Shown here piece by piece: positions 1-64,000 of a stretch of 64,000 nucleotides of DNA. The stretch spans positions 3,047,883-3,111,882 of the forward strand of contig OX387183.1 of NCBI GenBank assembly GCA_947561395.2, read 5' to 3'. Every line of letters starts with the position of its first letter. Within the stretch, counting starts at the first letter, position 1. This DNA is from Buxus sempervirens. Lineage: Eukaryota; Streptophyta; Magnoliopsida; Buxales; Buxaceae. The notes below the pieces were generated by a model. That model made no database searches, was not told the origin of the DNA, and worked only from the letters and a program-made list of their open reading frames with translations. Position numbers and translations under genes: made by a program.

Positions 1-87
1 TTTCTCAAATTTTGTGCTGGTTTCCAAGGAGATAGTGATTTTTACTGATTATTGATCATTTTTATTGTGCAATTTGGGGTGTCTACA
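1..87 (-). mobile_element. Truncated LTR (window edge) of the TGTAGACACCCC family
   Basis: The first 87 bases end in the reverse complement of TGTAGACACCCCAAATTGC, the left terminus of the solo-LTR family found repeatedly in this window. The preceding 60 bases resemble the end of the copy at 55358-57633, with a shared GGAGATA-TGATTTTT stretch. The element runs off the window, so its other end and TSD cannot be checked. Bases 88-277 show no recognisable gene; the missing fourth exon of the neighbouring peroxidase pseudogene is not there. Confidence 0.8.
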
Positions 88-659
88 GATATATTGGATC
101 TATGGGTACGAAAATTGGCTTCTGCAACAGGCTTTTATAGATCATCATCTACAAAATACTCTCAATCCTAAAAGTTGGAAATATGTAGATTATTTTTATA
201 TCAATGTTTAATTGATCTTATTGCTTATATTTCAAATTAAGTTGGAGTTTTACGGAACAAATACAGAATTAAAAACACACTACAAAAATATGAGCTTTCA
301 CCAGCGGTAGGTTACCGCCGGCGAAAGCTAGATTACCATCGATAATACTTTTACTAGCGGTAACACCTCCCGCCCCTAAATAGCTTGACGCTAAAGGTTA
401 TAGCTGTGGGAAATAATCTACCACCGATATTGCTCCTTCATTAGCGGCGGTAAACGAAAGCCGCTAAAAATAATATTTAAAAAATAAAAAATAAAATAAA
501 GACTTTTACTGGCACTAATTCCCACTGCTAAAAATAATATTTAAAAAATAAAAAAATAAATTAATGATTTTTACCGGCGGGACATACTACTACTAAAAAT
601 AATATTTAAAAAATAAAAAAAATTGCTGCCGTCGTTCGGCAGCATACAAACAGATATTT

Positions 660-770
660 AGAGAGAGAGAGAGGAAAGAAAGAGAGAAAAAGAGATAGAG
701 AGAGAGAGGAAGAGAGAGAGTAGGTTAGTGAGAGAGTAACCTATAAGTGAAGAAATCTGTAGAGAGAGAA
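660..770. repeat. GA-rich low-complexity tract
   Basis: Purine-only GAGA runs lie inside the CACTA element. No coding signal is seen. Confidence 0.8.
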
Positions 771-1059
771 AAATCAAAATGTTAGTGAGAGTAAAGTTTT
801 AAAGAAGAAAAGTAGGTAGAGATAAAATAAATGCAAAGATAGAGTAAAAAAAAACTTACCTTTAGGCTGTGTTTGGAACCCTGGATTTGGGGAGAAAAGA
901 AAAGAAAATGCTAAAATTTTCTTTTCTCTTGTTTGGTTTAGATGAAGGAAAATGAGATTCTCTCCAAATTTTCTCTCCCTCTTTCTCTGCAATGTAAAAA
1001 ATTTTCTCTAAAAAACGTAGGAATTTTGAAATAAAAGAAAATTTATCATCACTTATCAC

Positions 1060-1325
1060 TATTTACACCACCCACCCATCCCACCACTAGCACCATCCAC
1101 CACCACCATAATCCATCACCCACCAGCACCACAACCCACCATCGCCCACCACTACCGCCGAACACCACCACCCATCACCACCACCCACCACCGCCGCCGC
1201 CAACCACCACCATCATATCCCGCCACCACCACCGGCCACCACCACCACCCACTGCCAACTGCCACCACCAATCGCCAACATCACCCACTGCCACCGGGCA
1301 CCACTGCCCACCACCCTAACCCATC
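1060..1325. repeat. CCA/CCACC-rich low-complexity tract
   Basis: Degenerate CCACCA repeats fill the interior of the Harbinger-type element. Translations would be His/Pro/Thr-rich, but there is no start or conserved motif, so I do not call a gene. Confidence 0.8.
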
Positions 1326-1574
1326 ATCTTTACTCAAATATTTTTTTTTTCTTCTCATTTCTCAACTCATCCAACATCAGAAAAGAAAAGAAAATCAGTA
1401 TTTTTCTTTTCTTTTCTCTTCTTTTCTTTTCCCTTTTAACCTTCTTTTCTTTTCTCCCTGTAGACACCCCAAATTGCACTACAAAATGACAAAATAATTG
1501 AAAATATGTAATTGGGATTTGAAACAAGTCAAAAAGTGTAAAATTTGGTCAAACATGCATTGATCGTATTTTAT

Positions 1575-1672
1575 CCACGGTCTAGTCGTGCCCGTATTTG
1601 ATATACGGTCATGCCGTGACCGCATTAACAATGCGGTCAAGGCATGACCGCATTATATATACGGTTATGGGT
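1575..1672. repeat. U3 palindrome array (CGGTCATGCCGTGACCG type)
   Basis: About 115-215 bases inside the left LTR end there is a run of imperfect palindromes built from ACGGTC, GGTCATGCCGTGACC and GCGGTCAAGGCATGACCGC. It lies upstream of the LTR TATA box, so it is in U3. The matching array in the inverted sister LTR is at 6470-6590. Confidence 0.75.
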
Positions 1673-2030
1673 TTTTTGAGCGAATTCGTCATTTTTCGAT
1701 TTCTGAGCCTTATCTGCACTCAAATCTCTCTCTGGGAAATTCGAATCCTCTTGTTTATCCATTCAAATCCTCTTGTTTATCCCCTGTGGTTTAATGGATT
1801 TGCATTATCTCTATTTTTGAAATTCAATTGGAAAATTCTGGGACCAACCATGCCCCTAGGTCTGCCTATAAATAGAGGGCCTCTCCGCAAGCAAATGGTC
1901 AAGAATCTGAACCTTGAAGAGCTTTAAGTGAAGAAGGGAACCCCTGCTTCTCTGCATTCTCAATCCAGGTAAGTTTCTTTTCTCTTTTATTTTCTTTTTA
2001 ATTCCAGCAATATGTAATCTTCTCCATTTC

Positions 2031-2336
2031 TGTAGAATAAGACCTAGTTTATATTTTTATCCCCAAACCTGCCTCCAAGTACCTCAAGACTCCTCTCTAT
2101 CCGTAAAACGTGAAGAGAGAGCTAGGGGAAAGGGGAACAGGTGAATCCTTAGAATAAAACCCTATAGTTTGTTTTTTCCTTTCTTTTTTTTTTTTTTTTT
2201 TTTGTAGAATAAGGCCATTGATTGTGTTTGTATCCCCAAACCTATCTCAAAGTACCTCAAGACTCCTCTCTAGCCATAAAACGTGAAGAGAGAGCTGGGG
2301 GAAAAGAGAATAGGTGGATCCGTAGGACAGGCCCCT
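2031..2336 (+). repeat. Internal tandem duplication in the LTR transcribed leader
   Basis: Two diverged copies (about 2031-2175 and 2203-2336) share TGTAGAATAAG, ATCCCCAAACCT, AGTACCTCAAGACTCCTCTC and AAAACGTGAAGAGAGAGCT. They lie downstream of the LTR TATA box and of a possible splice donor, CCAGGTAAGTTT, near 1968. The sister LTR at 4864-6676 has the same pair (5803-5905 and 5935-6080, inverted), so the duplication predates the split of the two insertions. Confidence 0.75.
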
Positions 2337-3599
2337 ATGTGCTGTAATCTGCAATATGTGGTTGCTTTTACAATTATGTTAATGTTTTAATGGTTTTATT
2401 CTAAATCTGGTGGAATCCTATGGATCCATGTTGTTTATAGCATGAGATCCTCTTTTTCACACCATTGCACTCACATCACTGTTTTCTTAATTTTTGTGAT
2501 TTTAGGCAAAGATTCTGGATCTATCATGATCTATATGGTAGATCTAAAATCATAAGCCTTAAAGTAACCTCTAGGATTTCATAAGGTGTTTTTCTCAGTT
2601 ATTTTAACCTTGGAGAGAGGATCCTATGGTCCAAACTCTCCCTTTTTGATGTTTTTCATCAATCTGGGTGTATCTGGTTGAGATCTCTCAACTAATGAGA
2701 GATCTGGTCCAGATCTGTACCCTAAACAATTCAAGTCTTTTCCTTCAAGGTTTTGTTTAAATAACCTTAATTTTTATCCTGGATTTTCAAGAGTTCATTG
2801 ATTTAACTTAAAGTTGGTTTATTCAAGTTTTGACTTTTGAGTCACTTTCTTTGATGATTATTTTCAATCTTGAAGCTGTAGAGATGGCACATTCATATGA
2901 AGGATCTAAAATTAATTGGGTCATTCATATAGAAGAAGCCATATATGTTTTTATTACTTTTTCTTTACTTTTGATTTGATTTTCTTTAGCGAGCCTTTGT
3001 CTAGCATGAACAATACCTGGCAACCACCTTGTATGGATGAATAGGGGTGCCTAACACCTTATCCTATTCATAACCTAATCCCCTTACCCATCTCTAGTTG
3101 TTTTTGTTTTGTATTTTAAAATAGAGTTATTTTTACCCTAATTTCTGTTTTTATTTGATTTGATATTTTGGTGTCCATTCACACCTAAACAGAATGGTGG
3201 CGACTCCTTCTTTTTAAATGAATCCCGTGTGATGGTAGGAAGTCATTAAATTGATTTTCCATGTCTCACACTCCCCAAATCCAAGGTTCCAAACACAGCC
3301 TTAAGAAAAAAACAAGTTGAAGAAGAGACAAGGTGAAGAAAAGACAAGTTGAAGAAGAAGAGACTCGGTTGGTATATGTAGAGTCAACTTTTACCAGCGG
3401 TAGTTTCCCTACAGCCCCTAAAAGTCGAATTAAATTTGAAAAATCGCGCGCTTTACTTTTAGTGGCGGTAAATTACTGCCCCTAAAGGCCGAATTAGATT
3501 TGAAAATCGAACTTTACTTTTAGCGGCGGTAGTTTACCGCCCCTAAAATTCAAGTCAAAATTCAATCCATTAGAAGCGTGGGAAATTTCCTGCTTTTGC

Positions 3600-4000
3600 T
3601 GTTACCGGCGGTAGGTTACCGCCCCTAAAAGTCCTTTTCGTTTTTTAAGAAATGGCCTTTTAGGGGTGGTAACGAGCTTACCGACCCTAAAAGTCCTTTT
3701 CGTTTTTTAAGAAATTCTCTTTTAGGGGTGGTAATGAGCTTACCGCCCCCTAAAAGTCCTTTTCGTTTTTAAGAAATGCCCTTTTAGGAGCGGTAATCAG
3801 CTTACCGCCCCTAAAAGTCCTTTCCGTTTTTAAGAAATGCCCTTTTAGGAGCAGTAATCAGCTTACCGCCCCTAAAAGTCCTTTTCATTTTTTAAGAAAT
3901 GCCCTTTTAGGGGCGGTAACAAGCTTACGACCCCTAAAAGTCCTTTTCGTTTTTTAAGAAATGCCCTTTTAGGGGTAATAATGTTACCGCCGCTAAAAGT
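3600..4000. repeat. Roughly 62-bp tandem repeats at the CACTA right end
   Basis: At least six diverged units share the order GGGGCGGTAA, AGCTTACCGCCCCTAAAAG, TCCTTTTCGTTTTTAAGAAA and TGCCCTTTTAG. Each unit presents the subterminal motif in both orientations. Confidence 0.85.
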
Positions 4001-4863
4001 ATTATTACCGACAGCATCTTACCGCTGGAAACAAGTTTTTATTTGGCGAGAGCTTCCCGTCAACTTTTTACCGACAGTAGGCATCTTACCGCCAATAAAA
4101 CTTAATATAGTGGCGGTAACTACCGCCACTAAAGGCTATTTCGCGCTCAAAAAACTCGCGTCATAGGTTTTTCGCTCGAAAAAATTTATATATTAATTTT
4201 TAGGCGCGGAAAGTGCCTTTACAGCCGGTAATAGTGCTTTTAGCGGCAGAATTTGCTTACCGCCGCTAAAAGCCCATCGCTAATTCCCCTCGTTTTTGTA
4301 GTGACAAAGCTTGGTAAACAGGAAAAGTTACCAGATAGTGCAACAAGATGAGTGATGTTGTCAAGGCCAACATTTGAGAATTTTGTTTTGAGCTGATCTA
4401 GGGTCTCAAAGGGAGATGGCATATTGTTACTGGTTCTAGAGAAGCTTGCAACCCAACCATCCCATCTTCTTAATGGGACAGCCCATGATGGACTTCCTGC
4501 GTGCAAACATGAGAATAAACTTATGGTTAAGTAGTGATATAGTTATAGGGCGTAAAAATAATTGAAAAATCCATCATAACGGCAGCAGACCTTGCCTTCT
4601 TTTTGTTAAAATCGTTTAACAGAAGTTATTAACAAGTACATGCAATAAAATGACCATAACTTGGTGTAAGTCCTGCTAAAGCAAGTCGCAAGTGGTTGAA
4701 ATGGCAAAAGACTCAACTGTGGAGATTCAAGCAAAAGAAAACAAGAAAAATAAAAGGGAGAAGTGTTACATTTTGCCCCTTAAGATTTCATACAATCCCA
4801 CTTTCTGGCCCGTTAAGGTTTTTGAAATATCAATTTACTACCTTTAAGTTTGTTGTGTGTAAC

Positions 4864-6676
4864 TGTGAGACATGGAAAAATCAATTTAATGACTTCCTAA
4901 TCATCACACGGGATTCATTAAAAACAAAGAGTCACCACCATTCTGTTTAGGTGTGAATGGACACCAAAATCTCAAAAAAGCACAAAAAGGCAAATTTAGG
5001 GTAAAAATAACCCTATTAAAAAAACAACCAGAGAGGGTAAGGGGATTAGGTTATGAATAGGGGAAGGTGTTAGGCACCCCTATTCATCCACACAAGGTGG
5101 TTGCCAGGTATTGTTCATGTTTTTCAAAGGAAAAAAGGGCTTGCTACAAAAATCATAAAAAATACAAAAATGTATGGTTTTTTCATACGAATAGCATGAT
5201 TGATCCAGAACTTTCAAATATGATCATACCATTCCTAGGGTTTCATGATTAAAATAAAATTGAGATAAAATCAAATAAAACCAAAATAAAGTGAAAACTT
5301 AAAAAATCTGGCTTCAAGTTAAATTCTAGAAATCTAGAAAAATATGATTTTTATGAAATATTGCAGAATTGAACCTGAATAGTCCAGGATATAGATATAG
5401 CCCAAATTTCACATTAAATCAAGAAATCAAAATCAAAAATACCCACGTTGATGAAGAACATCAAAAAGGGAGAACTTAGACCGTAGGGTCTTCTCTCAAA
5501 AGTGAAAAAGGACTCAAAAACCACATCATGAAACCGTAGAAATTACTTTCAGGCTTCTGAATCCAGATTTATCATATAGATCATGATAGATCCAGGATCT
5601 TAGCCTAAAATCACAAAAATCACGAAAACAGTGTTGTAGGTGCAAAAGTGGTGAAAATCTCAATTTTAGGAGAAAAAGAGGATTTCATGCTATAAACATC
5701 ATAGATTCATAAGATTAATCCAGATTCAAAATAAAATCATTAAAACATGATCAGGATATCAAAAGCAGCCATATCTCACAAATTAGAGCATATGGGGGTC
5801 TACCCTACGGATCCACCTGTTCTCTTTTCCCCTAGCTCTCTCTTCACGTTTTACGGCTAGAAAGGATTCTTGAGGTACTTGGAGATAGGTTTGGTTACAC
5901 AAACACAATTAAAGGCCTTATTCTATAAAAAAAGAGAAAAACAAAATATGGGGTTCTATTCTAGGGATCCACCTGTTTCTCTTTCCCTAGCTCTCTCTTC
6001 ACGTTTTACGGCTAGAGAGACTCTTAAGGTACTTAGAGACAAGTTTAGGAATACAGAATAAAAGAAGGCCTTATTCTACAGCAATGGAGAAGAATAGATT
6101 AATTCTAGAATTAAAAACAAAAAATAAAAGTAAATAAAAGGGAAAAGGGACTTACCTGGATTGAGCAAGCAGAGCAGCAGGGATTCCTCTCTTCACTTGG
6201 AGCTCCTTAGACTTCAAATTTTTGTGGCCCCTTGCTTTAGAATCTGCCCTCTATTTATAGGCAAACCCAGGGGTATGGTTGGTCCAAAGAGATATACCAT
6301 GATCCTCAAGATTGAATTGAAAATAGGGATAATGCCTATCCATTTAACCACAAGATAAACAAGAGGATTCGAATGGATAAACAAGAAAATTTGAATCTCC
6401 TAGAGAGATATTTGGGTGCAGATAAGGCTCAGAAATCAAAAAGGATAAATTCGCCCAAAAAACCCCTTGCCCATATATATATTACGGTCGCTCCCTACCC
6501 ATAATATTAATATGGGCACGCCATGCCCGTATATCAACTGCGGGCATGACCAGACTGTAAACAAAATATGGGCATGACCAGTTTGGCCAGATTTTACACT
6601 TTGTAGGCCTGTTTCAAATCCCAATTAATATTTTCAATTATTTTCTTATTTTGTAGTGCAATTTGGGGTGTCTACA
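4864..6676 (-). mobile_element. Solo LTR, 1.8-kb subfamily
   Basis: On the plus strand it begins TGTGAGACATGG and ends GGGGTGTCTACA, and is flanked by a perfect GTAAC TSD (4859-4863 and 6677-6681). Its TATA box is in the inverted CTATTTATAGGC near 6250. Length and sequence match the copy at 1459-3270. There is no internal retrotransposon sequence. Confidence 0.92.
6470..6590. repeat. U3 palindrome array (GGGCATGACC type)
   Basis: Repeats of ATGGGCACGCCATGCCC, CGGGCATGACC and ATGGGCATGACC lie about 90-205 bases inside the U3 end of the solo LTR. The position corresponds to 1575-1672 in the sister LTR, but the words have changed from CGGTCATG to GGGCATG. Confidence 0.7.
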
Positions 6677-6758
6677 GTAACAGTTTCTCCTTCTAGGGAT
6701 TGACCAATGAGATGACAAGAGAAAAAACACATATTTACAACTTTGCACCTTATATCCT

Positions 6759-9171
6759 TGTGAGACATGGATTCGTCATCTCTGATGACTTCCGATATCG
6801 TCACGAGGGAATCGGTAAAATGTTAAGAGTCGCCACCATCCATTTTAGGGTGTGAATGGACACCGAAGGGTTCATAGACGCCAAATAGAGCCAAAGTAGC
6901 TCTAATATAAGGAAAAAATCCAAAGATTAGGTACGGGGAATTATTTATGAGCGGGGGAAGGTGTTAGGCACCCCCACTCATCCGTCTAAGACGGTTACCA
7001 CATGCTTGCTTATGCTTTAAATCATTTGTTAGTAAAATGAACTAAGAGGTGCTTAACAAGCACAATGTGTGTGACCCTTCCACATGAGAAATCTAATGAA
7101 CTTAGGCTCTCTTCGTGGATCCATCACTTCTAAAACTTCATGAGTGAAGTGAAATCCAAGTAAAAATGAAGAAAATCGAGCTAAGGCCAATCTGGAGAAA
7201 TTAGGTCAAAAGAGCTTGAAAGCTTTAATAAACCATAACTCATTCAACTTAAATCCAAATCAAATGAAACCAAAGCCATTTGAAAACTGATATATAGTAG
7301 AGTATACAGTAAAAATTTCAACTCAATTTGATTCAAAATGAAAAAGAAATCCATATCTGAAATCTACTGTTATAACTCAGAAAAAACGTTAAGTAGGCAT
7401 TTTCAAAGCTCTATTCGTGGAGTTTGGCTCAATAAAAATCCATGAAAATTGGTATGGAGGAAGTGTGTAATGTCATCTTTCCAAAGAAAAAAATCTCACA
7501 CCAATTTCTATCCGGATGTGACTTGTGTGCTCTCTTGAACAGGCCTAAAAGACCACAGATGAGCTCTGGACTATGCCAGCGAGCACCTCTGAGTCAATTG
7601 AACACCCAAGGCACAAAACAGATTGAAATCCATTGAAACCAGTTGGAAATGAAAATAGACTTCTCAAAGAAAACTCAGAAACTGGAATCTCATGAAACGG
7701 ATTAAAACTGAGCAAATAGTGCACCATCAAAGCGGCAAGTTCAGCAATCTGGGCTGAACTGTCTTACAAACTTTGAAGAGATGGTGTCAAAAATTGGCTA
7801 CATGGAAGTGGACGAAAATTTCCAGATATTAAGTAGACACATCCATCTATCACATGTCTTTGGAATCACTCAAAAATTCATCCGGAGGATGAAGTTATAA
7901 GCATTCCAAGACAGGCCACAAATCTGCCCTGTTTTGAAGTTTTTGAAGAGGAAACATGGAAACCAGTGCATGTGTGCATGTGGATTCGACCAAAACCTCA
8001 AAAATCCACAAAATACTTTCTCATGAAGTTCTAAAAACTCTTTTTAAGGCCGATGATCTCAGATTTTCCGTATTGAACAGGGAAATCCAAGATCTAGCCT
8101 ATTCTTGCAAAAAAACAGTGAAAAGTGGGTGTGAAGATGTGGAAAATCACATTCCTATGAGAAGGTTGGAATCCATGGCTATTGAGAGCATGGATTCACA
8201 TCTTCTCCAAATACAAAATAAATCAGAGAAGCATTCAAGGGTTCAAAATAACCATATAGCATGCTTTTCATCATTTGAGGGTTCTAAACCTAGAGGATCC
8301 ATTCCACCTTCCTTTTCCCCAGGCTCTCTCTTCACGTTTTACGGCTAGAGAGGATTCCCAGGTACTTTAGAAGGGGTTTGGGGCTACAAATAACACCAAG
8401 GCCTTACACTACAGAAAGGTAGAAGATGAGAGATTGCTCGAACTAAAAAAGGAAGCAATAACTCAAATGGGCTTTACCTTAGTAGCTTGAACAGTTGAGT
8501 AGACAATCCAGCAGAGGTTCTCCTTCTTCTTGCAGAGCTTCTAAGCTTCAGATTGTCAGCCATTTGCAAGAGGAGGACCTCTCTATTTATAGGCCAAGCC
8601 AAGGGTAGAAGAGTCCCAAGGGTAGGCCAAAAAGGCCTTCAAGATTATTCCAATTCTCCTCCAAGGCTTGAATTGGAGTAATTCAGCAAGTTTCGGAGGG
8701 TGAAATAGGGATTTCAAGTCCCCTAGAGAGAGGTAATATGCGTAAATAATGCTCAGAGATCGAGCCATTTCGCAAATCCCCGAAACAGCCAAAACCGTAT
8801 ACTCAGTGCGGTTTCTACACAACTATCTCTCAAAGTGCGGTTTTTTACAAATTTAACCAAACCGTATATACAGGACTGTTCAATTCAGTTATGCTTTAAT
8901 TGATTGCTGTCCACGCGGCTCAACGGCCGAAGCTTCGCGAAGCCACGTGGCCGCCAGTGCAACAAGCATGGACCTGAACCGTGCTGTGTGTACGGTTGCA
9001 ACCGTGCATACAGAGCGGTTGAGATCAAAATTATAAAAACCGTATACACAGTACGGTTGGCACTGATTCAGAAAGTTTTTGAATGTTTGACACATGTCAA
9101 GGCTCAAATAAGACTTTTGAAGCTCTTCTTAGGTATTCTCTTATATTGAGGTGCAATTTGGGGTGTCTACA
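6759..9171 (-). mobile_element. Solo LTR, 2.4-kb subfamily
   Basis: Termini are TGTGAGACATGG and GGGGTGTCTACA, with a perfect 5-bp TSD, ATCCT (6754-6758 and 9172-9176). A TATA box is in CTCTATTTATAGGCCAAG near 8583. Its closest relatives are the copies at 26399-29275 and 53005-58190, which share long blocks. It shares with all subfamilies the module GGGGAAGGTGTTAGGCACCC followed by TCATCC (about 6955-6990) and the TTCACGTTTTACGGCTAGAG leader motif (about 8332). There is no gag-pol; open frames inside are not convincing. Confidence 0.92.
8785..9060. repeat. U3 palindrome array (ACCGTAT..ATACGGT type)
   Basis: Dispersed palindromic words include ACCGTATACTCAGTGCGGTT, TGTGTACGGTTGCAACCGTG and ACCGTATACACAGTACGGTT, spread over about 270 bases of U3 and separated by a GC-rich stretch around 8900-8960. 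Confidence 0.75.
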
Positions 9172-9392
9172 ATCCTAAGCCATGAAGAGTAGACTTCGTA
9201 TTTCAAAAGGCAAAGTTGTTGATGTATTTTTTTTTATCTTACCACCTCATCGGTCAAATCTGTAGAAGGGGGAAATTGTTACACATAGAAAACCTCAAGG
9301 TGGTAAATTAATATTTCAAAAACCTCCTCAAGGAGGAGAGTGAGATTGTCTGAAACCTCAAGGAGGTCAACTGTAAATATCCCAAAATAAAA

Positions 9393-10149
<757 letters not shown>

Positions 10150-10761
10150 TCACACCCCTACAAAAAATATCAAACAGTTTTACTTCAATACTTACAATAG
10201 CTCTATCTAAAAGCCAAAGAGGAAGCTCTAAGAACCTAAAACAAGCAGCAAAAGAGTTTTAATTTTCACTTGATAGAAAGAACAATTTTAGATATAAATT
10301 AAAGCCTGAGTTTACATTAACAATGCAGTCAAGGAAATGGAGTCGAGCACTAATTAGAACACCGCGAATAATGTTCGTCAAGCATGGGCAAGTGCTATCA
10401 TAGAACGTTGGGTCTAGCTAATTGGCCATAAGATCGTCCAAGGCACAAGAGGCATATAAATGCTGATAACATAAAGGAAGGAGACATTGTATCTAAATTT
10501 CACAAACAAAGAGAGCTTAATTCTCTTCTCTTTGTTTTCTTGATCCCTATGAAGCTCTAAACATCTCAATTTATTGAGAAAATCTGGTATATTAATAGAT
10601 TGATTACGAAGTGCTTGGCGTCAATCCGACACACGATCCATGTACACGTCTGATCTTGAACTGATCGTGACGAACTGTAGATATCAAGGTCAGTGCATTA
10701 TTCCATGAATTAAAAATAAAAAGTCATTGTTGGGCAGGCCTAACAATGGAGGTTTTTCTTG

Positions 10762-11121
10762 AGGGAAATTGGTTTTTAGTGATACTTGTTCAAAATAATT
10801 CAGATTCAATTGGCCAATCTTGAAAATTAGGAATTAGTGGTACTTTTATTAAATAATTAGGATCCAATGTCATTTTACTGTTCATTGAGACTTTCTTCCC
10901 GCAATGCTCTCAAAAGACTTTAAAAACCTTCTCACTCATTTAAGGTACACGTAAGGTTTGCAAGTCTTTTTTAGGGTATTTTTGGAAGAAATTCGTCATG
11001 AATGGTAAAATGACAATGAATCTCAATTATTTAAAAAAAGTATCACTAATTCCCAATTTTCAAGAATTGGCCGACTGAATCTGAATTATGTTGAAAAGTG
11101 TTACTAAAAACCAATTTTACC
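10762..11121. mobile_element. 360-bp MITE (family C, copy 1)
   Basis: Terminal inverted repeats AGGGAAATTGGTTTTTAGTG and, on the right, AAAAACCAATTTTACC enclose about 360 bases with internal dyad symmetry (CAAAATAATTCAGATTCAAT against its complement). A 10-bp direct repeat, GTTTTTCTTG, flanks it (10752-10761 and 11122-11131), consistent with a Mutator-like TSD of 9-11 bp. Other copies lie at 30500-30852 and 35422-35783. It lies upstream of the peroxidase pseudogene. Confidence 0.8.
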
Positions 11122-11131
11122 GTTTTTCTTG

Positions 11132-12920
11132 TAGGACAAGTAATTATTTGATAATTTAAATGTGTTGAAGCTAATCTTTCCTTGTCTGCAATTAATACCT
11201 CAGAAATTTTGGGTGAGATAAGATTTGGGACGTGTTTCCGACTTTCAAAACACGAGATTATTGACTTTTAACGGCGAAATGTCTGTCTCCTTCAACGTTA
11301 TGGACACGTTAATGTATGAACAAATGGACAGAGAAACTGGTGTTACATACAAGGGAATGAGCTCATCAAGGATCTGCTTTCAAAAGAAAAAAAAACTAAA
11401 GAAATGTGCGGGAAAATTAGGGATAATTGTGCCAACTTTTTCAAGGCAAAGTGGCCGATTTTTAAGCAAACTTTCTCTGGTTTTTGAATAATTTAGGCAT
11501 ATTATTGAGTTAGATACACTCTTTTGTTGTAAGCTGACCAATATTCCAAAGACTTAAGGTATTGAGTTTGGTATATTCTTGTATTTTCAATTCACCAATA
11601 TGTCGAAAGCCCTAAGGTAGATAAGCTCTAGATCTTCAGATCAAGCCGGGAAATCTTTGGGATTAAAATAGTTTACTATATCCCTTTCAAGACTTTCGTT
11701 CTTTAGGATTAAAATAGATCATGGGTTTTGCTTTCATTAACGCTGGTAGAAGCCTATTTCCTTGCAGCTCATGAAATTATCCCCAAGGTAAATGAACTCT
11801 TCAGAACAAAACCTTCAATTTTTGGGTTATAATAGTTCGCCATGCTTACAACAATTACGAAAGAGACATATCATCATTTATGGACGTAGGCATCCTTCAC
11901 CAAACATTTGCAAACTCATTTGGGGATCCCATAAAGGAATGCCAAACTACCTAGCCAGGCCTTAGGGTTCAACACCCCAATTCAATGTATTACCAACCAT
12001 TGCACTGGTTGAATCAATGCTGCACGTACCCCTGAGCAAATACAAGAATGCCATCTTTATGGATAATTGATCTAAACACATCGTCAGCATAGGCCAGTTT
12101 TTTTTTCTTTTTTTTTTTTTGGTAGGAGTCAGCATAGGCCAGTTCCCATTAAAGCGATAACCAAACGAGTTTAATTGCCACCAATAAGTATCCCATCACG
12201 TTTACACATGATCATATTAATTAGTCAAAGGAAGCCGTCCCCACTCACAAGGTGAAATTCTCTCTCTAAGGAACAAAAGAGGGTTGAGATAGATAGACAG
12301 AGAGAGGAAGACGAAGTATAACCTTCAAGGCTAAGATTAGAGAATAGCAAGTCTGCTTTGACAGAATACCCCTTTAAAGGTTTTTGCGCGTCCATTTATT
12401 ACAAAACCGTGAGTGGTCCTCTTTTTCTTTTTTTTGATAGTCCCGTGAGTGGTCCTCTTTCCCTTTGTAATCAGTGACAAGATAATAACTAGGCAGAGCC
12501 GATGGTGCTTACTATGGTTAACTTTTTTGCTTGCTATCTTAGCAGAATTGGCTGGCGTAGTCAACAAATGCAATTGTTATACGACATCCCATCAGCCGAC
12601 ACTTCAGACTTATTATGAGTTTTACGACTCTCTCTCTAAATTCAGACTCGTTATGTGAATTCTTCTTTTGTGTTAAGATTTTCAAAAGCTAATAATGCTT
12701 TTTAATCTTCCTGTTTCAGAAGTTCTCATCGGGTCCTCTACGGCTTCTTCAAATGTTTATTATTTAATAACGCGTTGGGAATTATCCATTGAAATATAAA
12801 ATTGTTAAAATAGGTTTCATTGCTTAATTTATTTCACTTTGTAATATATGCATTATAGGTTCCTTAGGCTGCATAATAATAGAAGAGAAGATCTCAGAAG
12901 GGAAAGAAAATATATTTGAT
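11132..12920. other. Intergenic DNA, no gene recognised
   Basis: AT-rich DNA with poly-T/poly-A runs (12100-12120, 12420-12436). Open frames of 88 aa (11225-11491) and 78 aa (12337-12573) have no recognisable motif and look incidental. Confidence 0.6.
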
Positions 12921-12928
12921 CCTGCAAG

Positions 12929-14631
12929 TAGAGCTGTAAGTAGGGCGGGCTGGGCTGGGTTTCAATGAGTTCGGGCTCAACCCTAACTAAAATTGGTGAA
13001 CCCAAACTCTCCTCGGCCCGCCCTAACCCAAACTCTTTGAGCCCAAACCCAACCCTAAAATTATTTCTTGAGTTCGGGTTGGGTTCGGGCCAGCCCAAAC
13101 TTTTTTTTCCTACTTGATATAATGATATATTCACATATATAAGACTTCAATATTTAGATATATATAATAAAGTTTATTGGCATACATTGATTTGTTTGTG
13201 TATTAGGTTAAAAAATGATCTCTAGAAGTCCACCAAACTTTTGATGTGTGTAAAGAGCCTTAGAACAAAATATTCGCTAAGATATTTATAAGTTTCACAT
13301 GTCTTCCAATCTGATGCAACCATCCATCATAATGCATGGAATTAACAGCAATACAACAAATACAGTAGCAGAATTAATCTAACAAGGCATCCTCTACTTT
13401 CAAAGAAACAATAGATAGAACATGATTACTTGATTAGCAAGGCATTCCTACATTTCCCACTCAATCACTGTTTCACAAAAATTGCAATGTTGCATACAGG
13501 ACCTACCCCATTTGAAATTCCAGAATTAGTTTCATTGCATTTTCACATTGTTTAAGTATTCAAACCTTAATCTAAAAATAATACCTTATACAAAATCAAT
13601 CAACTTTTGTAATTTTAAATAGACTTAATATTCATGTTTCCTATCTCTTCCAATTACTTTAGAATCTACGTTTTTTTTTGGTTGAGTTAGAATCTACGTT
13701 TCAAATATTAGAACCACGAAATTACGTAAGAAAGCACATGAATCATTTGCATATGATCAAACAAGAACAATAAATCAAGATTTTAGGGGATATATATTGA
13801 TGTTAAAAATAACATAAAATAAAATACTACTAAAATAACAAGATTTTATGTTTTGCTACCTTATCGGAAATCAAATTTTAGTGAAATTTTGCATCCAGCA
13901 GTAAAAGACTGGGGATTGAAATATCTGAACTAACTTTGTAGTCAAAGAGGGGTAAATTGTTTTAGATTATATGGTGCATAGCCGAGGAAGAGAAACAAAC
14001 CCTCCCAAGCATACATTAATGGATCTCATCCAGATCGAGTACTAGAAAAGAGAGGAATTAAACAGTACCTGAAAGCAGTGAACAAATGGGGAAAGATGAG
14101 ATGCCCGATTTGACAAAAATAACAATCTCAAATCCCTTGTGACTTATGAGCAATGGAACTGTATCGCAAATCCCTTGCTGTGGGAACTGTATCCCACTGT
14201 ATTGACGGCGACGCCGACGGCAACTGTATTGCTAGCTCCTGTTGATCGAGCTCCTTTGTTGGGGGTTTCTCTAGCTAGGTTGTCTTTGAGATGTGAGGTA
14301 TTGCTAATAAAAGAGAGGGACAGTGAGTCAGTGAGAGGGGCAAGCAATTCCAACTTCCGTGGTAGAGATATGGGAGAAGACAACAAACTCTTAGGTTGTA
14401 GGTGACAATCCTATGGAGGTTTGCAGGAGGGGGTTTTAGTGGTATATATATTTCGGGTTATTCGGGTTTTTTCGGGTTGTACCTTGTGGGCCCGAGCCCA
14501 ACCCAAACTCAACTTCGGGCTCAAGATTGAGCCCGGCCCAAACCCAAACCCAAACTTATTTCTTAAATCGGGCTATTATTCGGGCTGGGTTAGGCGGGTT
14601 TCGGGCGGTCCGGGCCAAACTTACAGCTCTA
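12929..14631. mobile_element. hAT-type non-autonomous element with empty-site support
   Basis: Ends TAGAGCTGTAAGTAGGGCGG and, on the right, CCAAACTTACAGCTCTA are inverted, with GGGCTGGGC/GCCCAACCC-rich subterminal DNA on both sides. A perfect 8-bp TSD, CCTGCAAG, occupies 12921-12928 and 14632-14639. Downstream of PRX2, at about 33177-33193, the paralogous flank reads straight through this site with CCTGCAAG present once. The interior has no transposase; a GC-richer patch at 14150-14400 may be a remnant of a parental 5' region. It lies about 200 bases past the PRX1 stop codon. Confidence 0.93.
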
Positions 14632-14840
14632 CCTGCAAGTCACAAAATCAGAAGAGACAAGAACAGGTTTCTGTGCATGTGTGCAGGCTCTTATAACTTA
14701 ATTTAAACTGCTCCATATATACTGATACTTCCAGGTTTTATTTATGAGATAGATATTACCATCGTTACACATACTCAAACCATAGCAAGCCATGGTATGC
14801 TTTTGGATTCTCTTACATCTCTTTACTAATTACTGACTCA

Positions 14841-16645
<1,805 letters not shown>

Positions 16646-18537
16646 ACATCTTGGGTATGTAATTACTATTACTTGAAATTCATTATAAAGTGATTAGCGT
16701 CTGTCAACCACACGATCAAAGTGGATATTTATAGGGAGCAATAGACAGGTGCAGGTTCAAGTCATTGTTGATGGAGTAAGTCAAGAAATGAAAGTCTTGC
16801 TCGTGGAATACGCAAATTGAGACAATTTATTTAAAGGTGGTTGAAGTGGATTTTTTTTTTTTTTTGTGGGAAATTTATGGTGAGATAAGGGATTTTGATG
16901 TCTCATTCATTATTAGAACATGACAGTTTGTGGAATTTTGACATGTAGTAAATGGTTTTGTCTCATTTTACATTAATAGGAGAACACATTTGGGGACCGA
17001 GTCAGATTACTCTTAACGATAAATCTTCCATTTTTACTACTAATCCAATCAGTAATACAGTTATCATCTTTGTTGCTTGTGCGCGCATAGACCATTGTTG
17101 TGAAATATATATGTAGTGTGAACGGTAATAAAAAAAAAAAAGGGAAAGAAGAGAAGAGAATACTTCGTGCACAGATTTAAGTGGTTCGACAATATGCATA
17201 TGTTATTGCAATTAGGATTACATCATTAGTGATATAAGTACGAGCCACATCCTGTGACGTTGGACATTTCGAAAATACCAAACTCCCTTCATATATGCAT
17301 AAATGGTCATAAAGACGTTGAAAAGGGATAATTATATATCCCTTGAGATAACTATATATCCCTCAAGGGATGTAAGTGTACTTATCCCAAATCAACTAGT
17401 TTTTATAGTTGATCTCAGACTTCTAGAACACTAGTTAATTTATAATTAATGTGAACGCCTCTAGGTAATTACTTTGAAAAGGTTGGTAATGTTGTTGCTC
17501 TTCTTATAAACTAGAAGGGGTGCACATGCTGTATAGCATGTGTGTAGGAAGGGATGGAAGGAGACAATGTTGGAAGGAACAGTTATAAAACTTATTGTTA
17601 GTTTTTGAAAAATTTGAAGCAGTTGTGACCATTCTACCCTTTTATCAATAAATCTTCTCAATAGTGTGTAAAGGATGTTTTGGAAAGGTGTGCATTTTGT
17701 TCTACACGATTCCCAAGAGGCCTCTTCGTATAGATAGTAGGCAATCTTTGACCCGATCCATCAACTTGGCCTGCTTTAGGAAATGGTAAATTCCTCGTAA
17801 AGTGGCTTATTTTTGGATCAAGTACAAGACTAAAAAGGATTGAATCATTCATAGACGTAACCCGTGAAATTTGAATCCGACCAAGTTGCATTAATGTTAA
17901 TGAGTTAGCCAGAGTCAGACAAGCCCTAGCCTCAGTCCCTAAATTGATATTAGGTTTGTGCACACAATGTCAACTTAGAGATTTTGTTTTGGACAAGAAC
18001 TAAGGCAAAAATGGACGTATAATTTATTAAAAAAATGTCGTGGGAATCAAACATGGTCGGTGGGTTTGAAATGTCTATACGTAGCACCCTTGCATTTTTT
18101 TTTATTTTTTACTTTTTGTAATAATGCAAAGAAGGATCAGACACAAAATGCAAAAAAAAGTCTTACCTATTTGTGAAATTTTGCTCTAGAATTAAGCTTC
18201 AGAGTCAGAAATACACATCTATTGAAGGAAATCAACTGTCCTGCATGTTTGTTTGCAATGGAAATCATCTATTCTGAAAGTCCCGCAATACTCTGCCGGC
18301 AAAAAAGTTGTGATTTACCTGTTTAAATTTTAAAAAAAATTCAACTGATCTTTATATACTAAATTTTTAATTTTCATGAACCAATCACAATCTCAATGAT
18401 CAGGGCAGCATGATTTTCGCTATAGTGGATGTGAGGCTGTTGACTTGTGCATCTAAAATGATTAAATTTTAACGCATTAATCTCATAAAGTACAGATAAA
18501 GGGAGTCAAATTTTATAGTTTTGCAACCTTTACTTAC

Positions 18538-18538
<1 letters not shown>
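16646..18538. other. PRX1 upstream intergenic DNA with a duplicated block
   Basis: AT-rich with no convincing gene. Bases 17581-17728 resemble 63735-63880 upstream of PRX3: both contain ACCCTTTTAT-AATAAATCTTC, GTGTAAAG, TTTTGGAAA and ATTCCCAA in the same order. This is an ancestral block co-duplicated with the peroxidases. Short open frames here have no recognisable domain. Confidence 0.6.

Positions 18539-18605
<67 letters not shown>
18539..18605. repeat. (AT)n microsatellite
   Basis: An uninterrupted AT dinucleotide tract of about 33 units. The Tyr-Ile repeat open frames it creates on both strands are artefacts. Confidence 0.97.
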
Positions 18606-18608
<3 letters not shown>

Positions 18609-19816
18609 TGTGCGACGCGTGCAAATCACCTAAATCAGTGGCAATTTTTCTTGTAGAAAATGCCACACCAAAAGTGCTATGGAGAATATTTAAACTCCAA
18701 AGTAATACAGGACAAAAACTTTTTAGCATGAATCAAACTCAAGAATATTGTCTAATAATCTGTAAAATCTATAAATTAATGGAGTAACAAAAAAAAGGTA
18801 TTTTTTGAAAATATTATTAACGTATTTTATTTTTGAAACTCAAGAATATGAAATAAACAATCCTAAGTTAAACAAAGCTGAGCCTACCCAAGCTTGATTA
18901 ATTAAGAGTCATTAAGGAAATTGATTTCCTTTTATAGCTAAGAATAACTGGTAGATTTCTTGCATTCGGAACCAAGCAGCTGTATTAGACTGGTAATAAA
19001 TAAATGAAGAACGAAGATCGCTATCTTTCCCATTGTGACGAGGCGATGAGTATTCATGGATTTTGGGTTACATCTACAATTAGAAGTGACTCTCTGCAAA
19101 GAGTTACAATACTGCATGCAAAAGTACAAGCTTCCATATATATCAGGGGCAGAGTATTTAGTCAATGTTTTACCTAAACCTGAAGATGGGCAATAGGACT
19201 TTTCTTTATGTAGAATAAAAGCCAATCCATTAGCTAACAAAAGCTGACTGTGTACATGATATTGTTGTTCTTGACAGATTACAATCCTTTGATGTAAGCA
19301 ATAATATCAATGAAATATTGATATATAATATTCTACATGTCTTTAAATTTAGGCATTAAGATTAAGAGTTGTTTGTAGATGAACGATATGTAGAAGCCAA
19401 AAATTATAGAAGCAAAGCACCACATGTCCAACCCTCAACATCTAAGAGAGTGAACATAAAATTAAAACAAGTGAGATCCTCTAGATTAATGAGCCTCTAT
19501 CTGCACTCTCATTTGGAGCCTCGATCTGTAGGATCATGTCCAAAACCGCCTGAATGTTATAACTGTAAAAATTTTATGACACATGGCACAATCCTATGAA
19601 AAGTTCCAACTAACGGTGTAGATAGAGGCTCCACAAGATGTGAACCGATATTTATATTGAACCAAGACTTACCCATATCTACTAGAATTCCTACTTTGTC
19701 TATTCCATGACCAATAGCTAGGATTAGACTATTATAATCATAAACCACATAAACCATTTTTAGGACCATACCCACTTCCCCATTTATTTAGAAAACCAAA
19801 AAAAGGAAAAGGAAAA
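18606..19816. other. Intergenic DNA with duplicated blocks
   Basis: Bases 19013-19093 match 38066-38142 (upstream of PRX2) closely, with a shared core starting CGCTATCTTTCCCATTGTGA. On the minus strand the core contains ATGGGAAAGATAGC, so it could be the start region of an old gene. Bases 19220-19260 match 59490-59530 (CCATTAGCTAACAAAAGCTG). Bases 19490-19640 contain an imperfect inverted repeat around GCCTCTATCTGCACTC and also resemble 59865-59940. No complete gene is recognised. Confidence 0.6.
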
Positions 19817-20251
19817 GGGATATTTAAAATCTACCCCTTAAGGTTTCAAAAAATCCCAATTTCCCCTTACAGTTTTTGAAATATTAGTTTACCAACTTGA
19901 TGTTAGTTGTGTACAACAGTCTCCCCTTTTAAAAGGTCAAACCATCAAAATTTTAACAAATATTGATTAGCAAAAGCAAAAAAATAAAAAATTTATTCAC
20001 AAAGTTACCCTTAAGGACAATTTTTTGTAATTGAAATCATAAATATAGCTTTTACTTTTAAATGAAATTTGATTGGCAAATTTGTCAATTCATATTAATT
20101 TTCTTCGTTATATATGATTTTAACAGTCAAACCTTTAAACTTCAAATGGCTACACATAAAAAACCTCAAAGTTGTAAACAAATATTTTCAAAACATCAGG
20201 GGGCAAAGTGGGATTATCGGAAATCCCAGGGAGACAAGCTGTACATATCCC
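19817..20251. mobile_element. MITE related to the one at 4756-9383 (uninterrupted copy)
   Basis: The left end, GGGATATTTAAAATCTACCC, and the reverse complement of the right end, GGGATATGTACAGCTTGTCT, form long imperfect inverted repeats sharing CCC-AATTTCCCC and TTTTTGAAATATTAGTTTAC with the copy in the pseudogene intron. The flanks are A-rich, so no clean TSD can be read. Confidence 0.7.
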
Positions 20252-20289
20252 AAAAAAAAAAAAAAACGAATAATGTGTCCGCATATCAT

Positions 20290-20500
20290 TATGCTACTTT
20301 TAACAGTGAGAGACATGCACAACACTCACACATCCCTTTATTACACCTAATTATGGTAGTAATAAACAAAATGACCAACATGAGCTATCTCTTCAGCCAA
20401 CCCACTCCCCTTGCTATACACATACGAGGTGATGTCGTCATCAAAATATTGACCAAGGAGAACAAAATCTCTTAGATTTTAGAAACAAATATTCTCTAGG
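20290..20500 (-). pseudogene. Relic exon of an unrecognised gene (paralogue of 59640-59815)
   Basis: On the minus strand the frame reads LGQYFDDDIT ... AHVGHFVYYYHN and then stops. The segment at 59640-59815 reads LGQSSDDGIT ... AHVGHSNYYHA and stops. The shared amino-acid pattern with diverged DNA, and the shared stop position, suggest a C-terminal exon of one gene duplicated with the peroxidase segment. I do not recognise the family. Upstream sequence on this strand is broken, so both copies look dead. Confidence 0.5.
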
Positions 20501-21837
20501 TAATGAAAGCCCTTATTAAGAGGGCATGATATTACAAATTAATCGCCTTCAATCACTATCTTCTTTATCTTGTTATAAAATAGTCGGATTAGAGAAAACT
20601 TTCTCTGGGTAGTGGAAATCTGTCCCCAGGTGATTCATATTACAATTCACGTTCAATTATCTTCCTTAACCTATTACTATCACCTAATTATTCTCCTTCA
20701 TTTCTATGTCACTTTCCCTGATCTGTTAAAATAATAACGTAAGCAATTTCAACAATATACAGCTGAAAACTATTGTCGATTATACCCTCAAGAGTGCAGT
20801 TCTAATGGCGTCAACAACTTTGAATCTGTTCCCCTTCTTCATCATTACTTTGCTTTCTAAATATGAGGTCGAGCAACCGTAATTGGTACGAGGATAGTAA
20901 TTAAAAGACTTACATACCACACCTAGAAGTTAAATTTATATGCAACGTCATGGTTGAACCATTAATTATCATCCTTAACGGACATTAATTTATTAAGCAC
21001 TTTAAACAAAGTGACAACTCGAAAATTATCAATTAGTTTATTTTCCATTCAGTCTATTTTGTGCATATATTCTAAGAGGCCAATAATGTGGCTGATGGTC
21101 ACTGCGAATTTTGCGTTAAGACACATTTTCCTGCTTGGGTTAATAAGCCCCCTTCTTTTTTATCTTCTCAACTCTTGGATGATGCCAGAGGTAGACTTTT
21201 TGTAAGATCTATTATTTAATATATTTATTTGTTTTCCACACACACAAAAAAAAATTTATCAGTTAGTACTCCAGTGAACTGAGCTGTAGGCATCGGCTAC
21301 TCAGTGTATTAGGATGGGTTAGCAATAGGAGCTTAGGTTCGGGTGCAACTTGGTTCGGTTAAAATTAAGGACCATTTGACCCAACCTGACTTTGGCTGGT
21401 TGGGGTTTGTGTTTCAAAGCCTATGGTTCTGTTTTGGTTTTAAAAATCTCTAGACCGAATTAGTTTTGGTTTGGTTTTTGAGTTGGTATTTTGTTTAAAC
21501 CAGTCAAACCCACCAACTTAAAAAATACTGTTTTACTCGGTTTAGTGACAAACCTTGGTTTGGTCTTGGGTCAATGGAAACCTAGACTAAACAAACAGAC
21601 TTGAACCATTAATTAGATGGTTGTGTGCGTCAACTAGCTAGGCAGCACTAGCAGGCTGGTCAACAGGATGGGCTGCATGGCAATCGTGTTGGGCTTGTTT
21701 GTAGTAATTTTCTGGTGATGATGGATTGAAATTTTGGTCCAGTGGAAATCGCAGGCATTTTGCATCGCTGGATGCAACCTAATTCTCAATTTGGGCTTGT
21801 TGAGATCCTGTACAGCCAACATTTTGGCTTTGTTTTT

Positions 21838-21869
<32 letters not shown>

Positions 21870-22316
21870 TTTTTTTGTAAAGCCTTCGCAAGAAGTTGTT
21901 CCAGGTAAGGGAATTTGGGTTTTAAATGGGAGCGCCTCTTCATCATACACCACATGCCTTCTCATGGATTATGTAAGCACTTGTAGCATTTGTAGTGACC
22001 AATTCATCCCAAGAAAATGGATAGAAATACATTAATTCCAATAGAGGAGGAGAGCAGATGATTGATTGGAAAAGTTGTTATATATCCGAAAGCCTCAACC
22101 TGTTGAAATATCATATTCGGGCCCTCTTGTATGCCAAGTCCAAACCATTGTTCCTTCACAAGACGTACAAATGTCCAATTGAGTAAGCGGGCGGGCGGGG
22201 GTGGGTGATTTTATCAAACATGTTCCTTAAGAAGTCTATGACTCAAGTCTTTTCTCTTTTTTATTTTTTTTGGTGGTTGGATGGGCTGAAGAATTCTACC
22301 ACACCAACAGTGTAGT
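20501..22316. other. Intergenic DNA, low-complexity tracts
   Basis: AT-rich with a poly-T tract at about 21832-21876. A GGTTTGGTT/CGGTTTAG-rich patch at 21330-21600 resembles the subterminal DNA of some hAT elements, but I cannot find both ends. No gene recognised. Confidence 0.5.
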
Positions 22317-22320
22317 CTCT

Positions 22321-22540
22321 CGAGCGGGTTAGCCTGGTGGTCAATACCTTGGGGCCTAGAGGTATATTCATCATGAGATCTCAAGTTCAAACTCTCTTCG
22401 GCACAATCTCTTGGGACCACCTGCATAAAATCTATAGGCCTTAGACTTAGTCGGGCCATGTAGGTTGTAGGATCTTACATGGGCCCTCAGGGATTAGTCG
22501 GCGGGCTTGGATGCCCTACGTTAATTAGGACCTACTAGTA
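22321..22540 (+). mobile_element. tRNA-derived SINE
   Basis: A split RNA polymerase III promoter is visible: box A-like GGGTTAGCCTGGTGGTC at 22326-22342 and box B-like AAGTTCAAACTC at 22383-22394, about 55 bases apart, as in tRNA-derived SINEs. The body continues through GGGACCACCTGCA and GTCGGGCCATGTAGG. The 3' end and TSD are not clear, so the right border is approximate. The tRNA-like part does not fold as an intact tRNA gene. Confidence 0.65.
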
Positions 22541-25500
22541 TTAAATGATAGTTTACTGAAGTCATCAAGTGGGTGGTCAAAGTAAAACTCATGATCCGTT
22601 CAGGCCAAAATCCATTGACAAATACTCAAAAGTTAGTTGGTTCAGTTCCCACTCTATTCTTATATAGACTAATGAGGAGCAATCTCATTCCTTGTGCTTT
22701 GCTCATGGGTCAAGTTTGGAGTTTCATGGCGGAAATCATTATTCAGAACGCGATCATGAAATCCCTTCAACCAAAAAGGAATTCAACGTAAGTTGATTTT
22801 TTTTGTGGATTCATAACACCATGACGTTATTTTTTTGTTCAATCGTTAAGCTCTTACATGCATGACAATCCTTTTCCCTTTTTTCCTCTTCTTTCTTCGT
22901 GTGACAGATTAATACTTGCACAGACCAAAAGACCTGATATTTGGAGAAGAGAGAAACCCCCACAGACCAACAGCCTTTCCGACACAAACACGAGCCCTAA
23001 AAGTACATAAAGAAAGGCTGGATTTACGAGAAACGAAGATGGGTGAGATCGAATTAAAGCAGAAAGGCTAAAATGCGAGAGAATCAAGATGACAGATTCT
23101 ACCAAAAAAAAATCAAGATGACAGATGAAACCATGACATGGGGAGATCTTCATGGCAACTTCTAAGGGATGATTCTGCCCAACTTCTAAGGGATGATTCT
23201 GCTGTTTCATCAAAGTTTCTCCATCCTTTCGGTAAAATGAAATTAATTTTTAATGAATCTTTATCAAAATAATTAATTTGTAGTATCATTTTACCATTAT
23301 AAATCAACTGTTCCAAAAATGCTCTTACATCATCTATCCAAATGATTTGTCTAACTCACTCACTCAAAGTACAAATCATTTTATTGACGACTTGTACAAA
23401 TCTAAAATGGCTTGTACAAGTCAATGTATTTATTGTTTGTACAAGTTTTGGGAGTGAATTGTATAAGGACATTCTTGGAAAAATTTGTTTGTAACATTAA
23501 AATGTCATTAAGAATTAATTATTTTGATAAAGGTTCATTAAATATTAAGAACCAAAACTTTGTTGACTAAATCTTAATTATTTTGAAAAAGTTTATGAAA
23601 AAATTCTTGTCTTACGGTTTCAGACTTTAATTCATAACGATGTTTAGTTTTTTTTTTTTTTTTTTTTTCCTATTTTTTCAATAAATAAAAAACTTAAACA
23701 ATATTTCTACATACAATCCTCACCTCTTTCTATTCACACATAAATACTTTCTTTACCCTTACTCTTGGGTAAGAAATACGGAATAGAACTGTTTCGAACA
23801 TGGGCAGATTTTAAGATCATTGTTTGCTTAGAATAATCTCAAAAACAAGTTTCTATTTGATATATACCGGTAGAGGCATATGTATTACTCCACATGTGCA
23901 CATGTAATTAAGGTGGGACCTGTTAGGATCAAGCACTTATTACAAGACCAATAACTTTAGTTATTGATTATAGCGCAACTTTATTTCCTTACATCATAGC
24001 AGGCCTTTAGCCCAACACCCCCAACAGGACACTTTAATAGGATACCCAATTTACATTACAAATTTCACCCTCATGTTGCCATTTCATATCTACAAAGGGG
24101 TAGAATGGCTGATGGGAAGTAACATTTAGACCATTGGGTAGTTACTGGTTCCCGGTTTAGTTGTTTTGAGAAATCCAATTCTTGTGCAAATGCAAACACA
24201 CCCTAAAAGTGGTGGTTCATGTCTATATAAGCAATGACTCGAACTACTTGGTTTTAAAAGCAGTATTGATTAGGGGATAATCTTGCATATTAAAGAGGTT
24301 TCCTTCATGACCAATTATGGTGCAAATTAATCGCACCCTTCATTAAAAAGTTTGTGCCTCTGATTCCCATTTTGGCAGGCTACACCATTACATGATTGTC
24401 ACGTAATTAAGCTAGAGGTTGATCCAACTCTTTAATTTTAGTAGACACGTTGATCACATTACTTTCTTTTTGTTTTTGGTAAATAAAAATAGGGAGGAAG
24501 CCTTACCCGCTCAATTGGTGGTGGCTTATCTTGTTTGGTTGTCTATGCTCTGAATATGAAATCCAGGAAAGAAAAAGAAACTGAACTCTTTAAGTCATAG
24601 TTGGCAGAGCTTTAAAGTCATCAATTATAAATGTTTCACAGTTAACTCTACATTCTGACGAGAGAAAAAACCAGTCTTCTTCCTTCAATTTCCATTGGCA
24701 GTTTAATTCCTTTGTTGTTTCTTTGTTGGTTGTTGCTGGGTTGTTATAGTAGGGGATTAATTGATGTGAGTTGGACTTCTTTTGTTTAGTATCATGGATG
24801 TCCGTTATTTTTATTGGTTTTGTTTTAGCCACATGGGGCTTTCTAAGTTTGACCATTGATTTCTTCTTGGTCCAGTGCGAGGGCTTTGAAATCTGAATTG
24901 GGCTGCACCATCGTCCTTTTTCTTATTAGTTTTTATGTCTAGTGAAATTTTTTTGGGAAAATCGTGGGGAAGGCTTCTTTTTGCTTTTGGGCCCGTACTT
25001 TAAATCATAAAAAATATAGGCCTACTTTTCATAAATCTATATCTATATTATCATTATTATTTTATTATCTATCTATACTACTAGCAAAGAGAACAAGGAG
25101 AATATTTCCCCAGATTTTGGTCCTTTATTTTATTTTTCTAAATATTATCCTTCATAAACAAAATAATCCCCTACTATAACAACCCCACTAATGTTCTTTG
25201 CACATTCAAAATTAAACATGCTGTAACTACCCATTTAAAACGGCATGCAATCTACTTTTAGAATGGTTGTTAATTTATCTGAGTGTGCCCCACAAATTTG
25301 CTACGCGTGCAGTCCCCTAGTTATTAGAAAAGGGAAGAGGGGGAATTATTTCCCTCTTGATTCTTGCCTCCCTTTTTTTTTTCCAACTATTGCCCTCTCC
25401 AACTAAAACGATCTGAAACTATAACCACCCAACTACTCTTTCCACTCGAATTTAAACCCCTATTTATATGCTCCAGTTAATAGTGAGGATGTGCATTATG

Positions 25501-26393
25501 CAGGTACCACCACTAGTATTTATAAATCAGCTCAAATTTGAGGACTAAATTTAATTTTATTTTGATGATTGCCTTATTTATGAAATAGTAGAGGCGTCTT
25601 CAATATGGTCAATACGGTGAAATCAAGGTTATCTCCATATATATCATCAATTCATGCTTACAAACTGTTCCAATCATTTCCTGCTCAACTAGGGGATGCG
25701 TGAGTGCACGGGCGTACCAGCATCTGTGCCGATGCAAGGAGTTGGAAACTTCAACCCCTGCGCCGATCACACGCAGAACCAAATGGATTGCGGTTCAGAT
25801 ACGACCCAACCACCTGTTGATGTAAAGATTTCTGGTCTGGCGATCGCTGGGAGAATTGAGGTTTGTCCTCCAAGGTTCTCTCCCCCAATTTTATGGCAAC
25901 ATAGATGACGGCCACGTTAGTGGTAATCATTTGATGTTAAAAATGTAGACATGGTGGACCGTGTGGGACAGCGGCTGACCAAAATAATGTAAAATAAGTG
26001 ACATTTGATGTACAAGTGTAGAAATTGTGAGCCATGTGGGGTGACAGCCATTCCAAAGATAAACAATGATAAAAATAAATAAAAGGTAAAAAGAAAACCA
26101 CTAATATCTCGGTACACACAGCCTATTTCCATATAGCCGTGATTGAAATATAAAAAGAAGAGATCAGGGGCCACCTTAATGATTACTGTTTCTAGGGCGC
26201 ACATAGTGACGGCTATAGTTTTGGTTGAAGGAGTAAGGAAAATCTTACCTAGCCGCAATCGGAATGGAGCGTATTTTCATTAGTCTTGCCCAGAAAGAAT
26301 AAGGGGGATCTCCATGTGTTGTTGCGACAAAAAGCAACATGGGAAAATATGCTACTTCATGCTATGAGGATAGCATGACAGTAGAATGGTCTG
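22541..26393. other. Gene-poor intergenic DNA
   Basis: No recognised gene. Bases about 23236-23575 have overall dyad symmetry (TTTATCAAAATAATTAATTT pairing with AATTAATTATTTTGATAAAG) and may be a diverged MITE related to family C. A poly-T tract is at 23650-23668. Open frames at 24590-24856, 25696-25908 and 25917-26258 are unsupported by motifs. Confidence 0.5.
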
Positions 26394-26845
26394 AGAAGTG
26401 TAGACACCCCAAAATTGCACGATTTTTTATAAGTCTTGAAGGAGAGAAATATTTTATTAGAATTTTAAATTCTTAGCTTTGGGTTTGAGATCCTTAAACC
26501 ATTTGAATGCAAAGCCGCAAAGGAAAAGGCCCGAATTCAATCTTTTATGCAAAGTCAAACTTTTTCGGGTTGAATTTTGTTAACTTTTGACCCCAGAAAA
26601 TGAAATATTTTTTAAAGCAAGATTTCAAGATAATTTTTCCCGATAATCAGGTTTTTAGCAATGTTATTGCATAAATGAATTTTTTGAGATTTTAAATCTT
26701 GATAAATACCTTTTTATCAACATGTTGAATCTTTTTACCGGACCTAAAAAACCGAAATTTAGCCTGGAATTGGAAAGTTTACTATTTATTAACTTGGAAT
26801 TTGGGTCTGGAAATATTTTTAATGGATTCAAATTGAGGGGTGTTT

Positions 26846-26930
26846 GTTTATTTACATGTAATATCTTAAGTAAATGGAGATTAAAAAATACGAGGATATT
26901 TACTTAAACGATATTACATGTAAATAAGCC
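26846..26930. repeat. Long hairpin in LTR U3
   Basis: Arms of about 30 bases, TTATTTACATGTAATATC then TTAAGTAAATG, pair with the complement at 26899-26930 around a loop of about 25 bases. The same hairpin with the same loop is conserved in the second copy at 57649-57731. Confidence 0.85.
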
Positions 26931-26967
26931 TAGCCTGTGCAGTTAAGGCTCAAAACCAACCAAAAAT

Positions 26968-27245
26968 GTGCTGATCGCAGTATATGTGCGGTTTTGGTTA
27001 ATTTGGTTTGATCCGCCATGTGTGTGCGGTTTCGACCGCGCACACAGTGCGGTATGTGTTCATGCCTTTTGCGTAACCTGCCATGTGGCTTCTAGAAGCT
27101 TAGGCCGTTAGACCACGTCGGCAACAATCATTTAAAGCATAACTGAATTTGAACCGCCCTGTATGTGCGGTTGAAGTGAATTTGCATGAAAACTGCATAT
27201 AGAGTGACGGTTTTGTGGAAACCGCATTGAGTATGTGGTTTTGCT
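26968..27245. repeat. U3 palindrome array (GTGCGGTTT/ACCGCAC type)
   Basis: Repeats such as TATGTGCGGTTTTGG, TGTGTGCGGTTTCGACCGCG and TATGTGCGGTTGAAGTG lie between the hairpin and the LTR TATA box. They correspond to 8785-9060 and 55025-55325. Confidence 0.75.
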
Positions 27246-29275
27246 TGTTTCGTGAATTTACGAAAAGACTCGATCTCTGAGCTTTATTTAAGCATATTAC
27301 CTCTCTCCCAGGGACTTGAACTCCCTATTTTACCCTCCGAAACTTCTAGATTTACAACAATTCAAGGCTTTAACTTGAATTGGAACAATCTAGAGGGATT
27401 TTTAGGCATACCCTTGGGACTTTAATGCCCTTGGTTGTGCCTATAAATAGAGGGGTACTCCTCTTGCAAATGGCTGATAATTTGAAGCTTGGAAGCTCTG
27501 CAAGAAGAGGGAAAACTCTGCTGGATTGCTACCTCAATTGTTCAAGCTACCAAAGGTAAAGCTTTAGTTCAGTTTTCAGCTTCTTTACATTTCAACTCCC
27601 AACTTCTACCTTTCTGTAGTGTAAGGCCACTTTGTGTCTGTTTGTAGCCCCAAACCTCTTCTAAAGTACCTGAGAATTTGCTTTAGCCGTAAAACATGAA
27701 GAGAGAGCCTTGAGAAAAAGAAGGTGGAATGGATCCTTTAGGCTTAGAACCTACATATGATGAAGAGCATGCTATTTGGTTATTTTGAGCCTATGGTTGC
27801 TTTCTCTGATATGTTGTGTATTTGTCTCTGGAGAAAATATACGAATCCGTGCTCTCAATAGCAATGGATTCCAACCTTCTCCTAGAAATTTGATTTCCAT
27901 CACCACCAAACACACTTTTCACTGTTTTTTGCAAGGATAAGCTAAATCTTGGATTTTCCATGTTTAATATGGGAAATCTAAGATCATTGGCTTTAAAATG
28001 AATTTTAGAACTTCATAAGGCTATTTTTCATGGTTTCCAATTGTTTTGGTCGAATCCACTTGCACACATGCATTGATTTTGGCTTTTTATTCAAAACAGG
28101 GCAGCATCTGAGGCCTGTCTTGGAATGCTTATAATTTTATCCTCCGGATGAATTTTTGAGTGATTCTAAAAACATGTGATAGATGGGAAAGCCTAATTTA
28201 TATCTGGAATTTTTCATTCATTTTTATGGAGCCAATTTTTGACACCATCTGCTCAAAGTCTGCAAGTCAGTTCAGTCCAGATTGCTAAACTTGCCGCTTT
28301 GATTGTGCACCATTTGCTCAATTTTAATCCGTTTTGAGTGATTTTAGTCTCTGTGTTTTCCTTGTGGAGTCTATTTTCCATTCCAACTGGTTTCAACAGA
28401 TTTTGATCTGATTTGTGGCTTGTGTGCTTGATTGACTCAGAGTGGCTCTGTAACAGAGTTCTGGGTTAATCTGTGATCCTCTAGGCATGTTCAAGAGGAC
28501 ACACAAGTCACAAATTAATGGAGTTTGGTGTAAGACCTATTTCGTTTGAAAGATGGCACCATATACTTCATCCATGCAAGTTTTGGAGAATTTATATGGA
28601 GCCAAACTCCACGAATAGGGTTTCAAAAATGCTTACTCGCCGCTTTTCTCTGAGTAACAACAGCAGATTTTCGTAGTGTGTTACTCTCTTGTTTTAAACC
28701 GGAATGAGATGATTTTCTTACTAAATATTATATTTCATACCAGCTATCAAATGGCCTTAGTTTCATTTGATTTGGATTTAAATCAAGTGATTTATGGTTG
28801 ATCAAAGTCTTCAAGTTCTTATAACCTAATTTTTCCAGATTTATCCTAGCTTGATTTTTCTTCATTTTTACCTTGATTTTCGTTCACTCATAAAGTTATA
28901 AAAGTGGTATATCCATGAGGAGAGTCCAAATTCATTGGACTACTCATATGGAATAATCACACACATTTTGCTTACTTTTAAGTATCCTTTGTCTGTTTTT
29001 TGATTAGCAAGCAATCCTTAACATGAGCAAGCATGTGGCAACCATCTTAGACGGATGAGTGGGGGTGCCTAACATCTTCCCCTGCACATAACTAATTCCC
29101 CTTACCTGATCTCTGGATTTTTCCTTGTATTAGAGCTACTTTTGCTCTATTTGGCATTTATGATCCCTTTGGTTTCCATTCACACCTTAACTTGGATGGT
29201 GGCGACTCTTTATTTTTATCAATCCCCGCATGACGATATCGGAAGTCATCTTAGGTGACATTTCCATGTCTCACA

Positions 29276-30499
29276 AGAAGACCGGATAGGAGGTCTGAGA
29301 AGACCAAGATAGCTAAGTGATTTAGTGTTGTGTGTTGATCGAGGAATCCTTATTTAAAGAGTTTATAACCACATGGGACTTTTATTTTCAACCGGGCTAC
29401 GGCAAGTATAAACACAAACATATCAGCGGTGAACTCAATTTGATTTAGTCTGAATTGATATCAACCCAACACCAAACTGAGGATCTCCACTATTCACCCA
29501 AAACCGAATCAAAATCAAATGAAGGTAAAAACACTAAAACTGAACAAACCCAAACCAAGATACAAATTTGGTTCAATTTGACTCCGTATAGGTCAATTTC
29601 GCACATATTAATGAGTTTTCTCGTATTTGTGCTCCTTTAGACTAATAATAAAGACAAGACTGGTCATTAGATAATAAGTCTCAATAAACAAATACACGCA
29701 TGTAAACGCTTGAATATATATAAACAGATTTGGTTCGATTCTATTTGACTAATAGACATCAACCCAAAAGCATGAACCGAATTAGTTTAATTACATACAA
29801 TAGATCCACAATCGAACTGCATCCTTCGAAAGTTAACCGTTTGGGTTAGTCGATTCTCAATTTTAACAAACCCAAGTTGCACTCCTAGTTTTTTGTGAAT
29901 GGCAACTGTATAGCTTCTATCTACAATGTTATTTGCAGCAGCGTTCGCGGCGTGCCGTCGAAATTTCATTTTTTTTCAAGTAACGATGCGTTTCGAAATG
30001 AGAAAATCACTTAATTACATTGCTAGCGATTTTATACGGCGTACCGATCAAATTTCAACTAAATAAAAAGAAATCAATTTTTTTCCAGTTTTTTACTTTC
30101 TTGATTTTTCCGGCGTGTCAATTTTTTTAGGGATCGACATGCTCATCGGCACCGAAACTCAAAACATTGATTTGCAGCATATATAGGATGTCGTTCCTTC
30201 AGAGGTCATCCATTTTTTTAGGTTTTAGATTTTTTGTGTAGGACCCACATTGAATGAGACTATTTCAAAACTATAATATAAATAAAATTGTCGATAAGAG
30301 TTGTACAAACCGCCTTCTCAGTTTTTTTTAAGCGAATCGAGGGCGACGGGTGAAGTGGCAGGCTCGCAGGGCTTTGGGGATAATGTGTCACACTGGCAGG
30401 ATTGGGGGTGACTCGAGATTAGGATCTAAGAAAAGCTGAGTCCCTCGCCGCCCCCTCTCTCTCTCCGGCATTTTTTACGCTTGTATAAACTTTTTTTGG
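29276..30499. other. Intergenic DNA, possible degraded hAT-like patch
   Basis: Bases 29420-29890 contain CAATTTGATTTAG and AAACCCAAGTTGCACTCC at opposite ends, a pattern seen in some hAT MITEs, but no TSD is found. A C+G-richer stretch at 30340-30475 has no recognisable coding signal. Confidence 0.45.
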
Positions 30500-30852
30500 A
30501 GTAATTTGTTTTTAGTAATATTTTTCAAAATAATTCAGATTCAATCAACTAATTTTTAAAATTAAGAATTAATGATATTTTTTAAATAATTGAGAGTCAA
30601 TATTATTTTACTGTTAATAAACACTTTCTTCCGAGTTCCGACCATGCCCTCAAAGGACTTTCAAAACTTTCACTCATTTAAGTGAAAATGAGGTTTTCAA
30701 GTCTTTTTAGGATATTTTTAGAAGAAATTCTTAATAGTAAAATGACACTAAATTCAAATTGTTTGAATAAATTATTACCGATTCTCAATTTTTAAGAATT
30801 AACAGACTAAATATGAATTATTTTGAAAAATATTATTAAAACCAATTTTACC
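30500..30852. mobile_element. MITE family C, copy 2
   Basis: GTAATTTGTTTTTAGTAATA on the left and TTATTAAAACCAATTTTACC on the right form terminal inverted repeats like those at 10762-11121. The interior has the same AATAATTCAGATTCAAT dyad. Flanking AACTTTTTT and AACCTTTTT may be a decayed TSD. Confidence 0.7.
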
Positions 30853-31560
30853 AACCTTTTTTCAAACGTTGACTCCCTCGTACGTTGAATCCCTCGTCCG
30901 TTTCTCTCCCTGTCTCCCACTCTGGCATTTAATTCTCAATACACGACAGAAAAAGAAGAACCCTTTTTTGGTACAATTATTGGACTTGCATTGATCGGAA
31001 ATGTTTGTTGGGTCGATCATTTTTCTTTTTTAATTTCTTCCATCAGTATTAGTATAATCAGGCATTGAGAAGCCAGTTACTAGAGTATGCATTATTAATA
31101 TTGATTTGAGTATGCATTACACTGACTAGAGTTTTACTATTCTAGATATGGTGTTTGAATCATTAATATTGTAATATTTTCTATAAGGAAAAATTTGATT
31201 TTTTTTTTTTTGTCATATTTACTCTCAACAAAAGTCATGCAAAGATTCTTAGGACTCCATTGGTAAGGTCATTTGCCTTGAATGTTATATTTAAACCTGT
31301 AAAAATGACAAAATTATGACCGTTATAAGTGTCTTGTGCTGCCCACCTTTAGTTAATTCTTTTATTCCTTTGCTGAATATGTGATATGTGTTGCCTTTCA
31401 TCATGTTACTTATAAGCATTTTTATGTTTATAGTTAAAAAGATAATTTTTATATAGATACAATTTCCTCTTAACCTAGCAACCTTTAATTAGGACTTGAA
31501 TGTTGATTATCTAAAAGGGATCTTTTATTGCATTGGCTGTCGGCTAGTATAATATTATTG
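30853..31560. other. Intergenic DNA
   Basis: AT-rich with a poly-T run at 31199-31212. Nothing recognised. Confidence 0.5.
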
Positions 31561-31762
31561 GATTCAGATCATCTACGGTTGAGCTCGTAAATTGGTTCAA
31601 CCGTACCCAATAGGCAAGCAACACTTCCTTAAAAAGTAATTTTTATTTTTTCGTTTTCCAATACAGAGAGAAAGGAGAGATAGTTTTGCTTGCCTACTTG
31701 GCAAATTATTATTGAGTACAGTTGAACCAATTTACGGGATCAACCATAGATGATCTGAATCT
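31561..31762. mobile_element. 200-bp MITE abutting the Pack-MULE
   Basis: GATTCAGATCATCTACGGTT at the left pairs with AACCATAGATGATCTGAATC at the right, and the inner AAATTGGTTCAACCGTAC pairs with GTACAGTTGAACCAATTTAC. ATATTATTG precedes it and CTATTATTG follows it (8 of 9 bases), suggesting a 9-bp TSD. Confidence 0.7.
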
Positions 31763-31771
31763 CTATTATTG

Positions 31772-33122
31772 GGATGGGATCCTCTAAGGTCGAACTCGGA
31801 ACTTGCTATAACCCGTAACCAATTATCTGATGGCACATCAGCTAATTTGTACTATTTGCGACATCATCACGAAAGGCAAAATGAAACGGCGTTAAATAGT
31901 TTGCGCCTCGGCTGTCGGGCCCTCTTCTCGACTGCGCAAAACCACTTCTTCTTCCCCTTCCCACTACAAAACCTCTCTCTCTCTTTCAAGCAGCAAACGT
32001 TCGTCACAATCATCCAAGGTCTACTAAAAGTTCTTGCTAGCATCGATACCAACTTTAAGGATGGTGACCTTGCGGAACTCTACATGTTCAAGTGGACAAC
32101 CCTGCTCATCCCACCCACCACCATCCTCGTAATCAATTTGGTGGGAGTGGTTGCTGGTGTCTCATATGCTATTAACAGTGGGTATCAGTCATCCTCTTCT
32201 TGGGAAGCTTTTCTTTGCATTATGGGTGATGGTCATAATCAATTAGGTGGGAGTGGTTGATGGTGTCTCATATGCTATTAACAGTGGGTATCAGTCATCC
32301 TCTTTTTGGGAAGCTTTTCTTTGCATTATGGGTGATGGTCCAGTTCTATCCCTTCCTCAAAGGTCTGATGGGATGCGAGAACCAAACACCCACCATTGTG
32401 GTCGTATGGTCTATTCTCCTTGCATCTATCTTCTACTTGCTATGGGTTCGATTGATCCCTTCACTACTCGGGTCACTGGAATCAACTACTAAAGGGAAAA
32501 TCAAATATGAAAGGACATAAAACTCTGAAGTTACATTTTGGAGATCCTTCCTTTCAAACCAACCTGAATGTGGAGGCTTTTGATTTTTGCCATGTTTGTT
32601 ATTTACCCATTTGTTTGTGGTATTATCATAATGACGGTTTGTATAGATACGATCAATCGAAATCACCTTTTCTTGTTGTAAGTTATTGTTTAATTTATTC
32701 AACAAAACACTCTTCCATTCAATGTGAACTATACAAGATATTTGTATGATCTTTGTTGTTTGCAACCACCTCATCCCGAATAACTTGCTCTTCGACGATA
32801 GCTCGACATGATCACCGTCACCGTCAAGCCTTCGTACAGGACCATGTTCAGTAGTAGCTGCACAAAACCATTCATGGAATAAAGAACATCTGCCTGAGAG
32901 AGAGAGGTTTCGTATAAGGATAGGACGCTTTGCCGGGAATAAAAAGTGGTTTTGCGTAGTCGAGAAGAAGGCCCGACAGTCGAGGCGCAAACGATGTAAG
33001 GCTGTTTCGTTTTGCCTTTCATGATGACGTGACCATGGTAGTACTAATTAGCTGAGGTGGCGTCAGATAACTGGATACGGATTATAGAAAGTTCCGAGTT
33101 CGACCTTAGAAGATCCCATTCG
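31772..33122. mobile_element. Pack-MULE-like element with long terminal inverted repeats
   Basis: Terminal inverted repeats of about 200 bases: the left starts GGATGGGATCCTCTAAGGTC and the reverse complement of the right starts CGAATGGGATCTTCTAAGGT. Both continue through TCGAACTCGG, a CCTCGGCTGTCGGGCC-like stretch and GCAAAACCACTT. Flanking CTATTATTG (31763-31771) and CTATTATTT (33123-33131) are a near-perfect 9-bp TSD. Long TIRs with a 9-bp TSD and a host gene fragment fit a Pack-MULE. The cargo is a cellulose synthase fragment; bases 32750-32900 may be a second fragment of unknown origin. Confidence 0.87.
32012..32490 (+). pseudogene. Cellulose synthase (CesA) C-terminal fragment captured by a MULE
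   Basis: Translation gives [14 protein letters not shown], then [31 protein letters not shown] and, in another frame, [35 protein letters not shown] and [10 protein letters not shown]. This is the transmembrane C-terminal end of plant CesA in the right order. A segment of about 105 bases (32133-32237) is duplicated directly in 32238-32342. A frameshift after GYQS is present in both units, and a second lies near LLWVR. The catalytic glycosyltransferase core is absent, so this cannot be a working enzyme. Confidence 0.92.
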
Positions 33123-33457
33123 CTATTATTTGGTTGATTTTGTAAAACATGAAGAAAGATATAATATTCCCATTGGATCCTGCAAGTCCCAAAATCAGAA
33201 GAGACAAGTTAATTAGGTTTCTATGCATGTGCAGGCAGAGGCGAACATCCTTAATCTACAAAGACGACTCTGCAACGGAAGCAAATTGAATAATTTTACT
33301 AAAAAGCAAATTAAACAAGCTTAGATTTCAAATTCAAGGGAGCAATCAGAAACAGTCGTAGATGATTTCTACCCTTCACTCTCATAACATAATTGAAACT
33401 GGTCTAATTAAGCTTTATTTATCGCCATCATCATTCTTCACTTTTTACTCCCTCAAG
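33123..33457. other. PRX2 3' flank, paralogous to the PRX1 3' flank
   Basis: Bases 33170-33240 match 14632-14700, with GATCCTGCAAGTC, AAAATCAGAAGAGACAAG and TGCATGTG shared, and show the empty site of the hAT element found next to PRX1. Confidence 0.8.
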
Positions 33458-35152
<1,695 letters not shown>

Positions 35153-35215
35153 CTACGAACAACGAGCTAGTCTTTTCTTTTTCTCGACCTGCATCTAAGA
35201 GACTCTGAACCTCTC

Positions 35216-35225
35216 AATTTATAGA
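35216..35225 (-). promoter_or_regulatory. TATA box of PRX2
   Basis: Minus strand reads CTATAAATTG about 75 bases upstream of the ATG, in the same context as PRX1. Confidence 0.75.
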
Positions 35226-35421
35226 CAATCTGTCATTAATTACTAGTAATTAGTTAAGAAGCTATCGGCGTCTGTCAACCACGCGATCGATCCATACACA
35301 CCGGATTAGGTAAAGGCTCTTCACACTGTTGATGACTATTAAATGGATGAAAGTTTTTCTATTCGGGCATCAAGACAAATTGAAGGCGGCTGAATTGATG
35401 CTGGTTAGCTTTGAAAATTTT

Positions 35422-35783
35422 GGGAAAATTGGTTTTTAGTGATATTTTTCAACATAATTCTGATTCAGTCGTCCAATTCTTGTTAATTGATAGTTAATGA
35501 CACTTTTTAAAAATAATTAGAAATCAGTGTCATTTTACTCTTTTATGAAAAATATCTTCCAAAAATACCCTCAAAAGATTTTTAAACTTCAATTATAACA
35601 AAATGAGTAAAAAGGTTTTCAAAGTGGTTTGAGGGTATTTTTGGAAGAAATTTTTCATGAATAGTAAAATGACATTGAATCTCAATTATTTTAAAAAAAA
35701 GTATCATTAATTCTCAATTAATAAGAATTGAGCGATTTAATCTAGATTATTTCGAAAAAGTATCATTAAAAACCAATTCTCCC
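35422..35783. mobile_element. MITE family C, copy 3
   Basis: GGGAAAATTGGTTTTTAGTG and AAAAACCAATTCTCCC form the terminal inverted repeats, with internal dyads as in copies 1 and 2. GAAAATTTT before and TTAAATTTT after may be a decayed 9-bp TSD. It lies about 200 bases upstream of the PRX2 TATA box. Confidence 0.75.
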
Positions 35784-35867
35784 TTAAATTTTGGGATGAG
35801 ATGGGGAAACACAGTGGCCAATACTATAGCAAACTTTGCACCAGATAATTTTGTGCAAACTTTGCAC

Positions 35868-36300
35868 AAAATTATGGGAAAGGCCTCCTTTTGGGAGGTC
35901 TTTCCCAAAAGGCCTATACATTAAAGTTATGATGCTGCAGGCCTCATTTTCTCTTAAATTTATCAAAAAGGCTTCGAATAAGGGGATGCAAGCATTTTCA
36001 TAGGAGGATACAAATCCTGTCATAGGAGGATACAATTATTTTCATAGTAGGATACAATCACACTCATAGGGGTAAATAAGTATAGGAATACAAGAATTTT
36101 CATAGGAGGATACACTTATAATCATAGAGGGATACAAGCATTTTCATAAGAGGATACAAGTCCATAAGGGGATACAAACATAAGCATTTTCATAGGAGGA
36201 TACAAGCATTTAAGGGGAAATGAGGCCTGCAACATCATAACTTTGATGTGCAGGCCTTTTGGGAAAGACCTCCCAAAAAGGAGGCTTTTCCCATAATTTT
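35868..36300. mobile_element. MITE with GGATACAA tandem repeats
   Basis: Terminal inverted repeats of about 90 bases: AAAATTATGGGAAAGGCCTC at the left pairs with GGAGGCTTTTCCCATAATTT at the right, and each arm contains its own palindrome, GGGAGGTCTTTCCC. Between them (about 35985-36215) are about nine degenerate copies of CATAGGAGGATACAAGCATT. No clean TSD is found. Confidence 0.75.
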
Positions 36301-36515
36301 CCCTTCTTTCTAATCTTCTTTTTTATGAGGCTCATGATTTTTTTTTGGTAACCAAATGAGGCTCATGATGGGGAAACACAGTGGCCGATACTATAGCAAA
36401 CTTTGCACCAGATAAGTTTCCTGGTTTTTGGCGTGTTGTCCCTTCTCCCATTCTTTCTAATCTTCTTTTTTACGAGGCTCATGATTTTTTTTGGTAACCA
36501 ATGAGGCTCATGATG
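36301..36515. repeat. Local direct duplication
   Basis: Bases 36301-36375 and 36442-36515 are near-identical (CTTTCTAATCTTCTTTTTTA, GAGGCTCATGATTTTTTTT, GGTAACCAA). Sequence at 35800-35855 is also repeated at 36365-36420 (GGGGAAACACAGTGGCC, ACTATAGCAAACTTTGCACC). The palindromic MITE appears to have inserted in one of these copies. Confidence 0.75.
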
Positions 36516-38175
36516 TTTGCTATGTTCGTGATTACTTTCAATAAAGCTCTTATGTTGACTATTAAAAAAAAGAAAAAAAGAGAGAGAGATGGGACTTTGA
36601 GATGTCCAAGTCATTTTTAAACACTAGCTTGTGGAACTTCAACATCTGAAAGGGTTTTCTCTCTTTGAAAATTATGAAAGTATCTATGAAGAAACAGCCA
36701 GGAAAGGGGTTGTTAGACATAGATAATTAAAACCAATTAAAGAGAACTAGTAATTAGATCCTGAGGTAAGACGAAGTCAGAACACTCTCTAGTGCAAATC
36801 TACCAAATTAACTTTTGCTATTAATTAATCCAATTCAGGGTGACGTAGTTGACCTGATTCCTAGACAATCTCCAAAGTCTAGAACACGTGGTCTTCTGGT
36901 TAACGTGGACACTTTCAGCTATAGGTAAGCTGTGAGTAAGGGATTGGTATTTTACAGTGCTCTTTCTAGCTAATAGCAGTAATCCTTGACTTGACCCATC
37001 AACATCAAAAATCTGGCCTGCTCTAGCTAGCTAGGACATCATGGGTTCAGTCCTCGAGAATTGACTCTAGCTTTGCTAGTGGTTAACATATCCAAGGCTT
37101 TTTACAAGTTTTGACCAAATGGGTTGGTTAGCCTGACAATCATAAATTAATGCTAATTTTGCATAGAATATTGATTAGTTAGAGTTTATGCTTTAAATAT
37201 CACATAATCTAAGGAAAAGGGGACATCTCTTTAAAAAGTCTTGCTTGCATGTGAAAATTTGTACTTACATGCAGATGCAAACATAGGGAAAAGAAAAAAA
37301 CAAGGAGCAGAGGGATTCTCTGAAAAAAATTTATAAAAAATTTCAGTAATTTATTTTTCAAAAAAATTAATTTTTAAATAATAGAACTCCTTCCTGGTGT
37401 AGATGATGCATGCCCCATGTGAGCTGTCAGAGTTTCTGTCTGTGTCTCTCGGTGGACAGTCTCCTTTAAATGTTCTGAAGAATTATATATATATATATGT
37501 GTGTGTGATTCATGAGAGGATAATTGGGGTAGATACGTTTAACCAGCCCCATTTCCATCCCTACTAATGAGCATAGTGATTAGAGTTACAGTAGCCCAAC
37601 CCCGAGGGAGACAAGCCTGACCAAATGCATAAGGTAAGAATGACAAATAGATTCTCTGCAGTTAGAACCAAGCTGGTGTAATTCTCCATACCTTCGTTAC
37701 CAAATAAAAAAAAAAACGTAATTCTCCATACCTTCATAAAGCAAAGAGTAAGGAATAGTGTCTGGATTATAGCTAGACATTTCAAGTAGCGAGCAAAAAT
37801 TCTATTAAATCCAAGAATTATCACCGTATCATCCCAAAAAATTTCCCAACTTGGTATTACTATTCACATCGATAGTTTACCACTATCCTCAGTCTGTAAG
37901 CCAATAGACATTTTCTTCTCATAAAATCTCCTCGAAAAAAATTCTTAAAGACTTTTTTAGTTTGTGGACTTGCGGTATGCACATGTCACTTAGTAACACG
38001 TTATCAATCAATCAATCAAAGAACCAATACGTCGTATCCTCACTAGCGTTATGTAAATTATGAAAGACTTTCGCTATCTTTCCCATTGTGACGAGGCGAT
38101 AAGGTAAGTGGTTTTGGGTTATACCTACAACTTGATGTGACTATTAGGCCGTTTTGTATCTCTTGTAGGGATGGG
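36516..38175. other. PRX2 upstream intergenic DNA with a duplicated block
   Basis: No gene recognised. Bases 38066-38142 match 19013-19093, and 37645-37690 weakly match 18945-18985 (AACCAAGC), so the order is shared with the region upstream of PRX1. Confidence 0.6.
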
Positions 38176-38217
38176 CATCCTTCTTCTTCTTCTTCTTCTT
38201 CTTCTTCTTCTTCTTTT

Positions 38218-38253
<36 letters not shown>
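38176..38253. repeat. (CTT)n plus poly-T tract
   Basis: About 12 CTT units followed by more than 30 T. The length may be imprecise in the assembly. Confidence 0.9.
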
Positions 38254-38254
<1 letters not shown>

Positions 38255-38582
38255 GGGTAAGGATGAGCATCGTCTACAGTACATACTATTTACAGACCCT
38301 CACAAATGAATGATGGACCCCCAAATGAATGGTGGGCCTCTCCACTGAATGTGAGAGGCTGCATATAGTATTTGCTGTAGAAGATGTGAATCATGTAGCT
38401 ACCTGGGCGGTTCTTTTTGGTTGCCATTTTTTTATAATTATGAAAAAGTCACTTTTTGGCAGGTATTTATAAAAATAGTCCATAAAAATCTCATTTTACA
38501 AAAAAAAAATCACTTTTCAAAGAGGTGAAGGGTCCTTTTTCAAAAAAAATTAAAAATAGTATCATTTTATTGTAGATAAAAC

Positions 38583-38700
38583 ACCCTTGTATCCACGTAT
38601 GATGCGCTCATATCCCATATAAAATGCGCTTGTGTCCCATGTAAGATGCGCTTGTATCTCACATAAAGAAGCTTGCATATGTGTTTGTATCCCAAATGAT
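38583..38700. repeat. About 26-bp tandem repeats (GATGCGCTTGTATCCCAT)
   Basis: Four or five degenerate units containing GCGCTTGTATCCCATGTAA lie about 150 bases from the large CACTA insertion. Their core GGGATACAAG (reverse) echoes the GGATACAAG repeats at 35985-36215. Confidence 0.7.
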
Positions 38701-39545
38701 CATCAAATTTAATTATTTTTCTAAAAGTGATTCTATAATTTAATTATTTCTACAAAAGTGACCCTTTTATGTAATTCCCATTCATGATGTTATTTTACAA
38801 AAGTGGCCGTGCAGACTTTGGGTTATGTACGCACTACAAAAAATTCGGTTTTTTGCGGCGTTCATAAGAATGCCGCAAAATCTAAAATGAATGTCGCTAT
38901 AGCTATTTGCGACGAACATTGCGACGAACTTACTTTTGTCGCCAAAGGCCGTGTCGCAAATAATTTGCCGACATTTTTTGAGTTCGTCGCCAAAGTTGAA
39001 CATTTGCGGCATTCTATGAGTGTCGCTATGTTTGCCACTGTAAATGTAATTCAACAACACCTATATGAATGCCGCTATTTTTTTTTTTTAGCGACACACA
39101 TATGAACGCCGCAATTTGCTTAATTTAGTGACACACTTGTGAATGCCGCGATAAGTGTTATTTAACGACGAACAAATATACGACATTATAGATTTAAATT
39201 CTCTTTTTTTTTAAAAGAAATCATTTTCTAGCTTCCTTTGAACTTGTAATAATTAATTAACCAATAAATCCAATAAAACTCCAACCACCACAACAAAATA
39301 ATACATTCAACAAATTAAAACAAGCTTCTCAATTCTTCCAAATTAATGTTAATACAAATAACATTTTCATATTAACAAAGAAAATAGACAAAAAAATTAC
39401 AAGCTATATCCATGTTGCTGCTTTGCCTCCTTAAAGTGCCTGCAATATAATTATTTAAAAAGAACCACAAAAAGAAAGAATTGAGTTAAATTACAACCAA
39501 AATGACTAGATTTATAATCCTGAGACAAGAAGAAAAACATGATAC

Positions 39546-41268
39546 CTTCCATTGGAGGAGATTCCGATGCACAGCCATGTTTATCATCTCCACTTTTGTT
39601 TGGAATCGGATTTCATGGCCATGTGTACGTTCTTCCTTTAGTCTTTTAACTGCCACTATTGAACCATCAGTTAGGCGTCCCTTGTACACTTTACCAAATC
39701 CACCTCTACCTAGAATGTTTTTGTTGCTAAAATTATCTGTTGCAACTTGTAGTTCATGAAGAGAGAACTTTTGGAGTTGTCCCAGATGAATTTCAGGATC
39801 CTCTTTGGCTGCAAACAGATACAAGCAAATGAAAGTGCATCACATACAATATCTTCAGCTTAAATCCACAGTTCAGTTAAATGACTAACCAGGAACATCA
39901 AGAAAATATTCTCGTGGTTTTCTCTGCCGCCACCATGCAAACCCAATAGCAGAAGCCACAAACAGTAAAGCAGCACCAGCAGCCAACCTACCAGCAATTG
40001 CTTCAGTTGCACTATTTCCCCCTGTAATAACATTTAACGTACGTATTTCGTTTATGCATACACCCTGATACCCTTATGCATAACAGGAAATCTCAATCAT
40101 GTCCATCAGGTTAGAAATATTTCATCAATATGGGCAACCAGTATTCTGGAAAATGTCTTAAAACAAATACTAAATTTGCAATTAATTCAGTTCAATGCTG
40201 GGAATTAGTGAAACAGCAGCGGTGAATAGAAGTAGAAAAGATTTCATGTAAGGAGAAAATCAGGTTTGCATTTTGGGAATACGCGGTATGGTTAATGTTA
40301 GCTTGGTTTTCTGCTATTAAAGCGTTTAACAGGAATATCCTACACAAGTTTCATGGGGGACAATTACAGCTTGCTGTTGTCACATCCTTCTGCTTTGTAT
40401 ATCATGACTACCTAATTTTAGTTCTGTTAACCAGCTTTTACGTATTCAGTTCATATACATGGGGCTTGCCTCTCCTCCTTCATTACTGGGGAGTCTTGCA
40501 TCACTTATCAAAGTAAAATAAGGCAAGGAAAAAGAAGAAAAGAAATTAGCATCATAGATACCTGTACATGCACAACAAAACATAACAGGAACGAGGAAGA
40601 CACTGAAAAATCCAAGTCTTTTTCCTCACTGATGATAACTACACCTATTATAATCACTTCCACCAAAAATGATGATCTAGCAAATTTCTACATGCTGGAA
40701 TTTAAAGTAGCACAAAGCTACTCACAGGAACGGCAGAACAGAAATTATTGAGCAATAAGTAAAAACAATTTTTGAATAATTATTGAGCACTCACCTCTTC
40801 AAGGAGCTGGAGGTGGTGGGAAAAATGGAAAGGGTGGAGAAAATGGGCAGCGCTTCCCAGTCACGGGGCCACATAAACCCACGTTATTAGCAAAACTGCA
40901 AAATGAGAAATCACCAAATAGCAAAAATGCTAAATTAGAATTCCCCAAGAATACTAAAGTCACAAAATTTTAGCATGAGACCTGACGGGAGTGAATGGTG
41001 AAAAGGATCCGGTGTCGGGAACAGGTTCTGATAGATTGTTGTTTGATAGATCCCTGCATTCCACAATTGCTAATGAAATAAGTAAATTTCTTTGCTAAGC
41101 CATTTGATACCTCTATATTCTTAATATTATACTATAAAGGGAAGAGAAATGAAAGAGGATTTCAGTGTAACAAATATATGAAATCAACTTGATACTCACA
41201 AAACTTGCAGCGTTGTTACATTAGTAAGGACATAGGAATACCTCCCATCAGACTGTTGTTGTTAAGAC
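39546..41268 (-). pseudogene. SERK-family receptor kinase fragment captured with introns
   Basis: Five exons in SERK/BAK1 order: last LRR (about 41268-41199, LNNNSL...IPMSL), juxta-LRR (41054-40982, DLSNNNL...SFSPFTP), Ser-Pro-rich (40895-40795, FANNVGLCGPVTGK), transmembrane (40021-39890, AGAALLF...[12 protein letters not shown]) and start of kinase (39808-39546, [12 protein letters not shown] with the P-loop and VAVKRL with the ATP-binding Lys). Splice sites are largely kept and the last two exons join in frame. The LRR exon has a one-base frameshift, the Ser-Pro exon has an in-frame TGA just before its donor, and the catalytic half of the kinase is missing. Because introns are kept, capture was from genomic DNA, not mRNA. 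Same strand as the transposase genes. Confidence 0.93.
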
Positions 41269-41578
41269 AGCCATCCTTGCACAGAAATTCCAAGAGAAGA
41301 AAATTTTAAGTCTCAAATTAATTGGAATTAAAACAAATCAAAATAATCACATAAACATGCAGAAGGTATTTAGAATATGCTTAAGTATGGACAAGGTAGA
41401 ATATGCTTAAGTATCCAACATCTAGTTCTAAACAATTTGTTAAAGAATACTATTACTGCCCTCCAATAGTCTCAAAAAAAAACACAACTATTGAAGAAAC
41501 ATAGCCAACTGTTTTCCCTTCAAGTATAAGAAAAAAGGCACAAATCCTATATGAACAAGAATAATAAAAGGATAGTTC

Positions 41579-43233
41579 TCAAGCCCGCTGTTTCCCCTTG
41601 TTATTCAATCCTCCATGGAATTTCTGGTAAGAAAATTGGAGAATATATGTTAATAAAACAATAAATATTAAATCCTTTTCTTAGACTTTTACAATCAATT
41701 GCGAAGACAAATTACTTACCAATGTTCTCTCCATTTTGTCGATTCGATATAAAAGCAATGCCACAGTTTCGTTAATCGAGGTTATTTCTGTGTCCTTTGC
41801 TGCCATGGATTCATTAATGGAGGCTATTTCTACATCCTTTGCAGCCATTGATCCTTTCAGCAAGGCCATTTCTGCATCTTTGGCTTGAAGCTCTTCCTTT
41901 AATGATTTAACTGCATCCTGTAGTGCAATATCTGTATTTGCACTTCCTCGAGTTGTAGAATATCCCCACAAGGTGCTTGGAGTTGGGCCCAACCCATATC
42001 CACGTACTCGGCCACGCCTCTCTTCTGTTCCCATAACTTGGGAATAAACATCATTTCTCCCGATATTATCTTGAGATTCAATTTCAGGTTGCGATAACAA
42101 ATCTTCCATTAGCCTCTGCAAATGTTAATTCAAGTAAGTACCACTCAACACTCACTCTCCTATCTTGGAAACTTTAACTACATGTCTAAGCTGGTTTAGA
42201 TGGCTAACTTAAACACCAATTTTTTCGCAAAAACTTTTAGCCAAGAAGGCATACTTACAATTTTTTCGCCTACCCACTGATTTACAGGTTCTCCATTTTT
42301 ACGCTTATGTGTTTGAAGAAATACTTTTGACCGTGTAATGTTTGCTCCTGGATTCTTCTCCTCCTAGAATTCCAAAAAAAAAAAAGAAAACAAATAGTTA
42401 AAGGAACAAACAAATAACAACATATAAATTAAGTTCATGAGAAATTAAAAGAAACAAACTTTTATGGTCAATTTTACCAATTCATGCCAAACACGGGCAT
42501 AACTCTTCCGTCTGGATGTATGCAAAAGTTTTTGCATGGCTCGAACTTGTTTATTCTTTTCACATTTATCCTACAAAATTTTAAGCAACTTAGTAATCAT
42601 AATAATAATTCTTTCCATTTAAGTAACATATTTAATACCTTATGTTCTTCGTCTTCCCACCATTCAACAAGTTGTGGCCATTGATCAGGGACAACAGCAG
42701 GTGGTATGTTCTTCAACCTCTCATCATGTGTAGCGTATGGATCAAAATACTTACGCTTGCATCTACATTTCCACTCCCTCCACAACTTACTAACAGTTTT
42801 CATGACGTATGCCTTTCCTCGAATGTCGATATCAAAAAATTGCTAGCATATGAAAGATATTAGTTAAAAAAAAGCTAATGCCATACCAAACAGACTCAAT
42901 TCAGTATGCAATTCACAAAAGCATCAATATTTTACTTACTTTAACATCCGTCCAAATACTCTCCTTTAATTCAGAATCCATCTGCCACCATGTCCTTCTA
43001 TCCAATGGCAATTCCTCACCGCTCTTGCATTTAACTCCTAAATAAGAAGATAAAACCACAGCAGTCTTCCCTATTGGCACTCCATCCCTATTTAATATAA
43101 TAGGGGTCTTCTCTCCAGGTGCCATATGTTGCCACATCATCATTCGAGTACAACCCCTTCCCTTTTTCTTGGGAATAGGCATAGAGGTGCCTTCACTAGG
43201 GGGTAGCATCTCTGAACTCGAGGTTGAAGCCAT
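41579..43233 (-). CDS. TNPA / Transposase_24-like protein of the CACTA element
   Basis: Spliced model: exons about 43233-42940, 42842-42639, 42574-42474, 42364-42257, 42115-41717 and 41623-41579, with consistent GT-AG borders; exon edges 3 and 4 are approximate. The N-terminal part (MASTSSSEMLPPSEG, KKKGRGCTRMMMW) is followed by WWQMDSELKESIW and FFDIDIRGKAYVMKT ... LWREWKCRCKRKYF, the conserved core of plant Ptta/En-Spm (Transposase_24) proteins. The C-terminal exon is a predicted coiled coil with tandem SMAAKDVEIASINE-like units. Such proteins bind CACTA subterminal repeats. It lies directly downstream of TNP2 on the same strand and could be a second product of the same transcript. Confidence 0.8.
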
Positions 43234-43488
43234 AATACGATCTATTGCGAAAGAGAAAAAAAAGGAAACATTTGCATAGACAAATATGTAAACAAATGAA
43301 ACTAAAGAACTCATCCAATTCATATAACAAGTAAATGAGTAACAAGTAAAGGAAAAATAAAATCCAACAATATAAGTGAAGAAACAAAATCAAACAATTC
43401 AATTATTCATCAACAACTATTCCTGCTACACCTTCCCTCACCCAACTATCATTTTCATCACCCATGGAATTAAGTTGTTCATTATATG

Positions 43489-46123
43489 CTAAATTATCCC
43501 AAAATCTATTATCATGACTGTCTTCATCCCCATCAGACTTTCATCAACAATCCTCATAGGTCGTTGCAACTTGGTTTCAACACCAGGGAAGTATCGTGAG
43601 CAAAACGTGAGGCATTCTTCTGCTAAATATCCCTGGGCGATTGACGCTTCTGGATGTGCTCTATTGCGTACATATGATTTGAGGCTGTACAAAAACCTAA
43701 TATGGAAATATTTGGGAAAATTATAATCCATTAAAACACATAAATGAATTACTATTAATGCAAAGATGACACATACCTCTCGATAGGGTACATCCATCTA
43801 TAATGTACAGGTCCACCAAGTATCACCTCTGTTGCCAAATGAATGGGCAAGTGCACCATCACATCAAAAAATGCTGGTGGAAAAATTCTCTCCATATGAC
43901 AAAGTGTGACTGCAATTTTTTTCTGTAATTGTAACAAATCTTCCTCCTTGCACACTTTTGAACATACTTCACTAAAGAAATTGCTTACCTCTATCAACAC
44001 CGAACTAACACCTTTAGGCAATGCTCTCCTTATAGCAAGTGGAAGAAATTGCTGCATAATCACATGGCAATCATGGCTCTTCAATCCTGCTAGCTTACGC
44101 TCTTTCTGATCAAAACATCTTGCTATATTAGACGAATAACCATCAGGAACCTTTAAGCTTCTCATCACTTTACAAAATAGGTTTTTCTCGTGCTTGGACA
44201 TTGTGTAGCATGCAGGTGGGAGTATAAATTTTCCACTACCACTAACATTGACAGCATGCAATGGTTGTCTCAACCCCATCCATTCTAAATCCTTGCGAGC
44301 ATTTAAGGAATCCTTTGTTTTTTTATCAATGTTCAATAAAGTTCCAATCACATTATCACAAAAAAATTTTTCAATACGCATAACATCTAAGTTGTGCCTC
44401 AAAAGATTATGCTTCCAATATGGTAACTCAAAGAATATACTCCTCTTCTTCCAATTGTATGGCGAAGGATCTGTTATTTGTGATTTTAATCTTTTCCTTC
44501 CAAATACAAAGTTTATTCCTTCCAACTGTTCAAGCACTTCTACACCAGACATCATTATGGGAGGAGATCTCACCTCTACAGTGCCATCAAACCAATTCTT
44601 ATTTGTACGAAACTTGTGATCAAAAGGCAAGAACCGACGATGACCCATATAGCAAAACTTCCTACCATATTTTAGGTATTGGCTGCAAGTATCCTTATGG
44701 CAGGAAGGGCATGCAAGTCTACCTTTTGTGCTCCATCCTGACAAATCTGCATAACCTGGAAAATCATTGATGGTCCACAATAATGCTGCTCGCATCTGAA
44801 ATGTCTCTTTCCTAGAAGCATCATATGTTTCCACCCCAACTTCCCATAACTCTTTTAACTCTTGAATTAAAGGTTGCATGAACAAATCAATGTTGTTACC
44901 TGGTGCTTTGGGTCCTGGGATGAGTAAAGACAATATCATGTTTGACTGCTTCATACACACCCAAGGAGGCAAATTGTAAGGAATGATTATGACAGGCCAT
45001 GTACTGTGAGTACTAGCCCTATTTCCAAAGGGATTGAACCCATCACTTGCTAGCCCAAGCCTCACATTGCGAGGGTCTAAAGCAAAATCTGGGTTCTTGC
45101 AATCAAAGTCAATCCATGCTTTTGAATCAGCCGGATGCCTTAGAAAACCATCCTTTGTTCTTTGCTCATCATGCCATCTCATGTCTAAAGCTATCTTTGA
45201 TGACATGAATAATCTTTGGAGCCTTGACTTTAGTGGAAAATACCGTAGAACCTTAGCAGGTGTGGGTTTTTTACTTCCTTTTGAATGCATGCCTTTATTC
45301 TTCCATCTAGAAGTGCCACATTTTACACATGAATCAATAGTAGAAGACTCCTTCCAGTACAACATACAATCGTTAGGACATGCATCAATTTTCTCGTATT
45401 TGAGGCTCAACTCATCTATAAACTTTTTCACTTGATAAAAACTATCAGGCAACACTGATCCCTCAGGGAGAACTTCTCTTTGGAGTTCAAGTAACAAGGT
45501 GAACGATTTGTCACTCCAACCACCTAAGCACTTCAAATGGAATAATCGCAAAATATACGATAATTTGGTATGAGTTACACAACCTGGGTACAATTCTTGC
45601 TCGGCATCCCTCACAAATTTGGAAAATCTTTCAAAATCTTCACCTTGTGGTCTCCCTGATTCTAGCTCAGGCTCATCCATTCTATCATCCACATCAGAAT
45701 ATCCTAAAGCAGCCCGTAACATGTCACCCATCTCAGCCCTTTCCACGTGCACATTGCTATCACCTTCCATCACATTCTCAATGTTGGAATTTAATTGATT
45801 ACTAGACTCCCCTTGCTTGTACCATCTCATGTTACGATGGTCAAAACCATTACAAATCATATGATCCTCCATCGTAATTATATCTTGATAAAGTGCATTA
45901 TTGCACTTATGGCATGGACACCTCAACCTCCCCCTATTGGGTTTCTTGTGAGTAAATGCAAATATGACGAAATCCTTCACCAATTCCACATACTCAGGTG
46001 TAGTCCTTCAAATCAATCAAATTTTAAAATTATATCGATCATAATAGGACAATAATAGAAACACCTGAAATTAAGCATAATTTCTCGATCATACCTCTCC
46101 TCCTTTGTCCAATGCCTATCCAT
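43489..46123 (-). CDS. TNP2-like CACTA transposase, probably degenerate at the C terminus
   Basis: A short first exon (46123-46095, MDRHWTKEE) splices in frame to 46005-43776, then to 43696 onward via an ATTAG acceptor, restoring IERFLYSLKSYVRN. Domains in order: Transpos_assoc-like N terminus with CPCHKCNN; Transposase_21 core (residues about 250-600) including FFELPYWKHNLLRHNLDV; and DUF4218-like region (ACYTMSKHEKNLFC to GGPVHYRWMYPIER and HPEASIAQGYLAEECLTFCS). After MRIVDES the frame runs into non-family sequence and stops at 43489, while the +1 frame stays open to 43403 with an acidic tail, so a frameshift is likely. The DUF4216 region common in such proteins is not seen. The usual LDVMHVEKN motif reads LDVMRIEKF. 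Confidence 0.87.
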
Positions 46124-46473
46124 CACTTGAGATTAATATTTAAATTTTACTTTGCTGTTTGAGTTCTCCATTTTGAAAGAAAAAACAAATGCATAAAAAT
46201 AATCAAACAAGAAATATTAGAACAAATGCATAAAATTAATCAAACAAGAAAAAACAAATGTATCTAATAGAAAGCTCTTATCTTTTCTCTTGATCAAATA
46301 AGTTAAAACTAATAAACATCCACCTCAACCAAATTAAAAACACAACAGAATATAGAAAAGATGAATTTGACTTTACTTCCTAAAACCAATCATGCTCCTT
46401 TTAGATTTATTTTTTTACTGCTGAAAAATGAGATAGAAATAACAGCAAAATAAGTGAAATAACAGCAAAATAA

Positions 46474-46528
46474 GTGGGACAGAAAGTATTGTATACTTAT
46501 TTTGCATATTAATACTTTCTGTCCCACA
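46474..46528. repeat. Hairpin repeated inside the CACTA
   Basis: GTGGGACAGAAAGTATTG and its complement AATACTTTCTGTCCCAC form a stem with a loop of about 19 bases. One arm and the neighbouring GAGATAGAAATAACAGCAAA recur at 49230-49290, and AAAACCAATCATGCTCCTTT recurs at 46382 and 46560, indicating local rearrangement. Confidence 0.7.
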
Positions 46529-46529
46529 A

Positions 46530-47054
46530 GCCTAGATAGATTTATTTTGCTGTTATTCCTAAAACCAATCATGCTCCTTTTAGATTTATTTTAGATTTAT
46601 TTTTTTACTGCAGACAAATGAGGAGCTAGCAGTTCTATTTTGTGAGCTCTATTTCTGATAACTCAGTAAAACTGTTTAACCAATGGGTCCTTTCATAAAG
46701 ATTTCTCAGGCTGAAACACATCCAATTGGGTTTTAAAACTATTATAACCATCACCTATTTGCCATATTATCATGGACTTTCATCAAATGGTAACAGTTGG
46801 ATGGTTCAGAACTGTAAATTGGTCTTTTTCCTCTTATTGGTGGGTAGGAGATTGGAGGGGCTTGGGTGATGTGGTAGAGGTGGTGTGCAGCAGCCAGCAG
46901 TGCTGGGCAGTATAAAAGGAACTTGATATGTGCTGCATGTACCTAAGTGTCATTGGAACTGTGTCTAGTATATCAATCTTTTAATGATTCTGTGTATCAA
47001 TTTATAATTTATGTGACCAAGTAGCTGTGGTTGTATGCTTCACATACATTGCAG
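46530..47054. other. CACTA 5' region, no gene recognised
   Basis: Non-coding sequence between TNP2 exon 1 and the captured succinyl-CoA ligase fragment. It holds a TATAAAAGG-like word at 46912. Confidence 0.5.
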
Positions 47055-47770
47055 GTTTTCCAAACAACTGTAGTTGGCCTTGGGCAATCTACCTGTGTCG
47101 GTATAGGTGGGGATCCTTTTACTGGGACAAACTTTGTTGATTGTATGAAGAAGTTCATTGATGATCCTCAGACAGAAGGTATACTTTTCCTTCCCTAGCA
47201 ATTCTAATTTTAATCCAATAATTGTTATTTAGTTTTTAACTCCTTCCTCAGATGATCATACCAAAGTCAAATATTGTTTTGGCGTTGCAGGATTATGTCT
47301 ATTTGATGGATGTTAGTGCTACTAATTCAGATTACTTCAATGTCTCAGTTCATGATGACACAAATATGGGTTGCTTTTGTGCATAATTAATTTTTCATTT
47401 AATTTAGTGATGAATGTGTGTATTCATGTATCTTAGTTTTGAAAGTTTCATTTAGAGGTTCTAGCTACCTAGGCTTAGTGAACAAAATGGTTAAGAACTA
47501 AACATGTCTGTATGAAAATTATTAAGCAATCATTACTTGATCTACTCTGTACACATTTATGAACTTTTTTTTTTCTATTTTTTTGCATTGCTTCCTTTGT
47601 GTTGCATTCTGTTTGGTAAATTCAATGAGATGGAAAGATAGATTCATTTATGGTTAAAAAGAAATTATGAATGTGCATTATCTCATCAACATGTTATTCA
47701 CATTCCAAGTATCGTTCTTATAGGAGAGATAGGTGGGACTGCAGAAGAAGATGCTGCTGCCCTAATTAAG
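47055..47770 (+). pseudogene. Succinyl-CoA ligase alpha-subunit fragment captured by the CACTA
   Basis: Exon 47055-47178 translates as [20 protein letters not shown] followed by [15 protein letters not shown], and exon about 47711-47770 gives IVLIGEIGGTAEEDAAALIK. This is the contiguous nucleotide/CoA-binding region of the mitochondrial succinate-CoA ligase alpha subunit, with phase-matched exons. The first acceptor (TTGCAG) and both donors (GTATAC, GTAAGG) are kept; the second acceptor looks damaged (CCAAG). Only about 60 residues remain, so it is not an enzyme. Plus strand, antisense to the transposase genes. Confidence 0.9.
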
Positions 47771-50700
47771 GTAAGGAAGGTTTGGGAATATCAGTTAATT
47801 TAATTTATGCATTTACGTTATGGACACATGGCAGCATTCTGCTGCACATAGAAAGGACACGAACCTGCTTTTTGCATTATTTTTCCTATTATATTTTATT
47901 GGCCAAAAATAACCAAGGAGAATCCTAATGATATCATCTCTTCTCTTGCATTTCGAGGGAAAAATGTGAATGGTGTTCTGTGGAAAAGTTGATAGACTGG
48001 ATTTTGGAGACCTTAGTACTGGGAGTTGGCTGATTCTGTTCCATACTTGCCACTATGTGGTTGGCAGGTGTTGGTTACTTGTTCTTGAAATGTGTTATGT
48101 TTTTTGCTCTTATGTACTCTAGATACAAATGTAATTTCTAGTTGTCTGGATTTATTGATAGTTTTTTGTTTTTGACCATTAATTATGTTTACCTATTTTT
48201 TTTAATATTTTTATATGCTAAATCCTTCTTAAAGGAATGGTGTACTTTTAACTTTTGTTTTGCACAATTAGATCATATGAGTTTCCTTTATTTCCTTTAT
48301 TTTAGAAAGGCCTTTTTTGATCAATGTATGATTTCTGTTCGCCAAATTTTATGTGTCCTGATTAAAAAAAAATAATTCCCCCTTTTCCTTGGGGATGTAT
48401 CATCTACTGAAACTTATCATAGTTTGGCTCCTAATCAGTGATGCAAGATCAGCAAGATAGTTCTTTTCTAAAAGCTTTACAGCAGAATTACGGGAAGCCT
48501 CCTAATGAGAGTAAGCTGATGTTTTTCATTCTCCTGGTTTCAATTAGATGTAGAATAAATCCATTCATTTTGTAATATAATTAAGACTCCACAGCTTTTC
48601 ATTAATTTCTGGGTTTTTCAGCGTCAAGTTGCTCTTCAAATTTTTCTTTAGTGTTGTTTTTCTCAACTATGATGCCTTGTGAGGAATGAGTTTTTCTTTC
48701 TAGTGGATTTTATGTGGTCCTCAATCTACGGACTTCAGAATATTGGTACATTGGTATAGATATCCAATAAGTTCTAAAACTATGTGATCTAGTTATTACC
48801 AACTCCTTGTACTTGCACCACAGGAAATTTCTGGTCACAATATGGTTTTTATTAGCTGTTTCCGGATTTCCTATCGAGCATGGAGTGAAAGCAGTTATCT
48901 TGCAACTCTTATCTAGGTTACAAAACATTGGAATTGTTATCAGTATTTGCTCCCTTATATGCTTGTAATAATTTAAAAATATGATCCATTGTACTATAAT
49001 TATTTGACTTCCAAAAAATGTCAAGGATAAACTAATAAACAACATTTCACAAACCTCTTTGAAAAGACAAGGAAATTAAGCAACAAAAATCAAATAATGT
49101 CCGATCAGTTAAAAGATGGCAACCAGAGGAAGCAGAGATGGGGCAAGATGAGGTCGCCCTTTTGTGATCAATGGTTGTGTATAAGGTCCAGAATTCTGAT
49201 ACTTATTTCATACTCCTTTTAGCTCCTCATAAGTGGGACAGAAAGTATTAATATGGAAAAATGAGATAGAAATAACAGCAAAATAAACCATGGGTGTTAA
49301 GTGGGCAGGGTCTTCATGGAAAATAAAGTTTTTTGATGCCAAAGCTACCTTTTGGCCTCAGATATGAGCTGAATGCATAAAACTCACATTCTCTGAAGAA
49401 AATTCCTTTTTTGGCTTGCTTGTTCATTGAGTCATTTGTTTACTTTTCAGGTACTGGAGTTCTTCAATTTGCAGTCGGCCATATTTTCAGATTATTTCCC
49501 TATTGCTTCAATGTACAGATATATTTCTACCTGTTTGTGAATTGTTCTTGTGATATTTGTTTTATATGTGGATTAGATTGGTTTTCAATGTAACTGGCTT
49601 TCTTGTGATATTTTTTATTTTCGACTTCTTTTGAAATGATTGGGACATGGTTTCTGAGTTTCTTCTATTAAGGATAAATTGAGTGGAATTGTTGCTGTGT
49701 GCATTTTCCTTCTTGTATAGGTTTGAAGATTTGGCAGGTCATGTGTAATTAATAGAAAGTGTTCGGAACGTTTATTTGCTGTTGAAGTGATAGTCTAATC
49801 AGGCATATCCTTAAACCTGTTTTTGAGTTCTTTTTGTCTGAATTATAGGCTAAGACTGTTTGGGACTTGCTTAATTAAGCACTTAATTGGTCTTTCTATA
49901 TACATGCAGCTCTTGTTTTGTAACTTTAGCTTCATTAATCTTTCTATATATTTATAGAGATTACCTCCAAAAATAACAGGATATGAGATATTAAGATCTA
50001 TGCTAATACAAGGATAGCTGTTTTAAATCTATAGTATCATTGTAAAACCTTATTAAGGCAAACAGAATCACAGAAATATGCAAAGGCTCATATCTGAGGC
50101 CATTCTTATATATATATATACATCAGTTTGGTTTAGTCAGGTTTAGAAAAACATATTTAAGTTTTTTGTTTAGTCAAAAATGAACTTTCATAATTCAGAC
50201 CCCTAGAACTTCAGTTCAGATTAATTATATGAGCAAATCTTGTTTAAAATATGAATAATTACATGTTTAGTTTTTCACTAGGATTTACCTTCATTTTGGA
50301 TAGACTTTTGTTTAGTCAAATACTCTAAAGAAAATGACGCAGAAGGAACTATTAACCAGATAGGGAAAAAAAATGAGCCCAATCCACAAAAGCAAACTGT
50401 AAAAACCCCTTGATGCGGCAATTTTGACAAGCTTAATATGACAAATTGCTTATCAGCTTAAGCAATTTTGTAACAGAAAAATCTTTTCTAAAAAACAAGT
50501 AGCAAACAGTTCACACTCAAAAATCCTAGTTCACAGTATGACTAAACAAGGAACTTCATCATAGGAACAGAGTATGAAATGTCTACAGATATTCATGAAC
50601 AGACTGTATCAGAGAACAGCTCCAATCCACTCGAATGCAAACCTTCAAAAGAGAGAAAACTGCCATTCGATCTGAGAACTGGAATTGAAATAGAGGATTC

Positions 50701-51290
50701 ACAGTGCTAAAATATTTGGTTGTATACTTTGGGGGAAAATACATGATCGAAGACTGTAAGATCATCGATTCAAAGCAAATGCAAGGAAAAACAGATCCAA
50801 AAGGGGAAATGAGAATAATAGCAAGCTCCATATGAATCGAAACTGAAATCATGTGAATCGAAACTGAAATCATAAAGCTCTTAAATAACGAAAAGCTCTT
50901 AAATAACGAAATCAAAAAGCTCTTAAATAACGAAAATTTCAGACTAGGGCACCAACCGGTTTGAGGATGATATCAACTAGAAAGGAGATGCAAGATCAAG
51001 CCGCAATTCCATCTAATGCCTGAGCATGGCGATCAACGGCGCGTGAAGAGATCCCTAGTTCGTTCGTTGATTACCGTTAGAGGATAGTTGTCGGAGATTG
51101 GATGTAGATCCGCCGATGGACGGAGCTTCACCTGGTACCTTGCCCGGTGGCGGCTCTTGCAGAGTAGTGAGAGACAGAGAGAAATGAGGGAAGAAGAAGA
51201 ACGAGACAAAAATAATAGATAAAAGCCGGAAGCAAACCCCGCGCGGGGTTTAATTTCATGCTAGAGGTTTGCCGGCGTAGAGAAACACCA
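47771..51290. other. CACTA 5' arm, mostly unassigned
   Basis: AT-rich, intron-like DNA. A possible small exon lies at 48442-48510 on the plus strand (MQDQQDSSFLKALQQNYGKP, followed by GAGAGTAAGC), which could be a third captured fragment that I do not recognise. At about 51040-51200 the minus strand is GC-richer and CT-rich upstream, as expected for the promoter and leader of the TNP2 transcript. Confidence 0.4.
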
Positions 51291-51579
51291 CTAAAAATTC
51301 CTATTTGCGGCTAACTTAGGAGAACGTCGCAACTAATAGTTTTTAACCTCTATACAGTGGCGAACAAAAAAATATGTCGTTATATATTATTTATTGTAAC
51401 ATTCTTTTCTGTTTGCCGCAAAATTAATGTCGCGAAAAGTTTAATTTTTTGTAGTGACGTATATATAAAGTTGTACATCTCTCTTTTGACTCTCTTTTGG
51501 ATGTAATTTTACCATTTCCAAAAAAAAAAAAAGAAAAAAATTATCTTTTTCTTCTAAAAAATAAATAAATAACTAATTA

Positions 51580-52660
51580 TGAGTGTGAGTCAAGTGGAAA
51601 CGAAATCGTCTAAAATTAATTCTGTAAGGTTTAATATTTTAGTTTGGCTTAATTCAGTGTCAAAAAGATAGTGTTTAAATGTGTTTAGAATGTTTAGGTT
51701 GAGTCCAAGAAGACATGGTTCAAACGGCGTCAAAATCGGAGTCATATTGAAGAAGTTATGCCCAACGTTTGATCAACGTTCTCTGTCCGTTCGAACGTTC
51801 AATTTCTGAAGAGCAACGTTTGCTGAACGTTTGCTGAGCGTTCGAACGTTCATGTTCTGCAGACAAACCTGAGACTAGCGTGAGATCAACGTTCTCTGTC
51901 CGTTCGAACGTTCAAGTTTTAAAGGCCAACGTTTGCTAAACGTTTGCTGAACGTTTGCTGAGCGTTCGAACGTTCAAACAGCAAAATTTCCGAAAAGTTA
52001 CGAAAAATTACATAACTTACTCGTTTCAATTCAGATTGACTTCAAACTTTTTGGGGAACCTTTAAATAGGATTAGGGACCTTATAAACCTAGGAGAGCTA
52101 CGTTTTAGAAGCCCTAAATATCCTTTTCTCTTCTGAAAACCCTTCTTCTAGGTTTTCATCTTTTGAGCCATAAAACCTTTCTTTTCTTCTTCCTTCCTCT
52201 ACCTTGGAGTTCCGGGTTGGGGAGATTGATCGTGGGAGTTCCTACGGATACCAGGCGAGTTCGTTTGGATGATCGTGTGAGAAGATCTTCAGAGTTCTGA
52301 AGTGTTGCTGTGGAGCAAATCTGAGGAGTTCCTCAGATACTTTCAAGTCTGTGAGTTGCAGAGTCTAGCATAGGGATGTTGAGTCGTCTGAACTACAGGT
52401 TGTAAGTCTTCTTTTCATATTGGATCTTTTAGGTGGCTCCTGCATAGCCCGGAAGGTTTTTCTCTAGTGAGGGTTCTCATAGAGTTTTCCCTTCGTCACC
52501 AAAATTGCTTGTGTTGTCTATTTACTTTATTTGCAATTTTGTGTGATTGGTTATTAATTGATCAAGACTTGTACATGCCTATTAATTAAGAACTTGTTTT
52601 TAATTAATAGAATTTTATTCCGCTGTGCTTCACCTATTCACCCCCCTCTAGATGTATTTA
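51580..52660 (+). mobile_element. LTR-like fragment with GTTCGAACGTTC palindromes
   Basis: Ends near TTCACCTATTCACCCCCCTC, a phrase typical of the 3' part of some plant LTRs or leaders, and has a CTTTTCTCTTC-rich, leader-like middle. Bases 51768-51978 hold two units of about 115 bases containing CGTTCTCTGTCCGTTCGAAC and AACGTTTGCTGAACGTTTGC. I could not fix the ends or a TSD, so class (Ty1/copia is likely) and borders are uncertain. Confidence 0.45.
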
Positions 52661-55024
52661 GAGTCAAAACCCTGTTTTTCAAATTCTTTATTGAATTGAT
52701 TTCTGCTATTGAATGGGATGCTTCCATGTGGAACATCCCATAATTATTGTTTTCTAAGGCATAGAAAATTTATAAAAAGTGAAAACACTAACTGTGATAT
52801 GTTACATGTGAAGAATTTCAGAAAATTTTATTCCAGTCAAGTGGCTCCAGCAATGTATTATTGAAAGTGGTTGACTGGCCCTTGTGAATGCTGCTAATGA
52901 AAAGATAAGAGTTTCTTTGGTGCATACACCATTAATGGTTGAACAAGGCTAACCCTCTGCTTCATGGTTTTCAACTAAACCACATATTGAGACAAGGTAA
53001 TTTTTGTGAGACATGGAAATGTCATCTAGGATGACTTCCGATATCGTCACGCGGGGATCGATAAATGTAAGAGTCGCCACCATCCATCTTAAGGTATGAA
53101 TGGACACCAAAGGGTTCATAGAAGCCAAATAGAGCTAAAATAGCTCTAAGATGAGGAAAAATCCAGAGATTGGGTAAGGGGAATTATTTATGAGCAGGGG
53201 AAGGTGTTAGGCACCCCCACTCATCCGTCTAAGACGGTTGTCACATGCTTGCTTATGCTAGAAATTGTTTGCTAAGGAAATGAACAAAAAGGGTGCTTGT
53301 AACAAGCACAATGTGTGTGATCATCCCACGTGAGAAGCCTAATGAGCTTAGACTCTCTTTGTGGATCCATCACCTCTAGAACTTCATGAGTGAAGAGAAA
53401 TCCAAGTATAAATGAAGAAACTCAAGCTAGGGCAAATCTGGAGAAATTAGATCAAAAGAGCTTGAAAGCTTCGATTAACCATAACTCATTCAATTTAAAT
53501 CCAAATTCAATGAAACCAAAGCCATTTGAAAACTGGTATATAGTAGAGTATATAGTAAAAATTTCAACTCAATCCGATTCAAAATAAGAGAGAAATCCAC
53601 ATCTAAAATTTGCTGTTATAACTTGGAAAAAGTGTTAAGTAGGCATTTTCAAAATCCTATTCGTGGAGTTTGGCTCAATAAAAATTCATGAAAATTGGTA
53701 TGAGGGAATTATGTAGTGTCATCTTTCCAAAGAAAAAAACCTCACACCAATCTCTATCCGGATGTGACTTGTGTGCCTTCTTGAACAGGCCTAGAAGACC
53801 ACAGATTAGCTCTGGACTATGCCAGCGAGCATCTCTGAGTCAATTGAGCACCCAAGACACAAAACAGATCAAAATCTGCTGAAACCAGTTGGAAATGAAA
53901 ATAGACTTCTCAAGGAAAACTCAGAAACTGGAATTACTCAAAACGGATTAAAATTGAGCAAATAGTGCACCATCAAAGCGGCAAGTTCAGCAATCTGGGC
54001 TGAACTGACTTACAAACTTTGAACAGATGGTATCAAAATTTGGCTACATAAAAGTGGACGAAATTTTCCAGATATGAGATAGGCACATCCATCTATCACA
54101 TGTCTTTGGAATCACTCAAAAATTCATCCGGAGGATGAAGTTATAAGCATTCCAAGACAAGCCACAGATCTGCCCTGTTTTGAATATTTTTGGATAAAAA
54201 GCCAAAATCAGTGCATGTGTGCAAGTGGATTCGACAAAAACAACTTAAAATCATGAAAAACAACTCATGAAGTCCTAAAAGTTCATTCTAAGGCCTCGGA
54301 TCTCAGATTTTCCATATTGAACATGGAAAGTCCAAGATCTAACCTATTTGATGAAGATAGTGAAAAGTGTGTGATGGTGTGGAAACCACATTTTTAGGAG
54401 AAGACAAAGATCAAATGCTATAAAGAGCATTGATCATAATGTTTTCTCCAGATCCCAAACACAATCAGCTTAGAAAAAAAAGCTCAAAATAATATCAATA
54501 TGTCATTCAAAATGGGTTCTATGCCTAGAGGATCCATTACATCTTCCTTTTCCCTAGGCTCTCTCTTCACGTTTTACGGCTAGAGAGGATTCCCAGGTAC
54601 TTTGGAAGAGGTTTGGGGCTTCAAAGAAACATCCAAGGCCTTATACTACAGAAAGGTAGAAGATGGGAGTTGGAAATGTAAATAGGAAGCAAGAAAACCA
54701 AATGGAGCTTTACCTTTAGTAGCTTGAATACTTGAGGCAGCAATCCAGCAGAGTTTTCCTTCTTCTTGCAGAGCTTCCAAGCTTCAAATTATCAGCCATT
54801 TGCAAGAGGAGGACCCCTCTATTTATAGGCCAAGCCAAGGGTAGAAGAGTCCCAAGGGTAGGCCAAAAAAGCCTTCTAGATTATTCCAATTCTCCTCCAA
54901 GGCTTGAATTGGAGTAATTCAGCAAGTTTCAGAGGGTGAAATAGGGAGTTCAAGTCCCTGAGAGAGAGGTAATATGCGTAAATAAGGCTCAGAGATCGAG
55001 TCATTTCGCAAATCCTCGAAACAG

Positions 55025-55325
55025 CCAAAACCGCATACTCAGTGCGGTTTCTACAGAACCGTCACTTATGTACGGTTTCTACAGAACCGTCACTTATGTA
55101 CGGTTTCTATGCAAATTCATCTCAACCGCACATACAGGGCGGTTCCAATTCAGTTACGCTCGCCATGATTGCTGTCGACGTGGCTCAACGGCCGAAGCTT
55201 CCGGAAGCCACGTGGCAGCTCACGCAACAAGCATGAACATCAACCGTGCTGTGTATGCGGTTGCAACCGTACATATAGGGCGGTTGGGACCAAATTCTTA
55301 AAAACCGCACATATACTACGGTCAG
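55025..55325. repeat. U3 palindrome array (ACCGTCACTTATGTACGGT type)
   Basis: Includes two tandem copies of AGAACCGTCACTTATGTACGG plus ACCGCACATACAGGGCGGTT, TGTATGCGGTTGCAACCGTA and AACCGCACATATACTACGGT. Same position as the arrays at 8785-9060 and 26968-27245. Confidence 0.8.
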
Positions 55326-55357
55326 CACCTTTTTGGTTGGTTTTGAGCCTTAGCTGT

Positions 55358-57633
55358 TGTGAGACATGGGAAAAAATCACCGGAGTGATCATCCCTCCGT
55401 CAACACACGGGCTCAACGCAAAAATTGGGAGAGTCGCCACCATTCATGATTTTGGGGTGAGAATGGACACCAAAGAGTTCAAAAGTAGGCAAAAATAGCC
55501 AAAAGACAAATTCTAGGGTAAAAATAACCCTACTTGAAAATCAAATCCAGAGATGGGTAAGGGGATTAGATTATGAACGGGGGAAGGTGTTAGGCACCCC
55601 CATTCATCCACACGAAGTGGTTGCCAAGTGTATGTTCATGCTAAAAAGAAAATAAGAAGCTTGCTAAAAATCATGAAAAAGCCTTGAAAAAGGAATAATG
55701 TATGATATTTTCACATGAAGATCTAAATGGATTTTAGATCCTCTCTTATGTCAATATCACCTCTGGAGTATTTCAAAAGATGGAAATCAAAGTAAAAGTG
55801 GCCAAAACCAAGTTGAGGCAAATCCGGGAATTTTGATAAAAAGTAAGGTCCTTTGTCTTGAAATCATTCAAATCCAATTTCAAATTGATTCAAACCAACT
55901 CTATTTGAAAGATTATGATAAATAAGGAACTCACGCAAAATCTCAAGTTAATCCGATAAAAATCCTAGGAGTTATGCTCCTTTGAAGTTGCTGCTAGGGA
56001 TTTTTAAAAGTGGTAAGTGGGCAACTTTGGAAAATTGTCTAGAAAAATCCACTACACAAAAGTCCACGAAATTTGGTGTGATTGAATTTTGTATGGCCAT
56101 CTTTCCATAGAAACTAGCCTCATACAAAAATCCCTTTGGATGTGCCTTGGGTGGTCTTCCGAACAGGCCCCGAAGATCACAGATTTACCCAGAAAAGTAC
56201 AAATGAACAGTTCTGAGTAAATCGGCTACCAATAATTCAAATGGAATCAAAAAATTATGAAACCAACTGGATTTGAAAATAGACTCATAAAGGAGTACTC
56301 AGAAACAAAAATCACTCGAATCGGACTTAAAACGAACACATGGCGGTCCGTCGAAGTGACAAGTTCTGTACTTGAACATGAACTGTCCACTAAACTTCCA
56401 CAGAGAGGTGTCAAAAATCTGCTAGATAGAAATTCATGAAATTTGGTCGACATAAACTAGACAGCCTCACCTTTCCCATGGTTCTGGAATCGCCCCAAAA
56501 TTCATCCGGATGAGGAAGTTATGGGCGTCCGCAGTAAGGGTACAGGTGCTGTCAAGCTAAGCCACTTTTGAAGAAATCCAAATCCGAAAATTGACAAAAA
56601 GTGTGTGATTCGTGTGAGATGAATCCAAAACCTTTGAAAAACATTTTAAAACACTCCAGAATTTGATTGAGGCCATTTATTTGAGTTTTATCACAATAAA
56701 TGCAATAAACCCCAAATATGAGCCTATCCCGCCAAAATAGTGATATGTATGTGCAAGTGTAAAAAACCAAACAAGATCAATACAACATGCATATAGATTC
56801 AACAAAATAGGTTCTAGCATAGCCTAGGGTCCCGTTCCATTATCGTTTCCCTCTGTTCTCTTTAAGATAATCAAGGGTACTTTGAATATGGAACGGTTTT
56901 CAATCATTCAAAAGCCTTACGCTACATGGGTTCTAGCACTAGGGTCAATCCCCAGTCTCGTTTCTCCTAGATCCGCCTTCACGTTTTACGGCTAGGGGAG
57001 TCTTGAGATACTTTGAGCCGGGGAAGGATTTCCACACATACAAACAAGGCTTTACACTACAGAAAGGTAGAAGAAGAGATCTAGATCTAGGAATGTAAAG
57101 ACAGAAAATAAAAAGAAAAGTTGAGGCTTACCTGAGTTCTGGAGGCGATTCCACAGCGGTTTTCTTCTTCTCTTGGAGTTCTTCTTTGCGAGAATTCAAA
57201 ACAAGAGTTGTGTGCCTTTGCTCAAGGAGGAGGCTCCTATTTATAGGCAAGGGCTAAGGTCATTGGTAGACACAACTTAATGTCTAGAACCCCTCCAACC
57301 TAAACCCTAAGGTTATTTCCGCGATTTCCCCTCATTTAATGAGGGACATGATGGTAAAAGTGAAAAGCTCTCGGAAAACCCTAATTTTGAGCAAACTTAA
57401 GGTATCCGGTATATCAGACCGGATAACAAAGGGCCTTAAGGTATCCGGTACATGGTACCGGATACGCTAAGGCTCACCTGTATCCGGTATGAGTATCCGG
57501 ATACGGGAAGGAGTACTTGTATCCGGATTGAGTATCCGGATACAGGTAAAAGTTTATTTTCTCCAAATTCTATGCTGGCTTTCCAGGAGATAATGATTTT
57601 TGATGATTGTTTGTGCAATTTGGGGTGTCTACA
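55358..57633 (-). mobile_element. Solo LTR, 2.3-kb subfamily, nested in another solo LTR
   Basis: Ends TGTGAGACATGGGAAAAAAT and TTTGGGGTGTCTACA. Flanks GCTGT (55353-55357) and GCTGC (57634-57638) are a 5-bp TSD with one C-to-T change; the host sequence in the copy at 26399-29275 supports the original junction. TATA box in CTATTTATAGGCAAGG near 57238. This subfamily has the shared TTCACGTTTTACGGCTAG leader motif (56980) and the GGGGAAGGTGTTAGGCACCC module (55580). The partial LTR at 1-87 is its closest match at the terminus. Confidence 0.9.
57402..57546. repeat. U3 palindrome array (GTATCCGG..CCGGATAC type)
   Basis: Five or six copies of GTATCCGG paired with CCGGATAC, for example TATCCGGTACATGGTACCGG and GTATCCGGATTGAGTATCCG, lie about 90-230 bases inside the U3 end. 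Position as in the other subfamilies; the word is unrelated. Confidence 0.85.
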
Positions 57634-57648
57634 GCTGCAAAGGCCAGG

Positions 57649-57755
57649 CTTATTTACATGTAATATCGTTTAAGTAAATGTCCTCGTATTTTTTAATCTC
57701 CATTTACTTAAGATATTACATGTAAATAAGCAAACACCCCCCCCCCCCCCCCCCC
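57649..57755. repeat. LTR hairpin plus a 19-base poly-C run
   Basis: The second copy of the hairpin described at 26846-26930, followed by a run of C at 57737-57755 where the other copy has only GGGG. Run length may be affected by sequencing. Confidence 0.85.
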
Positions 57756-58399
57756 ATTTGAATCCATTAAAAATATTTCCAGACCCAAATTCCAAATGAA
57801 TAAAAAGTCAACTTTCTAGTTCCAGGCTAAATTCCGGTTTTTCAGGTCCGGTAAAAAAATTCAACATGTTGATACAAAGGTATTTATCAAGATTAAAAAT
57901 CTCAAAAAATTCATTTATGCAATAACATTGCTAAAAACCTAATTACCGGGAAAAATTATCTTCAAATCTTGCTTTAAAAAATATTTCATTTTCTGGGGTC
58001 AAAAGTCAACAAAATTCAACCCGAAAAAGTTTGACTTTGCATAAAAGATTGAATTCGGGCCTTTTCCTTTACGGCTTTGGATTCAAATGGGTTAAGGATC
58101 TCAAACCCAATGCTAAGAATTGAAATTCCCAATAAAATATTTCTCTCCTTCAAGACTTATCAAAAATCGTGCAATTTTTTGGTGTCTACAATTTTGTTGT
58201 TGATTCTCTGGCTAGAAATGCCCTATCTACGAATACTAATCAGGTTTTCTACAATTCCAGATCACAGCCATTGGAGAGTTGTGGCTATCTGAAAAGAGAC
58301 AAGGGAGGCTTGTTTCATCTCAGAGTCCTTCACTATGAATCCTACACGTTGTATCCATTCTTCTGTAGCAAGACACAGGTTGGGGTCTTGCCATAACCC

Positions 58400-59639
58400 C
58401 TTCCCCTTATTAATTAGGAGTGCCAGTACCTAATTGGGCACCGGTAGGAGTGTCAATGGGTACCCTATACCCAGTAAACCCGACAAGTACAACCACAAGT
58501 TTTGAGACTTAAGAGTAGATAAACTCAATTTGCAATTGAGTTTGGTTTTGGTCCTATAAAAAATAGGGGTATGCCCATCAAGTACTCGATAGATACCTGA
58601 TATATAACTGGTTAGGTAATCAACTTTTAATAATAAGGAAGCTTTGGGAATAAGCATCATTTTAATCTATAATTAATAATTGCCAATTAAATTTTCAATA
58701 GACAATAAGAAGTATTGAACAACTTTCCTAATTTAATTAAATTATTCAAACTTCAACTTCCTAATTTTCACTTTATTTCTTTTTCTTAAAAGATTAAAAA
58801 AGGACATAAGAATCTAACTAATCCACTTTTGCATTGTTTGTATTCTTTTGAAGTCATTACAAAAATTGTATAACCATTCTAGCTACCTTTCTTCTAGGGT
58901 TCTTCTTCTATTCTTCCCATCTTACTAGTTCTTCTACTATTGTAGAAGCTTTCTTCCAAGCATAAAGGAGATCCATGAGACCAATAATATAGATGACTTT
59001 TAGATTGCACCTCAACATTATAAACATCATGTTGCAAAATGCATGTGTTTTGATATTCTTCTTTCATATAAAAAGCTTCTTCTTTTTTATATATTTAATT
59101 TTTGTTTCTCTTTGATTGTTTGAAATTGGGTATTCAACGGGTACCCACAAAAAATCGAGTGTATGCATGGGGATCCGGTTCTAGGACAGTTGATCACATT
59201 CCCATTCTCGGAACCGATAATATCCAGAAATGTCTCACACAATAGGGTTTGGTTCTGAGACTACCTATACCTATCCTAAACCCAGCCCATTGACACCCCG
59301 TTTATCAAAAAAAGGAAAAAGAAGTAGAATAAGTGGCTCCCCACAACTTGAAAAGCCACAAGAGTTACAATATAGCTATATAAAGGACGCACGAGCTTCC
59401 ATTAAATCTGCAAGAGTGAGTCAATTTTGTAAACTAATCCTCGTGATGTGCAGCAGGACATTTTTTATCAACCTAAAAGGACATAAGTCAGAATAGAAGA
59501 CAATCCATTAGCTAACAAAAGCTGACAATCTCCAAGAACAGCTAACAACCTCTAGCATCGCTAATGGATATTCGATTCACCCCATCAGGCATCCACATAA
59601 TTAATTTTTTTTTGTTTTTTGGTAGGAGCCACATAATTA
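58400..59639. other. Intergenic DNA
   Basis: No gene recognised. A GTACCC/GGGTACC-rich stretch at 58440-58520 and 59130-59300 (ACCCATTGACACCC, GGGTACCC) suggests a further hAT-like element with decayed ends. Bases 59490-59530 match 19220-19260. Confidence 0.45.
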
Positions 59640-59815
59640 AGTTACTCACATCTTATGCATGGTAGTAATTGGAATGACCAACATGAGCCATCCCTTCTTC
59701 ATGCACATGAGAAGTGATATCACTATGAATATGAGAAGTAATGCCATCATCAGAAGATTGACCAAGGTGAAGCAAATCTCCCAAATCAGCAAAAAAATTC
59801 TCTAGTTAATGAATT
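59640..59815 (-). pseudogene. Relic exon of an unrecognised gene (paralogue of 20290-20500)
   Basis: The minus strand is open over about 50 codons, reading FADLGDLLHLGQSSDDGITS, then HIHSDITSHVHEEGM and AHVGHSNYYHA, then a stop. It keeps the frame better than its paralogue. The His/Ser/Asp-rich C terminus is distinctive, but I do not recognise it. It lies in the same relative order with the CCATTAGCTAACAAAAGC block as near PRX1. Confidence 0.5.
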
Positions 59816-59971
59816 CCCCTTGCAAGAAAGAAAGATTGATGTGCAAAATGGGGTTTCCATGCCGGGTGGAGCCTCTATCTACACCCTTATTTGGAGCTTT
59901 CATAGGATTGTGTCAAGTGTAATTAAAAATTTACAGTTATACTATTTAGGCAATTTTTTAATACACATTAC

Positions 59972-60878
59972 TAGAGCTGTAAATCTAGCCCGGACTACCC
60001 AAAGCCCACCCAACCCAACCCGAATAAGAGCCCGAAGTAAGCATTGAGTTTGGGTTTGGGTTTGGGTTGGGTTGGGTTGGGTTTCATTTCGAGCCCAAAT
60101 ATGAGTTTGGGTTGGGCTTTGGTTCAAGTTATACAACCCGAAAAGCCCAAAGTTAATGTTGACTTTATGTACACACTCTCATAGTCTCATATAGATATAT
60201 GTATAAAACTCCACCAAATATATATATATAAGTGAATACTTATTTGTATATATATGTATCATTGTTTTATTTTCCTTTTATATTGTCATTGTATTTATGC
60301 AATCAACTATTAAACATAAATTCTACCAAAAAAAAAAACTATTAAACATAAATTATTAACATGTGATAATAAGTTTATGAATTTTTGTCAAATAAATAAT
60401 TTTATACTCATATACATATACATATATGTTACAATAAATGTGATATTTGGGAGCACATACTCTACAAGAAAGATTGTGTAAAACCACAAATATAGTGAGC
60501 TAGTATTACATTTTAAAATTTTTAAAGAAATAAACTAATTAAATGTGTTTTTCCCAAATTAAAAGAACAAATCAAGAGGAATTTGTAATATTTGCATTTA
60601 TAACAAATAAACATAAAAGCATGTTGATAGACGAATTAATGAATGATATTCCAACATTTTGTAATTATAACAAAAATTGTAAAAAAATTCAAAATCTTAC
60701 ATTTTGTTTGGGCCAACCTGAACCTAGTCCGAACTCAAACAATAATATTTGGGTTGGGTTTGGGTTTAGTGAGTTTGGATTAGGGCGGGTCAATGACAAG
60801 TTTGGGCTAATAAATCCTAGATTGGGTTAAGCCGAACTCTCATAACCCGACCCAACCGGCCCTACTTACACCTCTACT
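59972..60878. mobile_element. hAT-type non-autonomous element, copy 2
   Basis: Left end TAGAGCTGTAAATCTAGCCC and right end CCCTACTTACACCTCTA are inverted, with AACCCAACCCG/GGGTTGGG-rich subterminal DNA as in the element at 12929-14631. Flanks CACATTAC and GACATTAC agree in 7 of 8 bases, a likely 8-bp TSD. The AT-rich interior has no transposase. Confidence 0.8.
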
Positions 60879-60886
60879 GACATTAC

Positions 60887-61246
60887 ATGATCTTATGGAG
60901 GCTCTAAATGAAAATGAGTTCCAAACTTAGCTCGGCCCAACTACGTCTGGGCTTTTGTTTTCAATTGTCCATACCGTAAATGCCATTACCATCCGTTAGT
61001 AATCTAGAATATTTCTCAAGTCTCTGTGCATGAAAGTTATTGCTTCATTTATTTGAACATTTTGAATAACCGAATAGTTTATAACTAAAATATATGGATT
61101 CATCATATGATATATGCACAAAAAACATTAGTACATACAGTAGCCAGTTTTAAATTCCACACCCAAATACTAACTTCCAATACAAAACAGCTAATTTTAT
61201 GCTTCCTTCAGTAATATTAAATTAAAGGAACATGTGTTTGATCCTA
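60887..61246. other. PRX3 3' flank
   Basis: AT-rich DNA downstream of PRX3. No further gene seen. Confidence 0.6.
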
Positions 61247-62660
<1,414 letters not shown>

Positions 62661-62688
62661 CTATACTACATTGATGACCCTCGAACTT

Positions 62689-62698
62689 AAATTTATAG
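62689..62698 (-). promoter_or_regulatory. TATA box of PRX3
   Basis: Minus strand reads CTATAAATTT about 100 bases upstream of the ATG cluster. Confidence 0.6.
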
Positions 62699-64000
62699 TC
62701 AAGATCATGGTTGAACAAGTAATTAAGTATAATTATATTCGAAGCACACGTATTAAGCACTTGAGCCAAGTGCTGTGAGGTAATGGCGGTTCTGCGGCTA
62801 TTTTTTGGTGGTATTCGGCCCAACAGATAACCCATTAAGTCTGATATTAGTATAAATCAAACAGATTAGGGTTTTAATATTGCCGACGTCTTTGATGATT
62901 GAGTAAACGGTGCAGTAAAACTATATCGTCTTTGCATTATATAACATTAGTGCTAACACAAAATGCTAATCCTTTTGGATACCACTTCCGTCTCGTGGAT
63001 GAAGAGGCCATGTTGCGGCTTAATATATACTTTGAAGCACTAAGCTGATCTGAACTGATGACTATGAATGAAATACTCCCATGGCGCGCAACACAATAAC
63101 AAGCTTTGCAGCCAACCAGGGGATGCCAATTCAGCAGGCAGCTCAGTTGTTTGTAGTTGACCTTGAGCCATGAATGGCTGAAGTTGGGGTCTCTTAATTC
63201 GATGCAAAGAACATTCCTGTGTTGCCATGAGGACACCAAAACAATTTCTAGCTAGGCCATGGTGTTACATGTGGTGGACATGCAGGTATGAGCCATACCA
63301 GTCAATGTTGGGCCTCCACCCCTCAACTTTTACATTAATCAAGCATGAGTCTTGTGGAGGTGGAAATTGTGGTAGCTGTAGGTCTGGCCCAAAGGAAGCA
63401 TGAGTATTGTGCGAGCGTTTACTTAGGTTTGAGGTAAATGCAATTTTGGTGGGGCACAGTGGCAGTCGAAAGAGCGTCGTAGTAGAGTGAAAAAGAACAA
63501 AATGAAAAAGTCGACAAATTAATAACAAAGACAATATCAGTTAGCTAGCTAGCCCTCGAAATGCGTAGAAAAACTCTGGTTTAAGTTCGTGCTGGTGTTT
63601 TGGGTATAAGAAACCAAATAAGAGTTAGCAACTAGGAAAAGAAGGCTTCATTGGATGCTGTGGTTTACCATACTAGTCAGGTGCACATACAATACCATAC
63701 GTATAAAGAAAGCGGTAAATGATAGAGGGAACGATTTTATAACTGATTATTAAGCTTTTGAAAAATTGAGGCAGTTTTGAATATTGTACCCTTTTATTAA
63801 TAAATCTTCACAATGACGTGTAAAGACTGTTTTGGAAATCTCACATTTTGTTTGACGTTATTCCCAAAAAGAGCCTCCCAAATCCACCAACAGCTAGTTG
63901 CCGCATCAACAACCAGCTAAAATAAAAAAAATTGAGAAAGAAACATTTTTCAGAGATTTGAATGAAAGAGTGGATCAAGAGAGACAGCCGGGTTTCTAGT
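62699..64000. other. PRX3 upstream intergenic DNA with a duplicated block
   Basis: Bases 63735-63880 match 17581-17728 upstream of PRX1. The open frame 62937-63239 (minus, 100 aa) has no recognisable motif. Confidence 0.6.

Follow-up and report, generated by a model that had tools for sequence, protein, structure and literature searches.

The palindromic words arrayed in U3 look different from one LTR type to the next, yet they share one dyad, CCG-N11-CGG, in each LTR type seen: A/B, C/D/E, F and the F-like LTR of locus L031. The site, twofold-symmetric on double-stranded DNA, consists of two facing 7-base half-sites (NNCCGNN) in which CCG and CGG stand 11 bases apart, and the bases flanking the triplets vary between LTR types, symmetrically on both arms. 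The original prediction that the word varies by subfamily thus holds for the flanking bases; the words are not unrelated, however, and cannot be counted as independent, because all contain CCG-N11-CGG. Its further suggestion, a fast-evolving binding-site array, stands as regards a site-like array at a conserved position, but not as regards a word free to change, because the dyad is common to the LTR types. The idea that the palindromes are freely evolving sequence is rejected by this common gap rule.

Dyad arrays in the LTRs

The window, that is the whole 64,000-nt stretch of DNA that was analysed, contains six complete LTRs of the family (A-F). Solo LTRs A (1459..3270, plus strand; target-site duplication CTCCC) and B (4864..6676, minus strand; GTAAC) belong to the A/B subfamily. 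Solo LTRs C (6759..9171, minus strand; ATCCT) and D (26399..29275, plus strand; AGAAG), the latter with an added 5' module, belong to the C/D/E subfamily, as does E, which is split by the nested LTR F (55358..57633, minus strand; GCAGC/ACAGC) of a third subfamily into a main part (53005..55357, minus strand) and a 5' part (57634..58190, minus strand). The TG...CA ends and 5-base target-site duplications are those of Ty3/gypsy Tat elements of the Ogre type, the duplications being exact in A-D and matching at 4/5 bases in F.

As had been predicted for every complete LTR, a palindrome array lies upstream of the TATA box in 6/6 of them. The array of A (1561..1667, plus strand) is made up of eight 9-base half-sites near TG[AC]CCG[TC]AT in alternating orientation and a 14-base register, with three exact dyads, and the degenerate array of B (6468..6574, minus strand) has one exact dyad and one with a single mismatch. 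The dyads of C (8792..9059, minus strand; four exact, one with one mismatch) have the form AACCG-N11-CGGTT, as do most of the seven exact dyads of E (55028..55324, minus strand). D (26972..27241, plus strand) has four exact U3 dyads, at least one of them off-word, and two with one mismatch; F (57402..57543, minus strand) has four exact dyads of the form TATCCG-N11-CGGATA with a period of 39. The positions are also those predicted: allowing one mismatch, the first dyad of the array falls at LTR position 106 in A, 134 in B, 116 in C and 95 in F, and at 577 and 589 in the module-bearing D and E, where the array starts 460-475 bases further in than in C. Dyads with one mismatch also occur within the added 5' module, at LTR position 340 in D and 340-341 in E.

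The anticipated excess of palindromes over shuffled sequence was evident for A, B, C, E and F, in which inverted 7-mers over the arrays (160-base windows) exceeded those in all 200 dinucleotide shuffles. In D, the array rests on the dyad count (four exact dyads against none in 1000 shuffles), because the stretches passing the inverted 7-mer test lie over or partly over another inverted repeat, in the added 5' module, and at two later places. The single exact dyad of B was matched by 14/1000 shuffles. The inverted 7-mer test was also passed at further places in A, B, D and F.

Counted by gap, the CCG/CGG dyads of the window number 0 for N9, 4 for N10, 28 for N11, 1 for N12 and 2 for N13; 25 of the 28 N11 dyads lie in the six LTRs, two of these 25 near LTR 3' ends. 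Shuffled U3s gave 0.014-0.082 dyads per U3 in 8/9 rows, the U3 of the ninth (L024) having been cut too short for a count. Genome-wide, 60,695 paired dyads had the 11-base gap and 255 the 10-base gap, a 238-fold difference, and the loci analysed, which were chosen for LTRs or ORFs, had 219 N11 dyads, whereas every alternative gap between 0 and 30 gave 9-50. The two arms pair well beyond the shuffled values, both at the inner positions (1/11, 0.782 against 0.375; 2/10, 0.615 against 0.397) and at the outer ones (position 1, 0.654 against 0.366; position 2, 0.923 against 0.479). The linkers between sites differ by about one helical turn: in 54 of the 73 listed plus-strand rows they measured 11 bases in 25, 22 in 21, 10 in 4, 21 in 2 and another length in 2.

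The array was likewise present in other family members, with an exact U3 dyad in 25/30 A/B-type LTRs and one with at most one mismatch in 29/30, a sample that is not neutral because the search query contained the array of LTR A. The single miss, L026, is due to an altered TATA box, its array itself being visible; whole array units have been lost in three others (L042, L045 and L048). Over these 30 LTRs the array exceeds the average variability of the LTR, yet it is not the most variable part: half-sites had a mean diversity of 0.225, spacers 0.250, the adjoining upstream U3 0.241 and the sequence outside the array 0.157, with a peak of 0.386 at LTR position 1294-1333. The expectation of word turnover at a fixed position on a flat background is not borne out by these values, which also reject the view that divergence is concentrated in the array alone. 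Shielding of the array from CpG decay was also rejected, as CpG retention is alike in the array (0.739) and the remaining LTR (0.730).

Arrays outside the LTR and the element ORFs

In 3/4 copies of related elements a noncoding internal array was found some 1.25 kb downstream of the 5' LTR. LTR arrays and internal arrays agreed in word class in six sets (L004/L029, L005/L031, L017/L033, L033 with L034, L031/L032 and L050). In the element L002/L035 the internal site is without an array, AACCG-type dyads occur 2.0-3.6 kb in, and the LTR word is TGACCG. For A/B elements, the stretch from the 5' internal array to gag was considered as the place of a DUF7745 ORF and rejected, as tblastn gave no match in L029, L031, L033 or L035; a PMD query gave no match to the same stretch in L029, L031 or L035. 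Frames between the internal array and gag in L029, L031 and L033 resemble tandem repeats.

Outside the L049 class a further array precedes the DUF7745/PMD ORF. N11 dyads were found 308-423 bases upstream of the domain in 20/20 loci of several classes, none of them the L049 class; they numbered 57, against at most 9 for any other gap from 4 to 20. In the L049 class the array was present before the ORF in 0/11 loci (10 plus L049), six having one isolated, poorly symmetric dyad and five none, which rejects an array before every DUF7745 ORF; the array of L049 is in the LTR itself. An L049-type match was obtained in 39/118 scored rows. The roughly 4 kb preceding three DUF7745 ORFs (L091-L093) contained no LTR terminus, the sole match being one of 187 bases in L093.

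A TGGCGACTCC-like primer-binding site, which we take to be a match to tRNA-Arg, follows the 5' LTR in five copies chosen for having one and in L049, where LTR, primer site and DUF7745/PMD ORF stand in order; this is the extra PMD ORF of Ogre-type elements, and PMD ORFs are likewise present in L033, L034 and L050. The Pfam matches over cut-off for these ORFs were DUF7745 and PMD. No PMD match was obtained in the window, either in 10 of the 14 long frames, which were scanned, or by tblastn of the window. The ORFs of L034 run RT_RNaseH, RVT_3, integrase, with one family LTR inserted beside the RT frame, and we infer that they belong to the same element as an array-bearing LTR. Among solved structures, relatives of the PMD ORF were limited to three weak matches (E 0.18-0.32), and when DUF7745 was sought in viral contigs two stretches fitted a pattern, neither encoding a relative.

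Word class follows the DUF7745 ORF clade among the 20 non-L049 loci. In the DUF7745 tree the seven AACCG loci form one clade, the single AACCGAAA locus is its sister, and the 14 KCCCGTA loci stand apart. A second PMD ORF showed 88% identity to that of L033 in L092 (KCCCGTA), 65% in L091 (AACCG) and 43% in L032 (TATCCGAC), while gag identity between A/B and TATCCGAC was 73-82%; from one word class to another, this ORF thus diverges further than gag does, in a comparison made by local alignment of both proteins from neighbouring elements. This apparent co-variation of motif and protein, seen as agreement in the DUF7745 tree and in the PMD and gag identities, has exceptions in L049, L093 and L002/L035. 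The DUF7745 of L049 has about 40% identity to the others, yet its word is KCCCGTA-like, so word distance and protein distance are not one-to-one; L093, upstream of the sole AACCGAAA ORF, has AACCGC/AACCGT-type dyads and no PMD match. The agreement also partly reflects shared descent, because LTR, arrays and ORF are linked.

Candidate readers of the dyads

We consider the chances about even that the arrays are binding sites for a dimeric factor co-evolving with the element, the likeliest candidate being a PMD-superfamily protein encoded by the element itself (the product of the PMD ORF, of the DUF7745 ORF, or both) that takes part in an autoregulatory or VANC-like circuit. Binding would keep the LTR promoter, and whichever promoter drives the ORF, working or free of silencing in copies that share a word class; VANC proteins do this for VANDAL transposons. 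In the L049 class the ORF directly follows the 5' LTR in sense, and the array in the LTR would act on this ORF as well; an ORF in antisense near the 3' end has a separate array. Word change between subfamilies would then reflect co-divergence of reader and site. A stricter version, put forward more tentatively, is a private self-recognition system in which the PMD and DUF7745 pair would bind helically phased CCG-N11-CGG dyads in the LTR promoter and in those that drive the element's own genes. A joint change of reader and word would then give rise to a new subfamily.

A host factor, as originally proposed, is a possible reader too. The arrays may be enhancers to which a dimeric transcription factor of the host binds through CCG half-sites, the subfamilies recruiting different members of one host family; we regard this as a real but rather doubtful alternative. 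It would fit the position upstream of the TATA box, the L049 class without an array before its ORF, and the turnover of U3 regulatory regions known between subfamilies of Tnt1 (PMC1838419). However, arrays precede the elements' own DUF7745 ORFs at all 20 non-L049 loci, and word class tracks ORF clade and PMD divergence. Since the arrays stand before the elements' own PMD-family ORFs and the words follow the ORF clade, an element-encoded reader is favoured over a host factor.

It is improbable that the array is mainly a host silencing target, for RdDM or small RNA, whose words change to escape. Noncoding arrays of VANDAL are reported to be targeted by both anti-silencing and RdDM (PMC10398659), and such targeting is compatible with a PMD reader, but escape alone predicts free change instead of a common dyad, and the array has lost CpGs to a similar extent as the remaining LTR. 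Still less probable are ordinary tandem repeats without function, homogenised by slippage and conversion. The regular 28- and 39-base periods, the loss of whole units and a within-copy agreement of variants above shuffled values (half-site position 3, 0.616 against 0.482; position 7, 0.641 against 0.570) are consistent with homogenisation, but the gap rule outlasts change of the neighbouring bases, holds at separate places in the element and, with the N11 excess across the genome and the joint change of both arms, argues against it. Genomic RNA carries a U3 copy at its 3' end, where the arms could pair as RNA hairpins; this reading, to which we give the slightest chance, was rejected because arm mismatches in A/B-type arrays do not favour the RNA-tolerated G-U (37, against 72 A-C), and it also sits poorly with linkers varying by about a helical turn and with arrays upstream of ORFs, outside the LTR.

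Relation to known systems

The preferred reader, an element-encoded PMD-superfamily protein, has its closest parallel in VANDAL elements of Arabidopsis, whose noncoding regions carry short tandem motifs; both the motif and the protein that the element encodes vary between related families (PMC10398659). Noncoding tandem short motifs occur here too, in the LTR, at the internal site and before DUF7745. VANDALs, however, are DNA transposons for which VANC binding and anti-silencing were shown by experiment, whereas here the element is an LTR retrotransposon, the PMD-superfamily protein a candidate and its binding inferred. Ogre elements are reported to have PMD in extra ORFs of 57%, and Ogre and Retand an extra RNase H between RNase H and integrase (PMC6317226). 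PMD ORFs and the order RNase H, extra RNase H, integrase were seen in loci here, but the available part of that source is silent on dyad arrays, whether in the LTR or upstream of the PMD ORF. U3 regulatory regions also differ among subfamilies of the Tnt1 superfamily (Ty1/copia, Solanaceae), for which the portion available describes neither a common dyad rule across U3 types nor a linked element-encoded reader (PMC1838419).

The function of PMD in plant retrotransposons has been called unknown (PMC9289625). The host PMD proteins MAIN, MAIL1 and PP7L of Arabidopsis are linked to gene control and TE silencing and to the promoter motif DOWN, and contact of their complex with chromatin is likewise called unknown (PMC7156037, PMC9899485); DOWN, given as CATGCAGTTT, is no CCG-N11-CGG dyad (PMC9899485). 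With a precise predicted site for each word class, the question of PMD function becomes a direct binding assay. If the proposal is true, PMD proteins would gain a function, and the paired dyads of this genome, which number in the tens of thousands, would be the footprint of the self-recognition system; VANC-like sequence-specific self-recognition would extend from DNA transposons to retrotransposons, and a reason for the splitting of U3 into subfamilies would be at hand.

No report of such dyads was found in the literature searched, and the LTR terminus as text gave unrelated papers among the matches listed. Gal4-type fungal sites, CGG-N11-CCG, also have two triplets 11 bases apart and are read by a dimer, but their triplets face the opposite way from the CCG-N11-CGG found here, and the likeness is one of resemblance only.

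LTR arrays and the dyad they share

The genes and transposons of the window read as those of a plant. It holds six complete LTRs of one family (A to F, with F splitting E), of which A to D were taken as solo LTRs because exact 5-base duplications flank them. A palindrome array upstream of the TATA box had been claimed for each complete LTR, and it was present in all six. An excess of palindromes over shuffled sequence was borne out in part: scored as inverted 7-mers in 160-base windows, five of the six arrays (all but that of D) beat 200/200 dinucleotide shuffles. The array of D did not stand out by this measure, and a few sites outside the arrays, in LTRs A, B, D and F, also exceeded shuffles.

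The original prediction also held that the array word differs by subfamily. The words do look different, but all contain a common dyad, CCG-N11-CGG. The A/B half-site approximates TG[AC]CCG[TC]AT, and LTR A has eight of these in alternating orientation (LTR positions 103, 117, 131, 145, 159, 173, 187 and 201), a 14-base register in which the second site diverges most. The C/D/E word is AACCG-N11-CGGTT and that of F is TATCCG-N11-CGGATA, occurring four times with a 39-base period; an F-like LTR at another locus (L031) carries the word TATCCGAC...CGGATA in the same place and with the same period, two of its four sites being exact. Within the window, exact dyads numbered 0 at N9, 4 at N10, 28 at N11, 1 at N12 and 2 at N13, and 25 of the 28 at N11 fall inside the six LTRs. 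Shuffled U3 sequence gave an expectation of 0.014-0.082 dyads per U3 for eight of the nine LTRs tested; the ninth, at locus L024, had its U3 cut too short there and shows four dyads once its TATA box is located. LTR B has one exact dyad only, which 14 of 1000 shuffles reached.

Among 30 A/B-type LTRs, found by a query that includes LTR A's own array, an exact U3 dyad was present in 25 and one with at most one mismatch in 29, the single exception being an artefact. Whole array units were lost in 3/30. Diversity among these LTRs was 0.225 in half-sites, 0.250 in spacers and 0.157 outside the array, with 0.241 just upstream of the array and values of up to 0.386 in a segment around LTR position 1300. 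The array had a CpG retention of 0.739, compared with 0.730 outside it in the LTR.

Across the 676.5 Mb genome, paired dyads separated by 10-30 bases gave 60,695 matches at N11 (a four-dyad array can give three) and 255 with a 10-base gap. The reversed pattern, which is without CpG, gave 2,854 (N11) and 4,974 (N10); as the N10 count falls below its own control, this is not a neutral baseline, and N11 against N10 is a better comparison than either against the reversed pattern. In 54 of 73 plus-strand rows among the matches listed, all from the initial 3.5 Mb of a single contig, linkers were 11 bases in 25, 22 in 21, 10 in 4, 21 in 2 and other lengths in 2, so that spacing differs mostly by about one helical turn. 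Arms paired far above shuffled partners at positions 1/11 and 2/10 of 78 distinct inner 11-mers, and likewise above them at outer positions 1 and 2 (26 dyads), but not at the central positions or outer position 3 of the same sets; related copies are pooled in these counts, with no correction in the shuffle for kinship or word class. Since pairing is confined in this way, the site resembles a pair of 7-base half-sites flanking a free 7-base centre.

Arrays within elements and before DUF7745 ORFs

A primer-binding-site-like sequence, putatively complementary to tRNA-Arg, follows the LTR in five copies, and the interior was fetched for four (L029, L031, L033 and L035). L029, L031 and L033 have a second array some 1.25 kb past the 5' LTR. 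L035 has no array at that distance; it has AACCG-type dyads, unlike its own LTR word, 2.0-3.6 kb in. By hand count, in a sample of only these three elements, the T/C variant of the internal half-sites agrees with the element's own LTR: L029 has T in 8/8 internal and 7/8 LTR half-sites, L031 has C in 7/8 and 4/8, and L033 has C in 6/6 and 5/8. Tandem repeats with open frames lie between the internal array and gag (L029:1585-2272, L031:1704-2226, L033:1831-2443).

A first look at the genome gave 5,751 candidates for a DUF7745 domain (PF24924), which the plant mobile domain (PMD, PF10536) matches too; all 118 candidates scored were over the cut-off, many without stops. At locus L050 an AACCG array stops about 130 bases upstream of the start codon of the DUF7745 ORF. 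In 20 further loci, chosen for variety, N11 dyads lay 308-423 bases before the domain start in 20/20, with two or more in 18/20, and the N11 gap accounted for 57 dyads, with no other gap from 4 to 20 giving more than 9. None of these loci was of the type represented by L049, which accounts for 39 of the 118 scored rows as judged by match start. In ten loci of that type and L049 itself, a single dyad, isolated and poorly symmetric, lay some 560-590 bases ahead of the domain in 6/11, and 5/11 had none, so arrays preceding the ORF characterise the other classes. L049 has a 5' LTR with a U3 array, then a primer-binding site and an open 498-codon DUF7745/PMD frame; the LTR also has a second dyad array, of mixed words, downstream of its TATA box (L049:1692-1792). 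In L049 itself the array sits in the LTR just upstream of the ORF, which it may serve.

Word classes and the candidate reader

The words of the 20 loci were 13 KCCCGTA-type, six AACCG-type and one AACCGAAA-type, and a DUF7745 domain tree of these with L034, L049 and L050, rooted on L049, separates the word classes. Mean identity was 0.919 within KCCCGTA, 0.933 within AACCG and 0.768 between the two. The L049 domain has about 0.40 identity to all others, yet its word is KCCCGTA-like, which counts against a one-to-one map of word and protein. A second ORF, with PMD, lies upstream of DUF7745 in loci L091 and L092, and in L033/L034 and L032 the PMD ORF runs antisense to nearby pol or gag frames. 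Compared with the L033 copy, identity was 88% for L092 (same class), 65% for L091 (AACCG) and 43% for L032 (TATCCGAC), whose PMD pieces gave a weak Pfam match (E 0.07-0.09) and a strong tblastn match to the L033 copy. Gag identity between the A/B and TATCCGAC classes was 73-82%, so PMD diverges more than gag between word classes, in a few local alignments of sequences taken from elements that neighbour each other. The gag of L030, of no assigned word class, was 42-55% identical to the others. L093, upstream of the AACCGAAA ORF, has AACCGC/AACCGT-type dyads and gave no PMD match.

A dimeric DNA-binding protein reading the dyads would be expected to leave a gap of strict length, arm symmetry and linkers that differ by one turn, as seen here. 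The most economical reader would be the element's own PMD-family protein, because the sites precede those ORFs in several classes, or sit in the LTR before the ORF (L049), and the words follow the ORFs; such a protein might bind the dyads, activate the element and oppose its silencing. The main rival is that a host factor reads them. A role of the arrays as RNA hairpins is not favoured, since arm mismatches were G-U in 37 cases against A-C in 72. For an element-encoded PMD-family reader, the closest known system is VANC/VANDAL (PMC10398659).

The LTR family is a putative member of the Ogre type of the Tat clade by its LTR ends, 5-base duplications, RNase H/extra RNase H/integrase order (seen in pol frames that adjoin an array-bearing element) and PMD ORFs. 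In PMC6317226, 57% of Ogre elements are reported to have a PMD, the function of which PMC9289625 calls unknown.

Other features of the window

D and E (26399-26940 and 57634-58190) and some A/B-type LTRs elsewhere (e.g. L014, L024 and L038) have an extra module at the 5' end of U3, about 500 bases long and containing a strong inverted repeat of its own; the module is thus common to subfamilies with different words. In LTR A a leader segment is duplicated (LTR positions 569-694 and 741-867; window 2027-2152 and 2199-2325; 85% alike), and nearby GTAAGT and CTGTAG-like borders resemble those of a 5' leader intron. LTR A is inserted within a DNA transposon-like element (278-4303; ends CACTACAAAAA / TTTTTGTAGTG), which looks to be CACTA-type from its end sequence; TTACCGCC/GGCGGTAA motifs recur near its ends (62-base tandem repeat at 3616-4000). 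An open frame on the minus strand (43755-46007) matches tnp2 transposase, DUF4218 and transposase-associated domains. Three minus-strand peroxidase exons (14841-15332, 33458-33928 and 61247-61765), about 19-28 kb apart, are perhaps a gene cluster, and a cellulose synthase exon lies on the plus strand at 31754-32260.
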